DNA of 64,000 nt, taken from contig NZ_RJTM01000107.1 of assembly GCF_003725735.1 (NCBI RefSeq), forward strand, positions 1 through 64,000, in the 5' to 3' direction. Numbering within the stretch: the stretch's first letter is position 1; every line of letters begins with the position of its first letter. Source of the DNA: Sinomicrobium pectinilyticum. Lineage in GTDB: Bacteria > Bacteroidota > Bacteroidia > Flavobacteriales > Flavobacteriaceae. This document shows positions 1 through 64,000 of this stretch, in pieces. The position numbers were made by a program, and so were the translations under genes. The notes under the pieces are model-generated. The model did not search any database. It worked only from the letters and a program-made list of their open reading frames with translations, and was not told the DNA's origin.

Positions 1-442
1 TTAAGCGGTTAACCGGGTTATGTTGACGGCTAAAGGGAATGGGTTAGCCGTTAAAGGGATTTGTTTAGCGGCATATACAGTTACGTTGACCGCTAAAGGG
101 AATGGGTTTGGCGTATACCCAATCCCTTAAATGGCACTATTCAGGCTTACCCGGGAATACATAATTCCCTGGTTTGTTCCACCGTCCCGATGAATATCAG
201 TAGTGTTTCCGGGTAATCTGCGCAAGTGTTAGCCCGATCGAAGGAGGCCTTCAGGGAAAAATCCGAATGAGATTAAAGTCTTAAAAATACCTTTACTTTC
301 AAAAGCTCTAAATAATATTCATGTTAAAGTAGTTTATCCGTAACGTTAACACCCCACATAAGGCAAATGCATCTGAGAATATATTACCAGGCATATTTTT
401 ATGCTATACAGAGGTATTTCAATGACGTATTACCGGTGAATT
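1..442. other. Intergenic stretch with short direct repeats
   Basis: No convincing coding sequence is seen. Bases 22-45 and 85-108 are near-identical 24-bp direct repeats of the form GTTGACSGCTAAAGGG plus AATGGGTT. A degenerate copy (GCCGTTAAAGGG) lies between them around 47-67. The rest, up to the stop codon of the minus-strand zinc-ribbon gene at 443, is AT-rich and featureless. The window edge may hide a gene to the left. Confidence 0.6.
22..108. repeat. Imperfect tandem/direct repeat, about 24 bp units
   Basis: Two copies (22-45 and 85-108) differ at one base, and a third, poorer copy sits between them. The units share a CGCTAAAGGGAATGGG core. There are too few copies and the spacing is too irregular for a CRISPR. 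This is probably an intergenic repeat remnant. Confidence 0.6.
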
Positions 443-790
443 TCAGTTTTTTCTCACCAGCATATAAAAATCATTTTCCAGGGGAAGATACCCCAGGTCA
501 TAGAGAAAATAATATATGGTGCCTTTCCTGGTGGTATAGGTATTGGTAAAGTATTCGAAATCGAATCCTTTTTCCATAAGCCTCATTTTTGTGGTCCTCG
601 CTTTATCTTTCGGATTGAGTTCCGATAATATCCTGTAGTTTTTGCGGAGTTTGTTATTAATGTTCCGGATAAGGTTTTTGCTGTCCTTGTTCAGTCGGTT
701 ATTATAGGTATTCCTGCAATGATCGCTGCAAAACTTCTTGTCGGTCCGTCCGGAAACTTTTTCTCCGCATTCCAGGCAATTTCTGGCCAT
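443..790 (-). CDS. Small zinc-ribbon protein
   Basis: A 115-residue basic protein. Its N-terminus (residues 5-25) has two CxxC-like pairs, CLEC and CSDHC, separated by a short basic loop, which is a zinc-ribbon treble-clef arrangement. The rest is predicted helical and rich in Asn, Lys and Arg, with no recognised catalytic motif. A nucleic-acid-binding role is possible but is only inferred from the charge and the ribbon. The start codon overlaps the stop codon of the upstream gene by one base (TAATG), so the two are probably translationally coupled. Short proteins of this kind occur widely in Flavobacteriaceae as hypothetical proteins. The function is unknown. Confidence 0.8.
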   Translation of the reverse strand: MARNCLECGEKVSGRTDKKFCSDHCRNTYNNRLNKDSKNLIRNINNKLRKNYRILSELNPKDKARTTKMRLMEKGFDFEYFTNTYTTRKGTIYYFLYDLGYLPLENDFYMLVRKN

Positions 791-1275
791 TACTTCGCAC
801 GTTTGTAATGAAACGTCATTTCTTCGGCGGATTCCTCGAAAAAGACATGGATATTAATTTCGTCCTCCCCGATCTTTTCAAAGGTGAGCCCGTCAAAATA
901 TGCTTTGTCTTTTTCCATACGGACCAGGCGGAACTCTTCACTTTCGTCTTTTTCTTCCCAGCCTTTTAAATCCCGGTCAAAATGTTTGATACGCAACAGC
1001 AGGGTTCCTTCCTGCTGGCTGATGGTGCACAATTCATAAAATTTTACCAGGTCGTTCACTACGAGTTTAAAAGATCCCATCATGGAGCCGCCCAGGGGGG
1101 AACTCCATATTTCTTCGGTTGTCCCTCCTAAGGCTGTACCTTCCCAGTAACCGGCTATCCAGGAAAGTTCGGAGAGTTGGGCGGACGGCGATACAGAATC
1201 TGCCTGCCATTGGACGGTATGTTGTGCATAAGTAATACTAATCGGAATAAAGCACAGAAGTATAAATGTTTTCAT
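790..1275 (-). CDS. Secreted DUF6265-like protein
   Basis: A 161-residue protein with a short signal peptide (about residues 1-17, ending AYAQ-like). The mature part begins near the motif LSWIAGYWEG, typical of the DUF6265 family, which is a small lipocalin-like beta-barrel fold. The following segment, EEIWSSPLGGSMMGSF, and the C-terminal MTFHYKRA also fit that family. The molecular function of the family is not established. It is the first gene of a two-gene minus-strand unit with the zinc-ribbon protein, overlapping it by one base. The family assignment is from motif memory and has not been searched. Confidence 0.75.
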   Translation of the reverse strand: MKTFILLCFIPISITYAQHTVQWQADSVSPSAQLSELSWIAGYWEGTALGGTTEEIWSSPLGGSMMGSFKLVVNDLVKFYELCTISQQEGTLLLRIKHFDRDLKGWEEKDESEEFRLVRMEKDKAYFDGLTFEKIGEDEINIHVFFEESAEEMTFHYKRAK

Positions 1276-1712
1276 TGAACACGGTTTTGCTGGTAATTAA
1301 TGTTTAGTGAAATATATTATGGGGATAGGATAAATATAATAAAATTATCCGAAAGCATTTTTGCAGACATCAGCCGGAACGGGAAGGAAATGATGCCCGG
1401 CGGATATTTTTTAACCGCGGATTGGCAAATGTACCCCTGGTTATAGAGGATAAGTTTTAAGCTTCAGTTCAAATCCGAAATCATTTGTTATGTTGTTCTT
1501 TCGGGTGGGAATATGAGATGAGGGGGAATGTGTAAAACCTACACAGTTTTTGTGGAAATGTATATTATTTCCCTTTGAAAGGGTAGGGAGTAGTTTTAAT
1601 CCCATTAAATGGGTTTAATTCCCCGATGCTCTGCATCGAAATGGGCTAAGGCGTGACTCCTTTGGATATCTCGTGGGTTGTCCCGAGGTAGTTGATTGTA
1701 CGGGCCGGAATC
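1276..1712. other. Intergenic region with three perfect small hairpins
   Basis: There is no gene in 437 bases. Three short perfect inverted repeats follow each other: CCCTTT-g-AAAGGG (1571-1583), CCCATT-a-AATGGG (1601-1613) and CGATGC-tct-GCATCG (1624-1638). They resemble the mosaic intergenic repeats common in flavobacterial chromosomes. The upstream part (1276-1560) is AT-rich and carries the promoter region of the DUF6265-like gene, but no clear -7/-33 pair was assigned. Confidence 0.6.
1571..1638. repeat. Cluster of three palindromic hairpins
   Basis: There are three perfect stems with loops of 1, 1 and 3 nt, at 1571-1583, 1601-1613 and 1624-1638. The cluster lies downstream of the T9SS mini-protein gene (minus strand, stop at 1713). 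It could act in transcript 3' end formation, or it could be a remnant of a dispersed intergenic repeat. Confidence 0.6.
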
Positions 1713-2087
1713 CTACTTTATGACCAGTTTTCTGGTGGATATATTATTCGTCTCCGTGACCTTTATGATATAAACCCCTGCATTGAGGGAGGAGACATTG
1801 AGGGTTTTTCCGTTTATTTTGGTACGCAGCACTTCTTTTCCGAGTACATCGTAAATGGATACGTTTTTGGGAAGGTTTTTCCTGGAATGTATCACTACCA
1901 TACCGTCAGTAACCGGATTGGGAAACAAGCGAAGTTCTTCTATGTCCTTCTTCGGGATCGTATCCTGTTTAGGCCTGGTTACAAGAGCCCTGTAGTTGGT
2001 CCTGTAAGGCGTTTTCGTTTGTTTTTCCTGGGAGTGCCCCGCAGATAAAAAACCGAGCATTAGGATCAGAAGGTAAATTTTTTTCAT
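1713..2087 (-). CDS. Mini T9SS type A sorting-domain protein
   Basis: About 124 residues from the MKKIYLL start; a second ATG three codons upstream at 2096 is possible. A signal peptide (residues 1 to about 20, ending HSQ) is followed by only about 30 residues of basic linker. The remainder is a complete type IX secretion sorting domain, with LRLFPNPVTDG at its start, YDVLGKEV in the middle, and the terminal LNAGVYIIKV ... TRKLVIK. Such domains normally direct large cargo through the Por/T9SS outer membrane translocon and are then cleaved. Here almost no cargo precedes the domain, so the protein may be a secreted peptide, a truncated relic or a cell-surface decoy. The T9SS assignment is firm; the role is unknown. 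Confidence 0.85.
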   Translation of the reverse strand: MKKIYLLILMLGFLSAGHSQEKQTKTPYRTNYRALVTRPKQDTIPKKDIEELRLFPNPVTDGMVVIHSRKNLPKNVSIYDVLGKEVLRTKINGKTLNVSSLNAGVYIIKVTETNNISTRKLVIK

Positions 2088-2246
2088 TGGCCACATTATT
2101 AGGTATATACAAATTTATTAAAAAATCATTTCCCCGTTGCTAATATTTTGTTAATCCGATACGATATTATTTATAAAAGTATATCAGAATTCATACAGAG
2201 ACTAACTCAAACGGTTCAATTTTTATTCCAAACCGTTCACGGCAAT

Positions 2247-2282
2247 GAAAAAAAACCGCTATTACGAAGTGTAATAACGGTT
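2247..2282 (-). terminator. Rho-independent terminator of the 2339-2866 lipoprotein gene
   Basis: Read on the minus strand, AACCGTTATTAC and GTAATAGCGGTT pair around a 5-nt loop, with one mismatch. An 8-nt T run follows. The hairpin begins 57 nt after the stop codon of the lipoprotein gene. Confidence 0.85.
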
Positions 2283-2338
2283 GTATGCAAATGAAAATTG
2301 CCCTCTGTTTAAAAACGGTGCCGGAGAATGTAAATAGC

Positions 2339-2866
2339 TTATTCCTTATTCAGGCCGAAATAGTCCATTACAGCAAAAAAATCTTTAAAGTCAAGGTCGG
2401 CCGGGGTAAGGTTGCGTATGGCCTCAGGTTTTATGGCTATGATTTTTAATTCTTTATAATTGAGCGTGTTTCCATATGATTCTGAGCTTTTGGCCTGTTC
2501 GGTAATGATTTTAAACTTTACAAGTTCGGGATTTGATGAATCTTTTTCATGCTCATTATAAATTTTATAATTTTTCTCCTGTCTGACTCCCGGAATAGAG
2601 TACCACTCATTTTTTTCAGATTCATTATAAAACCCGAGGTAGACCCATCTGTTCGACTTTGATGTAATAGTATCCTGAGCGGGAAAAATGAGTTGAAGAT
2701 TAAGGCTGTCCCGAAAAGATTGATCTTGATAACTGAACATAATGGCGTCTCCTTTAGCACTGAGTTCAGGACCTTCCTGGTCAAGGTTATTGTCATCATT
2801 AGAGCATGAAATGAAACAGATACTAAACAAAAGTATAGAACAGTATGTTATAAATTGAGTTTTCAT
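2339..2866 (-). CDS. Hypothetical lipoprotein
   Basis: A 175-residue protein with a type II signal peptide. The hydrophobic stretch SILLFSICFISC ends in a lipobox Cys at about residue 21, and the acidic run SNDDNN follows. A run of acidic residues after the Cys is the Bacteroidota surface-export type of signal. The mature domain has no motif I can name; it is moderately acidic with mixed alpha/beta character. The upstream gene at 2925-3878 lies 58 bp away on the same strand, and a strong terminator follows (2247-2282), so the two may be cotranscribed. Function unknown. Confidence 0.8.
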   Translation of the reverse strand: MKTQFITYCSILLFSICFISCSNDDNNLDQEGPELSAKGDAIMFSYQDQSFRDSLNLQLIFPAQDTITSKSNRWVYLGFYNESEKNEWYSIPGVRQEKNYKIYNEHEKDSSNPELVKFKIITEQAKSSESYGNTLNYKELKIIAIKPEAIRNLTPADLDFKDFFAVMDYFGLNKE

Positions 2867-2924
2867 TTTTTTAGTATTATGGCTTTTAAAAAGCGGCGTT
2901 AATAATGAATTTTGTTGTCTGTAT

Positions 2925-3878
2925 TTAAAAATTTTCCCTGTATCTGATAGGGATGGCTGTTACATTATTGGCCTCGTTACTTTCATCTATGGATTTATTA
3001 ACATCCAGGACCAATAGCAGGTAATAATTGCCAAATGCTTGATTGTAGTCAAAATCAGAACCGAATATGCTTCCCGAAGAATCTTTTGAACTTCCCGCAT
3101 TGATGGAAGAAAGAGAAAAGGTCGTACTAAATTTAAAATCGTTACTGTCGAGTTTGTTATCTGAAGATAGATACAATCCTATTTTTGAACTTCCTGCACT
3201 GGCACTACCTTGGTTATCTACAATAATCAGGTTGAAACTAAGTATCCCCGCGTTTCTGGAAATGATATGACGTTGCGAACCCAGGTTACTGAGAGGTCCG
3301 GGACAGCTACTACACTCACTGCTAATTATTGTACCGGATTTGTCAAGGACAAGATCGGCTTCTCCTTCCGGACAACCATCGTTAGAAGAGGGGCCGGGTT
3401 CATTAGGGCAGTCATCTTGACCGTTTGGAACTCCATCACCATCATTATCTCCGTCCGGTATGGTGTAAGTATATTGTTTTGTAATACCGGCGTATTTTGC
3501 TACCAGAATAAACTTCTTACCAGGATTTGTATAAAAATTTCTATCTTCCCAATTTGTAAAGGGATTGACCCACATCTTTGTTAGGGTATAGGAATCAAAT
3601 ATTAAATCTTCATCATTTTCCCGATTCCAGTATATTCTGCCTATCTCATTATTTGGGGTGACGCTTTCGTAATATATTATGAGGTCAATTTGATAATGAC
3701 CATTTGTGTTGTATGAGTAATCCCCTTTGATTTCAAATTGATAATCAAATTTTCCTGAACCGAAAGTAAATAATTTATTCCTTTCGGCAGTAATTTTAAA
3801 ATTCCTAATATTTAAAGATTGGGAATATGTAATAAGGGATATAAATAAAAGGAATAATAGTACAAAAGTTTTTTTCAT
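2925..3878 (-). CDS. Secreted TSP3/CARDB-domain protein
   Basis: A 317-residue protein with a cleavable signal peptide (residues 1 to about 19, ITYSQ end). The middle (about residues 143-170) has a calcium-binding thrombospondin type 3 repeat, seen as DGDNDGDGVPNGQDDCPNE. The C-terminal about 145 residues look like a CARDB adhesion-like beta-sandwich (ADLVLDKSGTI..., IDESNEANN). There are no catalytic residues of note, and no T9SS sorting domain is present. The likely location is the periplasm or outside the cell, with a binding or structural role. A near-palindrome CTGTAA-TG-TTACAG lies about 50 bp upstream of its start (3928-3941). Confidence 0.75.
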   Translation of the reverse strand: MKKTFVLLFLLFISLITYSQSLNIRNFKITAERNKLFTFGSGKFDYQFEIKGDYSYNTNGHYQIDLIIYYESVTPNNEIGRIYWNRENDEDLIFDSYTLTKMWVNPFTNWEDRNFYTNPGKKFILVAKYAGITKQYTYTIPDGDNDGDGVPNGQDDCPNEPGPSSNDGCPEGEADLVLDKSGTIISSECSSCPGPLSNLGSQRHIISRNAGILSFNLIIVDNQGSASAGSSKIGLYLSSDNKLDSNDFKFSTTFSLSSINAGSSKDSSGSIFGSDFDYNQAFGNYYLLLVLDVNKSIDESNEANNVTAIPIRYRENF

Positions 3879-3927
3879 GGTAAATTTTTTAAAGATTAGG
3901 TGTGACTAAAATAGATTGAATGATTAT

Positions 3928-3941
3928 CTGTAATGTTACAG
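3928..3941. promoter_or_regulatory. Palindrome upstream of the CARDB gene
   Basis: The sequence CTGTAA-TG-TTACAG is a perfect 6+6 inverted repeat with a 2-nt centre, 50-63 bp upstream of the minus-strand start at 3878. It is a candidate operator; no regulator is identified. Confidence 0.35.
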
Positions 3942-4183
3942 TAGGGTTATTCTTACGTTAACAAATATCGAGCGATTGTGTCAACTCTTTACCTGAACCC
4001 CTAACTTCTCTGAGAGGGACATTTTTATCAAACCCTTACTTTTCTGAACATTTTTGGGCCGTGGATTTTTTATTTTGAACAACAGAGTGCTTCCATAAAA
4101 CGAATAGGAAAGGATTTACCCTTCTTCTTTATTTCGAGGTGTATATACTTGTCCGGAAAGCATGGAAATAAAACCATACAAAC

Positions 4184-4216
4184 AAAAAGAGGTTGCCTCC
4201 CATAGAAGACAACCTC
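4184..4216 (-). terminator. Terminator after the TonB-dependent receptor gene
   Basis: On the minus strand GAGGTTG (4216-4210) pairs with CAACCTC (4195-4189) around a 14-nt loop and is followed by TTTTTG. It lies 29 nt past the receptor stop codon. Confidence 0.85.
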
Positions 4217-4244
4217 AAACCTGATAAAATATAAAGCTATATTA

Positions 4245-7061
4245 CTAAAACCGGTAACTATATCCGATTGAAAACTCCCTGCCTGGTGCACGGAAAGAGA
4301 AGTTCTGGTTTTCGGCACGGAAGGACTCATACTGGCTTTCCCTGTCATCGTCCAGTAAGTTATCTACTTTGATGCTTATTTTAGAACGTTGATCTTTGCC
4401 AAACATTTTGGAAAAATTAAAGTTTAGGCTATTAAAGGGCATGGTATACACGTCGGGGTTTAGTCCGGCGGAACCTACTACCTCCAGGGTTTTACCCTGA
4501 ACATTATAGAATAGCCCGCTTTCCAACCCTATTTCTTCACTTTTATAATTTAATCCGGCATTGATCAAATAAGGGGATTGCCCCTGAAGTTCCCTTGTAT
4601 CATCAATAGTCTCACCTTCCTTACGAAAATTAGTACGGCCTTCATATTCCTGAGGGGCCATATCAATTTTAGAGTCTATCAGGGAAACATTCAGGTTTAA
4701 GGATAGGTTTTTCAATCCTTCGGTAATAAATCCTAAATGCTTACGAGCTTCAAATTCTACTCCCACTACTTGTGCGGATGGAGAGTTCCGGGGAGTAATA
4801 TTGGTCGGAGCCCTATTATCATAAGCTACAATTTCAATAGGATTTTTAAAATTCTTGTAGAACCCGCTGACAGCAAATATTTGGGCATCTTCACCAAATA
4901 ATTCCCATCTCAAATCTATATTGTCAATTTCAGTAGGTGCTAAATCCAGATTTCCGATAAATACCATTCCGGTAAGGAGGTCGGAAATTTCAACGAGTGA
5001 TTTTTCTTTAAAACTCGGACGTGCAATAGTTCTGGAGTACGAGCCACGAAGGTTCATATTGTCCCTTAATTCATAAATCAGGTTAGCTGAAGGGAACAGG
5101 TTAAAATCATCCAGGACTTTCTCGTCATTCAGTTCTCTTGTACCGTTATTGTTTTGCCCGGTAAAGAAATGCGTAAAATATTCGCCCCTCAGACCAATCA
5201 CCGCCCTGAGTTTTTCAAAGGGCTTAAACTCTCCTGAAACGTAAAGGGCTGCTGTATTCTGGTTCGCATCGAAAGTATTAGCCGGTTGAAAATTACCCCG
5301 GATGAAAGATCCTGAGTTAGTTTCGGGTGTCCAGATGTTTTCCGGGGCAAGTATGGCATCGGGATCGCCGTTAAAACCTACGGTGCTGATGGCACGAAAT
5401 CCGATATCGTAACTGTATATGCTGTAATCCCGTTGCTTGTAACTGTAAAGCCCCCCGAACTTCAACAGGGATTTCCTGTTGAACATGGAAAAGTTTTTGG
5501 TGAAATCAACTTTCCCCACGAGATTGGTCTCTACCAAATCGCGCCAAAGCCGTACCGGGTAACCGGCATCAGAACTTATACTATTGGTCCCATCATTATT
5601 GATGATAAAGGTAGTAAGCCTGGCATCCTTGTCCTGCACGTTGGCCCGGGTAGGCGATACACTCCACTCCGTGGTGAATGAAGCGTCCTCATTGGAATGC
5701 TTACCTGAGAATAACAGGTTGGTTACCGAACGTTGCTTGTATTCCAGGTAATTTTTGAACACCCGGATAGAGTTAGAAACCTGTGTATCCTGGTTGTAAA
5801 GTGAGGCTTGGTTTTCTCCATTCTGAAGGTGCAGGATATTGAATCGGTATTTGGACCTTTCTGTTTTATAAGAGAGTCCGGCCAACCCGGAAAGTAATAC
5901 ATTATTGATTCCCAGATCACCTACCCTCCTGCGATCGTACCGTAGTTCATACAGGTCAGGTTCCGTCCATTTTTGATATATTCCATCGTCAAAACCTTCA
6001 TAAAAAGAAGTGGTGTTTTTATAATCCACAGAGGCAATAAGGCCTAATTTGTTCCCATTCCCTACATCGAACTGGTTCCCGTAGCTGAAACTCAGGCTTA
6101 AATTTGGCATTGAATTTTCCCGTTGCGCGGCCATGTTAGGATCAAAAGAACGGGTTATACCTTCCAGAGTCCCATTGTCGGAGGGGGGAAGAGGTACATT
6201 GGTTTTGGATGAAATAGGTAGTTTCCTGGTGCCGTCGTCAAATCCCAGAAAATCGGTGCCGCCACCCTCATAACTCAGGTAATTGTCTTTAAAATGCATA
6301 TCCGGATTAAAGCCACCTGATATGGAAAAGGACATTTGCTTTGAAGAAGGAAAATCCTTGGTCACAATATTTACCACCCCTCCGGTAAAGTCGGCTGGGA
6401 GTTCAGCAGAAGCTGATTTCAGTACGATAAGGTTTTCAAGGATATTGGTAGGAAAAATATCCATCTGCACCGTGTTTTTGTCAGGGTCCAGACCAGGGAT
6501 ATCCATACCGTTGAGAATGGATTTGGTATAACGGTCACCCAGACCACGTACATATACATACTTTCCGTCTTGTACCGATACGCCTGGTACCCGCTTCACT
6601 GCCGAAGCAATGTCACTGGCCCCTGTTTTTTTAATTCCTTCGGAAGAAAGCCCGTCCATGAGAGAAACGGAATTTTTCTGAAGATTGAGTACCGAAGCTT
6701 CGGTGTTTTTCCGGGTGGTAGTGGTTACTACTACTTCATCCAGGGCCGTAGAAGAAAGGTTTAAGGTAACATTCAATTCTACAGTACCGTCGGGAGATAC
6801 CTCTACTCCGGTGATTTCCTTAGTTTCATAGCCTACGAACGAAAATACCAGGGTATGGGTTCCGGCTTCCATATCTAAGGAATAAAGACCGTCAAAATCA
6901 GAAGTGGTCCCGGTAGTGGTACCCTTTACTACTATATTGGCAAAGGGCAGTACATCATTAAACTCACCGTCCATTATTTTTCCGGTAACCGTACCCGACT
7001 GGGCGGACAACAGCTGTGTAACGGCCGAAATTAAAATAACTGAAAAAAGATTCTTTAACAT
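4245..7061 (-). CDS. TonB-dependent receptor with carboxypeptidase-like N-domain
   Basis: A 938-residue outer membrane receptor. The signal peptide (1-20) is followed by a carboxypeptidase D regulatory-like domain (about 22-105; NVVKGTTTGTTSDFDGLYSL-type motif). A TonB-box-like LDEVVVTT (about 108), a plug domain (about 130-240, with VYVRGLGDRYTKSILNG) and a 22-strand-type barrel ending in the aromatic GYSYRF follow. It has no SusD partner, so it is not a Sus transporter. The partner gene is the upstream beta-helix-like lipoprotein (7166-8434), same strand, 104 bp apart with a hairpin between. Both are divergent from a PhoB/PhoR-like pair. A phosphate or organophosphate substrate is plausible from context only. 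Confidence 0.93.
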   Translation of the reverse strand: MLKNLFSVILISAVTQLLSAQSGTVTGKIMDGEFNDVLPFANIVVKGTTTGTTSDFDGLYSLDMEAGTHTLVFSFVGYETKEITGVEVSPDGTVELNVTLNLSSTALDEVVVTTTTRKNTEASVLNLQKNSVSLMDGLSSEGIKKTGASDIASAVKRVPGVSVQDGKYVYVRGLGDRYTKSILNGMDIPGLDPDKNTVQMDIFPTNILENLIVLKSASAELPADFTGGVVNIVTKDFPSSKQMSFSISGGFNPDMHFKDNYLSYEGGGTDFLGFDDGTRKLPISSKTNVPLPPSDNGTLEGITRSFDPNMAAQRENSMPNLSLSFSYGNQFDVGNGNKLGLIASVDYKNTTSFYEGFDDGIYQKWTEPDLYELRYDRRRVGDLGINNVLLSGLAGLSYKTERSKYRFNILHLQNGENQASLYNQDTQVSNSIRVFKNYLEYKQRSVTNLLFSGKHSNEDASFTTEWSVSPTRANVQDKDARLTTFIINNDGTNSISSDAGYPVRLWRDLVETNLVGKVDFTKNFSMFNRKSLLKFGGLYSYKQRDYSIYSYDIGFRAISTVGFNGDPDAILAPENIWTPETNSGSFIRGNFQPANTFDANQNTAALYVSGEFKPFEKLRAVIGLRGEYFTHFFTGQNNNGTRELNDEKVLDDFNLFPSANLIYELRDNMNLRGSYSRTIARPSFKEKSLVEISDLLTGMVFIGNLDLAPTEIDNIDLRWELFGEDAQIFAVSGFYKNFKNPIEIVAYDNRAPTNITPRNSPSAQVVGVEFEARKHLGFITEGLKNLSLNLNVSLIDSKIDMAPQEYEGRTNFRKEGETIDDTRELQGQSPYLINAGLNYKSEEIGLESGLFYNVQGKTLEVVGSAGLNPDVYTMPFNSLNFNFSKMFGKDQRSKISIKVDNLLDDDRESQYESFRAENQNFSFRAPGREFSIGYSYRF

Positions 7062-7100
7062 CGTGTCAAGTGGAAATTTTAGTTTTTTTATAAATTAAAG

Positions 7101-7135
7101 AAAATGCCCAGGGGAAAGACCTCTGGACATTTTTT
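7101..7135 (-). terminator. Intercistronic hairpin between lipoprotein and TonB receptor genes
   Basis: AAATGCCCAGGGG pairs with CTCTGGACATTT around a short loop, with mismatches. On the plus strand it ends in TTTTTT; on the minus strand the tail is TTTTCTTT. It probably attenuates transcription from the lipoprotein gene into the receptor gene, or protects the upstream message. Confidence 0.6.
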
Positions 7136-7165
7136 ACTGAAATGTTGGATTTAGCATGTTGTTAT

Positions 7166-8434
7166 TTAGAACTCAACACCCATAGCAAATGCATACGTCC
7201 ATTCAAATACAGAGGTATTGGCACCCACGCTTCCTGCTTCTACACCTTCGGCATTGTCGATGAATTTTTCTGAAGCTATCTCCATGTCTAATTCGTTATC
7301 ACTGTCATTAGGATCAGGATATTTACCTATAATAATGTCTTCTATGGCTACGCCTTCGGGTAATATTATTTGCCAGTTTGAGAACGTAATATTATCATTA
7401 GCAAGTTCATCACGGGAATCTTGACCATTAATTTTTACCCTAGCGGTTTCTCCAAAACCATACGCAAATACATTTTCAAGATTAACCAACAGGCCATCTC
7501 TCAGATCGGCATAATTGCTGGAAGTTCCTGCACCTATCAAAGTAATGTTTTTAAGGGTATGTTGTTGATCGGGATTCGGATGAGTAGTGGCCCCGGCTGG
7601 TCCGTCCATTTCAAGACCGGTCCCGGATTCTGTACCCATGATCACAACTCCGTTATCTAAAGTTCCACTCCAGGCTTCGTCAGTATCAAAACCGTCATCA
7701 CCTTGAGACCAAACCAAAGCATTGGTTACATTGACAGTACCGCCAAACCATTCAATACCATCATCCTGATTAGCTACAATCTCTATATTCTCCACTACGG
7801 TACCGTTACCAACACCACCTAGGGTAAGACCGTTGATTTCGTTATCCTGGCCAATGGTAATACCACCGTGGCGAATAGAAATATACTTAAGTACACCAGA
7901 GTTGTCTTCAGGATCATTTCCTCCATACTCTCCAAAATCCTCGGAAGTAGGAATACCTTCTATCTGACCGGTTTCATTATCACCGGAATAAGAAATAGGC
8001 GCTCTTCCCAAAACAATAACACCACCCCAGAGACCTACATCATTTTGATCCAGGTTGGTACCTTGTAACTCACCAGGCTGGATATTGTCAGATTCAGCAG
8101 TGAAGATAATTGGATTATCTGCAGTACCTTCTGCCATAAGTTTGCCTCCCTGATCTACTACCAATGCGGAGGCCAGAGATTCCTGTCCGGCCTTACCTTT
8201 TATAATAGTACCGGGTTCAATAGTCAGTGTTACACCGTCATTAACCACTACTTTACCTTCCAAAAGGTAAATATTATCGGCAGTCCAGGTTTCGTTCTCT
8301 GTAAGAATACCACTTTTAGTTATTCCTTCCTCTCCTGGTTCCGGTTCCGGAGTAGAAGAATCGTCATCGCTGGAACAAGCTGAGATAAATACTGCCAGTA
8401 AAGCAAAAATGGATAAAAATTTGATTTTCTTCAT
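7166..8434 (-). CDS. Beta-helix-like surface lipoprotein paired with a TonB receptor
   Basis: A 422-residue lipoprotein. The signal peptide ends in ISACSSDDD, with the lipobox Cys at about residue 20 and an acidic surface-export-like run after it. The mature chain is Gly/Asn/Asp-rich with repeated short beta units (GKVVVNDGVTLTIEPGTIIKG, GGKLMAEGTADNPIIFTAE, LWGGVIVLGRAPI), as expected of a right-handed parallel beta-helix. No catalytic motif is recognised. Homologues are commonly found beside TonB-dependent receptors in Flavobacteriia. Lying first in the operon under an 11-bp-phased repeat array, it may be the surface ligand-binding partner of the receptor. The substrate is unknown. Confidence 0.8.
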   Translation of the reverse strand: MKKIKFLSIFALLAVFISACSSDDDSSTPEPEPGEEGITKSGILTENETWTADNIYLLEGKVVVNDGVTLTIEPGTIIKGKAGQESLASALVVDQGGKLMAEGTADNPIIFTAESDNIQPGELQGTNLDQNDVGLWGGVIVLGRAPISYSGDNETGQIEGIPTSEDFGEYGGNDPEDNSGVLKYISIRHGGITIGQDNEINGLTLGGVGNGTVVENIEIVANQDDGIEWFGGTVNVTNALVWSQGDDGFDTDEAWSGTLDNGVVIMGTESGTGLEMDGPAGATTHPNPDQQHTLKNITLIGAGTSSNYADLRDGLLVNLENVFAYGFGETARVKINGQDSRDELANDNITFSNWQIILPEGVAIEDIIIGKYPDPNDSDNELDMEIASEKFIDNAEGVEAGSVGANTSVFEWTYAFAMGVEF

Positions 8435-8529
8435 TTTAATCAGGTTTAATTAATTTCTTTGTGTTTTCTGAAATTGTGTTTTTCAGAACAGTTACTTGGA
8501 ATTGTTCTGCCGCAAAGAAAGGGGCACTT

Positions 8530-8589
8530 TGTAAAGATGGTGTTACGTACAAATTAAATGTATGTAACCCTGATGTTAGATTTATGTTA
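8530..8589. promoter_or_regulatory. PHO-box-like array: TGTWA every 11 bp
   Basis: TGTAA at 8530, TGTTA at 8541, TGTAA at 8563, TGTTA at 8574 and TGTTA at 8585 all fall on one 11-bp register; only the 8552 position (AATTA) deviates. Direct repeats with 11-bp period are the classical binding layout for PhoB-type OmpR-family regulators. The array sits between the divergent lipoprotein/TonB operon (start 8434) and the response regulator gene (start 8676). It could therefore serve both and allow autoregulation. Confidence 0.6.
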
Positions 8590-8635
8590 CGAGATTAAAA
8601 GAATGTTAACCGCTTTAATTTTTTAATATTATCTT

Positions 8636-8643
8636 TACTTTTG
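8636..8643 (+). promoter_or_regulatory. Bacteroidota -7 element for the response regulator gene
   Basis: TACTTTTG fits the TAnnTTTG consensus exactly and lies 33 bp before the ATG at 8676. The -33 TTTG is weak at the expected place (CTTT near 8613-8616), which is compatible with activator dependence. Confidence 0.5.
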
Positions 8644-8675
8644 GCATGAATAACACCACGTAAATTAACATTCAC

Positions 8676-9362
8676 ATGAAAAAAAGAGACATCCGGATTT
8701 TACTGGTCGATGACGAACCGGATATTCTGGAAATCGTAGGTTATAACCTTTCTACCGAAGGGTATAATGTGTCTACGGCAGGCAATGGTGTGGAAGCCAT
8801 ATCAAAAGCCAAAAGAGAACGTCCGCACCTGGTTATCCTGGACGTGATGATGCCGGAAATGGACGGTATTGAAGCCTGTGAACAGCTTCGTAAAATACCT
8901 GAACTTTCCAATACCGTAATCACCTTCCTGACAGCCAGGGGAGAGGATTATTCGCAGGTGGCCGGTTTTGACGCGGGAGCCGACGACTATATCACCAAAC
9001 CGATTAAACCGAAAGTTCTGATAAGCAAGGTCAAAGCTCTTTTACGCCGGTTAAAGGACCAGCAGGAACCGGAGGAAACTGTGGTGAAAGTAGGGGAGAT
9101 AACCATAAACAGGGATGAGTATAAGATAGTGCAAAAGGGCAATGAGATTATCCTGCCCCGAAAGGAATTCGAACTGCTGTCACTTCTTGCTTCCAGGCCC
9201 GGTAAAGTCTTTAAGCGCGAAGAGATTCTTGACAAAGTATGGGGTAACGAAGTTATTGTCGGTGGCCGTACTATCGATGTCCATATCCGTAAACTCCGCG
9301 AAAAGATCGGTGACGACCATTTCAATACGGTAAAAGGAGTAGGGTATAAGTTTGTGTTGTAA
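8676..9362 (+). CDS. OmpR/PhoB-family response regulator
   Basis: A 228-residue two-domain regulator. The receiver (1 to about 120) has the acidic pair DD at 12-13, the phospho-acceptor Asp56 (VILDVMMPEMDG) and the conserved Lys in ITKPIKP. The C-terminal winged-helix DNA-binding domain (about 130-228) ends with GRTIDVHIRKLREKIG and VKGVGYKF, standard for the OmpR/PhoB class. It acts in the cytoplasm as a transcription factor. The histidine kinase gene follows after 250 bp. The array of 11-bp direct repeats upstream supports a PhoB-like mode of binding. The kinase lacks a recognisable periplasmic sensor, which also fits PhoR. The phosphate role itself is an inference. Confidence 0.93.
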   Translation: MKKRDIRILLVDDEPDILEIVGYNLSTEGYNVSTAGNGVEAISKAKRERPHLVILDVMMPEMDGIEACEQLRKIPELSNTVITFLTARGEDYSQVAGFDAGADDYITKPIKPKVLISKVKALLRRLKDQQEPEETVVKVGEITINRDEYKIVQKGNEIILPRKEFELLSLLASRPGKVFKREEILDKVWGNEVIVGGRTIDVHIRKLREKIGDDHFNTVKGVGYKFVL

Positions 9363-9446
9363 TGTACCAATGTGAGAAATTTGATGATGAGTTAAGGAGT
9401 AAAGGATTCAAGGCAAAAAGTAAAATTTAAAAGATTAATGATCTCT

Positions 9447-9463
9447 CTCCCCTTCAGGGGGAG
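9447..9463. repeat. Flavobacterial intergenic hairpin repeat
   Basis: CTCCCC-TTCAG-GGGGAG, followed by GTGTTGGAGGTATAGGG, is of the same general type as the CCCCTCT...AGAGGGG element at 32918. It lies between the response regulator and kinase genes. Confidence 0.45.
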
Positions 9464-9612
9464 GTGTTGGAGGTATAGGGTGTCCGGTTTATCCTCGCTA
9501 CACTTTTACAGCCTGCTGCTATACAAAATTTATCTTTCCCTGTCCAACCGGTTTAAAACCAAACCATATTTTTTCCGTTTCTTTGCAAGGAAGAAAAGAT
9601 CAATCCTGTGAG

Positions 9613-10695
9613 ATGCCTGCAAAACTAAAGAAATCCTATAAATTCGCACTGCGTTCTTCCTTATATATTACTATAATTTCCGGTGCTTTTGTGACCTTAT
9701 TGCTCTATTTGTTCTCTATCCCGGAGACTGCTGAGGTCTACTGGAAGGTATTAACTGTTTTTGTCTTAGCCAATTTTCTCTTCTGTTTCTTTATTATCCA
9801 GTTCCGGGTGGAGCGCTTTATCTATAAAAGGGTAAAAAAGATCTATGATGATGTCTCTCTCCTTGAATCCACCTCTTTTCACCAGCAACCCATAACTACC
9901 GATATGGCTACCCTGACCCGTGAGATCGAGAAGTTTGCACAGGGAAAGAAACTGGAGATCGAAACCCTGAAAGTGAGGGAAACTTATCGTAAGGAATTCA
10001 TAGGCAATGTGTCGCACGAACTGAAAACACCGCTTTTTACCGTACAGGGGTATATCCTCACCTTGCTGGATGGCGCCATTAAAGATAAGGCCATCCGTAA
10101 AAAATACCTGCAAAGGGCGGCTAAGGGTGTGGAACGGCTTATATACATTGTCCGCGATCTGGACATGATAACCAAACTGGAGGTGGGGGACCTGCACCTC
10201 GATTACGAAGTATTCAATATTGTTGAGGTGGTGGAAAATTCTTTTGACCTGCTGGAAATGAAAGCGGCAAAAAAGAATATTACCCTCACTTTCGATATGG
10301 TATATGAAGACCCGATCATGGTGCGTGCCGATAAAGAGCGCATTCAGCAGGTGGTTACAAACCTGATGGTCAATTCTATAAAATACGGAAAACCCGACGG
10401 TACGACGGAGGTGAGCATTGAGAACCTGATAAAGAATAAAGTAATTGTCCGGGTTACGGATAACGGAGAAGGTATCGAAAAGCAGCATATCCCGCGACTG
10501 TTCGAGCGTTTTTTCAGGGTAGACAAGAGCGGGAGCAGGAAAGAAGGAGGGTCCGGCCTGGGACTTTCCATAGTAAAACATATTATGGAAGCACATAACG
10601 AAAAAATATACGTGGAAAGTGTTTTCGGTATCGGTTCCGAATTCTCATTTACATTGGAAAAAGCGGAAGAACCGCAGAACGTATCTGCAAAGTAG
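9613..10695 (+). CDS. PhoR-like sensor histidine kinase
   Basis: About 360 residues from ATG 9613 (MPAKLKKSYKF); a TTG at 9585-region frame 9583 would add 10 unlikely residues. Two N-terminal membrane segments (about 15-37 and 45-65) are separated by only about 8 residues, so there is essentially no periplasmic sensor. A linker and the dimerisation/phosphoacceptor box follow, with His135 in NVSHELKTPLFTVQGYI. The HATPase domain has an N box (VTNLMVNSIKYG), G1 (VTDNGEGIE), the F box (LFERFFRVD) and G2 (GGSGLGLSIVKHIM). It phosphorylates the upstream response regulator. The short-loop topology matches PhoR-type kinases, which take their signal from a transporter partner. Confidence 0.92.
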   Translation: MPAKLKKSYKFALRSSLYITIISGAFVTLLLYLFSIPETAEVYWKVLTVFVLANFLFCFFIIQFRVERFIYKRVKKIYDDVSLLESTSFHQQPITTDMATLTREIEKFAQGKKLEIETLKVRETYRKEFIGNVSHELKTPLFTVQGYILTLLDGAIKDKAIRKKYLQRAAKGVERLIYIVRDLDMITKLEVGDLHLDYEVFNIVEVVENSFDLLEMKAAKKNITLTFDMVYEDPIMVRADKERIQQVVTNLMVNSIKYGKPDGTTEVSIENLIKNKVIVRVTDNGEGIEKQHIPRLFERFFRVDKSGSRKEGGSGLGLSIVKHIMEAHNEKIYVESVFGIGSEFSFTLEKAEEPQNVSAK

Positions 10696-10849
10696 ACGGG
10701 TCATATTTTAACCTGATGTTGTCCGGGAGTTTGTTAGTTGGGGAGTTGATGCTGAACCTTAAGCAGCATTTCGTGACAATACGGTTCAGGTAGACATGTT
10801 TAAAAAGCCTGCAACCAGTAATAGTTTCATAGCTTCCTAATAATACTTT

Positions 10850-11929
10850 CTACAAAACTTCGAAATTCTCTTTCGGGACTGTAAAAATTTCAAATAATTC
10901 GGAAAAATCAAAGCTATTAACGGGAAGCTCCGGAAGGCCGTCGTATTTTTCTACTTCCGAAAGCATTTGTATCCGGAAATCTTTTTGCCTGGCATAAGGA
11001 ACCATACCTTTTTTATGCAGGCGTTTTGCCAGGTATTCCTGTTCGTACTGCCCCGGGGTGGGGATAAAAAATGCTTTTTTCCCCAGGTTTACCAGGTCCA
11101 TGATCGTGGTATAGCCCGACCTGGAAAGTACCATGGCACTCTGGTTAAGGGCGGTTTCCAGCTCTTCGGACCGCATAAAATTATATACGACAATATTGTC
11201 TTTTTTCTCTATATGCTGGGTGACCTCGATCTCACCCCTTACAAAAAGGATATTACCGGGGTAATCCCCGATTTCCCCTACCAGTTTGTTTTCAAGTAAA
11301 GTGCGTTGCGGTTCCGGTCCGGAGAGAATAATGGCCAGGTCATAGCGGAGATCCAGTTCCTTTTTCTGCAATCTGCTCAGGGGGCCGATATATTTAACGG
11401 GGAGGGATTCTTTCTTCAGGTGCCCGAGTTTTCCGCTGAGGTTGGGTTTTCCCGCTACATCCGGAACCCAGCACTGGTCGAATTTGCGGATGAATTTGCG
11501 ATGTACCCTCGAACTGAGCCAGGAAGTACTCCCGGTAAGTACGTTAAGCTGGTGAGTTATAAAGACCGACGGGACATTTTTGTTATATACACCAAGCCGG
11601 TTATCCGAAATAATACCGTGTATCTTTCGTTCGCGGATGATCTTTTTTACCAGTTTTTTTTCCCGGGCGATCGCTTTGACCATTTTCGGGGAGTCCCATA
11701 TCATTTTCAATTTAAAAAACTTCCCTTCCTTGGCATATTCTACCTGGTATGAAGGCAGGTAAAGGCTTTCCAGTTCAGGAAATTCCTTTTTCAGCAGTTC
11801 CAGGGCAATGCCGTCGGAAGCAATAACGGGGCAAAAGCCGTTTTGCTGTAGTGCCCGTATGACGGGAATACACCTGGTAGCATGCCCCAGGCCCCAGTTC
11901 AGGGGGGCAACGAGTATACGGTTATTCAT
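10850..11929 (-). CDS. MJ1255-type glycosyltransferase (GT28-like)
   Basis: About 359 residues from the ATG at 11929; an upstream in-frame ATG at 11953 would add eight residues before the conserved start. The protein opens with ILVAPLNWGLGHATRC, the nucleotide-sugar glycosyltransferase N-domain loop of the GT-B fold. The C-domain has SRSGYTTIMDLVNLGKKAFFIPTPGQYEQEYLA, the donor-binding segment seen in MurG/GT28 relatives and the MJ1255/VC2487 family. It is probably cytoplasmic or peripheral. Acceptor and donor sugars cannot be told from sequence. It is divergent from trmB, 70 bp away. Confidence 0.85.
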   Translation of the reverse strand: MNNRILVAPLNWGLGHATRCIPVIRALQQNGFCPVIASDGIALELLKKEFPELESLYLPSYQVEYAKEGKFFKLKMIWDSPKMVKAIAREKKLVKKIIRERKIHGIISDNRLGVYNKNVPSVFITHQLNVLTGSTSWLSSRVHRKFIRKFDQCWVPDVAGKPNLSGKLGHLKKESLPVKYIGPLSRLQKKELDLRYDLAIILSGPEPQRTLLENKLVGEIGDYPGNILFVRGEIEVTQHIEKKDNIVVYNFMRSEELETALNQSAMVLSRSGYTTIMDLVNLGKKAFFIPTPGQYEQEYLAKRLHKKGMVPYARQKDFRIQMLSEVEKYDGLPELPVNSFDFSELFEIFTVPKENFEVL

Positions 11930-11999
11930 ACCTGCAAAATAAGGATTTCCCAAACAGATAAATATTTCCTTAATTTTGCCAAAAAATTAAATAATTGTT

Positions 12000-12671
12000 G
12001 TGGGCAGCAAAAACAAGCTAAAGCGGTTTAAGGAAAACGAAACATTTTCCAATGTTATACAACCGGAGAGAGACGAAATAATTTCCGGAGGGTTTCCACT
12101 TAAAGGAAAATGGAGATCCGATTTTTTTAAAAACGAAAACCCTCTTGTGCTGGAACTCGGTTGCGGCAAAGGGGAATATGCGGTGAACCTTGCCCGTAAA
12201 TACCCGGATAAGAACTTCATAGGGGTAGATATTAAAGGTGCCCGTTTCTGGAGAGGAGCAAAAACCGCCCTGGAGGAAAACCTGGGCAATGTGGCTTTTC
12301 TGAGGACCCAGATAGAACTTATCGACCTGTTCTGTGATCAGGGCGAAGTGGATGAAATATGGATTACCTTTCCCGATCCTCAGATAAAGTACAAAAGGAC
12401 CAAACACCGGCTTACGAATCCGGACTTTCTCAGAAAGTACAAAAGGATTTTAAAGGAAAACGGGGTTGTTCACCTCAAGACAGACAGCGAATTCATGCAC
12501 GGCTATACCCTGGGCCTGCTGCATGGACTGGGATGCGAAATACTCTATGCGCACCACGATGTGTATGGCAACGAATATTCGCCGGAGGAAGTGACCGGTA
12601 TACAGACTTTCTACGAAAAACAGTATCTTGAGCAGCAAAAACCGATAACATACATTAAATTCAGGCTCTGA
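12000..12671 (+). CDS. trmB: tRNA (guanine-N7-)-methyltransferase TrmB
   Basis: A 223-residue protein starting at GTG 12000. It transfers a methyl group from S-adenosylmethionine to N7 of G46 in the tRNA variable loop. The Rossmann SAM site is LELGCGKGEYAV (about 52-62), followed by NFIGVDIKGARFWRGAKTA. The TrmB signature DEIWITFPDPQIKYKRTKHRL and the C-terminal TGIQTFYEKQYLEQ are intact. The length is typical. It heads a short plus-strand run with the LysE-type transporter 61 bp downstream. Confidence 0.96.
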   Translation: MGSKNKLKRFKENETFSNVIQPERDEIISGGFPLKGKWRSDFFKNENPLVLELGCGKGEYAVNLARKYPDKNFIGVDIKGARFWRGAKTALEENLGNVAFLRTQIELIDLFCDQGEVDEIWITFPDPQIKYKRTKHRLTNPDFLRKYKRILKENGVVHLKTDSEFMHGYTLGLLHGLGCEILYAHHDVYGNEYSPEEVTGIQTFYEKQYLEQQKPITYIKFRL

Positions 12672-12732
12672 GACCTTCCGAAATGAAAATAACAGGGAAA
12701 TACGTATTTCCCGAAAACAGAACCAACCGACA

Positions 12733-13374
12733 ATGACACATGCTGTAATTCTCTTTTTTGCCACATTTTCTGCGGCCTCTATGGGCGTTATGCTCCCGGG
12801 ACTGGTAAATATGACGGCAGCAAAGACAAGTGCATTAAAGGGCAGAATAAACGGCATTTTATTTTCTGTCGGTGCATCCCTGATTGTCATAGGACAGGCC
12901 TATATCGGGGTGCTCGTATCCAAATACCTGTACAGGAACCCGCATATTATAGATACCCTGCTTAAGGTGGCAGTGATCGTCTTTACCTTTTTTGCCATCT
13001 ATTTTTTTATGATCGGAAGAAAGCGGAAAGAAAAGAAAATACGGTCTGTTTATGTGAGCAAGCGAAAGAGTTTTTTCAAGGGGATGTTGCTATCTTCCGT
13101 CAATCTCTTGCCTATTCCGTATTTTTGCGGCCTTAATGCGGCCTGGAATGTTTCCGGGTGGATCAAGTTCCAGGTAACGGATATCCTTATTTTTATCCTC
13201 GCTGCCGGGCTTGGTACTTTCGCTACACTGTATATTTATGTAGTCTACTTTAACAAAATGCAGGGTAAAGGGAGGTTTACCAAGTATTCGGATTACATAC
13301 TCAGCGGTTTGATGCTGGTTTTGGTAATTATAACGCTGATCCGTATCTTTTACAGCGAATTTGAGGTTGGCTGA
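12733..13374 (+). CDS. LysE-family transporter
   Basis: A 213-residue inner membrane protein with six predicted transmembrane segments. The N-terminal helix contains the Gly/Pro-rich MGVMLPGLVNMTAAKTSALKG, matching the LysE/RhtB amino-acid exporter family fold. A basic cytoplasmic loop (GRKRKEKKIRSVYVSKRKS) follows the third segment. The substrate is unknown; family members export amino acids or related metabolites. It follows trmB closely (61 bp), a neighbour pair often kept in flavobacteria. Confidence 0.85.
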   Translation: MTHAVILFFATFSAASMGVMLPGLVNMTAAKTSALKGRINGILFSVGASLIVIGQAYIGVLVSKYLYRNPHIIDTLLKVAVIVFTFFAIYFFMIGRKRKEKKIRSVYVSKRKSFFKGMLLSSVNLLPIPYFCGLNAAWNVSGWIKFQVTDILIFILAAGLGTFATLYIYVVYFNKMQGKGRFTKYSDYILSGLMLVLVIITLIRIFYSEFEVG

Positions 13375-13433
13375 TATGATAATGTGTCAATGAGATAATT
13401 TGATAATGGGATAATGAAGTTAAAAAGATGAAT

Positions 13434-13490
13434 AATTTCTACCCTTGGGGGAAGATGCCGAAGGCAGAGGGGGGATTACCCGTAAAGAAT
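13434..13490. repeat. Intergenic mosaic repeat before the alkyltransferase-like gene
   Basis: The C/G-rich segment ACCCTTGGGGGAAGATGCCGAAGG, interrupted by short homopolymers, looks like the dispersed CCCTT-GGGGG-type repeat of flavobacterial intergenic regions. A translated extension of the next gene into this stretch was rejected as its start for that reason. Confidence 0.4.
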
Positions 13491-13519
13491 CCAACCAGTT
13501 GAAACCAGAAAACATTTCC

Positions 13520-13876
13520 ATGAACCCCGATAATGAAAACTTTTTTGAAAAAGTATATGCCGTAGCCAGGAAAATCCCTTACGGAAGAGTTACGTCCTAC
13601 GGAGCTATAGCCCGTTATCTGGGCACTGCCCGTTCTGCACGTATGGTGGGCTGGGCCATGAACGCCTGCAACGGCAGAGAAGACGTTCCGGCACACCGGG
13701 TAGTGAACCGCAAGGGAATACTGACGGGCAAGCACCATTTTGAAGGCACCAACCTCATGCAGCAACTGCTGGAAAACGAAGGAGCCGAGGTTGAAGACAG
13801 CCGGATAAAAAACTTCGGGGAGATCTTTTGGGACCCTTCCGAAGAACTCGGCCGGGTAACGGGAGATAAAGAATAA
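13520..13876 (+). CDS. Alkyltransferase-like protein (ATL), MGMT fold without the reactive Cys
   Basis: A 118-residue protein. The start at 13520 gives MNPDNEN, placing the DNA-binding domain correctly. The MGMT/ATL DNA-binding domain is intact: IPYGRVTSYGAIA (about 19-31) and GWAMNAC (44-50). The active-site motif PCHRV of O6-methylguanine-DNA methyltransferases reads PAHRV here (57-61), with Ala58 replacing the alkyl-acceptor Cys. Such proteins bind O6-alkylguanine lesions without removing the alkyl group and hand them to nucleotide excision repair. The lesion range is not known. No N-terminal AdaA-like or methyltransferase domain is present. Confidence 0.9.
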   Translation: MNPDNENFFEKVYAVARKIPYGRVTSYGAIARYLGTARSARMVGWAMNACNGREDVPAHRVVNRKGILTGKHHFEGTNLMQQLLENEGAEVEDSRIKNFGEIFWDPSEELGRVTGDKE

Positions 13877-14043
13877 ATACGGGGAAGAAATCCGGACCGG
13901 TCGAAAAGAGATAGTGCCGTCGGTATGAAATAAACGATACCTATCCCGGAATTGAGTATTTCTATATAAAGGTTTTAAAATATGGCGGCGAAACCTTATC
14001 TTTGTAATTTAGAATGAATTTAATTTAGAATGAATCTGTACTA

Positions 14044-15177
14044 ATGAAATTAGATAAAAAAGAAATATTAAAAGCATTGGAAACCATAACCGTTCCCGGT
14101 GAAGGTACAAACATGGTCGACAGCGGTGCTGTGACCAATGTGATGACCTTCGGCGATGAGGTTGTGGTGGATATTACTATAAAAAATCCCAGTTTACAGG
14201 CACGGAAGAAGACCGAAGTGGAGGTGTTGAAGGCTATCCACAATGAGGTATATGAAAAGGCAAAAATAAAAGTGAACCTCAAGGTAGAGGCCCCGGAAAA
14301 AAAGCCGCAGATAAAAGGAAAATCCATACCGGGGATCAAGAATGTCATAGCGGTCGCTTCCGGAAAAGGAGGAGTAGGGAAATCTACTATAACCGTTAAT
14401 TTGGCCGTGACCCTGGCCAAAATGGGATTTAACGTAGGATTGCTGGATGCCGATATCTACGGCCCGTCAGCCCCGATAATGCTCGACGTGGAGCGGGAAA
14501 GGCCCCTGGCCGTGCAGGTGGATGGAAAGTCTAAAATGAAACCCGTAGAGAACTACGGCGTTAAAGTCCTGTCTATCGGATTTTTTACACAGCCCAACCA
14601 GGCGGTAATATGGCGTGGGCCTATGGCTTCCAAGGCCTTGAACCAGATGATCTTTGATGCGGCATGGGGAGAACTCGATTTTCTGCTGGTAGACCTTCCT
14701 CCGGGAACAGGAGACATTCATTTGAGTATTATGCAGTCGCTTCCGGTCACGGGGGCGGTAGTGGTGAGCACGCCGCAGAATGTGGCACTGGCCGATGCGA
14801 GAAAAGGAGTAGCGATGTTCCAGCAGGAGAGTATTAATGTACCGGTACTGGGGATAGTGGAGAATATGGCATATTTTACCCCCGAAGAGTTACCGGAGAA
14901 CAAATACTATATCTTCGGCAGGGAAGGAGCCAGAAACCTGGCTGAGGACCTGGATGTTCCTTTCCTGGGAGAAATTCCGCTGGTGCAGAGTATCCGCGAA
15001 GCAGGAGACGTGGGACGTCCCGTAGCTTTGCAGACCGCAACTCCTCTGGAGGAAGCCTTTGAAGAACTTATGAAGAATGTAGTACAGGAAGTGGTGAACC
15101 GCAACGAAAGCCTGCCACCTACCGAAGCAATAAAAATAACGACGATGGCCGGATGTTCGGCAGTGAAAAAAAAATAG
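14044..15177 (+). CDS. mrp: Mrp/ApbC-family P-loop Fe-S carrier-type ATPase
   Basis: A 377-residue protein. The N-terminal MIP18/DUF59-like domain (about 1-80) is followed by the Mrp/NBP35 P-loop NTPase. The deviant Walker A is GKGGVGKST at 107-115, followed by the DADIYGPSAP switch segment and DLPPGTGDIHLS. Family members bind a labile [4Fe-4S] cluster between two CxxC pairs at the dimer interface and transfer it to apo-proteins. Here the position after VENMAYF reads TPEELPENKYYIFG, with no CxxC. The only late Cys is in AGCSAVKKK near the C-terminus. The neighbouring NifU-domain gene, 61 bp downstream, supports an Fe-S role. Confidence 0.92.
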   Translation: MKLDKKEILKALETITVPGEGTNMVDSGAVTNVMTFGDEVVVDITIKNPSLQARKKTEVEVLKAIHNEVYEKAKIKVNLKVEAPEKKPQIKGKSIPGIKNVIAVASGKGGVGKSTITVNLAVTLAKMGFNVGLLDADIYGPSAPIMLDVERERPLAVQVDGKSKMKPVENYGVKVLSIGFFTQPNQAVIWRGPMASKALNQMIFDAAWGELDFLLVDLPPGTGDIHLSIMQSLPVTGAVVVSTPQNVALADARKGVAMFQQESINVPVLGIVENMAYFTPEELPENKYYIFGREGARNLAEDLDVPFLGEIPLVQSIREAGDVGRPVALQTATPLEEAFEELMKNVVQEVVNRNESLPPTEAIKITTMAGCSAVKKK

Positions 15178-15238
15178 TATTCTGACCCCGAAGGAAGATT
15201 ATGGTAATTATCCCGGTAGAGGTCTTAAACTCGGAAAG

Positions 15239-15478
15239 ATGACAAAAGAAGAATTAAAACTGAATGTAGAAAAAGCCTTGGAAGAAATCCGCCCCTTTCT
15301 CAAAAGCGATGGTGGTAATATATCTCTGGTTTCCATAGATGACGGCAAACTGGTAAAAGTACGCCTGGAAGGGGCCTGCACGGACTGCCATGTAAATCAT
15401 ATGACACTTAAGGCAGGAGTGGAGACTACCATAAAAAAATACGCTCCTCAGATAGAACAGGTCGTAGGCGTTAGTTAG
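15239..15478 (+). CDS. NifU C-terminal-domain protein (Fe-S scaffold/carrier)
   Basis: A 79-residue protein that is the entire NifU C-terminal (Nfu) domain. The motif IRPFLKSDGGNI is near the start, and the cluster-binding CxxC is in GACTDCHVNHMTLKAG (Cys47 and Cys50). It assembles or carries a [4Fe-4S] cluster as a dimer in the cytoplasm. It lies directly after the Mrp gene in the same direction, which is consistent with a joint Fe-S delivery function. Confidence 0.93.
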   Translation: MTKEELKLNVEKALEEIRPFLKSDGGNISLVSIDDGKLVKVRLEGACTDCHVNHMTLKAGVETTIKKYAPQIEQVVGVS

Positions 15479-15596
15479 GGCACGATAAGGCAGTATGAAG
15501 TTCCCTTTATGCTTGGGGTAAAGGGAAAGGGATTTGTATTGCCATATTTTTCCGGGATTCCGGAAAAAGAAGTTGAAAATCCTAATTTACTATACA

Positions 15597-16649
15597 ATGA
15601 TTAAAACAGATATACTTATTATCGGTGCCGGTCCAACGGGATTGTTTGCAGTTTTTGAGGCCGGGTTATTAAAATTGAAATGTCACATTATTGATGCCCT
15701 GCCACAACCCGGCGGACAATTGTCCGAAATATATCCGAAAAAACCCATCTACGATATTCCCGGTTTTCCCGAAGTACTGGCAGCAGACCTGATAGACAAT
15801 CTGATGGAACAGATCAGGTCTTTCGAACCTGGTTTTACCCTCGGAGAACGGGCGGAAACCATTGAAAAGCTGGAAGACGGTACTTTTATTGTAACTACGA
15901 ATAAAGGAACCAGGCACCATGCCCCGGTTATCGCCATTGCCGGCGGACTCGGGAGTTTTGAACCGAGAAAACCTCCGTTGGAAAATATAGATGCGTATGA
16001 AGACAATGGTGTAGCCTATTTTATAAAGAACCCTGAAATGTACAGGGACCGGAAAGTTGTTATCGCCGGGGGAGGTGATTCTGCCCTGGACTGGAGTATC
16101 TTCCTGGCAGATGTGGCCTCAGAAGTTACCCTGGTGCACCGCCGGAACGAGTTTCGCGGAGCACTGGATTCCGTGGAAAAAGTTCAGGAACTCAAAAAAC
16201 TGGGAAAAATAAATCTGATCACTCCCGCAGAAGTTACCGCCCTGCACGGAAATGGTAAACTCGAAGCACTTTCCATTGACCGCGACGGGGAAACGGAACT
16301 GTTGGAAACCGATCATTTTATACCTCTTTTCGGACTTGCACCCAAGCTCGGTCCGATAGCCAATTGGGGACTTGAGATTGAAAAAAATGCTATAAAAGTT
16401 AATAACGCACTGGACTTTCAGACCAATATTCCCGGTATTTTTGCCATAGGGGATGTGAATACGTATCCCGGAAAACTGAAACTTATCCTGTGCGGATTCC
16501 ATGAAGCTACCTTAATGTGTCAAACCGCATACCAGATCATTAATCCTGGTAAAAAATACGTAATGAAATATACTACGGTGAGTGGAGTGGATGGCTTTGA
16601 CGGAAGCCGTAAAGAGGCTCCCAAGGCCGTTATAAAGTCTATTGAATAA
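15597..16649 (+). CDS. Ferredoxin-NADP+ reductase-like flavoprotein (TrxR-like FNR)
   Basis: About 350 residues from ATG 15597 (MIKTDILIIGAGPTGL). Two Rossmann folds are clear: FAD binding GAGPTGLFAVFEAG (about residue 10) and NAD(P)H binding IAGGGDSALDWS (about 160). No redox-active CxxC of thioredoxin reductase is present between them. HRRNEFRGALDSV and the C-terminal FAIGDVNTYPGKLKLI also match the YumC-type ferredoxin-NADP+ reductases. It probably reduces ferredoxin or flavodoxin in the cytoplasm. It follows the NifU gene by 118 bp and is closed by a strong terminator. Confidence 0.9.
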   Translation: MIKTDILIIGAGPTGLFAVFEAGLLKLKCHIIDALPQPGGQLSEIYPKKPIYDIPGFPEVLAADLIDNLMEQIRSFEPGFTLGERAETIEKLEDGTFIVTTNKGTRHHAPVIAIAGGLGSFEPRKPPLENIDAYEDNGVAYFIKNPEMYRDRKVVIAGGGDSALDWSIFLADVASEVTLVHRRNEFRGALDSVEKVQELKKLGKINLITPAEVTALHGNGKLEALSIDRDGETELLETDHFIPLFGLAPKLGPIANWGLEIEKNAIKVNNALDFQTNIPGIFAIGDVNTYPGKLKLILCGFHEATLMCQTAYQIINPGKKYVMKYTTVSGVDGFDGSRKEAPKAVIKSIE

Positions 16650-16677
16650 TATTTTTGGGAATACAAGCCTATTTTTG

Positions 16678-16706
16678 GGAGGGGAAAAGACACCCCTCCT
16701 TTTTTA
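16678..16706 (+). terminator. Terminator after the ferredoxin-NADP reductase-like gene
   Basis: GGAGGGG and CCCCTCC pair perfectly around an 8-nt loop and are followed by seven T. The hairpin lies 29 nt after the stop at 16649. Confidence 0.93.
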
Positions 16707-16845
16707 TTGCCGGTAAACGGGTGAAACCTCATTAATGCACATATTATATTTGCAGTGTGCAGAGATCATTAATTGTGACCCGTACAGACAAAATGAGCCC
16801 CCTGTTTCTTTTGATATATGCGCCATCCGACAATGCTTGCAAGAC

Positions 16846-16859
16846 TGTAATCGATTGTA
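16846..16859. promoter_or_regulatory. Upstream LacI-type operator copy (inverted)
   Basis: TGTAATCGATTGTA equals the reverse complement of the promoter-proximal operator at 13 of 14 positions. It lies 134 bp upstream of that copy. An auxiliary site for looping is possible. Confidence 0.55.
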
Positions 16860-16947
16860 TTTTCTTACTTTTTCAGTCGTATGAGTTCCTATTGTGATAT
16901 ATTTAAGGGGTGTTTTATTCTTTTTTTAGTATTTTTTTATTAAAAAA

Positions 16948-16979
16948 TTGTGTTAATTCACAAAATATGTATACTTTAG
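16948..16979 (+). promoter_or_regulatory. Promoter of susC 1
   Basis: TACTTTAG (16972-16979) fits the Bacteroidota -7 consensus TAnnTTTG with one change. A TTGTG at 16948-16952 serves as a -33 box at about the normal spacing. The same -7 box occurs in the identical context before susC 2. Confidence 0.6.
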
Positions 16980-16993
16980 TGCAATCGATTACA
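16980..16993. promoter_or_regulatory. LacI-family operator at susC 1 promoter
   Basis: TGCAATCGATTACA is a near-perfect palindrome centred on CG and fits the LacI/CcpA-type consensus TGNAANCGNWNNCA. It lies directly after the -7 box, where a repressor would cover the transcription start. The surrounding 29 bp (16969-16997) are identical to 25643-25671. Confidence 0.75.
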
Positions 16994-17096
16994 AAATTAA
17001 GTCAGCATACACCATTTCTTATTGTCATATCGACAATAAATTCAAGAGCTGACGGCCAGGACCACCAAGCTGTTATTAACTTTAACTTAAAGGAAA

Positions 17097-20000
17097 ATGA
17101 AAACAAAACTACGTTCGATAGTACTGTACAGGTACTTCTCACCTTTACTTTTCTTGATGTGCTTTGTATTCTCTTTCGGGGGATACGCCCAACAAAAAAC
17201 CGTCAGCGGAGCGGTTACGGACCAGGAAGGGGTCCCCTTACCGGGAGTCAATGTAATAGTAAAGGGTACGAATAGGGGAACGACGACCGATTTTGATGGT
17301 AATTATACTATCAATGCGGCTCCCGGAGAAATCCTGCTCTATACTTATGTCGGACAAAGAACCGAAGAGAGGACGGTGGAAACATCCGCCGTCATCAATG
17401 TACGGATGTCCGAAGATGCTCAGGCCCTTGAGGAAGTTGTGGTCATAGGATACGGGGAAGTAGAGAGAAAAGACCTTACCGGGTCCGTATCTTCCGTAAG
17501 CAATGCCCAGATCCGCGACATTCCGCTCAGTTCCGCCGCCGAGGCCATAACAGGAAGACTGGCCGGGGTAAAAGTAACTTCCACGGAGGGCCGGCCGGGG
17601 GCGGATATAGAGATCACCGTGCGGGGAGGTACATCCATTACCCAGGATAACACCCCGTTGTATATAGTGGACGGCGTGCAGATGGACAATGCACTCTCCA
17701 TTCTTTCCATGCAGGAAATAGAAACCATCGATGTCTTAAAGGATGCCGCTTCTACTGCTATTTATGGGGCAAGAGGGGCCAATGGAGTGATACTTATCAC
17801 AACCAAGGGAGGGAAAGCGATGCCTACCCAGATTACCTATAATACTTTTGCAGGAGTGAGGGAGATTACCAATAAACTGGAGGTAATGAAGCCCTATGAT
17901 TTTGTTTTGTATCAATATCAGGTATATGACGGTTCCGAAGAAGACCGGAATAATTTTATAGAGCGGTACGGACGCTGGGAAGATCTTGATATATATAAGA
18001 GTATGCCTTATACGGACTGGCAGGAAGAAGTTTTCGGGCGTGCAGCCTGGAGCCAGACACATGTGCTTACCGCTACCGGGGGATCGGAAAAAACTACTTT
18101 CAGCCTCAATCTCAATCATGTGGAAGAAGACGGGATCATGCTGAATTCCGCAAACAAGAGAAGCCTGATGGCATTCAAGTTCACTCACAATGCTTCGGAT
18201 AGACTGAAAATAGGAGTCAATACCCGCTACAGCCGTCAGCGTATCGATGGCGTAGGGACTTCTTCTACGGGAAGTCAGGGGACTAACAGGCTGCGGAATT
18301 CTGTCCGCTACAGGCCTTTTTCTATGGGCGAACAGGAAAATGAAGTGGATGTATTTGATCCGGAATATGCTAACCTTACCAACCTTACCAACCCTGTGTT
18401 ATTGGCCAATAACGAGATCCGCAATGATTACCGGACAAACTTTAACCTGAACGGGTGGCTACAACTGGAGTTAATGAAAGGGCTTTCTTTTCGCAGTGTT
18501 GCCGGTATGGTGCAAAACTGGCGTACCGATCAAACCTTTAACGGGAGGGTCACCGGCGTAGCGAGGCAAAATGCGGATATGCCCGTTGTACAGCTTCGCA
18601 AGAGTGAGAGCCTTACTTTGAATTTTTCGAATACCCTGAATTACAAAACAACCATTGGTGACCATAAAATGGATTTCCTGTTGGGGACCGAATTTTTGCA
18701 GGGGGAGGGAAATAGCCATAACAGTACCATAAAATGGTTTCCGGAAGATATAACTGCGAAAGAGGCTTTTGCCGGAATACAGAAAGCAACACCGCCCGAA
18801 GGGCAGATCCAGGATGCCCCCACTACGGGAGAATCTATACACCGTTTGCTGTCATTTTTCGGACGTATCAACTATAGTTATGCAGGTAAATACCTGGCCA
18901 CATTTACACTACGTGCCGATGGCTCTTCCAAGTTTATGAGTGGCAACCGCTATGCCTATTTTCCTTCCGGGGCATTGTCCTGGAGAATGTCGGAAGAGTC
19001 TTTCCTGGAAAATGCCGATTTTATTTCTAACCTGAAGCTTCGGGTAAGTATGGGATTGGCAGGTAACAATCGTATAGACAATGACCTGTACAAAACGATG
19101 TTTTCCGCTTCTGGAGATTATGGCTATGCATTCGGAGATGCGGTAACCCCCGGCTTTGCCTCTACAAGCCTTGCCAATCCGTTCCTGAAATGGGAAACTA
19201 CGGTTTCCAGCAATGCCGGGGTGGATTTCTCATTTTTTAACAACCGGTTGAGCGGCTCCGTAGATGCATATCTCAATCGTACCAGGGATTTGCTGCTCAA
19301 TAAAGATATCCCGCAGACCAGCGGGTATTCCCGCCAGATACAGAACGTCGGGAAAACGGAGAACAGGGGACTGGAATTCCAGTTGTCGGGAGACATCATC
19401 CGTACCCGCGATTTTAGCTGGACCGCCAATTTTAATATAGCATTCAATAAAAATAAAATAGTCAGTCTGGGAAACGATCCACAGGGAAATCCGCAGCAAT
19501 ACTTTCTGCAGGGTTCCGGTTGGGTGAACAACATGCTGGACTTCAAAGTGGAGGTCGGTAAACCCCTCGGGCAGTTCTACGGATTTATAACCGACGGTTT
19601 CTATGGTATAAACGATTTCAATTATGATGCCTCCACACAAACCTATACGCTTAAAGAAGGAGTGCCGAGTTCCAGTGCTGCAGCCCTTGGAGCCAAAGGA
19701 GTGCAACCGGGAGACCTGAAACTCGTGGACCTCAATGGCGATGGAGTTATTGGAGAAGAAGACCGTACCGTACTGGGAAATGCACAACCCAAACATTTCG
19801 GAGGGTTTAATCAGCAATTCATTTACAAAAACTTTGATATGAGCGTTTTTGTGAACTGGTCTTATGGTAATAAAGTGTATAACGCCAATAAAATGGAGTA
19901 TACCACCGCTTATTTGTACAAAGACAATAATATGCTCAGTATAATGACAGACCGCTGGAAATGGTATGATGCCAACGGGGTTAAGGTCACTGATCCGCAG

Positions 20001-20333
20001 GCTTTGGCCGAAATGAATAAGGACACCAAATACTGGACACCTCCCGGCGGATATTATACGTTGCATTCGGCCGCTATAGAGGATGGTTCTTTTCTCCGCA
20101 TAAGCAATATTACCCTTGGTTATACGCTTCCTGAGGAGATTGTCCGCAAAACAGGCTTTCTTTCAAATATCCGGGTATATGCTACCGTAAACAACGTCTG
20201 GACAATTACCGGTTACAGCGGTTATGATCCGGAAGCCAATACCCGGAGGTCTACCCCTCTTACGCCCGGGGTGGATTATTCCGCCTACCCGAGGAGCAGG
20301 TATGTACTTACCGGAATTAACGTAACCTTTTAA
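17097..20333 (+). CDS. SusC/RagA-type TonB-dependent transporter 1 (pectin locus)
   Basis: A 1078-residue outer membrane transporter. The signal peptide ends at GGYAQ (about 32). The carboxypeptidase-like domain (about 34-110) carries PLPGVNVIVKGT and TDFDGNY. The TonB box is EEVVVIGYG (about 115). The plug has PLYIVDGVQMDN and IDVLKDAASTAIYGARGANGVI, and a SusC-type barrel ends in GINVTF. No STN domain is present, so it does not signal to a FecR/sigma pair. It works with the SusD lipoprotein 23 bp downstream to import oligosaccharides, here presumably pectin-derived. Its promoter is LacI-operator controlled. Confidence 0.95.
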   Translation: MKTKLRSIVLYRYFSPLLFLMCFVFSFGGYAQQKTVSGAVTDQEGVPLPGVNVIVKGTNRGTTTDFDGNYTINAAPGEILLYTYVGQRTEERTVETSAVINVRMSEDAQALEEVVVIGYGEVERKDLTGSVSSVSNAQIRDIPLSSAAEAITGRLAGVKVTSTEGRPGADIEITVRGGTSITQDNTPLYIVDGVQMDNALSILSMQEIETIDVLKDAASTAIYGARGANGVILITTKGGKAMPTQITYNTFAGVREITNKLEVMKPYDFVLYQYQVYDGSEEDRNNFIERYGRWEDLDIYKSMPYTDWQEEVFGRAAWSQTHVLTATGGSEKTTFSLNLNHVEEDGIMLNSANKRSLMAFKFTHNASDRLKIGVNTRYSRQRIDGVGTSSTGSQGTNRLRNSVRYRPFSMGEQENEVDVFDPEYANLTNLTNPVLLANNEIRNDYRTNFNLNGWLQLELMKGLSFRSVAGMVQNWRTDQTFNGRVTGVARQNADMPVVQLRKSESLTLNFSNTLNYKTTIGDHKMDFLLGTEFLQGEGNSHNSTIKWFPEDITAKEAFAGIQKATPPEGQIQDAPTTGESIHRLLSFFGRINYSYAGKYLATFTLRADGSSKFMSGNRYAYFPSGALSWRMSEESFLENADFISNLKLRVSMGLAGNNRIDNDLYKTMFSASGDYGYAFGDAVTPGFASTSLANPFLKWETTVSSNAGVDFSFFNNRLSGSVDAYLNRTRDLLLNKDIPQTSGYSRQIQNVGKTENRGLEFQLSGDIIRTRDFSWTANFNIAFNKNKIVSLGNDPQGNPQQYFLQGSGWVNNMLDFKVEVGKPLGQFYGFITDGFYGINDFNYDASTQTYTLKEGVPSSSAAALGAKGVQPGDLKLVDLNGDGVIGEEDRTVLGNAQPKHFGGFNQQFIYKNFDMSVFVNWSYGNKVYNANKMEYTTAYLYKDNNMLSIMTDRWKWYDANGVKVTDPQALAEMNKDTKYWTPPGGYYTLHSAAIEDGSFLRISNITLGYTLPEEIVRKTGFLSNIRVYATVNNVWTITGYSGYDPEANTRRSTPLTPGVDYSAYPRSRYVLTGINVTF

Positions 20334-20356
20334 CCGCAACCACTAAAACTGGAATC

Positions 20357-22183
20357 ATGAAAAAAATAAACCATATAAAACAGTTCTTCGGGATAGTCCT
20401 GGCACTGTTCTTTAGCTCTTCCTGTGAGGATGTCCTGGATGTGGAAAATAACGCAACCGTATCCGAACAGGCTGTGTTCAACAGTCTTTCGTATACCAAT
20501 TCTGCCGTGGTAGGTATCTACAACCAGCTTATCGGCGACAACGCCTATGGCAACCGTATATCCTGCCTGTACCCGCAGACAGCGGACGATTTTAAAACCT
20601 CCGGCGATTACAATTGTAACGATCGCAGGGGGATAGGGATGTACGGGGCCTGCTCGTCCAATGTAGAACTCAATAATCCTTTCAAACAACTGTATACCGG
20701 GATAGAAAGGGCCAATATTTGCATTAAATACATACCGCTTTCCAATCTTTACGAAAACGGTACGGAGGAGGAGAAAGCAATGATGCGTATCCATTACGGG
20801 GAAGCCTTGACGCTAAGGGCCCAGTTCTATCACGAATTATTGCGTAACTGGGGAGACCTTCCCGCGCAGTTTGTCCCTTCCGCGGATATGCAGGACCTCT
20901 TTCTGCCCAAAACAGACCGGGATGAGATATACGATCAGCTTCTCGAAGACCTGGAACTCGCTTCCGAATTATTGCCCTGGCGTACCGAAAGCCCCTTTCA
21001 GAATGTAAGGGTAACCAAAGGGACGGCCAAAGGATTACGTGCACGTATTGCATTGGCAAGAGGGGGGTACGCCCTGCGCAGGGAAACGAATATGATGGAA
21101 CGAAAGCCGGATTACCTGGATTTTTACAGGATTGCCATGCAGGAGTGCAAAGAGATCATGGCACGCAGAGATCAGCACAATCTCAATCCGGATTACGAAA
21201 GCATCTTCAGGTACCTTCACGGGCAGGGTAGTGACCCCACCGGGGAAATACTGTTTGAAGTAGGCGCCTTCGGGGGAAATTCCAAGACCGATAGCAAACT
21301 GGCATACTATAATGGTATGGTACACAATGTAAACAGTCGTTATGGCCGTGGTGGCGGGGGAATTGAGGCCACTCCTACCTATTTTTACGAATTTGATTCT
21401 ATTGCTGATGTAAGAAGAGATGTCACCCTGGCTATTTATGAAGTGGATAAAGAAAGTAAGGCCAGTATGGTCAGCGCTTCCGGTTTTAAAGACGGTAAAT
21501 TCCGCAGGTCGTGGACCAATATTACGGGAACCTCGCAAAATCTTGCCGTGAACTGGCCGTTGCTGCGTTTTGCCGATGTCTTGCTCATGTATGCCGAAGC
21601 AGATAATGAAGTGAACGGAGCCCCCTCCGCCGATGCTGTGAACGCTCTTAAGGAAGTCAGGCAACGAGCCTATGCCGGAAGTTCGGACACAGGAGTTATC
21701 CCGGCAGACAAACAAGGCTTTTTTGATGCCATAGTAAAAGAAAGGCTGCTGGAATTCGGGGGAGAAGGAATTCGAAAATACGATCTCATCCGGTGGAATC
21801 TTCTCGGGACCAAAATTGCGGAGACCAGAGATAAGTTACGGCAGTTTATGGATGGCACGGGACGTTATAGTAACGTACCGGAATTTATATACAGCATTCC
21901 GGAAGATTACGACGCTACGGTCTCATCCGGGGAAATGATTAACCGTATTGAATTTTACGGCGGCGGAACAGAACGTGTGTTTTTCTTTCCCACTCCGGCC
22001 GAAGCTCCTGAAGGGGAAGATTATGTGCGTGTATCCTGGAGAGATGCTATAAATGAAGATCTGATCAATAGCGAAAGGAAAGGCTGGGCCCAGTATTTCG
22101 AGCCTGACCATAAGGAATTATTCCCGCTTTACGATGAGATATTACAACAGAACTATAACCTGACCCAGGATTATGGATACTAG
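20357..22183 (+). CDS. SusD/RagB-type glycan-binding lipoprotein 1 (pectin locus)
   Basis: A 608-residue surface lipoprotein. The lipobox Cys is in FSSSCEDVLDVENN. The N-terminal SusD-like and C-terminal RagB-like regions are present: TPR-like helices with RAQFYHELLRNWGDLPAQ, RFADVLLMYAEADNEV, and the terminal KERLLEFGGEGIRKYDLIRWN. It caps the SusC barrel and binds oligosaccharide. It forms an operon with susC 1 (23 bp gap) and the DUF4957/DUF5123-like lipoprotein (34 bp gap). Confidence 0.95.
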   Translation: MKKINHIKQFFGIVLALFFSSSCEDVLDVENNATVSEQAVFNSLSYTNSAVVGIYNQLIGDNAYGNRISCLYPQTADDFKTSGDYNCNDRRGIGMYGACSSNVELNNPFKQLYTGIERANICIKYIPLSNLYENGTEEEKAMMRIHYGEALTLRAQFYHELLRNWGDLPAQFVPSADMQDLFLPKTDRDEIYDQLLEDLELASELLPWRTESPFQNVRVTKGTAKGLRARIALARGGYALRRETNMMERKPDYLDFYRIAMQECKEIMARRDQHNLNPDYESIFRYLHGQGSDPTGEILFEVGAFGGNSKTDSKLAYYNGMVHNVNSRYGRGGGGIEATPTYFYEFDSIADVRRDVTLAIYEVDKESKASMVSASGFKDGKFRRSWTNITGTSQNLAVNWPLLRFADVLLMYAEADNEVNGAPSADAVNALKEVRQRAYAGSSDTGVIPADKQGFFDAIVKERLLEFGGEGIRKYDLIRWNLLGTKIAETRDKLRQFMDGTGRYSNVPEFIYSIPEDYDATVSSGEMINRIEFYGGGTERVFFFPTPAEAPEGEDYVRVSWRDAINEDLINSERKGWAQYFEPDHKELFPLYDEILQQNYNLTQDYGY

Positions 22184-22217
22184 ATACAACCATTTCGCCA
22201 TACCAAAAAAAGAACCG

Positions 22218-23873
22218 ATGAAACCAAAATATAAGAAATACCGACAATGGATGCTGATCGTAGCACTGGCATTGTTTCTGTGGAACTGTAGCGATGACGA
22301 TAACAATGCGGAAGGGGACGGGTTGAGCAGAATGTTTACCCCCGGTAAGATAGACGCCGAAAGCCGGACTACCTCGGTAAAACTCACCTGGCAGCCTTCT
22401 TTGTATACCGGGGGACTGGATGTTACCTATACCGTACAGGTGTCCCGGGACACCCTGTTTGCCGACGCCAGTGGTGTGGAATATGAAGAAGTAGTAGATA
22501 CCGCAGGTATAACGCTTACGGATGAAAACATTGCTGCCAGGCGTAAATATTTTGCACGTATCAAGGCCAATGCCCTGGACAATACCGCGGAGTCCTACTG
22601 GATGACCAGCGGAAGTTTTGCTATACAGGGCGTTCAGAATATGCTGCCTGTTTACGATCCGGAACGCAGGGCCACTTCCGTAACCCTGAGGTGGAAAGAA
22701 GGTACGGAATTTAACCGTATGGAGATGACACCGGTAATCGGAGCGGAGGAAAACGGAGAGGCTATTTTAGGAGACCCGGTGGAAATACCACTGAACGCCG
22801 ATGATGTTGCTTCCGGGTTTAAAGTATTGGAAAACCTGGAACCCCGCAGGTCCTACCAGGTAGAAATATACCAGAACAGCAGCAGTATGGGGTATGTGGC
22901 CTTTACTACACGATTACAAACGGTTTATGCCTACACCGTCAGCCCGGGAGATGATCTTAAAGCAGTAATTGACAATGCCGGAGATGGAGAAGTTATAGGA
23001 TTGGAACCCGGAGTATATGAACTTTCAGGAACCAAATTCAATATTGACGGAAAAACCGTGGTGCTGATGTCGACCTCAGGCAATCCTGAAAATACCATCT
23101 TGCGGACCAATCAGTTTACGTTGATGAACGACAATGCCGGACTCAGCTTTTCGGGGATCACTTTTGACCTGGGCGGAAATCTTTATTTCCTGGATGTGGC
23201 CAGCGGGGCAGGTGCTACCTTTAAAAATGTGAAGGTCAACAATTGTATCATTGAAAATGCGGCCACGTCTGCCTTCCGTACGGACAGGGCTGACCTGTAT
23301 AGAATAGATACCATACAATTTAGCAATACCCGGTTCCGGAATATGGAAGGAAGTAATTACTGGATGCTCCATATAGAAAAAACAGAAGTTAAACTCCTGG
23401 AACTGGACAATTGTACTGTAAATAATATTGGTCGGGGAATAATCCGGATGACCAAATCCCTCGATATGGCACCCAAGGTAGTCATCAACCACTGTACTTT
23501 TAACAACTTCGGTGGAAATGGAACCAATAATACATTATTTGACGGAGGAAGTAACATCATTGATCTTACTATTCAAAACAGTATCCTGGCCAATATGCCA
23601 TACGAAGGCAGCACGGTGGGGACAAGTGTATTGCGTGTAAACAACGATGCGGCAAAGGTGAACATCAGTAATAATAATTTCTACAATCTTACTGCCGACG
23701 GAGAACAGTTTGCAACCTTCCCGGACTATAGCTATCTGACCATGCAGAATAACCTGGAAGAGACTCTGGACTGGAATGCTTCTACCGAAGATTTTTCCCT
23801 GCCACAGGATTCCCCGCTTCGTACTTTAAGTACGGAGGGGCGTGCACTGGGAGATGTTCGCTGGACGTATTGA
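22218..23873 (+). CDS. DUF4957/DUF5123-like surface lipoprotein
   Basis: About 551 residues from ATG 22218; an earlier in-frame ATG at 22173 would overlap the susD stop and push the signal peptide inward. The lipobox is FLWNCSDDDNN (Cys about 24). The N-terminal about 210 residues hold two fibronectin-III-like units (TSVKLTWQPS, TSVTLRWKEG). The C-terminal half is a right-handed beta-helix of the DUF4957/DUF5123 type, with Asn ladders such as VKVNNCIIENAATSAF and INHCTFNNFGGNG. The family recurs in pectin loci next to PL1, either as a surface glycan-binding protein or as an inactive or unassigned lyase-like fold. No lyase catalytic Arg/Lys set was identified. Confidence 0.8.
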   Translation: MKPKYKKYRQWMLIVALALFLWNCSDDDNNAEGDGLSRMFTPGKIDAESRTTSVKLTWQPSLYTGGLDVTYTVQVSRDTLFADASGVEYEEVVDTAGITLTDENIAARRKYFARIKANALDNTAESYWMTSGSFAIQGVQNMLPVYDPERRATSVTLRWKEGTEFNRMEMTPVIGAEENGEAILGDPVEIPLNADDVASGFKVLENLEPRRSYQVEIYQNSSSMGYVAFTTRLQTVYAYTVSPGDDLKAVIDNAGDGEVIGLEPGVYELSGTKFNIDGKTVVLMSTSGNPENTILRTNQFTLMNDNAGLSFSGITFDLGGNLYFLDVASGAGATFKNVKVNNCIIENAATSAFRTDRADLYRIDTIQFSNTRFRNMEGSNYWMLHIEKTEVKLLELDNCTVNNIGRGIIRMTKSLDMAPKVVINHCTFNNFGGNGTNNTLFDGGSNIIDLTIQNSILANMPYEGSTVGTSVLRVNNDAAKVNISNNNFYNLTADGEQFATFPDYSYLTMQNNLEETLDWNASTEDFSLPQDSPLRTLSTEGRALGDVRWTY

Positions 23874-23973
23874 GACAATAAATACCGGTGTTCCCGGTGC
23901 CATCCGTGCCCGGGGATACCGTTTATGTTATAGGGCTAGTGAATAAAATAGAATATAAAAACATCCGGTTACC

Positions 23974-25467
23974 ATGAGACTAAAATACGGCTTAGGATTA
24001 ACATTGCTGTTTATTGCTTTAGTGTATTGCAGTAGTAGCGCCGAACAGGACATAACAGATAACCCGAAGGGAGAACCTTCCGGGGAATTGGAGGAGCAGC
24101 AAACCGACCCGATACAAGAAGAAGCTTTGGCATTTCCCGGAGCGGAAGGTTTTGGCAGGAATGCTACGGGAGGCCGGGGAGGCCGGGTTATTAAAGTGAT
24201 CAATCTTAATGATTCGGGCCCCGGAAGTTTTCGCAGTGCCCTGGAAGCAGAGGGGGCAAGGATCGTGGTATTTGAAATATCAGGCAATATTGCTTTGCAG
24301 AGCCGCCTGGTCATCCGTAACAGCGACCTGACCATTGCGGGACAAACAGCCCCCGGCGGAGGTATTTGTATAAAGGACTATCCGGTGGTTATTGCGGCCG
24401 ATAATATTATAGTACGCTACATGCGTTTCCGGATGGGAGATGCGGCACAGCAGCAGGCCGATGCCCTCGAATCCCGCTTTCAGAAGAATATCATTATAGA
24501 TCATTGTTCCATGAGCTGGTCTACCGACGAATGTGCCACTTTTTACAGTAACGAAAATACTACCGTACAATGGTGCTTTATCACCGAAAGCCTTCGCAAT
24601 TCCGTACATGGAAAAGGAGCACATGGCTACGGGGGGATATGGGGAGGAAAAAATGCCTCTTTCCATCATAACCTGCTGGCACATCACGACAGTCGTAACC
24701 CCAGGCTGGGTGAGCGTGCCGATGAAGCTTTTGCGCTCACCGGTTTGGTTGATCTCCGGAATAATGTAATATATAATTGGGGGAACAACAGTGCTTACGG
24801 AGCCGAAGCCATGAATATTAATATTGTAAACTGCTATTACAAACCGGGACCGGCTACCCCGCATTCAAAAAGAGAACGTATCATTTCAATAGACAAGTCC
24901 CTGGATGAAGATTCACCGGTATACAATATCTGGGGAAAGTTTTATATAGACGGTAATTATGTGGAAGGAAGCGACAGGGCTACTCAGAGTAATTGGCAAT
25001 ACGGAATATATAACCAGATCCACGATAAATACAACATCACGGAAAAAGAAAAGGAATCACTCCGTTTGTCTTCCCCGCTGGATATTAAAAACAATGTAGT
25101 TACCCATACGGCACAAGAAGCTTATGAGAAAGTCATACGATTTGGCGGAGCATCGGTAAACCGGGATAAGGTGGATCAAAGGATAGCGGAAGAGGTAGTA
25201 AACGGAAGCTATACTTTTGAAGGATCTAATGGCAGTACCAATGGTATTATAGATACCCAGGGAGATGTAGGGGGATGGCCCGCACTTGATAAAGGAACCA
25301 TCCCGGAAGATTCTGATGGGGACGGAATGCCGGATGCGTGGGAAAAGAACCACGGGTTGAACCCGCAACTGGCAGACTCCGGCGGCCGGGACTTAAGTAC
25401 AGCCTATGACAATGTAGAAGTTTATATAAACGACCTGGTAAAACCTGTAACAAACGGACAGAGATAA
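23974..25467 (+). CDS. Pectate lyase, PL1 family, lipoprotein
   Basis: A 497-residue lipoprotein (lipobox about Cys19 in LVYCSSS). The mature domain begins FPGAEGFGRNATGGRGG, the hallmark of bacteroidetal PL1 lyases. It has the parallel beta-helix with IIDHCSMSWSTDE and the substrate/catalytic Arg region HHDSRNPRLGER. The C-terminus carries a Ca-binding DSDGDGMPDAWEK segment and TAYDNVEVYINDLV. It cleaves homogalacturonan by beta-elimination, producing unsaturated oligogalacturonides for the SusC/D system and GH105. It is probably surface-exposed, and is the last gene of the first pectin operon. Confidence 0.93.
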   Translation: MRLKYGLGLTLLFIALVYCSSSAEQDITDNPKGEPSGELEEQQTDPIQEEALAFPGAEGFGRNATGGRGGRVIKVINLNDSGPGSFRSALEAEGARIVVFEISGNIALQSRLVIRNSDLTIAGQTAPGGGICIKDYPVVIAADNIIVRYMRFRMGDAAQQQADALESRFQKNIIIDHCSMSWSTDECATFYSNENTTVQWCFITESLRNSVHGKGAHGYGGIWGGKNASFHHNLLAHHDSRNPRLGERADEAFALTGLVDLRNNVIYNWGNNSAYGAEAMNINIVNCYYKPGPATPHSKRERIISIDKSLDEDSPVYNIWGKFYIDGNYVEGSDRATQSNWQYGIYNQIHDKYNITEKEKESLRLSSPLDIKNNVVTHTAQEAYEKVIRFGGASVNRDKVDQRIAEEVVNGSYTFEGSNGSTNGIIDTQGDVGGWPALDKGTIPEDSDGDGMPDAWEKNHGLNPQLADSGGRDLSTAYDNVEVYINDLVKPVTNGQR

Positions 25468-25622
25468 CCTGTTTATAAAGCTGTTATAGATAATATGTTA
25501 AAAATCCGGAATAAAAAGGTTCTAAAAAAGATATAATAAACATACGGACATCGGTTGAAATACACCATAGTATTAAAGAACACTGCTTTATTCGGGTTTT
25601 TTGTAAAAAATACACTAAAAAA

Positions 25623-25653
25623 TTTGTGGATAGTTTATTTTTGTATACTTTAG
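25623..25653 (+). promoter_or_regulatory. Promoter of susC 2 (TTTG-N19-TACTTTAG)
   Basis: TTTG at 25623-25626 and TACTTTAG at 25646-25653 are exactly 19 bp apart, as in the Bacteroidota sigma-70 consensus TTTG-N19-TAnnTTTG. The start of transcription would fall within the operator that follows. Confidence 0.75.
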
Positions 25654-25667
25654 TGCAATCGATTACA
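25654..25667. promoter_or_regulatory. LacI-family operator at susC 2 promoter
   Basis: TGCAATCGATTACA, identical to the site at 16980-16993, abuts the -7 box. Together with the flanks (25643-25671) it forms a 29-bp exact duplicate of the susC 1 promoter element. Both SusC/D operons are therefore probably under one repressor, encoded elsewhere. Confidence 0.78.
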
Positions 25668-25709
25668 AAATAGTCAATCATCTATTAACTAACTAATTTT
25701 TTAACAATA

Positions 25710-28706
25710 ATGAATTGTAAGCTATTCTCTATGGTGCCTGTAAAGACCGTTTGGGCTTTCTTTTTATTGGGGAGTTTGTTTTTATTACAACCTGTCCATG
25801 CCCAGGAAAAGACAATTACAGGTACGATAACCGATGAGCAGGGCGTGCCGTTACCGGGAGTAAACATCCTGGTACAGGGTACATCAACCGGAACCCAGAC
25901 CGATTTTGACGGTAATTATTCAATTGAAGCCGCACCGGGACAGGTCCTGGTGTTCACTTATATCGGACTAAAGAAGGAAGAAAGGACTGTGGGAAATTCG
26001 GACACGATAAGCCTGCAAATGAGTGAAGATGCCGAGGCATTGGATGAGGTGGTGGTTATAGGATACGGGACAGTAAAAAAATCTGACCTTACCGGTTCCG
26101 TGGCTTCCGTAAAAGAACGTGATCTTACGTCCATACCTGTTACCAATGCCCTGGAAACCATGCAGGGAAAAGTGCCGGGAGTAGACCTTACCAAATCCAG
26201 TGGACAAGCAGGAGCCGGACTCAATTTTTCCATACGCGGAAACCGCTCCCTGAATGCCGATAATGGCCCGCTTGTAGTAGTGGACGGTATGATCTATGGC
26301 TCCACACTGGATGTAAACCCCAATGATATTGCCTCCGTAGAGGTGCTTAAAGATGCATCCGCAACAGCTATATATGGTACATTGGGAGCAAACGGGGTTG
26401 TACTGATCACCACTAAAAAAGGGAGATCCGGAAAGAGCAAAGTCTCCGTAAACAGTTATTACAGTTTGCAAACCCTGGGAGGATATGCGGATATCATGAG
26501 CGGACCGGAATGGGTACAATTACGAAGGGAGTCCAGGAGAACCGTGGGAGAGTGGAGCAGTCCGGCCGATGATGCCAATATCTTTAACCCAACCCAACTG
26601 GAGAATTTTCAGAACGGTATCTGGACGGACTGGGCAGACCAGCTTCTCGGTACCGGTAGTCAGCAAAATCACCAGGTAAGTATTTCGGGAGGATCGGAAA
26701 AAACGACATATTATTTCTCTATGGAATACTTCCGCGAAGAAGGCCTTTTGCAAAATGATAACCTGGACCGTTACAGCGGTCGTTTGACCGTAGACCATAA
26801 AGTACTGGACAACCTGAAAGTTTCCTCCAACATTATGTATACCATGAAAGACCATGACCGGAGGAGGGACCCGCTCAACCAGGCCAACAAAATGAGCCCG
26901 CTGGGCAGGCCCTATGATGATGAAGGAAACCTTATTACTTTTCCCGTAGGTGATAGCTCTACACTTAACCCGCTGGTGGACGAACTGCCGGGGAATTATA
27001 CGGACAACGAAGACAACAAGCGTTTTTTCGGTAATATCAGCCTGGACTGGACACCTATAGAAAACCTTACATTCACCTCCCGCCTCGGCATAGATCATAT
27101 GAATTTCCGAAGAGGTATTTTTTCCGCTACCAATACCCTGGAAGTAGGGGCGGATGGCCTGTCACTGGCCAGTGCGGAGAATGGGACCTTTAACCGGACT
27201 ACCTGGGAAAACTTTGCCAATTATACCTATACTACAGGGAAACACGAAATATCCGGGTTACTCGGTACCAGTATATGGAAAACCGTAGAAGAAAATTATA
27301 CCGCTGAAGGAAGAGACCTGGCTTCGGCAACGATGTTGTTCCATAATTTGGGCGGATTGCAGTCCCAGATACGGGTAAACAGTAATCTGGAGGAAAAACA
27401 ACTGGCCTCTTTCTTCGGAAGGGTCAATTATAAATATGCAGACAAGTACCTCTTTACCCTGTTGATGCGGGCAGACGGTTCTTCCGTTCTCTCTCCGGGC
27501 AACAAGTGGGGGTATTTTCCTTCCGGGGCCTTCTCATGGGTGCTCAAGGAAGAGAATTTCCTGAAAGACAGCCAGACGATATCACAGTTAAAAGCAAGGG
27601 TGAGTTACGGTATCTCCGGTAACAGTGCGGTATCGCCATATCAAACTCTCGGAAGCCTTTCCAAAAGTACTTATGCTTATGACCACGGTACGGACGAGAC
27701 CCCTGCATTCGGTTACTATCCTTCGCTTATAGCTTCCAATAACCTGAGCTGGGAAACCACGGCAACGACCAACCTCGGTCTCGATTTCGGTTTTTTCAAT
27801 AACAGGATCTCCGGGTCTCTTGACGTATATCAGCAAAACACCAGCGACCTGCTGATGCAAAGGGCATTACCTACGTCATCCGGGTTTAGTACGGCATGGG
27901 ACAATATCGGTAAAACCCGTAACAGGGGCGTTGAGCTGTATGTGAACACCATGAATATTGTTCCTCAAAACAATGGTTTCGGCTGGAGTTCCGATATTAC
28001 ATTTACGACTAATAAAGAAGAAATACGGGAACTTCCGGAAGGAGACCGCGACCTGGCAAACGGATGGTTTGTCGGACAACCCATCGAATCTTTCTACGAT
28101 TATGAAAAACTGGGGATCTGGCAGCTCGACGAAGCGGATCAGGCAGCATCCTACGGACAGGAACCGGGAGATATAAAAGTAAAAGACCAGGACGGTGACG
28201 GGGTGATCACCCCGGAAGACAGGACTATCATAGGAAGTACCGTACCCGACTATACCCTTGGGTTTAACAACAGGTTCAGCTATAGGGGGCTGGAACTTAA
28301 TGTGTTTGTATATGCAAGACAGGGACAGAGCATTATCAGTGAAGCTGCAGGTTCCTATAAGGTAGATGCCCTGGAAAACGGCCCGAAAGTGGATTACTGG
28401 ACCCCGGAGAATCCTACCAATGCCTACCCGAGACCCGATGCGGGAACAAGCCGGGCAAGTACCCAATATTACTCCACCTTGCAGTATGTGGACGGTTCTT
28501 TTATAAAGATCCGGGATATTACCCTGGCCTACAGCTTTCCGCAGTCCGTGACAGAATATCTGAAGATAGCCAAACTTCGCTGCTATGCTACCGCCAAGAA
28601 TTATTTTGTGTTTAGCAAAATAGATCCTTACGATCCCGAACGAGGAGGAAACCTGAGTTTCCCTATGACACGACAGTTGGTATTCGGAATTAATTTAGAA
28701 TTGTAA
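25710..28706 (+). CDS. SusC/RagA-type TonB-dependent transporter 2 (pectin locus)
   Basis: A 998-residue outer membrane transporter. The signal peptide ends at PVHAQ (about 31). A carboxypeptidase-like domain with PLPGVNILVQGT and TDFDGNYSIEA, the TonB box DEVVVIGYG, the plug signature PLVVVDGMIYGS and VEVLKDASATAIYGTLGANGVV, and a barrel ending FGINLEL follow. It lacks an STN domain. It is related to but clearly diverged from susC 1, so it probably takes a different pectic fragment. It is paired with the SusD gene 23 bp downstream. The start is 42 bp after the LacI-type operator. Confidence 0.95.
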   Translation: MNCKLFSMVPVKTVWAFFLLGSLFLLQPVHAQEKTITGTITDEQGVPLPGVNILVQGTSTGTQTDFDGNYSIEAAPGQVLVFTYIGLKKEERTVGNSDTISLQMSEDAEALDEVVVIGYGTVKKSDLTGSVASVKERDLTSIPVTNALETMQGKVPGVDLTKSSGQAGAGLNFSIRGNRSLNADNGPLVVVDGMIYGSTLDVNPNDIASVEVLKDASATAIYGTLGANGVVLITTKKGRSGKSKVSVNSYYSLQTLGGYADIMSGPEWVQLRRESRRTVGEWSSPADDANIFNPTQLENFQNGIWTDWADQLLGTGSQQNHQVSISGGSEKTTYYFSMEYFREEGLLQNDNLDRYSGRLTVDHKVLDNLKVSSNIMYTMKDHDRRRDPLNQANKMSPLGRPYDDEGNLITFPVGDSSTLNPLVDELPGNYTDNEDNKRFFGNISLDWTPIENLTFTSRLGIDHMNFRRGIFSATNTLEVGADGLSLASAENGTFNRTTWENFANYTYTTGKHEISGLLGTSIWKTVEENYTAEGRDLASATMLFHNLGGLQSQIRVNSNLEEKQLASFFGRVNYKYADKYLFTLLMRADGSSVLSPGNKWGYFPSGAFSWVLKEENFLKDSQTISQLKARVSYGISGNSAVSPYQTLGSLSKSTYAYDHGTDETPAFGYYPSLIASNNLSWETTATTNLGLDFGFFNNRISGSLDVYQQNTSDLLMQRALPTSSGFSTAWDNIGKTRNRGVELYVNTMNIVPQNNGFGWSSDITFTTNKEEIRELPEGDRDLANGWFVGQPIESFYDYEKLGIWQLDEADQAASYGQEPGDIKVKDQDGDGVITPEDRTIIGSTVPDYTLGFNNRFSYRGLELNVFVYARQGQSIISEAAGSYKVDALENGPKVDYWTPENPTNAYPRPDAGTSRASTQYYSTLQYVDGSFIKIRDITLAYSFPQSVTEYLKIAKLRCYATAKNYFVFSKIDPYDPERGGNLSFPMTRQLVFGINLEL

Positions 28707-28729
28707 GAACTCAAGAAAAGCTGGAAATC

Positions 28730-30379
28730 ATGAAATTAAGATTCATAACACTTATTACACTTATAGCCGGCGTGTTCGCTTCCTGTGAAAGCTTCCTCGA
28801 AGAAGATAACAAGTCCGGCCTCACCGCTGATGCTTACTATTCCACTTTAGAAGGTATAGAGGCACTGGTAAATGCCTGTTACACCCCCATGCGTTTCTGG
28901 TATGGGAAAGAGAACGGGATAGCCTTAACCGAAACGGGGACCGATATTTTTACCCGGGGTAACGGCATGGAGAACCCGCCGGTGGCGCTGTATAACTCGG
29001 ACCTGTCCGGGGCCAATACACCTATAGAATTTTACTGGACCCGGTTTTATTCGGCATTGAATACCTGTAATGCTGCAGTAGAACGTATACCGGAATCCCC
29101 GCTGGCAGAAAACCTCAAACCGGTCCGCATAGCAGAGGCAAGGTTTCTGCGGGCATTTTACCTGTGGCATATTGTAGAGACCTGGGGTAGCGTACATCTC
29201 TTTACCGAAGAAGTGAAAAACATCCAGGAAACCGCTACCCGTACCCCGGTAGACAGTTTTTACGACCAGATATTCGAAGACCTGGAATTTGCGGTTGAAA
29301 ACCTGCCGCCTTCATCCGAGGACTACGGAAGAGCTAACAGGGCAGCGGCAGAAGCCTTTCTGGCCAGGATGTATCTCACCAGGGGTGAAGATGCCCTTGC
29401 CTCCCGGCATGCTAAAAATGTAATAAACGACTATGGTTTTTCACTGGAGGACAACTATGCCGATCTCTGGGATATAAATAATGTAAGGAACCCGGAGATC
29501 GTGTGGCTGGTAAACTTTACGGCCGACCTGGTGCTGAACCTGGAACTGGAACACCCGGATGATGATATCCTGCTCCGGGACGGGGGCAATAACTCCCACT
29601 TGTTCTTCCTGATGACATACGACCAGTTGCCCGGAATGACCAGGGATATAGAAAACGGTCGTCCTTTTGCCCGTTTTATGCCCACTGCGCATTTACTGGA
29701 CCTGTTTGACGAAACGATGGATTCCCGTTTCGATGCCACATTCCAGAGTGTCTGGTATTGCAACAACCTGAACAATGCCCCGGAAGGGATGCAGCTCGGG
29801 GATACGGCAATCTATGCAACCAAGTATGTGATCCCTCAATCTGTGAAAGACAGCAAACCCTACACGGTTATAGACCGTAGCAGGACATATAACGACAATG
29901 ATGCTCCGCAGGTAAGGGACCGCTATGTATCCCTGCGAAAATTCCTCGATCCTTCACGCCAGACCATCTCCCAGCAACAGGGAAAAAGAGATGCTTTTGT
30001 TATAAGGCTTGCGGAGATGTACCTCATTGTCGCCGAAGCGGAAATGAACCTTGGAAATACGGGGGAAGCCGTACAATATTTTAACGAAGTGAGAAGAAGG
30101 GCAGCGCTGCCGGGGCATGAAGATGATATGGAAATTTCCGAAGGGGACCTCAATATAGACATGATACTCGACGAAAGAGCGAGGGAATTTGCCGGAGAGC
30201 AGTTGCGCTGGTTTGACCTGAAACGTACCGGAAAACTTGTTGAAAGAGTACAGCAATGGAACCCGGATGCGTCAGCCAACATTCAGCCTTATCACCAGGT
30301 AAGGCCGATACCGCAGTCCCAGCTCGATGCCGTTACCAATAAAAGTGAGTTTACCCAAAACGAAGGCTACAACAGATAG
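28730..30379 (+). CDS. SusD/RagB-type glycan-binding lipoprotein 2 (pectin locus)
   Basis: A 549-residue lipoprotein (lipobox Cys in GVFASCESFLEED). SusD features are ARFLRAFYLWHIVETWG in the N-domain, RLAEMYLIVAEAEMNLG in the central helices and DERAREFAGEQLRWFDLKRTGKL near the end. It forms the lid of the SusC 2 barrel. It is followed by a strong terminator (30413-30452), which separates the SusC/D pair from the enzyme genes downstream. Confidence 0.95.
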   Translation: MKLRFITLITLIAGVFASCESFLEEDNKSGLTADAYYSTLEGIEALVNACYTPMRFWYGKENGIALTETGTDIFTRGNGMENPPVALYNSDLSGANTPIEFYWTRFYSALNTCNAAVERIPESPLAENLKPVRIAEARFLRAFYLWHIVETWGSVHLFTEEVKNIQETATRTPVDSFYDQIFEDLEFAVENLPPSSEDYGRANRAAAEAFLARMYLTRGEDALASRHAKNVINDYGFSLEDNYADLWDINNVRNPEIVWLVNFTADLVLNLELEHPDDDILLRDGGNNSHLFFLMTYDQLPGMTRDIENGRPFARFMPTAHLLDLFDETMDSRFDATFQSVWYCNNLNNAPEGMQLGDTAIYATKYVIPQSVKDSKPYTVIDRSRTYNDNDAPQVRDRYVSLRKFLDPSRQTISQQQGKRDAFVIRLAEMYLIVAEAEMNLGNTGEAVQYFNEVRRRAALPGHEDDMEISEGDLNIDMILDERAREFAGEQLRWFDLKRTGKLVERVQQWNPDASANIQPYHQVRPIPQSQLDAVTNKSEFTQNEGYNR

Positions 30380-30412
30380 CATGTTCTCATAAATTTAGTT
30401 TAGTGTTTGAAA

Positions 30413-30452
30413 GGAGCCCGGTTAGTGTGTTGTTTAAGGGGCTCCTTTTTTT
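30413..30452 (+). terminator. Terminator after susD 2
   Basis: GGAGCCC (30413-30419) pairs with GGGCTCC (30439-30445) and is followed by seven T. It is placed 33 bp after the susD stop. Confidence 0.88.
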
Positions 30453-30470
30453 AAAATTTCAATCCTCAAT

Positions 30471-30530
30471 GTCATTCTGAGCCCTTCGACTGTCGCTCAA
30501 GGCAGGCTAAAGCAAAGAATCCCATTGAAG
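30471..30530. repeat. Dispersed flavobacterial intergenic repeat (GTCATTCTGAGC type)
   Basis: GTCATTCTGAGCCCTTCGAC, then a segment ending AAAGCAAAGAATCC, matches the general form of a repeat seen in many Flavobacteriia intergenic regions. It lies between the terminator of susD 2 and the DUF4861 gene. Confidence 0.5.
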
Positions 30531-30570
30531 GGAAATTTGGAATTTAAAGTTTAATCATAACGATCAAACC

Positions 30571-31587
30571 ATGAATACACTTAAAATCACAGTCGTTTTG
30601 TCTCTACTTGCCCTGATATCTTGTAAAGACAAAGAAAAAAAAGAAGAAAAAGAACCCGGAACAGAAAAGGTAGAAACCGTAGTTTCGTCAAAACCTGTCT
30701 ATGCCGAAATTTCGATCAAGGAAGGCGGTCAATGGCAGGACGGCCCCCGGGACCATAAAGAATACGTGGGGGGGACGTTTAAGAACGTTAATAGCCTGGA
30801 AGTTCCCGAAGAACACACCGATCACACCTGGTACATCCGTTACGAAGGTCCGGGATGGGAAAATAAAAATGTAGGCTATCGCCTGTACCTCGATTGGCGT
30901 AATGCTATTGACGTGTGGGGAAAAAAAGTGGATAGTCTCGTACTGCCTTACGTAGGACAGGACGGTTTCGATTCCTACCACGAACCTGCCGATTGGGGAA
31001 TGGATGTACTTAAAGTAGCCCAGGGTTTGGGTGTTGGTAGTTACGGCCGCCAGGTTGAAGGGACTACCCATCATTTTAATGTTGTGGCAAATACCTCGGC
31101 CCAAGTTGAAAATACGGATAATGAAGCCCGGGTAACCATCAATTACAAAGGTTGGGAAACTCCCGGCGCTACTATCGATCTGCAAAGCGAACTCAGCATG
31201 TATCCCGAAGGGCGATATATGAAAGCCGTGCTGAAACCCTCTGAAAAGGTAGAAGGACTTTGTACCGGTATCGTTAAATTTGACAATATCGATTTTCTTC
31301 AAAAGGAAGGTGAACAATGGGGGTACATCGCCACTTATGGCAAGCAATCCCTGTCGGGTAACGACGATGACCTTGGAATGGCTGTTTTCTATAAGCTTTC
31401 GGAAACCGCAGAAACCACTAAAGGTGAACACGACCACCTCGTTATCTTTAAACCGGCCGATACGGTAACGTATTACCTTCTTGCCGCCTGGGACCAGGAA
31501 AAGGATGGAATTACAACCCGGGAAGGATTTACTACACATTTGAATGAACTATTAACCCAATTGGATTCCGAAGGGAAGCTGGAGTAA
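30571..31587 (+). CDS. DUF4861 lipoprotein
   Basis: A 338-residue lipoprotein (LLALISCKDKEKK, Cys about 18, followed by a Lys/Glu-rich linker). The mature part fits the DUF4861 family: GTFKNVNSLEVPEEHTDH, YRLYLDWRNAIDVWGKK and a long beta-rich domain to the end. Family members occur beside GH105 and PL enzymes in pectin and ulvan loci. Its own activity has not been assigned, so it could be an unrecognised lyase, hydrolase or binding protein. It is the first gene of the enzyme operon, 43 bp before GH105. Confidence 0.8.
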   Translation: MNTLKITVVLSLLALISCKDKEKKEEKEPGTEKVETVVSSKPVYAEISIKEGGQWQDGPRDHKEYVGGTFKNVNSLEVPEEHTDHTWYIRYEGPGWENKNVGYRLYLDWRNAIDVWGKKVDSLVLPYVGQDGFDSYHEPADWGMDVLKVAQGLGVGSYGRQVEGTTHHFNVVANTSAQVENTDNEARVTINYKGWETPGATIDLQSELSMYPEGRYMKAVLKPSEKVEGLCTGIVKFDNIDFLQKEGEQWGYIATYGKQSLSGNDDDLGMAVFYKLSETAETTKGEHDHLVIFKPADTVTYYLLAAWDQEKDGITTREGFTTHLNELLTQLDSEGKLE

Positions 31588-31630
31588 TTGTTCCTTTTTT
31601 TAGAAATTTAACCAGATTAACCGTTTTAGA

Positions 31631-32869
31631 ATGAAAATCATCAACCTGATAAAAACCACTTGTTTGTTGCTGCTTTCAGTAGCTGTTTTTTCCTGTAAAT
31701 CCAAACAAGAAGAAAAAACCGAAACTCAGAAAGAAACAAAAATAGTCGCCGAGAACCTGAAATGGTCCGAGAGAATGGCTTTGTCTGAAATGGAGCGTTT
31801 TCCCGAAGCCTGGCAACTCGATTTTCATACCAAACCCAAATGGAGTTATACCCAGGGACTGGTTTTGAAAGGATTTGAAGAACTGTATAAAAAAACCGGC
31901 AAGGAAGTCTATTATAATTATATAAAAGCTTTCGGAGATAAGATGGTCAATGCCAAAGGAGAGATACTCACCTATGATATGGAAAAGTATAACATAGATA
32001 TGATCAATGCCGGTAAGACGCTGCTATATCTTTACGATAAAACCGGGGAGGAAAAATATCTCCTGGCCATTCAAACACTTAGAAAGCAACTGGACAATCA
32101 CCCCAGGACTTCCGAAGGCGGGTTCTGGCACAAAAAAATATACCCCTGGCAGATGTGGCTGGACGGTCTCTATATGGGACAACCGTTCTATGCGGAATAC
32201 ACTAAGACTTTTGAAAAAGGAGAAGCTGCGGAAAAGGCTTTTGACGACATTGCCCTGCAATTTCAGCAGATACAAAAACATTCCAGGGACGAGGAAACAG
32301 GATTGTTATACCACGGATGGGATGAAAGCCGCGAACAAAAATGGGCGGATAAAGAGACCGGGACTTCTCCGCATTTCTGGTCCCGTGCCCTCGGATGGTA
32401 TGCTATGGCACTTGTAGATGTACTGGACTTCTTCCCGGAACATCATCCGTCCAGGAAGGACTTAATCGAATACCTGAACCAGCTCGCCGTAGCTTTGACG
32501 GATTATCAGGATAAAGATTCCGGACTCTGGTACCAAGTTACAGATCAAGGGAACAGGGAAGGTAATTACCTGGAAGCTTCCGGCTCCTGTATGTTCATTT
32601 ATTCCCTCGCTAAAGGCGTACGAAAGGGGTATCTGCCGGAATCTTATATGGATGTAGCAAAAAAAGGATATCAGGGTGTACTGGACCATCTCATAGAAGT
32701 CGAAGACAATGGTGTGGTAAACCTTACACAGGTATGTGCTGTAGCAGGACTGGGTGGAAATCCGTATCGCGATGGTACCTATGAATATTACGTGAACGAA
32801 AAAATACGGTCCAATGATCCGAAAGGGACAGGCCCGTTCATCCTGGCCAGCCTGGAACTGGATAAATAG
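31631..32869 (+). CDS. GH105 unsaturated galacturonyl/rhamnogalacturonyl hydrolase
   Basis: A 412-residue lipoprotein (lipobox Cys about 22 in VFSCKS) with an (alpha/alpha)6 barrel of the GH88/GH105 type. The catalytic motif QMWLDGLYMGQPF places the general acid Asp at residue 178. HFWSRALGWYAMALVDVLD and NGVVNLTQVCAVAGLGG further match the family. It removes the 4,5-unsaturated uronic acid left at the non-reducing end by pectate or rhamnogalacturonan lyases. It therefore acts after the PL1 enzyme of this locus, probably in the periplasm. Confidence 0.93.
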   Translation: MKIINLIKTTCLLLLSVAVFSCKSKQEEKTETQKETKIVAENLKWSERMALSEMERFPEAWQLDFHTKPKWSYTQGLVLKGFEELYKKTGKEVYYNYIKAFGDKMVNAKGEILTYDMEKYNIDMINAGKTLLYLYDKTGEEKYLLAIQTLRKQLDNHPRTSEGGFWHKKIYPWQMWLDGLYMGQPFYAEYTKTFEKGEAAEKAFDDIALQFQQIQKHSRDEETGLLYHGWDESREQKWADKETGTSPHFWSRALGWYAMALVDVLDFFPEHHPSRKDLIEYLNQLAVALTDYQDKDSGLWYQVTDQGNREGNYLEASGSCMFIYSLAKGVRKGYLPESYMDVAKKGYQGVLDHLIEVEDNGVVNLTQVCAVAGLGGNPYRDGTYEYYVNEKIRSNDPKGTGPFILASLELDK

Positions 32870-32917
32870 TTCCGGAATTGTGAATTATCAGGTATTTTTC
32901 TTTATGGCCTCTAAGTT

Positions 32918-32945
32918 CCCCTCTTGAGAGGGGCTAGGGGTGTGT
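32918..32945. repeat. Flavobacterial intergenic hairpin repeat
   Basis: CCCCTCT-tg-AGAGGGG followed by CTAGGGGTGTGTT. This hairpin and tail form a common dispersed intergenic motif of Flavobacteriia. It sits between the GH105 and GH43 genes. Confidence 0.5.
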
Positions 32946-33059
32946 TCCTGATGAAAATATAAATATAAGAGTTATTAGTTCGGGAATTGTAAGATCCCGG
33001 TGTGTTTTTCCGGTGCCGATGACACTTTTAGGCCGGACGTATAAAAATAAATATTACCG

Positions 33060-34688
33060 ATGCATAAAATAAGTACGACCATAGCGTTATTTACCCTATT
33101 GTTATCACAACCAGTTCTGTTCGCCCAGGAATTCGTATCCGAAGCCTGGGTATCCGACCAGGGAGACGGAACCTATAAAAATCCAATTTTACATGCCGAC
33201 TATTCCGATCCGGATATATGTAAGGTAGGCGATGATTTTTATATGACGGCATCCAGTTTTAATGCCATTCCCGGATTGCCCATATTGCATTCGAAGGACC
33301 TGGTCAATTGGAAGCTGATAGGTTATGCGCTGGACCGCCAGCCACCTTTCGAGCACTTCAGTAAGCCCCAGCACGGTAACGGGGTATGGGCGCCGGCCAT
33401 CAGACATCATAACGGAGAATTTTACATCTACTATGGCGACCCGGATTTTGGCATTTACATGATAAAATCAGAAGATCCGGCCGGACCGTGGGAAGAGCCC
33501 GTACTGGTGGAAGAGGGGAAAGGCCTTATCGATGCCTGCCCGCTTTGGGATGACGACGGAAAAGCATACCTGGTGCATGCTTACGCGGGAAGCCGGGCCG
33601 GGATAAAAAGTGTTGTTGTGGTGAAACCCATGAATCCCGAAGGGACAAAAGTTACCGGGGCAGGTAAACTGGTTTTTGACGGTCACGATGCTCATCCTAC
33701 CGTAGAAGGAACCAAATTTTACAAGAGGAACGGCTATTACTACATATTTGCCCCGGCCGGGGGCGTTTCTACCGGGTGGCAACTGGCCATGAGGGCAAAA
33801 CATCCGTATGGGCCTTATGAAGAAAGAATAGTAATGGACCAGGGAAAAACCGATATCAATGGCCCGCACCAGGGCGGTTGGGTAGAACTCGACAACGGCG
33901 AAAACTGGTTTGTACATTTTCAGGACAAGGAAGCATACGGACGTATTGTACACCTGCAGCCGATGGAATGGAAAAATGACTGGCCTGTAATAGGTGAAGA
34001 TCGTGACGGGGACGGAAAAGGTCAGCCTGTTTTAAGGCATAAAAAACCGGATGTGGGAAGGTCATATCCCATAGGAACCCCCCAGGATTCCGATGAGTTT
34101 GACGGAAATGACATTAGCCTGCAATGGCAATGGCACGCAAACCCGGAAGCAACATGGGCTTTTGTTAATCCTGCTGCGGGGAAACTGCGTTTATTCACCG
34201 ATAAATTGCCGGATGACAGCAAAAACCTTTGGGATGCGCCGAACCTGCTTCTGCAAAAATTTCCGGCGGAAGAATTTAAAGCCACTACCGCACTGGAATT
34301 TCATCCTAATCCCAAACTGGATAATGAAAAAGCAGGACTCATCGTCATGGGGATGAGCTATGCCTACATTTCGCTGGAAAGTAAAGACGGTGAAATACAT
34401 ATCAGCCAGGTGGTCTGCGAAGATGCGGAACACGGTAAACCGGAAAGAATTGCAGAGACAGTGAAGTTGAAAGGAAATAAAGTTCAGTTCCGGGTAGAAG
34501 TGACCAAGGGAGGGAAATGTACGTTCGGCTATAGTACCAATGGAAGTAAGTTTAAGTCTTTAGGGGAGACTTTCACGGCGGTCCCCGGAAAATGGATCGG
34601 GGCTAAAGTAGGGCTTTTTGCCATAAGGGATACGAAGATCAATGATTCCGGTTTCGCGGATATCGACTGGTTTCGCATTGAACAGTAA
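33060..34688 (+). CDS. GH43 family glycoside hydrolase with C-terminal beta-sandwich
   Basis: A 542-residue secreted protein (signal peptide to about residue 22, LFAQ). It has a five-bladed beta-propeller of GH43: NPILHADYSDPDICKVGDDFYM holds the catalytic base Asp (about D50), WDDDGKAYLVHAY the pKa modulator, and HPTVEGTKFYKRNGYYYIF the general acid Glu. The C-terminal about 190 residues (from SDEFDGNDISLQWQW) form a concanavalin-like sandwich, as in beta-xylosidase-type GH43 enzymes. Probable substrates are arabinose, xylose or galactose side chains of rhamnogalacturonan. The precise subfamily (possibly GH43_12) is a guess. Confidence 0.9.
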   Translation: MHKISTTIALFTLLLSQPVLFAQEFVSEAWVSDQGDGTYKNPILHADYSDPDICKVGDDFYMTASSFNAIPGLPILHSKDLVNWKLIGYALDRQPPFEHFSKPQHGNGVWAPAIRHHNGEFYIYYGDPDFGIYMIKSEDPAGPWEEPVLVEEGKGLIDACPLWDDDGKAYLVHAYAGSRAGIKSVVVVKPMNPEGTKVTGAGKLVFDGHDAHPTVEGTKFYKRNGYYYIFAPAGGVSTGWQLAMRAKHPYGPYEERIVMDQGKTDINGPHQGGWVELDNGENWFVHFQDKEAYGRIVHLQPMEWKNDWPVIGEDRDGDGKGQPVLRHKKPDVGRSYPIGTPQDSDEFDGNDISLQWQWHANPEATWAFVNPAAGKLRLFTDKLPDDSKNLWDAPNLLLQKFPAEEFKATTALEFHPNPKLDNEKAGLIVMGMSYAYISLESKDGEIHISQVVCEDAEHGKPERIAETVKLKGNKVQFRVEVTKGGKCTFGYSTNGSKFKSLGETFTAVPGKWIGAKVGLFAIRDTKINDSGFADIDWFRIEQ

Positions 34689-34727
34689 AGAGTGGTATGG
34701 GATTCAGTATTGAAAAATAGGAGTGAT

Positions 34728-35510
34728 ATGAAAAGATATGATGCGCTAGGTCGGAAGATCTGTTTTAGCATGTGTTTTATATTATTCACCGCCATTTGTC
34801 TTGCTCAGGCTACGGACAAAGAACAAAACTGGCCGGTGACGATCTTTACTATTGGAGATTCCACCATGGCAGACAAACCCCTGGAAGGGGGAAACCCAGA
34901 GCGTGGATGGTGCCAGTTGCTTCCGGAATTTCTCACCGGTGATGTGATAGTGGAAAATCATGCGGTCAACGGCAGAAGCTCCAGGAGTTTTATTTCGGAA
35001 GGACGGTGGGGCGAAGTGCTTTCCCGCCTGAGGAAAGGAGATTTCGTATTCATACAGTTCGGTCATAACGATCAGAAGTCGAAGGACCCTTCCAGGTATA
35101 CCAATCCGTATACGGGGTACCGGCAAAACCTGGAGAAATTTGTAAAAGAGACACGGGAGAAGGGTGCCACTCCCGTACTTTTCACGTCTATAGTACGCAG
35201 GAATTTCAATGAGTACGGGACACTTATCGATACGCATGGAGATTATCCGTTAGTGGTGAGGTTGGTTGCCGATGCCATGGAAGTACCCTTTGTGGACCTG
35301 CAACGGCTTACGGAAAATATGGAGCTGTCCTACGGGCCTGAAAAATCCAAAGAACTCCATTTATGGTATGCTCCCGGACAACTGGATATTTATCCCGATG
35401 GAAAGCAGGACGATACCCACTTGTCTGTTAAGGGGGCAAGAGAAGTTTCCGGACTTGCCGTAAAGGCACTGAAAGATATAGACTTAGGCTTGTATGAGTA
35501 TGTGAAATAG
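34728..35510 (+). CDS. Rhamnogalacturonan acetylesterase (SGNH/CE12-like)
   Basis: About 260 residues from ATG 34728, preceded by a good AGGAG. The signal peptide ends near LAQ (about 25). The SGNH hydrolase blocks are all present: block I GDST with nucleophile Ser45, block II NGRSSRSF, block III FGHND, and the terminal DDTH (Asp228, His231). It removes acetyl groups from rhamnogalacturonan-I backbones, which opens the polymer to lyases and GH105. It is the last gene of the pectin enzyme operon, 39 bp after GH43. Confidence 0.9.
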   Translation: MKRYDALGRKICFSMCFILFTAICLAQATDKEQNWPVTIFTIGDSTMADKPLEGGNPERGWCQLLPEFLTGDVIVENHAVNGRSSRSFISEGRWGEVLSRLRKGDFVFIQFGHNDQKSKDPSRYTNPYTGYRQNLEKFVKETREKGATPVLFTSIVRRNFNEYGTLIDTHGDYPLVVRLVADAMEVPFVDLQRLTENMELSYGPEKSKELHLWYAPGQLDIYPDGKQDDTHLSVKGAREVSGLAVKALKDIDLGLYEYVK

Positions 35511-35536
35511 CCTGCATTGGCTCTCTAAGAGTAATA

Positions 35537-35582
35537 ATCCCCCGGAATACAACTTTGTTTATCAGGTTGTATCCAGGGGGAT
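35537..35582. terminator. Hairpin downstream of the acetylesterase gene
   Basis: ATCCCCC and ATACAAC pair with GTTGTAT and GGGGGAT around a 12-nt loop, with a small internal bulge. No T-run follows, so it may act as a 3' processing or stabilising structure rather than an intrinsic terminator. Confidence 0.55.
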
Positions 35583-35787
35583 GGTTAAATCATTGTATCT
35601 CGGTTAATCCTAATCCTTGTTTCCCGGTACAATCTGCCTTTAAGGAAAGTCTGATTACAAGAAAAATAATTGTTAATACAATTGTAGGAAATATTCGCGA
35701 TGTTCAGTCTTATTTGTTGCTTTAATCGAATTTTCAGGTTTAAAAATTTGTTTTTGTGAAAATTATGTTAACTTTACTTTTGTCGAT

Positions 35788-35801
35788 GTGTTCGATAACA
35801 T
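35788..35801. promoter_or_regulatory. Candidate sigma-locus motif, copy 1 (GTGTTCGA-N3-CAT)
   Basis: GTGTTCGATAACAT lies 145 bp before the first sigma gene. It agrees at 13 of 14 positions with 36949-36962. Confidence 0.4.
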
Positions 35802-35945
35802 AAAATATGAGCACTATTGTAAGAAATTTTGAACGGCTCTTGTTTCTGTAACCGGATTCTCGTTCGGTCTGCTGGACTAGTTACACAAATATTCATGAAT
35901 ATACTTATAAAAGATCTTTTTTAAGATAAACGGATTTCAGTTATT

Positions 35946-36542
35946 TTGGAGACAAACAGGAAAACAGACGATTTGTGGGAGGAACTCCGGAAAGGGAGTA
36001 CAGTCGCTCTTGGTTCCCTATACGACGAATATGCCGATGTCCTGTTCTCCTATGGCATGCGGATGTCCGGAGATCGTGAAAAGGTTCTCGATGCCATACA
36101 TGACCTTTTCCTGGACCTGTATAAGTACCGGAAAAAACTTTCACCCTGTTCCAATGTGCAATCATATCTTGTCCGGTCTTTGCAGCGAAAGATCAATCAA
36201 CAATACAAAACAGAGGGGAAGACAGTTTCTGTAGAAAATACGGAACAAAGTATCCCTGCACCGCTGTACGTGGTTAATTCCACAGAAGAAGAATATATCA
36301 GCAGGGAGTTGCACACGGAGAAGGTAATACGTATGGAATCGTCATTTGGTTTACTCACCGACAGACAGCGACAGGCATTATTCCTGAAGTTCAAGGAAGA
36401 AAAACCATACGAAGAAATAGCGGAGATCATGAATATTTCCATAGAAACTTCCAGAACGTTGATCTATCGGGCGGTAAAAGTACTGCGTGCCCATTTGCTT
36501 CCCTGCCTGCTCATCCTTTCGGGCCTCTTTTTCGGAAAATAG
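35946..36542 (+). CDS. ECF sigma-70 factor 1
   Basis: A 198-residue extracytoplasmic-function sigma factor. The start is TTG at 35946; no in-frame ATG precedes the conserved region. Region 2 is seen in LYDEYADVLFSYGMRM and HDLFLDLYKYRKKL. Region 4 is LTDRQRQALFLKFKEEKPYEEIAEIMNISIETSRTLIYRAVK, a helix-turn-helix. A short hydrophobic C-terminus (LPCLLILSGLFFGK) follows. It is expected to be held inactive by the FecR protein encoded 485 bp downstream and released when the STN-containing SusC binds its ligand. It then activates the locus. Confidence 0.92.
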   Translation: METNRKTDDLWEELRKGSTVALGSLYDEYADVLFSYGMRMSGDREKVLDAIHDLFLDLYKYRKKLSPCSNVQSYLVRSLQRKINQQYKTEGKTVSVENTEQSIPAPLYVVNSTEEEYISRELHTEKVIRMESSFGLLTDRQRQALFLKFKEEKPYEEIAEIMNISIETSRTLIYRAVKVLRAHLLPCLLILSGLFFGK

Positions 36543-36561
36543 ACTTCGATTTATACCATGT

Positions 36562-36609
36562 GGGTATACCTTACCCTGAAAAAAAACAGGTACACTCCTG
36601 AATATACCC
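36562..36609. other. Nested hairpin after sigma 1
   Basis: GGGTATA (36562-36568) pairs with TATACCC (36603-36609), enclosing a second stem CCTG-A8-CAGG. It could separate expression of the sigma and fecR genes. Confidence 0.45.
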
Positions 36610-36912
36610 GTAAAATCTATCTTTAGATATGGTATACTGGTTATTTCACCAACTCATGTCCTGTTGTGGTATCAGCATTGCTGATGCATTCTGCGCAAAA
36701 GATTGAAAGGATTGTTTGCGGTTGTCAAAGAAGGCCGAAGCTTCGAAGAAAAGAAAAGAGTTACATGGTCTTTTTTGTGGATTATCGAATTTATGGTTCT
36801 TATGGACCGCGTTTCTCTTTTTTAATTTTCCCGAAGCCCCGTTTTTCCTATTTTTTGAAAAAGAGGTTAAATATTTTTAAAAAAATCTTTAAAAAATTGT
36901 CTATGCGGGAGC

Positions 36913-36949
36913 AAAAACGCTCTCTTATATAGTAAAGGCGTTTTTATTG
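36913..36949 (+). terminator. Terminator-like stem upstream of fecR 1
   Basis: AAAAACGC (36913-36920) pairs with GCGTTTTT (36938-36945), perfect over 8 bp with a T-run in the 3' arm. It suggests that fecR 1 has a separate promoter beyond it. Confidence 0.55.
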
Positions 36950-36962
36950 TGTTCGATGACAT
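36949..36962. promoter_or_regulatory. Candidate sigma-locus motif, copy 2
   Basis: GTGTTCGATGACAT is placed just after the terminator-like stem and 66 bp before the fecR 1 start. Confidence 0.42.
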
Positions 36963-37027
36963 TATTTTCCGATAAGAGATAATGACCGAATTACGGTAAA
37001 CGAAAAAAATAAACAATACGAGCTACG

Positions 37028-38053
37028 GTGGATATCCAAAAGGAAGAAAAGAGGGAATTAAAAGAACGGATAATGAGGTCCGTAACAGGCTATAAAAGGC
37101 GCGAAAGAATAAAACGGGGAACTCTTGTTCTCGGATGTGCCGTACTGATGTTATCGGCAGGGTGGTTTTATTTGGGAGGAGAGCAACCTTCCGCTATTTA
37201 TGATTATGCCCGAACCCTGGATAGGGATAGTCAAAAAAACGGGGGCAAAGTAGAACTTATTTTAGAAAAAGGACAGCGTGTTAAACTGGCGGAGAGCGAT
37301 TCTACCATAACCTATTCGCAGACGGGGAGCAAGGTAACTATAGGAAAGTCAAAAATTATTTCCCGGGAGAATACGGGTAAAGAAAAAACAGCATACAACA
37401 CGCTTGTTGTACCCTATGGCAGGAGGTCCAGGATAGAACTTTCGGACGGCACAGTGGTTTGGCTGAATTCCGGTTCCCGACTGGTGTACCCGACTGCTTT
37501 TCCGGATGATAAAAGAGAAGTTTACCTGGAAGGGGAAGGAATTTTTGAAGTGGCCCATAATAAGAAAAAGCCTTTTATGGTACTTGCCGATAACCATAAA
37601 ATCCGGGTATTGGGAACGGTATTTAATGTGAGTAACTACAAAGAAGATAATTCCGTAAAGACCGTGTTAAAGAGTGGAAGCGTTGAGGTGGAGTATAGAG
37701 GAGACGGAATCTGGAAGGGAAAGGAAACCATTAAAATTGCACCGGGAACCATGACCGAATACGAAAAGAACACCGGAAAAATGACATCCGGGGAAGTTGA
37801 TGTAGAAGATTTCTTTTCCTGGAAGGAAGGCGTGCTGATCCTCAAAAGCAGTAAAATGGAGGATATCGTAAAAAAGCTGTCCAGGTATTATAACATAGAG
37901 ATAAAGATCGAAGATGAGAAATTGGCAAAAGAGACATTTTCCGGCCATCTCGATTTAAAGGAAAGTGTGGAAAACGTAATACGGACAATAAACAAGACCA
38001 CTGATTTCAAATATTTCAGATCAGAAGAAAACAACCAATGGATTATTAACTAA
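37028..38053 (+). CDS. FecR-type anti-sigma factor 1
   Basis: A 341-residue inner membrane protein, starting at GTG 37028. A short basic cytoplasmic N-terminus (1-32), which binds the sigma factor, is followed by one membrane helix (about 33-52, LVLGCAVLMLSAGWFYLGG). The periplasmic FecR domain contains YGRRSRIELSDGTVVWLNSGS and YLEGEGIFEVAHNKKKPF. The C-terminal DUF4974 (about 275-341) ends with FSGHLDLKESVENVIRTIN. It senses the STN domain of the SusC encoded next and controls sigma 1. Confidence 0.93.
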   Translation: MDIQKEEKRELKERIMRSVTGYKRRERIKRGTLVLGCAVLMLSAGWFYLGGEQPSAIYDYARTLDRDSQKNGGKVELILEKGQRVKLAESDSTITYSQTGSKVTIGKSKIISRENTGKEKTAYNTLVVPYGRRSRIELSDGTVVWLNSGSRLVYPTAFPDDKREVYLEGEGIFEVAHNKKKPFMVLADNHKIRVLGTVFNVSNYKEDNSVKTVLKSGSVEVEYRGDGIWKGKETIKIAPGTMTEYEKNTGKMTSGEVDVEDFFSWKEGVLILKSSKMEDIVKKLSRYYNIEIKIEDEKLAKETFSGHLDLKESVENVIRTINKTTDFKYFRSEENNQWIIN

Positions 38054-38179
38054 AACTTTATTTATGAAACCATAGAATTACAAAAAGAAACCGGAAGATG
38101 CTCCAACATCCCCCGGTGGAAAGAAATTAACCTTACTGTGCTTTACCAGTAAAAATTAATCAACAAACACGACAAAAGT

Positions 38180-41100
38180 ATGAATAAAAATGCTAACCTT
38201 GGCTCCCGGGGGAAATTTCCCTTACGGAGGTACTTGTGGACTGCGATGAGAATTTTTCTTCTTTTTATCGGCATCGGATTATCTTCGGTTTATGCAAGTC
38301 ATTCCTCCGCCCAGACGCGAATGGATATCGATGTCAAAAACGTTACGGTAAAATATTTATTCGAAGAAATACAAAAAAAGAGCGAGTACATATTCTTTTA
38401 TAAGGATGGCACCTTAGATGAAAACAAACAGGTTTCCTTTACGGCAAAAGACATTACATTACAGGATATCCTGAACCGGGTATTCGGCCAGACCGATCTT
38501 ACTTACGAATTGGATGGCAGGCAGGTAGTTGTTCGTAAAAAACCGGCAAAAATACCCGAAACTAACGAAACCGGTACTAACGTTCCGGTTGTGCAAGGCA
38601 TAGAAATATCCGGTACGGTAAAAGATTCCGAAGGCATGCCCCTGCCCGGAGCCAATGTAGTGGAGAAGGGAACGACACATGGCACACAAACCGATTTTGA
38701 CGGGAATTATGCTCTAACCGTTTCCGGTGAAAATGCGGTATTGCTGGTTTCGTATATGGGCTTTATAAGCCGGGAGATCCCGGTAAAGGGACAAACGGAA
38801 ATACAGGTTACCTTAGAGGAAGACGTTTCCAACCTCGAAGAAGTAGTTGTGGTAGGATACGGAACCCAGAAGAAAGTAAACCTCACCGGGGCCGTGAGCC
38901 AGGTAACGGCAGAAGCCATTGAAAACCGGCCCGTGGCAAATCTGGGGCAGGCTTTACAGGGCGTGCTTCCCAACCTCAATATCAGTATACCTAGCGGGAA
39001 CCCCAATGCTACACCTTCTTTTAATGTCAGGGGAGGGACTTCACTCCAATATAATTCTGATGACAGTAAGTATGAATTTCAGTCCGGTAGCCCTTTCATA
39101 CTGGTAGACGGAGTGCAAATGGATATTAACATGCTCAACCCGGAAGATATCGAAAGCATAAGTATTCTGAAAGATGCTGCTTCGGCAGCAATTTATGGTG
39201 CCCGTGCCGCTAATGGTGTGGTACTGGTAACGACCAAGAAAGGAAGGCGGTCACAAAAACCGCAGATCACGTACAGTACTTCTTTCCAGTTTAACCGTCC
39301 TTCTGCCCGTCCGGACCTCCTGGATGCCTATACCATACAGGATGCAGCGATAAAAGCGGTGGAGTATGAAAACCGTACCCCTTCCGGAGATATGTACGAT
39401 AAACTCAATGCCATTAAGGCATATATGGATAATCCGGAGGAGAATCCGCCTTATATAATGAGCCCGGGAGGGAGTATAATATGGGTAGCGAATACGAGGC
39501 CATATGACGAAGCGGTACGCAATGCCGCACCCATGATGAAGCACAACCTGAGCCTGAGGGGAGGTTCGGAAAAAAATACCTATATGATATCCCTGGGCTA
39601 CCAGGACCAGGAAGGGATCTATAAAATAAATACGGATAAGTTCAAAAGGTATAATGTATTGGTTAATGTAGGCTCCGAAATCACGGACTGGCTCGGTATG
39701 GATTACCAGATCTCCTGGAATAATACCATATATGAAGAGCCCATTAGTCCGGCAGGAAAAGGTAGCTGGTGGTATGCTATGGCGCAGGAACCTTTCCGGA
39801 ATATCAATATGCCCATAAAAACCCCGGCAGATTCTCCCGTGGGTGAGATGTATACGGATAATATCCTGTCCTTTATGAGTTACGGATCGAACAGAAAAAG
39901 CATGAACGAACGCTTGCTTATGAAAATAGCTCCTACCATAAAACTTTTGAAAGGATGGAACCTGAAAGCGGATTTTTCGTATATGTCCAGGAATTACAGA
40001 CAAAAAGAAGTATTGCCCGAATTATTGCGTGTGGATACGGATTGGAACAATCTTATAAACTCCCATACCAACCCGTCTTACATCGATAAAACGAGTGATC
40101 GCACAGATCAGTATACCCTGAATGTCTACACCAATTACGATACTACGCTGGGAAAACACGATATTTCCCTGTTGGCCGGGTTTAACCAGGAATGGTTGAG
40201 GTACGAACATCTCAGGGGAAGAGGAGAGGGAATTTTATCGCCTAATATTCCGGTAATCAATCAGACTACCGGAAATGAATATGCTTATGATAGCGAAAGC
40301 CATTGGGCCGTAAGGGGAGCTTTTTACCGGATAACCTATAATTATGACAATCGTTATTTGCTGGAATCCAACGGGCGTTATGACGGCACTTCCAGGTTCC
40401 CGAAAGACCGGAGGTTTAAATTCTTCCCTTCCATTTCCGGAGCCTGGAGGGTTTCGGAAGAATCTTTCACCGGATTCTTAAAACCAACATTTGACGAATT
40501 GAAGTTCAGGGCGAGTTACGGTAGCCTTGGTAACCAGAACGTAGACAACTATATCTATATCCCTTCATACGGAACAGTTTCACAGGTACAGCACATGCTT
40601 AACGGGGTACGTCCCATAGGCATTACACCTCCCGGACTGGTGGACCCCGATCTTACCTGGGAGACTTCCACGACCCTGGATTTCGGGGTGGATATGGCAC
40701 TATTGGGTAATAAACTCGATCTTTCTTTTGATTGGTACAGGAGAAAAACCACAGATATACTGATAGCAGGCGATAAATTCCCGGCTGTTCTGGGAGCGTC
40801 CTCACCTACAAAGAATTCGGGAGCTATGCAAACCGAAGGTTGGGAACTGGAAGTGAGATGGAAAGACCGGTTCGAATCTGGCTTCAGGTATGATGTGGCC
40901 CTGAACCTTTGGGATTATCAAAGCGAGGTCGTGACTTTTGACGGGAACCCGAATAAATTATTGAGTAGTTTATACGAAGGACAAAAAATGGGAGAGATCT
41001 GGGGTTATGAGACTTCCGGGATCTTTCAGACTGAGGAAGAGATAGAAGCCGCTCCAAGTCAGCATTTACTCAATTCCCAGTGGTTCCCGGGAGATGTTCG

Positions 41101-41659
41101 TTATGCCGACCTGGATGGTAACGGTGAGATAAGCCCGGGAGAACAGACAGTGGAAAATCCCGGAGACCGGAAAATAATAGGAAACAGCACCCCGAGATAC
41201 CAGTTTGGCCTGAATATGAACGCTTTATGGAAAAATTTCGATCTGAACATCTTTTTTCAGGGAGTTGGGAAAAGAGATTACTGGATAGATGGTTCGCAAA
41301 GTCTGTACTGGGGAGGATTGTCCAACGGGGCAGGGACCTGGGAGATTTATAACAATACCTGGACACCCGAGCAAAGAGATGCTCATTTCCCCGTATATAA
41401 AAACAAAGCAGCCAACAGGCAGGTACAAAGCAGGTTTATACAAAATGCAGCCTATATACGCCTGAAAAACCTGGCATTGGGTTATACGTTGCCACAGGAG
41501 ATCAGTGAGAAGATAAAGGTAGAAAGATTGCGTTTATCCGCCTCCGCCTACAATATCTGGGAATATACTAAAGTCCCTGATGTATTTGACCCCGAACTCA
41601 TGAGTGCCGATTACCCCATGATGCGGTCTTTTGCACTTGGCCTGCAGGTAACCTTTTAA
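38180..41659 (+). CDS. STN-containing SusC/RagA-type transporter (locus 1)
   Basis: A 1159-residue outer membrane transporter. The signal region (about 1-47, ASHSSAQ) is followed by a secretin/TonB N-terminal (STN) signalling domain, about residues 49-115 (VKYLFEEIQKKSEYIFFY, QDILNRVFGQTDLTYEL). Next come a carboxypeptidase-like domain (about 140-220, PLPGANVVEKGTTHG), the TonB box EEVVVVGYG, the plug (PFILVDGVQMDIN, ISILKDAASAAIYGARAANGVV) and the barrel ending ALGLQVTF. The STN domain links ligand uptake to FecR 1 and sigma 1. It is paired with SusD 21 bp downstream. Confidence 0.95.
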   Translation: MNKNANLGSRGKFPLRRYLWTAMRIFLLFIGIGLSSVYASHSSAQTRMDIDVKNVTVKYLFEEIQKKSEYIFFYKDGTLDENKQVSFTAKDITLQDILNRVFGQTDLTYELDGRQVVVRKKPAKIPETNETGTNVPVVQGIEISGTVKDSEGMPLPGANVVEKGTTHGTQTDFDGNYALTVSGENAVLLVSYMGFISREIPVKGQTEIQVTLEEDVSNLEEVVVVGYGTQKKVNLTGAVSQVTAEAIENRPVANLGQALQGVLPNLNISIPSGNPNATPSFNVRGGTSLQYNSDDSKYEFQSGSPFILVDGVQMDINMLNPEDIESISILKDAASAAIYGARAANGVVLVTTKKGRRSQKPQITYSTSFQFNRPSARPDLLDAYTIQDAAIKAVEYENRTPSGDMYDKLNAIKAYMDNPEENPPYIMSPGGSIIWVANTRPYDEAVRNAAPMMKHNLSLRGGSEKNTYMISLGYQDQEGIYKINTDKFKRYNVLVNVGSEITDWLGMDYQISWNNTIYEEPISPAGKGSWWYAMAQEPFRNINMPIKTPADSPVGEMYTDNILSFMSYGSNRKSMNERLLMKIAPTIKLLKGWNLKADFSYMSRNYRQKEVLPELLRVDTDWNNLINSHTNPSYIDKTSDRTDQYTLNVYTNYDTTLGKHDISLLAGFNQEWLRYEHLRGRGEGILSPNIPVINQTTGNEYAYDSESHWAVRGAFYRITYNYDNRYLLESNGRYDGTSRFPKDRRFKFFPSISGAWRVSEESFTGFLKPTFDELKFRASYGSLGNQNVDNYIYIPSYGTVSQVQHMLNGVRPIGITPPGLVDPDLTWETSTTLDFGVDMALLGNKLDLSFDWYRRKTTDILIAGDKFPAVLGASSPTKNSGAMQTEGWELEVRWKDRFESGFRYDVALNLWDYQSEVVTFDGNPNKLLSSLYEGQKMGEIWGYETSGIFQTEEEIEAAPSQHLLNSQWFPGDVRYADLDGNGEISPGEQTVENPGDRKIIGNSTPRYQFGLNMNALWKNFDLNIFFQGVGKRDYWIDGSQSLYWGGLSNGAGTWEIYNNTWTPEQRDAHFPVYKNKAANRQVQSRFIQNAAYIRLKNLALGYTLPQEISEKIKVERLRLSASAYNIWEYTKVPDVFDPELMSADYPMMRSFALGLQVTF

Positions 41660-41680
41660 CAACGTTTAAAATATTTCCAA

Positions 41681-43465
41681 ATGAAGAAATTATATATAGT
41701 CTTAACGGTATGTGCCGGGCTCCTGGCGGGTAGCTGTAACGATGATTTTATGGAAAGGTATCCACTGGATGAAGTTACGGATGAAAACTTCTGGCAGACG
41801 GAGCAGGACCTGGAATTGTATTGCAATGATCTTTATGCCCAGTATATCCGTGGTTTTAGTTATGGCTGGGGTCAAAATAACGTTAGCCCTTATGGCTATA
41901 ACGAAGCCACTATTCCGTACGGGGATGTTATTACCGACAATGCTGCACCCGATTCCTATTCCAGGGTAGCTGCCAACGAATATAACGGCCATGTTACCGG
42001 GGGTAGTGGCAGCGGAGGCTGGAGTTGGGGAAACATGAGAAAACTCAATTATTTTCTCGATAATTACCTGAGAGGCGATGTAGATCCCGATGTGAGGAAT
42101 GTATACCTGGGGGAAGTAATGTTCTTTAAAGCCTGGGACTATTATGAAAAAGTAAAGATCTTCGGAGATGTACCGTGGTATACCCATGTCCTGGAAACCA
42201 ATTCAGAAGAACTGTATGCACCCAGAACACCCAGGGTAGAAGTTATGGATTCCGTAATGAAACTGCTTGATGAGGCTATTGGTTATCTCCCTGAAAAAGG
42301 AGCACAAAAACCGGGAAGGATCCATAAGGATGTAGCCTTACATCTGAAATCGCGCATAGGCCTTTTTGAAGGAACCTACCGGAAATATCATACCGAACTT
42401 GGCCTGGAAGGAACGGCATTTCTGGAAGCCAGTGCCGATGCCTCCGAAAAACTGATGAATGCCGGGTATTCCATATATACCACGGGGAATATCAATGAAG
42501 ATTACCACAACCTTTTTGCGCAGTATTCCTATGCCGATAACCCAGAAATTATTTTATGGAAAGAATACAGTGCCAATGAAAATCTGGGTGTAGCCTTCAG
42601 CAGGTATTACGCCCAGAATTTACGTCATCGACATGGAGCTACCAGGGCCCTGGTAGATTCTTATCTGTGTATTGACGGGCAACCTATAGCCAACAGCCCG
42701 CTGTTCCAGGGGAAAGATTCCATACAACAGGAAATGCTCAATCGCGATCCCAGGTTGAGGCAAACCATCTGTAATTTCGGGGAATATGCCCTGGCAGAAG
42801 GGGCAATGGGAGCCGATAATGCCCCCTTGCCCAATATTCCCGGCCTTAGCGGGAACAAATGCCCTACGGGATACCGGGTTGGCAAATGGTTCTTTAATGA
42901 GCCGGACGACTGGGGGCGGCTAACGAATGGTATGCAGGCCGCTCCTGTATTCCGCTATGCTGAAATTTTGCTCAATTATGCCGAAGCCAAATACGAACTG
43001 GGACAGCTATCGCAGGATATTATAGATCAAACGATAAACCGGGTAAGGTCCAGGGTAAACATGCCGGCGCTTAATCTCGGTAATATACCTGCCGATCCGG
43101 CACTGGACAACGATTATGCTACGTATTGCGATTATGTCCCCGAACCCGTACTCCGGGAAATCCGAAGGGAAAGACGTGTGGAACTGGCCTTTGAGAACTT
43201 CCGGTGGGATGATCTGATGCGGTGGAAAGCCGGGAAATTTCTCGAAAAACCGGTGGAAGGCATCAAATTCGTACAGGAGCAATTCCCCGGAGTTGTGGTG
43301 GGAGCAGATGTGTTTCTAAGTGGAGAAGGGTATATTTTGCCCTACTATCAGGTACTGCCCGAAGGCCGCACCTGGGATGATCGTCAGTACCTGTTCCCCA
43401 TACCCATAGAAGACCTGGTACTCAACCCGAACCTGGAACAAAACCCGGGCTGGGAATCCAATTAA
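41681..43465 (+). CDS. SusD/RagB-type lipoprotein (locus 1)
   Basis: A 594-residue surface lipoprotein (lipobox in GLLAGSCNDDFMERY). SusD hallmarks are EVMFFKAWDYYEKVKIFGDVPWYT, the RYAEILLNYAEAKYELG helix pair and REIRRERRVELAFENFRWDDLMRWKAG near the C-terminus. It ends PNLEQNPGWESN, typical of the group. It is the partner of the STN-SusC, 21 bp downstream. The ligand is inferred to be a glycan or glycopeptide released by the two peptidases that follow. Confidence 0.95.
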   Translation: MKKLYIVLTVCAGLLAGSCNDDFMERYPLDEVTDENFWQTEQDLELYCNDLYAQYIRGFSYGWGQNNVSPYGYNEATIPYGDVITDNAAPDSYSRVAANEYNGHVTGGSGSGGWSWGNMRKLNYFLDNYLRGDVDPDVRNVYLGEVMFFKAWDYYEKVKIFGDVPWYTHVLETNSEELYAPRTPRVEVMDSVMKLLDEAIGYLPEKGAQKPGRIHKDVALHLKSRIGLFEGTYRKYHTELGLEGTAFLEASADASEKLMNAGYSIYTTGNINEDYHNLFAQYSYADNPEIILWKEYSANENLGVAFSRYYAQNLRHRHGATRALVDSYLCIDGQPIANSPLFQGKDSIQQEMLNRDPRLRQTICNFGEYALAEGAMGADNAPLPNIPGLSGNKCPTGYRVGKWFFNEPDDWGRLTNGMQAAPVFRYAEILLNYAEAKYELGQLSQDIIDQTINRVRSRVNMPALNLGNIPADPALDNDYATYCDYVPEPVLREIRRERRVELAFENFRWDDLMRWKAGKFLEKPVEGIKFVQEQFPGVVVGADVFLSGEGYILPYYQVLPEGRTWDDRQYLFPIPIEDLVLNPNLEQNPGWESN

Positions 43466-43512
43466 TACCATGAAATTCTTTAACCTTAATTATTAACCAA
43501 AATCCTTTAATT

Positions 43513-44898
43513 ATGAAAACTATGTATAAGTGGACATTGTCCGCAGTGCTATGGATTGCCTTGTTGTTTGCTGTTTCCTGTGACTTTCCGGAGGAAGGAG
43601 AAGACGGCGTTCTCCCGGAAGAACCAACCCCCGGGTTTGTAACGCACCCGGAAAACCTGAATATCGTGTATTTTGTTCCTACCGATAACCCGGCAGTAAC
43701 AGATTACGAAGAACGTTTGAGTGAACTTCTCATCTATTTTCAGGACTATGTAAAGTCGGAAATGGACCGTAACGGTTTCGGTCAGAAAACTTTCGGTCTT
43801 CCTGTAGATACCATAAATAATCGCGTTAAGCTGGTTACCATTCAGGGAGAACACGACCAGGCTACGTACGATTACGGAAGCGGGAGTACCATTATCAGTG
43901 AGATCAATGCCTACAAACAGGCTCACCCGGAAGATTTCAGCAGTGAGCATACGCTTATCATCCTTCCGGAGCGGACGGATGGCGGAAGTCAGCCTTTCTA
44001 CGGTTCCGGGAGAAGCTGTTTTGCCCTGGATAATCCCAATATCAAAGTAGAAGAGATTCCCGTAACTTCTTCGAACTATATCGGGGGAATGCTCCATGAA
44101 CTCGGTCACGGACTGGGACTTTCCCACAATAAAGCAACAGTTTCCGAACAGCAATCTCTCGGGACTTCTCTGATGGGATCGGGGAACACCACTTTCGGAA
44201 GACAGCCTACCTTTATCACTGAAGTAGACTGTGCAATCCTCAACAGGAACCAGATATTTCAATCTACACCGGTACCTGGCATATACGAAGGGGCTACAAC
44301 CACGGCCAGTCCGCAGCTGACTTTTGATGATGCTACCCAGAGCCTCCATGTACAAGGCAGCTTTACCAGTGACAAGACCGTAAGCGATATACTGTTCTGG
44401 TTAGATCCCAACGTGAACAATGAAGGGTCAGGAGTAAACAAAGATTACAATTCCGTAGGCTGGAGAGGTCTGGTTTTGAGTGGTAATACCTATAACATAA
44501 ACTTGCCGGTTCAGGAAATACAGGACCACGGAGATTGGCAGTATGAGCTGAAAATAAAACTGCTCATGCAAAACGGAACCATTAAAACCCATACCTATTC
44601 TTTTGAATTTGTAAATGGCGAATATACCCCGGAAACCAAAGCAGGAGTGTACCAGCATTCCAGTTATAACGGGTGGGGAGTAGAACTCGAAGCGGGATCA
44701 TACACAACAAGTCAGCTCGTAGCCCTGGGAGGAATAGACAACGATATCAGTTCCGTAAGAGTGCCCCTCGGTCTTAAAGTCACCCTTTATTCCGAAGATA
44801 ATTTTACGGGGGAATCTTACGAGGTAACCACGGGGAATGTCTCCTTCTTATCCGCTTTCAACGACAAGACATCCTCCATAGTTGTGGAAGAAGATTAG
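43513..44898 (+). CDS. Metzincin metallopeptidase lipoprotein (BF0631-like) with a C-terminal crystallin-like domain
   Basis: A 461-residue lipoprotein (lipobox Cys about 23 in LFAVSCDFPEE). The zinc motif HELGHGLGLSH spans 195-205, matching the metzincin HExxHxxGxxH pattern with Glu196 as base. The Met-turn candidate is GTSLMG (Met221). The region ahead of it (NIVYFVPTDN, RVKLVTIQGEHDQ) resembles the bacteroidetal zinc-dependent lipoprotein metzincins (BF0631 type). The C-terminus (about 377-459: YNGWGVELEAGSYT, LYSEDNFTGESYEVTTG) looks like a beta/gamma-crystallin Greek-key domain. It is probably surface-exposed and cleaves protein parts of a glycoprotein. Its paralogue is at 58038. Confidence 0.85.
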   Translation: MKTMYKWTLSAVLWIALLFAVSCDFPEEGEDGVLPEEPTPGFVTHPENLNIVYFVPTDNPAVTDYEERLSELLIYFQDYVKSEMDRNGFGQKTFGLPVDTINNRVKLVTIQGEHDQATYDYGSGSTIISEINAYKQAHPEDFSSEHTLIILPERTDGGSQPFYGSGRSCFALDNPNIKVEEIPVTSSNYIGGMLHELGHGLGLSHNKATVSEQQSLGTSLMGSGNTTFGRQPTFITEVDCAILNRNQIFQSTPVPGIYEGATTTASPQLTFDDATQSLHVQGSFTSDKTVSDILFWLDPNVNNEGSGVNKDYNSVGWRGLVLSGNTYNINLPVQEIQDHGDWQYELKIKLLMQNGTIKTHTYSFEFVNGEYTPETKAGVYQHSSYNGWGVELEAGSYTTSQLVALGGIDNDISSVRVPLGLKVTLYSEDNFTGESYEVTTGNVSFLSAFNDKTSSIVVEED

Positions 44899-44957
44899 CC
44901 AATGGGAAAAGTGAAGATGAGTTCAATAAGTAGTGACCAAATAAAAAACCACAAATC

Positions 44958-46322
44958 ATGAAAACCTGCACAAAAAGAGTAAAAAACGTATTGTTTTGGG
45001 GAGCCCTGTCCGTTTTGGCGGCGTCCTGTGATTTTCCCCCGGGAACGGGAGACGACCTTCCGCAACCGGGAGACAGCATTCCGATTGAAGAATCGCTCGG
45101 GGCCAGTCGTCTGCAAACATTCGAAGAAGGGCCTACCCAGGGCCAGGTAAAGGAACGCCTGGCACAGCGGGGGAATCACAATGACATGTTACCTACCGGG
45201 TTTCATGTTGACCCTTTCGATACCCTGAAAGTAACAGTCAATAAGCTTACCGGGAACCGGATGCCACAGGTCGTGGTGGGAACCCCGTTCCGGGATAACG
45301 TAAGGCCCATACGGACGTATTACGACGTAGAACAAGGGGAAAACACCTTTATAGCCGATGAATACGGCGGAACAGTTTACGTTCGTTACGTCACTACCGA
45401 AGACCCCAACAGTTCCGCAGAGATCGAATTCGGGGACGGGTTTAAAAAAGTGCCTTATTATGTAAAAGGAGAAACCACAAAGGGTGAGTGGTTACAGATG
45501 CTGGATGTTTTCGGGGATGTAAGGGATGTCATGTTCGTTACCGATCATACCATGCTCACTGTTGGAGTAGAAGACGCCATCACTCATAAAGACGAAGACC
45601 AGGACCTGATGTGCGACTACCTGGACAGGATTATGGAGGCTGAGGCGGCAATAAGCGGCCTGGACGGATCGGCTCCCGTTCACGAAAACCGGGATTACAG
45701 GTTCCTGCTTACCGTGCGTGACCCGGAATCCGGGGGATATATGGCGGCAAGTATAGCCCTGTATTTTACCCAGGGCGTTATAGATAGATTACTGATGCCC
45801 GAAAAACTGGGAGGTACCAATGGCTGGGGACCGTGGCACGAAGCCGGGCATGTACACCAGCAGGCTGCCTGGACCTGGTCTGCAGTAGTGGAATCTACGG
45901 TAAATATCTACGCTCTTGCAGCTGAAAGAGAATTCGGGTTGTCGCCTTCCAGGGTAAGCACGAATAACGAATGGCCCGCCGTAGAAACTTTCCTGGCATT
46001 GCCGGATGAAGATCGTGATTTTAATACTTCAGCAGCTTCCAATGGTGTACGTATGGCCCTGTTCCACCAGCTATGGCTGGCCTACGGGGACGATTTTTAT
46101 ATTCAGCTGCACAAAGAAACCAGGGAAGAAAACCCGGAACCGGGAGATGACAATGACAAAATGCGGTATTTTATGCTGAAATCATGTAGTGTATCCGGTA
46201 ACGACCTTACCGGTTTCTTCCGGAAATGGGGATTGCCCGTACCCGAAAGCGTATATGACGAAATTGAAGCACTGAACCTGCCGGCACCGGCAGAAGACCT
46301 TACATTGTTACGGGACGAATAG
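44958..46322 (+). CDS. M60-like (enhancin/mucinase-type) peptidase lipoprotein
   Basis: A 454-residue lipoprotein (lipobox in LAASCDFPPGTGDD). The M60-like domain has the gluzincin motif HEAGH at 294-298, and the downstream Glu312 (WTWSAVVESTVNIYAL) fits the third zinc ligand. Flanking signatures GWGPWHEAGHVHQQ and FLALPDEDRDF are characteristic of the family. M60-like enzymes of Bacteroides degrade mucins and other O-glycosylated proteins. No extra binding domain follows, unlike the paralogue at 59681. It is transcribed with the metzincin 59 bp upstream. Confidence 0.9.
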   Translation: MKTCTKRVKNVLFWGALSVLAASCDFPPGTGDDLPQPGDSIPIEESLGASRLQTFEEGPTQGQVKERLAQRGNHNDMLPTGFHVDPFDTLKVTVNKLTGNRMPQVVVGTPFRDNVRPIRTYYDVEQGENTFIADEYGGTVYVRYVTTEDPNSSAEIEFGDGFKKVPYYVKGETTKGEWLQMLDVFGDVRDVMFVTDHTMLTVGVEDAITHKDEDQDLMCDYLDRIMEAEAAISGLDGSAPVHENRDYRFLLTVRDPESGGYMAASIALYFTQGVIDRLLMPEKLGGTNGWGPWHEAGHVHQQAAWTWSAVVESTVNIYALAAEREFGLSPSRVSTNNEWPAVETFLALPDEDRDFNTSAASNGVRMALFHQLWLAYGDDFYIQLHKETREENPEPGDDNDKMRYFMLKSCSVSGNDLTGFFRKWGLPVPESVYDEIEALNLPAPAEDLTLLRDE

Positions 46323-46403
46323 TTGAAATAAAACTTTCGACCCCGGGAAAACTGCCCCCCATCCCGCTTACGGGAATAGGAAGGCAGATAAAAGTCTCAT
46401 ACT

Positions 46404-46477
46404 CGATTTGAGTTTTGAGTTAGTTAGTTTATTTCACAGGCTCTCCTCTTCCTGATCCGGAGGGAGAGCCTTAATTT
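46404..46477 (+). terminator. Terminator block after M60 gene (locus 1)
   Basis: CGATTTGAGTT, GAGTTAGTTAGTTT and ACAGGCT precede the stem GGCTCTCC (46439-46446)/GGAGAGCC (46463-46470), which is followed by TTAATTT. The same three words in the same order occur at 57884-57958 before another hairpin. Confidence 0.8.
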
Positions 46478-46505
46478 GACAAACAAACGGAGATATAAGT
46501 ATATT

Positions 46506-46519
46506 GTGTTCGAACCCAT
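46506..46519. promoter_or_regulatory. Candidate sigma-locus motif, copy 3
   Basis: GTGTTCGAACCCAT lies 36 bp after the terminator block and about 60 bp before the GH2 gene start. Confidence 0.42.
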
Positions 46520-46578
46520 TTTTAGAATTATTTTATATTGCAAGAAATAACCTGACTGAAAATACTGTAACCGTAAAC

Positions 46579-48708
46579 ATGAGAATAAAAGATTATCAAC
46601 TGAGAAGAAAAGTAACCCGGACCGGTCTAATGTCAAAGTGTAATGGCAGGGACCTGTCTGTCCGCAGAATTGCTGTTTTTATTGCCATAAGTATCCTTTA
46701 TGTTTCCGGCGGATATGCCCAGGGCAGGGAGGTTATTAATCTCAATAAAAACTGGGAATTCAAAAAAGGAGAAAAAGATTATGATAAAAGTATCGGCTTT
46801 ATCAGCCGGGAATGGGAAGAAGTAGAAGTACCGCATTCTTATAATAAAGAAGATATGCAACTCGGAAAAAACTTCTATACCGGGGATGCCTTCTATCGTA
46901 AAAAACTCCATGTCAACAAAGAATGGAAGGGAAAAAGGCTTTTTCTCAGGTTTGAGGGTGTTGGTTCCGTAGCGTCCCTCTATGTAAACGGCAGGTTTAT
47001 CGGGGAGCACAAGGGAAGCTATTCCGCATTTGCTTTCGAAATTACACATAGTGTGGATTACGGTAAAGACAATAACATCGAAGTTAAAGTCAATAATGAA
47101 GCAAGACCCGATGTCCTCCCGGTAAATCATTTTTTGTTCCCCATATACGGGGGAATATACCGTCCCGTCAACCTGATCGTTACCGACAAAATAAACATCA
47201 CGGTTACCGACCATGCTTCTCCCGGTATTTTTATCTCACAAAAGAATGTATCCGGTAAAAAGTCAGATATAACCGTCAAAGCAAAACTCGAAAACAAGGA
47301 AAGAGTAACAAAACAGGTTATACTGCAAACCGTTATCCGAAACGCCGAAGGAAAACAGGTCGCCAAAGAAGAAAAAGAAGTAGCCGTAAGTCCGCAGGGA
47401 ATTACAGTTGCCGAGCAACAACTAACCCTCAGGTCACCCCGTTTATGGCAGGGCGTGGAAGACCCTTACCTGTATTCCCTTACCACTTCCGTAAAAAGGG
47501 ATGGAAAAGAAACAGACGCCGTAACACAACCTTTGGGGATAAGAAAGTTCGAATTAAGGGCGGGAGAAGGGATGTTCCTGAACGGTAAAAAATATCCCAT
47601 GTATGGCGTAACCCGTCACCAGGACCGCTGGCAATACGGCAATGCCCTTTCCCCCGAACAGGAAAAGGAGGATATGGAACTCATCCGGGAAATGGGGGCT
47701 ACTACCATCCGGCTGGCACACTACCAGCAATCCGATAATATCTATTCCCTGGCTGACAAAATGGGCTTTCTTATCTGGGCCGAAATTCCCTTTGTAAATA
47801 ATTACAGCCTGGAAGAAGCTGCCAATGCCAAGCAACAGATGACCGAACTGGTCCGGCAAAACTTCAATCACCCTTCCATATACATCTGGGGCATGCATAA
47901 CGAGGTGTACTCCAGAAATCCGGATGAGTATGTCGCCGTACTGACGCGCGAACTCAACAATATAGCTAAAACCAATGATCCGGACAGGCTTACAGGTGCC
48001 GTAAGCGGATACGGTGAAATGGACAGGCCGGCAAACCTGGCAGGAGATGTACAGGGAATGAACCGCTATTATGGCTGGTATGAAGGAAAAATAGACGATC
48101 TCGAAAACTGGGTAAGCGGATTGGAAAAAGAATATCCCGCTTATAAGGTTGTCCTCGCCGAATACGGTGCCGATGGAAATATGGACCAGGGCGCCGAAGA
48201 TTTACCGGAAAACCGCAATCCCGTAAGCGGTAAATTTTTCCCTGAAAACTACCAGACCGAAACCCATATTCAGCAATGGGCGATCATTGAAAAACACCCC
48301 TATATCACAGCCTCCTATTTATGGAATATGTTCGAATTTGCCGTACCCATGTGGAACCGCGGCGGTGTAAATGCCCGGAACCTGAAAGGATTGATCACCT
48401 TTGACCGCAAACGGAAAAAAGATTCCTTTTACTGGTACAAGGCCAACTGGAACCCGGAGCCCATGATCTACCTCGCCAATCGCAGGGATGACCAACGCAC
48501 CAAATTACATACCCGCGTACAGGTCTTTTCCAATCTCAATACCCTAACACTCACTGTCAACGGAGAAGAAGTTTCCGGGAAACAGGGCGTGAATTCCCGG
48601 CATTGGGTATTCGAGGTGGAATTGCAAAAAGGTAAAAACAAGATCAGGGCAGTAGGGAAAAGTAAAGGAAAAGACCTTTCGGATGAAATGGAATGGCTGG
48701 TACAGTGA
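46579..48708 (+). CDS. GH2 beta-galactosidase-like glycoside hydrolase
   Basis: About 709 residues from ATG 46579; an alternative start at 46630 gives a shorter n-region for the signal peptide that ends GGYAQG. The sugar-binding, immunoglobulin-like and TIM-barrel domains of GH2 are in order (YRKKLHVNKEWKGKRLFLRFEGV; HPSIYIWGMHNEVYS). The acid/base Glu442 is in WGMHNEV and the nucleophile Glu528 in VLAEYG. The activity is probably beta-galactosidase or a related exo-beta-glycosidase. It lies in the peptidase locus and would remove galactose from O-glycans once fucose is gone. It is cotranscribed with GH29, 97 bp downstream. Confidence 0.9.
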   Translation: MRIKDYQLRRKVTRTGLMSKCNGRDLSVRRIAVFIAISILYVSGGYAQGREVINLNKNWEFKKGEKDYDKSIGFISREWEEVEVPHSYNKEDMQLGKNFYTGDAFYRKKLHVNKEWKGKRLFLRFEGVGSVASLYVNGRFIGEHKGSYSAFAFEITHSVDYGKDNNIEVKVNNEARPDVLPVNHFLFPIYGGIYRPVNLIVTDKINITVTDHASPGIFISQKNVSGKKSDITVKAKLENKERVTKQVILQTVIRNAEGKQVAKEEKEVAVSPQGITVAEQQLTLRSPRLWQGVEDPYLYSLTTSVKRDGKETDAVTQPLGIRKFELRAGEGMFLNGKKYPMYGVTRHQDRWQYGNALSPEQEKEDMELIREMGATTIRLAHYQQSDNIYSLADKMGFLIWAEIPFVNNYSLEEAANAKQQMTELVRQNFNHPSIYIWGMHNEVYSRNPDEYVAVLTRELNNIAKTNDPDRLTGAVSGYGEMDRPANLAGDVQGMNRYYGWYEGKIDDLENWVSGLEKEYPAYKVVLAEYGADGNMDQGAEDLPENRNPVSGKFFPENYQTETHIQQWAIIEKHPYITASYLWNMFEFAVPMWNRGGVNARNLKGLITFDRKRKKDSFYWYKANWNPEPMIYLANRRDDQRTKLHTRVQVFSNLNTLTLTVNGEEVSGKQGVNSRHWVFEVELQKGKNKIRAVGKSKGKDLSDEMEWLVQ

Positions 48709-48805
48709 AGTAAATGAACACTCTGAAATAAAGAAACAAATAACAACGGTCCGGTTTCCGGAATATATGCCGGAACCGGTCCGTACCAAAAAGAAACAAG
48801 AAAAT

Positions 48806-50248
48806 ATGAGAAGATCACCGTTTATTTATGTGTTAACAGCATTTTTTGCATTTACGACAGCGACCATGGCCCAGACGAAACCGGAGAAACGGGTTTCCAT
48901 AACGCTGAAACATGGAGCCCATCGCCTGGGAAAACGAACTGATAAACAAATGCAAACCTGGCGGAACTACGGTCTGGGGCAGTTTATCCACTGGGGGGTA
49001 TACGCCATCCCCGGCGGGCATTGGGAAGGTAAATACTATCCCGGGGCTGCGGAATGGATACGCTCATGGAAAGAAATGCCCAAAGAAGCCTATGATAATC
49101 TCTACAAGCAATTCAATCCGGAGAAATTCAATGCCAGGGGATGGGCAAAACAAGCTAAGGAAATGGGAGCAAAATATGTGATCATCACCACCAAGCACCA
49201 CGACGGCTTTTGCTTGTGGCCCAGTAAGTACACGGATTATACCATAGCCAAAAGCCCGTATAAAAAGGACATTATCGGCCAACTGGTCGATGCTTACGAT
49301 GCCGAAGGTATTGATGTATATCTCTATTTTTCCATTATAGACTGGAACCACCCCGGTTACCGAAGCAGTCTGAAAACTGAGGCCGACAGGAAGGAATATG
49401 AAGATTTCAAGACCTTTACCAGGAACCAGTTGGTGGAATTACTGGAACGTTATCCCTCCACCAAAGGGCTTTGGTTTGACGGCAGCTGGGACAAAGCCTG
49501 GATAGAACAGGCGGAATTTGCAGACGAATTGGGCAGGGAACTGCGTGAAATGATCCCCGGCCTGATCATAGGAAGCCGTTTCCGGGCCGATGAAAACGGC
49601 AATCGCCACTTCGATACCAATGGCGATATGATGGGAGATTACGAACAGGGCTGGGAACGAAAAATACCGGAAACGATAGAAGATATTCACGGAAATGACT
49701 GGGATTGTGTGATGACCATTCCGGAGAATCAATGGGGGTATCACTCCGATTGGAAAGGTCATGTGAAAACGAGTAACGAACTGATAGAGATGCTCGTTAA
49801 ATCCGTATCACTGGATGGCAATTTTGTTCTTAATTTCGGGCCTGACGGTGAGGGAAATATACGCCCGGAAGAAACAAAACTGGCAGCGGAAATAGGAGCC
49901 TGGATGGATGTAAATAAAGAGGTGGTTTATGGATGCGGGTACCTGGATTGGAAGAAACAAGATTGGGGATATTATACCGTAAACCGGGAAACCGGTAAAA
50001 AATATATGGTAGTATTCAATATGCCGGTGTCAGGGGCGCTTCGTGTAAAAGTACCCGACAATACCAGACCGGATAAAGCATATCTGTTGGAGCAACCCGA
50101 AAGCGACATCACTATAGAAGAAATACATCGCAATGAATATTTTGTTCATTACAAACCGATGACCCCTGTAAAAAAACCTTTTGTTATTGTAATAGAAACC
50201 ACGGAGTCTGATGCCGATGAGGGACATTATCAGAAAGCTAAAACCTGA
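48806..50248 (+). CDS. GH29 alpha-L-fucosidase
   Basis: About 480 residues from ATG 48806; an earlier ATG overlapping the GH2 gene was rejected because it would move the signal peptide (ends TMAQ) more than 60 residues inward. It has a TIM-barrel with YVIITTKHHDGFCLWPSKYTDY, LVELLERYPSTKGLWFDGSWD (nucleophile Asp225) and the C-terminal FVLNFGPDGEGNIRPEE. It releases alpha-linked L-fucose. Next to GH2 and the M60-like peptidase, the natural substrate is probably fucosylated O-glycan caps of a mucin-like glycoprotein. It closes locus 1 with a strong hairpin downstream. Confidence 0.93.
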   Translation: MRRSPFIYVLTAFFAFTTATMAQTKPEKRVSITLKHGAHRLGKRTDKQMQTWRNYGLGQFIHWGVYAIPGGHWEGKYYPGAAEWIRSWKEMPKEAYDNLYKQFNPEKFNARGWAKQAKEMGAKYVIITTKHHDGFCLWPSKYTDYTIAKSPYKKDIIGQLVDAYDAEGIDVYLYFSIIDWNHPGYRSSLKTEADRKEYEDFKTFTRNQLVELLERYPSTKGLWFDGSWDKAWIEQAEFADELGRELREMIPGLIIGSRFRADENGNRHFDTNGDMMGDYEQGWERKIPETIEDIHGNDWDCVMTIPENQWGYHSDWKGHVKTSNELIEMLVKSVSLDGNFVLNFGPDGEGNIRPEETKLAAEIGAWMDVNKEVVYGCGYLDWKKQDWGYYTVNRETGKKYMVVFNMPVSGALRVKVPDNTRPDKAYLLEQPESDITIEEIHRNEYFVHYKPMTPVKKPFVIVIETTESDADEGHYQKAKT

Positions 50249-50295
50249 GTATTCCAGTCTTAACGGCGCGTATAGCCTTTCGGACTGACCAAACC

Positions 50296-50342
50296 TTAAA
50301 GGCCGTTTTTTCTCTATTCTACAGAGAAAAAACGGCCTTTAA
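50296..50342. terminator. Long perfect terminator hairpin after GH29
   Basis: A 20-bp perfect stem (50296-50315 with 50323-50342, loop ATTCTAC) has an internal T6/A6 tract. It could stop transcription in both directions. Confidence 0.85.
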
Positions 50343-50486
50343 TTTTAGGAACATTGGCAGAATTCCGGGATGGGAAAATGAAATAATTATTTTGTAGACA
50401 TAAAAAAAATCATATATTAGCTATGTTTTTTAAGATTTATTTAAGATTTTTTGTGAAAAATTAAGAGTCAAACGAACATTTAAGTG

Positions 50487-50519
50487 ATTTTGTGTAAAAC
50501 AAAATGTGCTCGTACCCGT
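50487..50519. promoter_or_regulatory. Palindrome and motif copy 4 upstream of sigma 2
   Basis: ATTTTGT-gtaaa-ACAAAAT (50487-50505) is followed directly by GTGCTCGTACCCGT (50506-50519), related to the GTGTTCGA motif (9-11 of 14 positions). The sigma 2 ATG is at 50610. Confidence 0.38.
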
Positions 50520-50609
50520 TTTAGTTTTTCCAAAATTTATCTTCGGAAAGCGGTCGTTTTTTTAGCGGTATAAAGTGGTAACAACCTTAATGTTAGAAAT
50601 GTAAAGTCC

Positions 50610-51206
50610 ATGCATACAAGAGAGAACAACAGGGAGAAATTACTGGTGAAAGAACTGATGAGACATAATGAAAAAGCGTTCCGGGATCTCTTTGACAGTT
50701 ATAGCCAGGATGTGTATGCATATGGCAAAAGTATATTGAAGTATGACGTGTATGCCGAAGAGATTGTCCAGGATGTTTTTCTAAAAATATGGCTGAACAG
50801 GGAAAACCTGAATCCCGACCTGTCCTTCCGGGCCTACGTATTCACCATAACCCGGAATCTCGCCATTAACTTTCTGCATAAGGCGGCAAATGACGGTAAG
50901 CTCCGGGAAGAAATATTCTATGGCAGGGGAGAAACCTATAACCACGCAGAAAACAGGATCGATGATGCCTATTATGAGAAGATCAGGCTACAGGCCATAG
51001 CAAAACTCCCGCCTAAAAGAAGACGTATTTTCGAATTGTCCAGAAAAGAAGGCAAGAGTTACGAAGAGATAAGCAGTGAGCTGGGGATTTCCATAAGCAC
51101 GGTAAAAAACCAGATGAGCAGCGCATTGGAAACCATCCGGAATTTTCTTTTTTCACATAGCGATGTCACTTTTATAATTGCAGCCTTTCTCCTGGGGAAC
51201 CTGTGA
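50610..51206 (+). CDS. ECF sigma-70 factor 2
   Basis: A 198-residue ECF sigma factor. Region 2 is AFRDLFDSYSQDVYAYGKSIL ... AEEIVQDVFLKIWLNRE, and region 4 is LPPKRRRIFELSRKEGKSYEEISSELGISISTVKNQMSSALETIR. It is the same length as sigma 1 but weakly similar, so the two loci are not a recent duplication. It is expected to be controlled by the FecR gene 150 bp downstream. The locus has the same order as locus 1. Confidence 0.94.
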   Translation: MHTRENNREKLLVKELMRHNEKAFRDLFDSYSQDVYAYGKSILKYDVYAEEIVQDVFLKIWLNRENLNPDLSFRAYVFTITRNLAINFLHKAANDGKLREEIFYGRGETYNHAENRIDDAYYEKIRLQAIAKLPPKRRRIFELSRKEGKSYEEISSELGISISTVKNQMSSALETIRNFLFSHSDVTFIIAAFLLGNL

Positions 51207-51337
51207 TTTTCGTCTCTATCCCTGACATTTTTCCACTGACGGAACAGCAACCGGAATATCAAATCTTCATAAAAAGAAAAAAAATCCGTTTCGGAATAGT
51301 ACCAACGGAATTGTCAACTGTATTATATATACAGAAT

Positions 51338-51351
51338 ATGCTCGAAAACAT
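51338..51351. promoter_or_regulatory. Candidate sigma-locus motif, copy 5
   Basis: ATGCTCGAAAACAT fits the GTGTTCGA-N3-CAT pattern with two changes and ends 5 bp before the fecR 2 start codon. That position would need a leaderless transcript if it were a promoter. Confidence 0.3.
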
Positions 51352-51356
51352 TTTTA

Positions 51357-52517
51357 ATGAAAGATCATAAGAATATACGCGGACTCTTTAAAAAATATTC
51401 TTTGGGACAATGTTCGCCGGAGGAGATCGCAGAGATCGTAGCGTATTTAAAAACACATAAACATTCGGAAGGAATACCTTCGGTTGACGAAGTATTGGCC
51501 CTGCTTAGGGAAAGTCCGCGGATGGAAGAAAGTGCTGCCGATCATGTTTACAACCGGATACGGAAAAACGCTGAAGTCATAGAGAGACGGAAAGCGGGAA
51601 AACAGGTGCGGAGAAAATATTATATGGCCGCAGCAATGGCCGTGGTCCTGATCTCCGCAGGTAGTCTTTTCTTCGGAAGTTCCCTGTTAAAAAAAGACGG
51701 GGTGATTGAGGTCCGCGAGGAAATTACCCTTGAGTTGGATAACGGGCAAATAAAAGTTATAAAATCCGAAGGTTCCGGGGAAGTACACAACGCTTCCGGT
51801 GATGTAGTGGGGAAACAGGATAAAAACCGGATTTCCTACGTCGCAAACGGGAAGAGCGAAAAGCATATTTCCTATAACACTTTAAAAGTTCCTTACGGAA
51901 AACGCTTTGATGTGGAACTCTCGGACGGCACTGTAGTATATCTGAATTCGGGCAGTTCCCTGAAATATCCGGAAAATTTTCCCGGTGAAGGCAGGAGAGA
52001 AGTAGAGCTCACCGGAGAAGCATTTTTTGAAGTGGCCGAAGATAAAGAACATTCTTTTGTAGTAAATACGAAAGAATTAAATGTAAAAGTATTCGGTACC
52101 CGTTTCAATATCTCTGCCTACCCGGAAGATGATCTCACCGATGTGGTATTGGTGGAAGGGTCGGTAGGTATGTATGAAGATATACGGCATACGGAGAAAG
52201 GGATTATGCTCACCCCCGGCCATAAAGGAAGTTTTCACCGGAATGACAAAAATATAGAGATAAGTGCGGTGGAAACTTCGGTTTACACTTCGTGGATAGG
52301 CGGGGAACTGGTTTTCCGGAATATGACATTTGAAAATATTCTCAAAAAGCTTGAAAGACAATATAATGTCGATATAACTATGAAAAACAGAACTTTGGCG
52401 GGGGAAGAGTTCAATGCCAGTTTCGACCGGGAACCTGTGGAGGAAGTACTGGAATATTTTAAGATGACTTATGGCATCCGGTATACGGTAGAAGGAGACA
52501 ACATAATAATAAACTAA
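51357..52517 (+). CDS. FecR-type anti-sigma factor 2
   Basis: A 386-residue membrane anti-sigma protein. The cytoplasmic sigma-binding part (1 to about 80, rich in charged residues) and one membrane helix (about 88-107, AAAMAVVLISAGSLFFGSSLL) are followed by the periplasmic FecR domain (NTLKVPYGKRFDVELSDGTVVYLNSGS, ELTGEAFFEVAEDKEHSF). The C-terminal DUF4974 (about 315-386) contains FNASFDREPVEEVLEYFKMTYGI. It pairs with sigma 2 and the STN-SusC encoded 173 bp downstream. Confidence 0.94.
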   Translation: MKDHKNIRGLFKKYSLGQCSPEEIAEIVAYLKTHKHSEGIPSVDEVLALLRESPRMEESAADHVYNRIRKNAEVIERRKAGKQVRRKYYMAAAMAVVLISAGSLFFGSSLLKKDGVIEVREEITLELDNGQIKVIKSEGSGEVHNASGDVVGKQDKNRISYVANGKSEKHISYNTLKVPYGKRFDVELSDGTVVYLNSGSSLKYPENFPGEGRREVELTGEAFFEVAEDKEHSFVVNTKELNVKVFGTRFNISAYPEDDLTDVVLVEGSVGMYEDIRHTEKGIMLTPGHKGSFHRNDKNIEISAVETSVYTSWIGGELVFRNMTFENILKKLERQYNVDITMKNRTLAGEEFNASFDREPVEEVLEYFKMTYGIRYTVEGDNIIIN

Positions 52518-52690
52518 CACTTAAAATTCAAATACCTATGAAACGATCAGTAAGCCAGTAGCTATTATTCATGGCACTAATGCCGTGCAGGCAGGATCAT
52601 CAACAAAAAATCGGAAAATGTCGGACCATTTCCCGATTTGAAAATGGTGATTAAATCAAAATTTAACCACACTTAAACACGTTTAAAAGT

Positions 52691-55600
52691 ATGAAAAAAT
52701 TTCTTTCCGGAAGGAAGGGGTGGATGCTGTATGTCAAATTTAAAACAAAAACGAAGATCAGTACCATACTCTTGAGTATTGTATTGTTGACAGCACAGGC
52801 AAATACTTCCTATTCCCAAAAATCCAGGATATCCCTGGACATGCATAACATCACTATAGCACGTCTGATAGATGTTATAGAAAGTAAGAGCGATTACCAT
52901 TTTGTGTACAAGACCAGGGATGTGGACCTGGAACGAAAAGTATCCGTCAAAGCCGAGGAAGAAGAGATCACCTCGGTGCTGGACCGCATTTTCGGAAATA
53001 CCGGAACCGCATATAATATTGTAAAAAAACAAATATTTCTCACCGTTAAGGAAACAAAAGAAAAGACGGATGGCCAAGGAACAGCAGAAATCCGGCAAAT
53101 ACAGATAAGTGGTATAGTGAAGGACGGGAATGGAAATGTTCTGCCAGGTGTAACCGTCATGGAGAAGGGCACACAGAACGGAACGGCGACCGATTTTGAC
53201 GGGAATTACGAACTTTTGGTCTCGGGGACAAATGCTGTTTTATCCTTTAGCTATATTGGGTTTGTAACAAAAGAAGTCCCTGTAAACGGCCTTACTGCGA
53301 TAGATGTGGTTCTGAAAGAAGACGTTTCCGAACTAGATGAGGTTATCGTAGTGGCATACGGAACACAGAAAAAGGAAAACCTTACGGGTGCTGTAGTTTC
53401 CGTAAGCAGCGAAAAACTGGCTAACCGTCCCGTAGCCTCCACGCAAAATGCCCTTCAGGGAATAGCCCCGGGGGTAACCATACTGCAACGCCCCGGGGAT
53501 GTGGGGCGTAATTCCGACGGAACAAGCGGTAATACCGGGGGGATAACCATAAGGGGACGCAGTAACCTCGGTTCTCCCGGTCCTATGTATGTCATAGACG
53601 GAATCCCTGCAACATCACAGGAATTTGCATCGTTGAATGCCAATGATATAGCAAGTATGTCGGTGCTTAAAGATGCTTCTTCTGCCGCTCTTTACGGTTC
53701 ACGCGCAGCAAACGGGGTCATTGTGGTTACGACCAACCGCGGAGGAGGGGAAAAGGCCACTGTACAGTTCAATACCAGCTACGGATGGCAATCCGCTACC
53801 AGGTTACCCGATTATGTAAATTCTGCGGACTATGCTGCTTTGTATAATGAAGCATTGGGCAATAAGGGAAGGGACCCGCTTTATACCGAAGACCAGATAA
53901 GAAAGTTTGCAGATGGTTCCGAGCCGGACCTGTATCCCAATACGGACTGGTATAAGACCGTACTGCACTCGGCAGCGCCGCAAAGGGAAGCCAGTCTTAA
54001 TATCAGTGCACCGGGGAAAATTACCAATTACTACCTGGGCCTTACATATTTTGACCAGGAATCCCTGATACCGGGTAAAAAACAGGACCGTATCGTTGCC
54101 AAACTCAATACCGAAAGCCATATCGTAGAGAACTTGTTGAAAGTCGCCACAAATTTCTCTTTTATCAAACAGGATTTTGATCGTGACGGTGGAAACATGA
54201 GCTGGACAGAGCTCAATCGCTCCCTTCCTACATCGGTAGTACGCCAGTCCAACGGAGAGTGGGGCTCCATAGACGGAGGGGTTGCCAATGCACAAACGGC
54301 ACAACGCAACCAGTTACGCATACTGGAAGAAGGAGGTAGCGGCTGGGACAGGGACAATTACCTGCAGCTCGCCACAAATGCAACGCTTACTCCCCTGGAA
54401 GGACTGACCATTAATGGACTTACCTCTCTCAAATATACCAATTCCAATTCCTGGTCTTTTAACAGTACCATAGATCCCATAAACAATTTCCTCACCGGGG
54501 ATATAATGAACTCCACGAGGGTAACACCTAATGAAATGACGGAATACTGGAGAAAAAGACAGGAATTCCTCATCCAGGGAACTGTAGATTACGAACGCCG
54601 TTTCGGAGAGCAACACTTTGCGAAGATCACCGTTGGTGCCAGCCAGGAAAGCAATGTTTTCAGGACTGCTTTCATCGGGAGGAAAAATTTCCCCAACAAC
54701 GATATGGAAACCGTAGGCAGTGGCTCCGGGAATTCGGAAGACATAAGTTCTGACAACGACGGACAGGCCAACAGGAGCAACCAGGAAGAATGGGCCATGC
54801 GTTCCTTTTTCGGAAGGCTCAATTACACGTTTGCCGATAAATACCTGCTGGAAGCCAATACACGGATAGATTATTCTTCCCGTTTTCATCCCGATCACAG
54901 GCGGGCCGTATTCCCGTCTTTCTCTGCCGGGTGGATTGTTTCGAAGGAATCCTTTATGGAAAACATTTCCTGGCTCGATCACCTGAAAATCCGTGGGTCC
55001 TGGGGTTCGTTGGGGAACCAGAATGTCGTTACGATAGGTAACTATTTCGATGTGCTGAACCTTGATTATTCCTATAATTTCGAAGATACCGCACAAGGCG
55101 GGGCCTGGCAGGGCCGGGGTTCTAATATTTCAGCCACCTGGGAAAAGGTGAAAATGCTGGATATAGGGCTAGATATTAACCTCTTTGGTAACAGGGTAAA
55201 TATTGTAACCGATTACTATGTTAAAAGAACCGAAGGTATACTCACACAATTACCCGTCTTGAGTACTTACGGATTTCCGAATAGCGGCATTCCTTATGTC
55301 AATGCTGCCGAAATCAGGAACAGAGGTTTTGAACTTGCGGTCAATTATTCCGACAGGATAGGAGAGGATTTCCGGTTTACTATCGGCGGAAACCTTTCCT
55401 CCATAGATAACGAGATACTGAACCTGGGGCAGGGTGTCGAAGAAAGGATAAACAGCTACTGGATAGAAAGAGTAGGTGGGTCCGTAGGTGATTTTTACGG
55501 TTATCGGGCCGATGGCCTTTTCAGGGATGTTGCAGATGTGGAAAATCACGCGTACCAGTCGGCCGCGACTGCTCCCGGAGATATTAAATACAGGGATGTG

Positions 55601-56143
55601 AATGGTGACGGGATGATCAATGAACAGGACCGTGTGGTTATCGGTAACGATGTTCCGTGGTTCAATTACGGTTTTAACCTGAGTGCCGAATACAAAGGGA
55701 TCAGTTTTGAGGTACTTACCTATGGGGTCGGTAAAGTAAAGACCTACCTGGCCAATGAAGCCTCTTTCCCTTTCTTTAACGGTGCGGGGATAAAAGAAGA
55801 ACTGAAAAACAGGTGGACAGAAGCCAATCCGGATCCGGATGCAGACTTTCCACGGTTGTTACTGTCACAGGACGGAACACATAATTACGAAAATATATCC
55901 TCCTTCTGGTTATTCAATGCTGCTTATTTCCGGGTACGTTCCATTACCCTCGGGTATACTTTTCCGGAGGAGATCAGCAAAAAACTGGGGATGACCATGC
56001 TGCGCGTATACGGCACTTCCAACAACCCGCTTACGTTCATGGCCGACAAACGCCTGGCTGATTACGATCCGGAACTGGGATCGGGCCGGGGAGGTTATCC
56101 CGGGATAAAGACCTTTTCCCTCGGATTCAATTTCAGGTTTTAA
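52691..56143 (+). CDS. STN-containing SusC/RagA-type transporter (locus 2)
   Basis: A 1150-residue transporter. A long basic n-region and signal helix (to about 37, LLTAQA) lead to an STN domain (about 50-118, IARLIDVIESKSDYHFVYK, SVLDRIFGNTG). The carboxypeptidase-like domain (about 138-220, VLPGVTVMEKGTQNG), the TonB box DEVIVVAYG, the plug (PMYVIDGIPATSQ, SVLKDASSAALYGSRAANGVI) and the barrel ending FSLGFNFRF follow. The STN domain couples transport to FecR 2 and sigma 2. SusD follows after 30 bp. Confidence 0.95.
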   Translation: MKKFLSGRKGWMLYVKFKTKTKISTILLSIVLLTAQANTSYSQKSRISLDMHNITIARLIDVIESKSDYHFVYKTRDVDLERKVSVKAEEEEITSVLDRIFGNTGTAYNIVKKQIFLTVKETKEKTDGQGTAEIRQIQISGIVKDGNGNVLPGVTVMEKGTQNGTATDFDGNYELLVSGTNAVLSFSYIGFVTKEVPVNGLTAIDVVLKEDVSELDEVIVVAYGTQKKENLTGAVVSVSSEKLANRPVASTQNALQGIAPGVTILQRPGDVGRNSDGTSGNTGGITIRGRSNLGSPGPMYVIDGIPATSQEFASLNANDIASMSVLKDASSAALYGSRAANGVIVVTTNRGGGEKATVQFNTSYGWQSATRLPDYVNSADYAALYNEALGNKGRDPLYTEDQIRKFADGSEPDLYPNTDWYKTVLHSAAPQREASLNISAPGKITNYYLGLTYFDQESLIPGKKQDRIVAKLNTESHIVENLLKVATNFSFIKQDFDRDGGNMSWTELNRSLPTSVVRQSNGEWGSIDGGVANAQTAQRNQLRILEEGGSGWDRDNYLQLATNATLTPLEGLTINGLTSLKYTNSNSWSFNSTIDPINNFLTGDIMNSTRVTPNEMTEYWRKRQEFLIQGTVDYERRFGEQHFAKITVGASQESNVFRTAFIGRKNFPNNDMETVGSGSGNSEDISSDNDGQANRSNQEEWAMRSFFGRLNYTFADKYLLEANTRIDYSSRFHPDHRRAVFPSFSAGWIVSKESFMENISWLDHLKIRGSWGSLGNQNVVTIGNYFDVLNLDYSYNFEDTAQGGAWQGRGSNISATWEKVKMLDIGLDINLFGNRVNIVTDYYVKRTEGILTQLPVLSTYGFPNSGIPYVNAAEIRNRGFELAVNYSDRIGEDFRFTIGGNLSSIDNEILNLGQGVEERINSYWIERVGGSVGDFYGYRADGLFRDVADVENHAYQSAATAPGDIKYRDVNGDGMINEQDRVVIGNDVPWFNYGFNLSAEYKGISFEVLTYGVGKVKTYLANEASFPFFNGAGIKEELKNRWTEANPDPDADFPRLLLSQDGTHNYENISSFWLFNAAYFRVRSITLGYTFPEEISKKLGMTMLRVYGTSNNPLTFMADKRLADYDPELGSGRGGYPGIKTFSLGFNFRF

Positions 56144-56173
56144 CCCCTTGTTAATGGTATAAAGTATAAAAAA

Positions 56174-57823
56174 ATGAGAAAGACAATTCTATATACATGT
56201 ACGGCACTTCTAATGTTTACCGTATCCTGTTCCGATGATTTCCTGGAAAGACCGCCGCTGGATGACGTTTCCGAAGAAACATTCTGGAAAACGGAAGAAG
56301 ACCTGTACAAGGCTGTAAACGGTATCTACAGCCAGTTGCCCGCCGAGGGATTTATCTATGACGACGGTTCTTCCGATAATGCACATGCGCAATACCCCTG
56401 GGAAAGTAAAGCCACGGTAATCTCGGCAGGAAGTATAATTACCGCAGATGATGCAGGCTGGGGATATGAAGACAAGCGTCGCTGTAACTATTTCCTGGAA
56501 AATGCGGATGCCGTGGAAAATGCGGACCCGGACCTGCTTAACAGGTACAAGGCAGAAGTGCGTTTTGTACGGGCTTATTCCTATTTCCGGATGATGTGTA
56601 AATTCGGAGCCGTTCCCCTGGTGACCCGTACGCTCGAAATAAATGAAGTGGATATTCCCCGTACCCCGAGAGAAGAAGTACTGGATTTCATTGTAACGGA
56701 ACTGGAAGACATTGCGGAAATACTCCCGGTAACTTATCCGGGAGGAAAACCCCATGAAAAAGGCAGGATCACCCGTGGGGCAGCCCTAGCCCTTAAAGCA
56801 AGGGCCCATCTTTACGAAGGGCAATGGCAGGAAGCTGTGGATGCCGCCCAAAAAGTAATGGACCTGGGGATATACGACCTCTTTAAACTGGATGCCGAAA
56901 GCGATATTAACCTGGAAGATAACTACAGTCATTGGGTTGACTTCGACGATGAACAGGACAAGCAGAACTTCAGGCTGGGCTTACGCAGTTATGAGACATT
57001 ATTTCACGAAGAATATGAAGGAAATAGCGAAGTGATCCTGGACAGGCAACGTATAGCCCAGATCGATGATAATTTTCTCAACACCTATCTGCCTCCCGGT
57101 ACTATCGGCGGATGGAGTTCCGTAACCCCCACACAGGAACTGGTAAACAGCTACAACAGTTATAAGACAGGAGAACCAGTAATCCTTCCCGCACCGGAAC
57201 AAAGGGCTGAATGGTACAACAGCGGAGATCCTGCCTTTGAAGAAGAGTTCCGCAACCGGGACCCGCGCCTGTACGCAACTGTAATGTTTCCCGGGGCACC
57301 GTGGAATGCCATAGAAGACGGATTTGTATTCGAATGGGTACAAGGGGCTTCCAATATGTCGCAGACCGGTTATAACTTCCGGAAACTTGTCGATCCGAAG
57401 ATATACCGGGAAAATATAGGGAACTACGCCAATGTTATTCTCCTGCGCTATGCCGAAGTCCTGCTGACCTATGCCGAAGCCAAAAATGAACTGAGCGGTC
57501 CCGATACCGGTATTTATGATGTCCTGGACGATATACGGGAAAGAGCGGGCATGCCTTCTGTAGACAGGAATTTATATAACACCCAGGAGAAATTGCGGGA
57601 AGTGATCCGCAATGAAAGAAGAGTAGAGCTTGCCCTGGAAGGTCATCGGTATATGGATATCCGCAGATGGCAGATCGCCCCGGTAGTGATGAAGAATATC
57701 AAAAACCTGAAGAACACTATTGCACAGGACCGGGTATGGGAAGATAAATTATACCTCATGCCCGTACCGCAATCGCAAATGGATCTGTCCGAAGGTGTAC
57801 TGGAACAAAACCCGGGATATTGA
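56174..57823 (+). CDS. SusD/RagB-type lipoprotein (locus 2)
   Basis: A 549-residue lipoprotein (lipobox in LMFTVSCSDDFLERP). It has SusD features: RFVRAYSYFRMMCKFGAVPLVT, LRYAEVLLTYAEAKNEL and REVIRNERRVELALEGHRYMDIRRW. It ends with SEGVLEQNPGY, as in SusD of locus 1. It is the partner of the upstream STN-SusC. A terminator-like hairpin follows (57932-57958), so expression of the downstream peptidases may be reduced relative to susCD or may start from another promoter. Confidence 0.95.
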   Translation: MRKTILYTCTALLMFTVSCSDDFLERPPLDDVSEETFWKTEEDLYKAVNGIYSQLPAEGFIYDDGSSDNAHAQYPWESKATVISAGSIITADDAGWGYEDKRRCNYFLENADAVENADPDLLNRYKAEVRFVRAYSYFRMMCKFGAVPLVTRTLEINEVDIPRTPREEVLDFIVTELEDIAEILPVTYPGGKPHEKGRITRGAALALKARAHLYEGQWQEAVDAAQKVMDLGIYDLFKLDAESDINLEDNYSHWVDFDDEQDKQNFRLGLRSYETLFHEEYEGNSEVILDRQRIAQIDDNFLNTYLPPGTIGGWSSVTPTQELVNSYNSYKTGEPVILPAPEQRAEWYNSGDPAFEEEFRNRDPRLYATVMFPGAPWNAIEDGFVFEWVQGASNMSQTGYNFRKLVDPKIYRENIGNYANVILLRYAEVLLTYAEAKNELSGPDTGIYDVLDDIRERAGMPSVDRNLYNTQEKLREVIRNERRVELALEGHRYMDIRRWQIAPVVMKNIKNLKNTIAQDRVWEDKLYLMPVPQSQMDLSEGVLEQNPGY

Positions 57824-57883
57824 CAATAATGGTTTGATATAGTGAAATATTCAATAAAAAGCCGGGAGACAAAACATAAAGTC

Positions 57884-57963
57884 CGATTTGAGTTGACCGG
57901 AACCGGTTGACAGAGTTAGTTAGTTGACAGGCTGTCCCCTGTCTGAAGGCAGGGGCAGTTTTA
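57884..57963 (+). terminator. Terminator block between susD and peptidases (locus 2)
   Basis: CGATTTGAGTT, GAGTTAGTTAGTT and ACAGGCT precede the stem CTGTCCCCTG/CAGGGGCAG (57932-57958) and TTTTA. The block matches that at 46404-46477 in word order. A weak GTG-N8-CAT variant (GTGATACCCCCCAT, 57979-57992) follows. Confidence 0.7.
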
Positions 57964-58037
57964 ATGTAGGAGGAGATTGTGATACCCCCCATCCTGGCCG
58001 ATATAAATACTGAATTTAACCACTAAACTTTATAAAA

Positions 58038-59618
58038 ATGAAAAGAAAAATTATTTTGAGAATGATGGCCCTCATGGCTATGGTGTTGTTTTATGCTTGT
58101 GTACCGGACGATACTGTGCCGGAAACTCCGGATAATCCCGATGAGGTAAATTATACATCCGATTATGCCTATAACCTCAATGTCATATACTTTGTGTCCA
58201 ATGACAGGCAGGTCAACGAGGATTATGAAGAGAGGATCAGTAAAATAATGCTGGAGGGACAACAATTTTTTGCCGACTGGATGCAACACTGGGGTTATGG
58301 CAATAAAACCTTCGGATTGCTGAAGGACGAGATTAAGCAACGGGTAAAAATTCATCTTATTCAGGGAGAAAAGAGTTCCGAAAACTACCCTTACGAGGGA
58401 GGGGCATCGGCAGTAAAAGAAGAAATAGATGCCTATTTTGCCGAGCACCCGGAAGAAAAGGCCAGCGATCACAACCTGATCATCTGTGCGGTAAATGAAA
58501 AACTGGACGAAGGAGAGGAAATGGAAGTCGGCGTACCCTTTTACGGTATCGGACGGGATGCCTACGCGCTTGATTATCCCGGGATGTGTTATGATAACCT
58601 CGGAACCGGGGGAGATGTGGGGTGGAAAGCTACCGTGTGGATAGGCGGACTGTACCACGAAATGGGGCATGGCCTTAACCTGCCGCATTGCGGGTCTACA
58701 TTAACCGAATCCGAAAGTAGCGATTACGGCACCTCCCTCATGGGCCCCGGGAATTCCACTTTTGGTATCAGTCCTACGTTTTTGGCGCATTCAAGTGGGG
58801 CTATAGTGAATAACTGCCAGGTTTTTTCCAAGGAAAATAAAATGTTTTATACGGATACGAATGCTCATGTAAACGCATTACGGGCCTATTACGAAGACGG
58901 GGATATTATTGTTTCTGGTTCTTATGTGACCGATATCCCGGTGACCGATATTACCTATTACCACAAACCGGGAACTGATCCCGGGGGATACCGCGCCGTT
59001 ACCTGGGTAGGTGAACCATTGACAGATAACAGCTTTTCCATCCGTATGCCGGTATCCGAATTCAAGGAAAAAGAAAACAACGAATATACGTTCAGCATTA
59101 TCCTGCACCACGAAAACGGGAACAATACCTGGACAGATTTCAATTATGCCTTTCAATCCGATATTCCCGATATAGATATCAGCATAGGACAGCAGGATGT
59201 TTACGATAAAAGTAACTGGCAGGTAACGGGCTTCAGTTCCGAAGAAACGGTTAACGAAGACGGGGCAGCCATTAACATTCTGGACGGTAGCCCACAGACC
59301 TACTGGCATTCCAGGTGGAATACGGATACGGCAGGCTACCCGCATTATCTCGTCATTGATACGGGAGAAGAATTATCTGCAAAAGGATTCGTAATACACC
59401 AGCGGGTAGGAAAACGGGCTGTTAAAGCATATGAAATAGAAGTAAGCAATGATAACGCCTCCTGGGAAACTGTGATACAGGGAGACCTGGAAGATACTTA
59501 TGAACAGGTTATCGAACTGGCAGAAGAAACGAATTTCCGCTATTTCCGGTTTACGGCCAAATCCTCTCACGACGGTGAACAATTTGCCGCACTGGCGGAA
59601 ATCGGGGTGTATTACTGA
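58038..59618 (+). CDS. Metzincin metallopeptidase lipoprotein with F5/8 type C domain
   Basis: A 526-residue lipoprotein (lipobox near VLFYACVPDDT). Its peptidase part is paralogous to the protein at 43513 (NVIYFVSNDRQ, RVKIHLIQGEK, DYGTSLMGPGNSTFG Met-turn). The zinc motif HEMGHGLNLPH spans 207-217. Asn replaces Gly at the third-from-last conserved position, which the metzincin pattern tolerates. The C-terminal domain (about 388-526: NILDGSPQTYWHSRWN, KAYEIEVSNDNASWE, FRYFRFTAKSSHDGEQFAALAEIGVYY) is an F5/8 type C (discoidin/CBM32-like) module, typically for galactose-, GalNAc- or GlcNAc-containing glycans. It acts with the M60-like gene 62 bp downstream. Confidence 0.88.
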   Translation: MKRKIILRMMALMAMVLFYACVPDDTVPETPDNPDEVNYTSDYAYNLNVIYFVSNDRQVNEDYEERISKIMLEGQQFFADWMQHWGYGNKTFGLLKDEIKQRVKIHLIQGEKSSENYPYEGGASAVKEEIDAYFAEHPEEKASDHNLIICAVNEKLDEGEEMEVGVPFYGIGRDAYALDYPGMCYDNLGTGGDVGWKATVWIGGLYHEMGHGLNLPHCGSTLTESESSDYGTSLMGPGNSTFGISPTFLAHSSGAIVNNCQVFSKENKMFYTDTNAHVNALRAYYEDGDIIVSGSYVTDIPVTDITYYHKPGTDPGGYRAVTWVGEPLTDNSFSIRMPVSEFKEKENNEYTFSIILHHENGNNTWTDFNYAFQSDIPDIDISIGQQDVYDKSNWQVTGFSSEETVNEDGAAINILDGSPQTYWHSRWNTDTAGYPHYLVIDTGEELSAKGFVIHQRVGKRAVKAYEIEVSNDNASWETVIQGDLEDTYEQVIELAEETNFRYFRFTAKSSHDGEQFAALAEIGVYY

Positions 59619-59680
59619 AAAAAGTCATACATCTTGTATTAACCCTGAAACTTATTTATTAACCATAAATCCAAATACTT

Positions 59681-61459
59681 ATGAAACATTCTTATGTGAA
59701 TCTTAACCTGGTTATACTGCTCCTGGTCTTTGCAGGGGGAGTATTTTCCTGCGGTGTACCATCCGAAACAGATCCGGAAGGACCTTCCGTTCCCGGCGAT
59801 GATGAAATAATTGTCGAAGAAATCCTGGAATTCAACGAGACGCCTTCCGGTACACAGGAAGCAGCAAGGCTCGGTCAGTCCAATCCCGCTTCCGATTTCA
59901 CGCCTACGGGTTTTTATCTCCCTCCGAATACCGAACTTGTTGTAAAGGTAGACCAGTTAGAACCGGGAAGCGGCACTCCCGTATTGCTCATAGGTTCGTA
60001 TTCGAGGTACGAAGCCAAGTGGAACCCGACGGAAATAGCACTGACCGATGGCATCAATACGGTTCCCGGCGATGAATACGGAGGCATTATGTACATACGG
60101 TACAATACCGGTGAAGGTAATATCGCTTCCGGGCAGGTTCGTATCGAATTTATGGACGGACATCAGCCCATGCCGTATTTTGTACACGGAGAAACGACCA
60201 ACGGGCAATGGCAAACCATGCTCGACACCTGGACAGATGCCCCTGATGTATTGCTGGTCAGTGACAAAGCCATTATAGTGGCCTCTATGGATAAGGCCCT
60301 TCAATACCGCGATGAAGATCAGAACCAGTTACTTACCACTGCTGAACAGATACTGGATGCCGAAGCAGCTATCAGCGGCCAGGACGGTTCCGCACCGGAA
60401 CACCAACGGAATACCCATCGGTTACTGATGACGGAGACCGATATGGAAGATACTTTTATGGCTGCCACATGGTACCGGACCTGGTACCATCGGGATGTGG
60501 TAAACCATATTCTTACGGTGGACGGATTGGGTAACGACGGCTGGGGCCCCTGGCACGAATTGGGACACATGCACCAGCAGGGAGCCTGGACGTGGGACGG
60601 ATTGGGTGAAGTAACCGTGAATATTTATTCTCTTGCGGCAGAAAGAGCAATGGGTGTAACGCCTTCACGGATGGTCAGGGACGGCGTGTGGTATGCCGTA
60701 GCCGATTATCTTGCGCTGCCCGATGAAGAAAGGGATTTTAACAGTGCTGCAGCAAGTTTATTTGTACGTCTCGGTATGTTTCAGCAACTATGGCTTGCGT
60801 ATGGTGATACTTTTTTTCAGCAGTTGCATAAACAAACCAGGGAAGAACAGCCAAACCCGGGAAGCACGGAAGCCGAAATGCGTTATTTTATGCTGAAAGC
60901 CTGTGAAATATCCGGCAATGACCTGGGTGATTTTTTTCAGAAATGGGGATTGAAAGTAAGCACCTCCGTTTATGACGAAATCGCGGCATTAAACTTGTCG
61001 GAACCGGAAGAAGACCTGACGGAACTGACCGACGACCCGGACTGGGAAAGCCGATGGCTGATAACAGATTACAGTTCCCAGGAAACGAGCGGGGAAAACG
61101 GTAGGGCTTCAAATATTATTGACGGTGACCCCGCAACATACTGGCATTCGCAGTGGTCCGGTGATAACGCGGCGGAATATCCGCATCATGTGAGTGTGGA
61201 CATGAAAGGAGCTACTGCGGTGAATGGTTTTACCTTAACACAACGCGACGGCCAGCGAAAAGTAAAGGACCTGGAAATACTGGTAAGTAATGACAATACA
61301 AACTGGGAAAGCCTCGGAGATCATGTGCTGGAAGAAACCGCTGCACCACAGAATATAGACCTGCCGGAAAGCCAATCTTTCCGGTATTTTAAACTGGTCA
61401 TGAAATCGGCTTATGACGGACTTCAGTTTGCCGCAATGGCTGAAGTTACAGTATATTAA
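59681..61459 (+). CDS. M60-like peptidase lipoprotein with F5/8 type C domain
   Basis: A 592-residue lipoprotein (lipobox in GGVFSCGVPSE). The M60-like domain has HELGH at 292-296 with Glu310 (WTWDGLGEVTVNIYSL) as third zinc ligand, and the family segments GWGPWHELGHMHQQ and LALPDEERDF. A C-terminal F5/8 type C domain (about 451-592: NIIDGDPATYWHSQWS, DLEILVSNDNTNWE) follows. This explains the about 138 extra residues compared with the paralogue at 44958. It is probably a mucin- or O-glycoprotein-directed protease with a glycan anchor. It ends the locus with a good terminator. Confidence 0.92.
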   Translation: MKHSYVNLNLVILLLVFAGGVFSCGVPSETDPEGPSVPGDDEIIVEEILEFNETPSGTQEAARLGQSNPASDFTPTGFYLPPNTELVVKVDQLEPGSGTPVLLIGSYSRYEAKWNPTEIALTDGINTVPGDEYGGIMYIRYNTGEGNIASGQVRIEFMDGHQPMPYFVHGETTNGQWQTMLDTWTDAPDVLLVSDKAIIVASMDKALQYRDEDQNQLLTTAEQILDAEAAISGQDGSAPEHQRNTHRLLMTETDMEDTFMAATWYRTWYHRDVVNHILTVDGLGNDGWGPWHELGHMHQQGAWTWDGLGEVTVNIYSLAAERAMGVTPSRMVRDGVWYAVADYLALPDEERDFNSAAASLFVRLGMFQQLWLAYGDTFFQQLHKQTREEQPNPGSTEAEMRYFMLKACEISGNDLGDFFQKWGLKVSTSVYDEIAALNLSEPEEDLTELTDDPDWESRWLITDYSSQETSGENGRASNIIDGDPATYWHSQWSGDNAAEYPHHVSVDMKGATAVNGFTLTQRDGQRKVKDLEILVSNDNTNWESLGDHVLEETAAPQNIDLPESQSFRYFKLVMKSAYDGLQFAAMAEVTVY

Positions 61460-61485
61460 CCTGCTTAAGCTACACTTTTTTATCT

Positions 61486-61520
61486 ACAGGCCCGGTGGTA
61501 TTCCGGGCCTGTTTCTTTGT
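61486..61520 (+). terminator. Terminator of locus 2
   Basis: ACAGGCCCGG (61486-61495) and CCGGGCCTGT (61503-61512) form a perfect 10-bp stem with a 7-nt loop, followed by TTCTTTGTT. Confidence 0.92.
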
Positions 61521-61674
61521 TATTTGCTATACGCCAGGTATTCCGGCCGTAGCGACGATATACTTTCCGGGGTTGTCCCGGAAAGATGCTTTTCTATAAA
61601 TGCGGAAAAACCATATTGGTTTTCTCCCTGATAGTTTGCTGTGCAGCATTGGCATGGTGCGGATGTGGACATGG

Positions 61675-62346
61675 CTATTTGTTTTTAAGATTTGATTTTT
61701 GTACATAATTTTTAACCGATTCCGGTACCGGGATATTTCCCTCCAGTAGCGGATCACTCACGGGAGCCCCGATTGTTTCGGATATCGGAACTATTCCTGC
61801 CCATACAGGCAGTTGCAGGTCTTCTTTTTCGTCAACGACATCTCCTGTACGTATTTTTGCAGAAGCTGAGTCGATTTTTATCTCTATAACCAGCGTGGCA
61901 CGGAGTTCTTTATCATTAGGCTGCCGTACATATTCCCAGTGGTCCGGGACCATATGGTTTATAATACAACGGAGCGCGTGCATCTTTTCATGATCATCTT
62001 CTATGGATTTTACACTGCCGAAGATGTTTACCGACCGGTAATTGGCCGAATGATGAAACGCAGACCTGGCCAGTACAAGTCCATCCAGGTGCGTTACGGA
62101 CACACAGGCTTCTCCTGCTTCCAGGAGACAGGACATCATCCGGTTTTTTAACGAACCATGTATATATAGTTTATCCCCGTCCCGTCCGTAAGCGGTAGGG
62201 ATAACAATGGCCTTTTCGTTCCAGGTGTAAGCAATATGGCATAAGAATCCGGCATCGAGAATACCGTTTATTTCTTCCTGGTCATAAGAAGCCCGTTTTG
62301 GGCCCCGGGTCACTTTGTTTAAAGCGGAAATTTCATAATCCGGCAT
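61675..62346 (-). CDS. Pyridoxamine 5'-phosphate oxidase-like split-barrel protein
   Basis: A 223-residue cytoplasmic protein of the FMN-binding split-barrel superfamily. Signatures are GFLCHIAYTWNEKAIVIPTAYGRDGDKLYIHGS (beta-strands of the flavin site), MSCLLEAGEACVSVTHLDGLV and YRSVNIFGSV. Homologues are annotated as pyridoxamine 5'-phosphate oxidase family or nitroimidazole-resistance-like proteins. No biosynthetic PdxH signature is seen, so true PNPOx activity is unlikely. It lies downstream of OsmC (33 bp gap) on the same strand, probably in one operon. Confidence 0.85.
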   Translation of the reverse strand: MPDYEISALNKVTRGPKRASYDQEEINGILDAGFLCHIAYTWNEKAIVIPTAYGRDGDKLYIHGSLKNRMMSCLLEAGEACVSVTHLDGLVLARSAFHHSANYRSVNIFGSVKSIEDDHEKMHALRCIINHMVPDHWEYVRQPNDKELRATLVIEIKIDSASAKIRTGDVVDEKEDLQLPVWAGIVPISETIGAPVSDPLLEGNIPVPESVKNYVQKSNLKNK

Positions 62347-62378
62347 AACGTGTCATTTTTTGATTGAAGATATATTTG

Positions 62379-62861
62379 TTATTTCGCCTTCTCCTGAACG
62401 ATACCAACAGGCTCGTGATAAATGGGAAAATTACATGAATTCGCTATAAAACACAGTTCGGAAGCCTGGTGGTGCAGGGCATCCAGTTTATCTTTCATGG
62501 ATTCCTCCCGTACCGTTACTTTCGGATGGAGAATTACCTTGGTAAAATGCCCGCCGCCATCTGCCGTTTCTTCCATAAAGCCTGTTGCCCCGTCCTCGTA
62601 GTCCGTAACGATTACCCCGGCCCGGGCACACATATGAAGGAAGGAGAGCATATGGCAGGATGATACCGCAGCTACAAGCAGTTCTTCCGGGTTGTGCCTG
62701 GTCTTATCTCCCCGGAAAGAAGGGTCTGAAGAACCCAGAATATCTGCTTTCCCATCCGTGGTGATGGTATGGTTACGGTCATAGGCCCGGTAATTACTGG
62801 TCCCGGTGCCTTTGTTTCCCGTCCATGTTACGACAAGTTTATATTCGTGTACTTTGCTCAT
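62379..62861 (-). CDS. OsmC-family peroxiredoxin-like protein
   Basis: A 160-residue protein. The OsmC/Ohr fold is indicated by HNPEELLVAAVSSCHMLSFLH (peroxidatic Cys69) and the resolving Cys143 in FIANSCNFPIYHEP. The linking Glu near ELCFI is present. It is expected to reduce hydroperoxides using a thiol partner, or to act in a related detoxification. It is divergent from the MocR regulator at 62988 and is the promoter-proximal gene of a two-gene minus-strand operon with the split-barrel flavoprotein. Confidence 0.9.
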   Translation of the reverse strand: MSKVHEYKLVVTWTGNKGTGTSNYRAYDRNHTITTDGKADILGSSDPSFRGDKTRHNPEELLVAAVSSCHMLSFLHMCARAGVIVTDYEDGATGFMEETADGGGHFTKVILHPKVTVREESMKDKLDALHHQASELCFIANSCNFPIYHEPVGIVQEKAK

Positions 62862-62952
62862 GGTTTTGCCCTTTAAAAGATGTTTTGGTTAAGGATTTTG
62901 ATATCATATGTTGATTTATACAAGCAAAAGTAATAGTTTTATGGGGTGTTTT

Positions 62953-62987
62953 AGTGGTCCGGTTTTAATATATAAAGTAGTCCGGTT
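62953..62987. promoter_or_regulatory. Direct repeat AGTRGTCCGGTT, MocR operator candidate
   Basis: AGTGGTCCGGTT (62953-62964) and AGTAGTCCGGTT (62976-62987) are direct repeats 23 bp apart, start to start. They lie in the 126-bp divergent intergenic region. MocR/PdxR-type regulators bind direct repeats of such spacing. Confidence 0.6.
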
Positions 62988-64000
62988 ATGATTCCTTACA
63001 AAACGATTATACGATTAGATAAAAAAGCCTGTACACCATTGTACATTCAGTTGTGTAACCAGGTCATTCAACTGATAAAGGGCGGGGTTTTACTTCCTTC
63101 CACGAAATTACCGGGAACGAGGTGGATGTCGGACACGCTTGACATTCACAGGAAAACCGTTATAGCTGCATATGATGAATTAATGGCGCAGGGGTGGACC
63201 GAAGCCTGTCCGGCCAAAGGAACTTTTGTAAACAGTTCGCTTCCTATTATAGAACAAAGGGCTCTTCCGGAAACAACATGGAAGGAGGAAGTACAAAAAG
63301 CTAAAAAGAAATCCGGTTTTCCGTTTGTGCACAGGGGGCATTTAAAAAGCAGGGATGCCGAATTTCCGGGAGAAGGTATTATAGCATTTAACGACGGGGT
63401 ACCGGACAGCCGGATAGCTCCTATCGAGGAGATCGCCAGGGAATACAGGAATGTAGTGAAGAAATCATATAACCGTAAACACCTTTCCTACGGATCGGTA
63501 TACGGTAATATGGAATTGAGGGAAGCACTTGCCGATTATCTTAACGATACGAGAGGACTAAGTACCTCCCCGGAAAACATACTGATTACGCGGGGCAGTC
63601 AGATGGGAATCTACCTGTCCTCTCAATTATTGCTGACAGGTGGTGGAAATGTAGCAGTAGGGGAGACGAACTACCGATCGGCAAATAAGGTATTTATCGA
63701 ATCGGGGGGGACACTGAAACGGGTCAGGGTGGACGAATGCGGAATTGTGACCGATGATGTGGAACGACTGTGCAAGACGGAGAAAATCCGTGCCGTTTAT
63801 GTTACTTCACATCATCATCATCCTACTACGGTTACCCTTTCCGCACATAGGAGGATGCACCTGCTGGAACTTTCCCAGAAATACAATTTTGCCATAATAG
63901 AAGACGACTACGATTATGATTTTCACTACAGCAATGCTCCGATATTACCCCTGGCCAGCAGTGATGCGGAAGGCAATGTAGTATACATCGGGGCTTTGTG
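62988..64000 (+). CDS. MocR-family regulator (GntR HTH plus class I aminotransferase-like), partial
   Basis: It starts at ATG 62988 with MIPYKTIIRLDKK and is open to the window end (337 codons seen). The N-terminal winged helix (about 10-80) is of the GntR type: PLYIQLCNQVIQLIKGG, STKLPGTRWMSDTLDIHRKTV. The aminotransferase-fold domain follows (SYGSVYGNMELREALADYL, ITRGSQMGIYL, FAIIEDDYDYDFHY). The PLP-binding Lys lies beyond the window edge. Such proteins bind pyridoxal phosphate and often regulate a divergent operon. Here that would be the OsmC/split-barrel pair. The ATG directly follows the second direct repeat. Confidence 0.9.
   Translation, partial: MIPYKTIIRLDKKACTPLYIQLCNQVIQLIKGGVLLPSTKLPGTRWMSDTLDIHRKTVIAAYDELMAQGWTEACPAKGTFVNSSLPIIEQRALPETTWKEEVQKAKKKSGFPFVHRGHLKSRDAEFPGEGIIAFNDGVPDSRIAPIEEIAREYRNVVKKSYNRKHLSYGSVYGNMELREALADYLNDTRGLSTSPENILITRGSQMGIYLSSQLLLTGGGNVAVGETNYRSANKVFIESGGTLKRVRVDECGIVTDDVERLCKTEKIRAVYVTSHHHHPTTVTLSAHRRMHLLELSQKYNFAIIEDDYDYDFHYSNAPILPLASSDAEGNVVYIGAL

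Follow-up and report, generated by a model that had tools for sequence, protein, structure and literature searches.

During our analysis of a stretch of 64,000 nucleotides from Sinomicrobium pectinilyticum (NZ_RJTM01000107.1, positions 1 to 64,000, hereafter the window; the genome is 5.65 Mb and 99.9% complete) we saw two consecutive loci running in the same direction, locus 1 at 35946–50248 and locus 2 at 50610–61459, with the following features.

35946..36542, + strand: ECF sigma factor, locus 1 (PF08281 3.7e-12, PF04542 2.4e-05)
37028..38053, + strand: FecR-type anti-sigma factor, locus 1, with a short N-terminus (PF04773, PF16344)
38180..41659, + strand: STN-SusC TonB-dependent transporter 1 (PF07660, PF13715, PF07715, PF00593)
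41681..43465, + strand: SusD-like lipoprotein 1 (PF07980 1.3e-46)
43513..44898, + strand: OgpA-family metzincin, predicted lipoprotein 1, with a C-terminal beta/gamma-crystallin domain and shortened alpha-3 and loop 6 (6z2d 1.3e-58; Foldseek 6z2d 4.3e-33; PF00030 2.5e-07)
44958..46322, + strand: M60 peptidase, predicted lipoprotein 1 (PF13402 1e-42; 4fca 7.4e-44)
46417..46475, + strand: GAGTTAGTTAGTT and a terminator-like stem-loop in the gap between M60-1 and GH2 (fold z -3.81)
46504..48708, + strand: GH2 (PF02836/02837; best PDB match 3fn9, 1.6e-236)
48683..50248, + strand: GH29 alpha-L-fucosidase (PF01120 8.9e-78; PDB 6hzy/2xib, about 1e-151)
50610..51206, + strand: ECF sigma factor, locus 2 (PF08281, PF04542)
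51357..52517, + strand: FecR-type anti-sigma factor, locus 2 (PF04773, PF16344)
52691..56143, + strand: STN-SusC transporter 2 (PF07715, PF13715; PF07660 sub-threshold)
56174..57823, + strand: SusD-like lipoprotein 2 (PF07980 7.1e-56)
57913..57960, + strand: GAGTTAGTTAGTT and a stem-loop in the gap between SusD 2 and metzincin 2 (fold z -3.17)
58038..59618, + strand: OgpA-family metzincin, predicted lipoprotein 2, with a C-terminal CBM32 (6z2o 2e-60; PF00754)
59681..61459, + strand: M60 peptidase, predicted lipoprotein 2, with a C-terminal CBM32 (PF13402 4.2e-52; 4fca 9.8e-61)

The initial annotation had proposed that one six-gene plan (ECF sigma, FecR, STN-SusC, SusD, metzincin, M60) occurs twice, and this was confirmed, by Pfam in both loci for ECF sigma, FecR, SusC, SusD and M60 and by matches to Akkermansia OgpA for the metzincins; the STN domain of SusC 2 fell below the Pfam cut-off (25.6 bits against 28.4). 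In locus 1 the six genes are followed by GH2 and GH29, both confined to that locus when the Pfam matches of the two were compared. Each locus thus has the sigma factor, FecR, STN-SusC, SusD and enzymes in one direction that mark a Sus-type PUL, with the STN of copy 2 sub-threshold. Residues 33-341 of FecR1 align with 90-386 of FecR2. The listed TTG start of GH2 is doubtful and there is an in-frame ATG at 46579; the protein scored 651 bits against LacZ4, under that family's cut-off of 950, and from its matches could be a beta-galactosidase or a beta-glucuronidase. The metzincins and M60s have lipobox-like N-termini, from which their lipoprotein location is predicted. An Rfam search at the intergenic GAGTTAGTTAGTT element gave no convincing match.

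Pfam gave the metzincins no name, returning only a sub-threshold match to PF12044, and NCBIfam gave no metzincin family match. Both proteins matched OgpA (Amuc_1119; PDB 6z2d/6z2o), which is a mucin O-glycopeptidase from Akkermansia muciniphila, across the whole catalytic region, with the E-values listed above. With an AlphaFold structure for metzincin 1 (mean pLDDT 77.4) as query, Foldseek placed OgpA best and Amuc_1438 (8dek/8df2) second at 3.4e-22, with ADAM and snake-venom metzincins far weaker (1.1e-4 and beyond). With homology to the catalytic domain seen by sequence in both copies and by fold in copy 1, we assign both metzincins to the OgpA family of O-glycopeptidases, a mark of which is O-glycan-dependent cleavage N-terminal to Ser/Thr. 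Although Amuc_1438 resembles metzincin 1 in fold, the two are only ~20% identical, and Amuc_1438 is strictly Tn-specific (PMC9513282). The window metzincins share with OgpA the catalytic fold, the Zn site and most pocket residues, but differ from it as predicted lipoproteins inside SusCD loci with C-terminal tails, a beta/gamma-crystallin domain in metzincin 1 and a CBM32-type F5/8C domain in metzincin 2. The AlphaFold model lent no support to the crystallin tail, its pLDDT being <50 from residue 375. A check for plasmid carriage of metzincin 2 gave no match.

The OgpA catalytic set (HExxHxxGxxH, catalytic Glu and Met-turn) is complete in both metzincins, whose zinc motifs read HELGHGLGLSH and HEMGHGLNLPH, and the Zn ligands H205/H209/H215 together with E206, M231 and Y318 were present in all 69 rows of an OgpA-family alignment that takes in OgpA itself and both window copies. 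In OgpA, Gal-GalNAc is bound by Y116, F166, W199, N235 and Y236 (PMC7518263), which correspond to Y/F/Y/N/T in copy 1 and Y/F/W/N/S in copy 2. Across the alignment Tyr occupies position 236 in 31/69 rows, against the Thr of copy 1 and the Ser of copy 2, and Trp occupies position 199 in 33/69, copy 2 among them, against the Tyr of copy 1; because of the changes at Y236 in both and at W199 in copy 1, the exact core-1 specificity of OgpA cannot be assumed for the window copies. OgpA does not cleave core 2 or 6-sialyl core 1, for which docking shows a clash with the long alpha-3 helix, and cleaves 3-sialyl core 1 slowly, with clashes predicted at loops 4 and 6 (PMC7518263). Counting residues between fixed columns of one alignment, we found the alpha-3 stretch before HExxH to be 20 residues instead of 26 (six fewer) in copy 1 and the five other full rows of its clade, and loop 6 of copy 1 to be 14 instead of 21 (seven fewer), while copy 2 has the OgpA lengths at both. 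The 26-residue length occurs in 47/69 rows, and shortening is also seen outside the copy-1 clade (14 residues in four Pedobacter/Sphingobacterium rows, and one row each with 19 and 21). These lengths predict that metzincin 1 and metzincin 2 prefer different glycans, as they probably do, and we infer that metzincin 1 may accept more decorated O-glycans.

Peptidases of the M60 family carry the consensus HExxH(x8-28)E. The complete motif is present in M60-1 and M60-2, which scored 147 and 177.8 bits against PF13402 (cut-off 25.8), and both lipoproteins therefore belong to this family, which NCBIfam matched only far below its cut-off. The best PDB match of both is 4fca; the B. caccae BcM60 O-glycopeptidases are of the same family and likewise PUL-linked (PMC13355702), but the match to BcM60F is much weaker (2.3e-17 for M60-1 and 4.8e-19 for M60-2, against 7.4e-44 and 9.8e-61 for 4fca). 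M60-2 ends in a CBM32-type F5/8C domain, and a search of M60-1 for an extra module or CBM found none. A bacterial sialidase carries a module similar to these CBM32-type domains (2.6e-17 and 3.5e-24).

Judged by layout, the closest known system is BT4240-50 of B. thetaiotaomicron, which likewise combines an ECF sigma/anti-sigma pair, thought to regulate the locus, with SusC, SusD, a surface M60-like O-glycopeptidase bearing CBM32, and GH2 (PMC11992087). As described there, it has one protease family, a separate SGBP, a GH109 and a gut host, whereas the Sinomicrobium loci add an OgpA-family metzincin, two complete switches and an environmental flavobacterial host. The earlier suggestion of a glycoprotein or mucin-type utilisation system is upheld by this shared layout, by the complete OgpA catalytic set, by GH2 and GH29, and by the characterised O-glycopeptidases in both protease families. 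We put at roughly 70% the probability that this environmental flavobacterium uses both loci as Sus-type systems for mucin-type O-glycoproteins; what has been observed directly is the gene content, the families of the proteins, their catalytic residues and loop lengths, the synteny and the phylogeny.

The neighbourhoods of related genes bear on the kind of glycoprotein. A GH20 gene is present in locus 1 of S. oceani (by Pfam), and S. weinanense has a gene of 62% identity in that position; a search of the window and of stretch L077 from a further Sinomicrobium genome, G003, turned up no GH20-like sequence. Five of six Sinomicrobium genomes have a GH109-family gene, the single one of the window genome being on another contig. 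Neither a sialidase nor a GH109 gene was found in locus 1 or locus 2; the window genome has BNR_2 genes, an assignment that does not separate sialidases from other BNR proteins. Further OgpA-like genes of the genus adjoin a PL8 gene (S. weinanense and G003) or a heparinase II/III-like gene (S. weinanense and S. oceani), and Echinicola shivajiensis has a PNGase F-like gene close to its other metzincin and in opposite orientation to it. GH20, GH109, PL8, heparinase-like and PNGase F-like proteins are enzymes of animal glycoconjugates. More widely, a survey of 99 genes neighbouring OgpA-like ones, drawn from 24 of 54 loci in named genomes, gave four matches to GH109 and six to DUF3472; the 99 matched 139 families, none by more than six members, and most fall in other families.

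A plant or algal glycoprotein (an arabinogalactan protein or extensin), attacked by peptidases repurposed from mucin-specific families, would fit the changes at Y236 and W199 and the cluster directly upstream at 17-35 kb, which resembles a pectin PUL (GH88, GH43, DUF4861) and suggests a plant-litter lifestyle; Sinomicrobium also appears in coastal and root-associated surveys, among other settings. We consider this rather unlikely, since OgpA and Amuc_1438 require GalNAc-linked glycans (PMC7518263, PMC9513282) and BT4244 acts on unglycosylated peptide only to a very limited extent (PMC11992087), and Pfam matches to arabinanase or galactanase families are absent from both loci; the GH20 of the sister loci, the GH109 of the window genome and the PNGase F-like, PL8 and heparinase-like enzymes of related loci point the same way. 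Animal-type O-glycans are thus favoured over plant ones. Among animal substrates, a proteoglycan (a glycosaminoglycan-bearing core protein with O-glycans) in place of mucin proper is unlikely: PL8 and Hepar_II_III genes adjoin other OgpA-like genes of the genus, the GH2 shows beta-glucuronidase-like affinity, and proteoglycan attack has been proposed for M60 genes in a chondroitin PUL (PMC12269599), but neither locus has a polysaccharide lyase, GH88 or sulfatase, the GH88 belonging to the upstream pectin-type cluster. Glycan dependence of the window proteases is itself a prediction, which leaves general protein or peptide scavenging by glycan-independent proteases as a reading, but a very improbable one given the several glycan-pocket residues kept, the sialidase-like CBM32-type modules, and GH2 and GH29 within the same locus.

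The initial annotation had treated the metzincin and M60 as a paired system. Searches of the whole window genome gave two OgpA-like genes and two of the M60 family, all four within loci 1 and 2, so their co-location is not chance. In the six Sinomicrobium genomes the pair of locus 1 is intact in four and that of locus 2 in two, and two (G002 and G004) have neither. In G003 and S. weinanense a third, orthologous sigma/FecR/SusC/SusD unit (SusD 90% and SusC 85% identical) lies between the positions of metzincin 2 and M60-2; G003 is without M60-2 and S. weinanense without metzincin 2, the fetched stretches showing no significant trace of the missing genes, and in S. weinanense M60-2 is directly 3' of the extra SusCD. 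Either locus 2 of the window lost this unit, bringing the proteases together, or the unit was inserted. The homologue of locus 1 in Echinicola shivajiensis reads SusC–SusD–metzincin–GH2–GH29–GH29, without an M60.

A scan of named genomes with two short peptide patterns gave 54 OgpA-like loci, of which three, all in Sinomicrobium, have an M60 within 3 kb, and 51 do not. First-pass phmmer "m60" matches had suggested widespread pairing (Marinifilum, Ancylomarina and Echinicola loci), but a catalytic-domain HMM found no M60 there; the two matches that were scanned, L028:7783 and L067:7990, proved to be F5/8C-bearing DUF3472 proteins. SusC, sought by phmmer with the proteins of the window as queries, was found in the fetched stretch of 41 of the 54 loci and SusD in 35, the counts inside 3 kb being 20 and 23. 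Proteases standing without SusCD had been named as evidence against the paired-system model, and such evidence was partly found, 13 of the 54 loci being without a SusC match in the flanks fetched, which reach at most 10 kb in either direction and less where contigs are short. Among 395 genomes of the class, the window genome included, M60 is present in 12 and a full-length OgpA-like catalytic match in at least three, with no more than 3 candidates scored per genome and short partial matches to the catalytic part left out of the count; one genome of another family, G314, has both genes, on different contigs.

The two copies also differ in origin. Identity between them is low (sigma 23.5%, FecR 34%, SusC 30%, SusD 30%, metzincin 34%, M60 46%), which bears out the earlier view that this is not a recent tandem duplication; together with the metzincin and M60 trees, these values rule out tandem duplication of the six-gene unit. 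Metzincin 1 groups with Echinicola and G314 (100/99), all crystallin-tailed, and metzincin 2 falls with CBM32-tailed rows, those of Belliella first and those of Pedobacter and Sphingobacterium next (99/84, 100/98), so the trees indicate that the two metzincins stem from separate branches of the OgpA family. The Echinicola copy-1 metzincin nests within the Sinomicrobium rows (98/88), pointing to transfer between genera. In a 21-row tree with all rows from the window's own class, M60-1 and M60-2 fall together in a clade confined to the genus (100/99), and the best M60 score outside the genus was 58 bits (395 genomes of the phylum) against 401 between the window copies. The claim that both peptidase families are clearly paralogous between copies therefore holds for the M60s, as within-genus duplicates, and fails for the metzincins, which have separate origins. 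Since the metzincins belong to separate clades but the M60s to one genus clade, the pair did not originate as a single block. A fixed metzincin plus M60 pair, duplicated or transferred as one unit, would explain the identical gene order in both loci and the intact locus 1 pair of four genomes, but is scarcely credible and, as a unit of inheritance, largely refuted by these trees, by the single partners kept in locus 2 of the relatives, and by the 51 loci with no adjoining M60, where the co-inheritance expected of obligate partners was not seen.

Returning to the reading of the loci as Sus-type systems for mucin-type O-glycoproteins, surface location, activity, substrate, order of steps and regulation are what we infer in the following scheme. 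Lipoprotein O-glycopeptidases of two unrelated folds, the OgpA-family metzincin and the M60 gluzincin, would bind O-glycans at the cell surface, assisted in locus 2 by CBM32 modules, and cleave the peptide beside glycosylated Ser/Thr, releasing glycopeptides that the SusC/SusD pairs would import and whose glycans GH2 and GH29, and GH20 in the sister species, would trim. An STN-SusC/FecR/sigma switch for each locus would allow induction triggered by its substrate. The opened pocket of metzincin 1 may suit decorated or branched O-glycans, and the OgpA-like metzincin 2 trimmed, core-1-like ones. A tentative extension, which we regard as possible but doubtful, is a graded attack in which metzincin 1, with its shortened alpha-3 and loop 6 and its neighbours GH2 and GH29 (and GH20 in the sister species), takes the branched or extended O-glycans that block OgpA, and metzincin 2 and the M60s finish trimmed core-1 or Tn sites, under separate SusCD and sigma switches, so that the bacterium would live on the mucins of invertebrates or fish in sediment and soil; the clade of crystallin-tailed metzincins would on this view represent a new specificity class of O-glycopeptidases.

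Among the titles and abstract openings of the open-licence literature we found no description of an OgpA-family metzincin in a PUL or of a metzincin and M60 combination. The known SusCD loci with mucin-type O-glycopeptidases come mainly from gut bacteria; the Sinomicrobium loci join two unrelated families of such enzymes in the same operons of a sediment and soil genus, and OgpA-like genes are also carried by a wider set of environmental Bacteroidota. These form a natural series of pocket variants, from which it is predicted that shortening of the loop and helix opens the enzyme to branched O-glycans; if this is true, enzymes accepting branched O-glycans would be useful tools for glycoproteomics.

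At gene junctions of both sigma/FecR loci in the window we found the motif GAGTTAGTTNGTT followed by a terminator-like stem-loop:

46417-46475, locus 1, M60/GH2 junction: GAGTTAGTTNGTT, then stem-loop
57913-57960, locus 2, SusD/enzyme junction: GAGTTAGTTNGTT, then stem-loop

The same combination occurs in six stretches of related genomes (L075, L076, L077, L079, L090, and L091), again at SusD/enzyme or M60/GH2 junctions. Across six Sinomicrobium genomes there were 18 copies of the element, while the control matches for this search numbered zero in the same six genomes. Ten of the 18 lie in locus 1 or locus 2 regions, a further copy directly adjoins the third-class metzincin of G003 (another Sinomicrobium genome), and even loci that have lost metzincin 2 or M60-2 still retain copies. 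Two of the three copies in the window genome fall within the window loci; the third (G000:C32:340229, in stretches L131/L132) is close to a contig end, in a stretch that is 83-93% conserved in four other Sinomicrobium genomes and that gave nothing at the Rfam gathering threshold. The motif and its stem-loop may represent an attenuator.

Turning to the proteins, FecR1 (37028-38053) has ~57 fewer N-terminal residues than FecR2. The 485 nt preceding it contain no frame much longer than 100 codons, and its orthologous frames are likewise short (345-367 codons). Metzincin 1 (43513-44898) ends in a beta/gamma-crystallin domain with two motifs, DNDISS and NDKTSS, which we take to match the Ca-binding consensus.

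Locus 1 of two sister species includes a GH20 gene that was not found in the window or in the G003 stretch L077:

L075:3564-5171, S. oceani: GH20, between GH2 and GH29
L079:2031-3644, S. weinanense: GH20 counterpart, 62% identical to the S. oceani gene

Upstream in the window is a gene cluster, probably a pectin PUL, with no sigma/FecR among its proteins scanned:

17097-35510: two SusCD pairs with DUF4957/DUF5123, DUF4861, GH88, GH43, and GDSL lipase

An additional OgpA-like gene with SusCD, not found in the window genome, is present in S. weinanense (L080), S. oceani (L081), and G003 (L082), with a PL8 gene downstream in L080 and L082 and a Hepar_II_III gene alongside in L080 and L081. In Marinifilum, Carboxylicivirga, and Echinicola (L028, L042, L067), OgpA-like genes are repeatedly adjoined by DUF3472 (PF11958) proteins, some with F5/8C domains; these neighbors are possible candidates for further glycoprotein enzymes.
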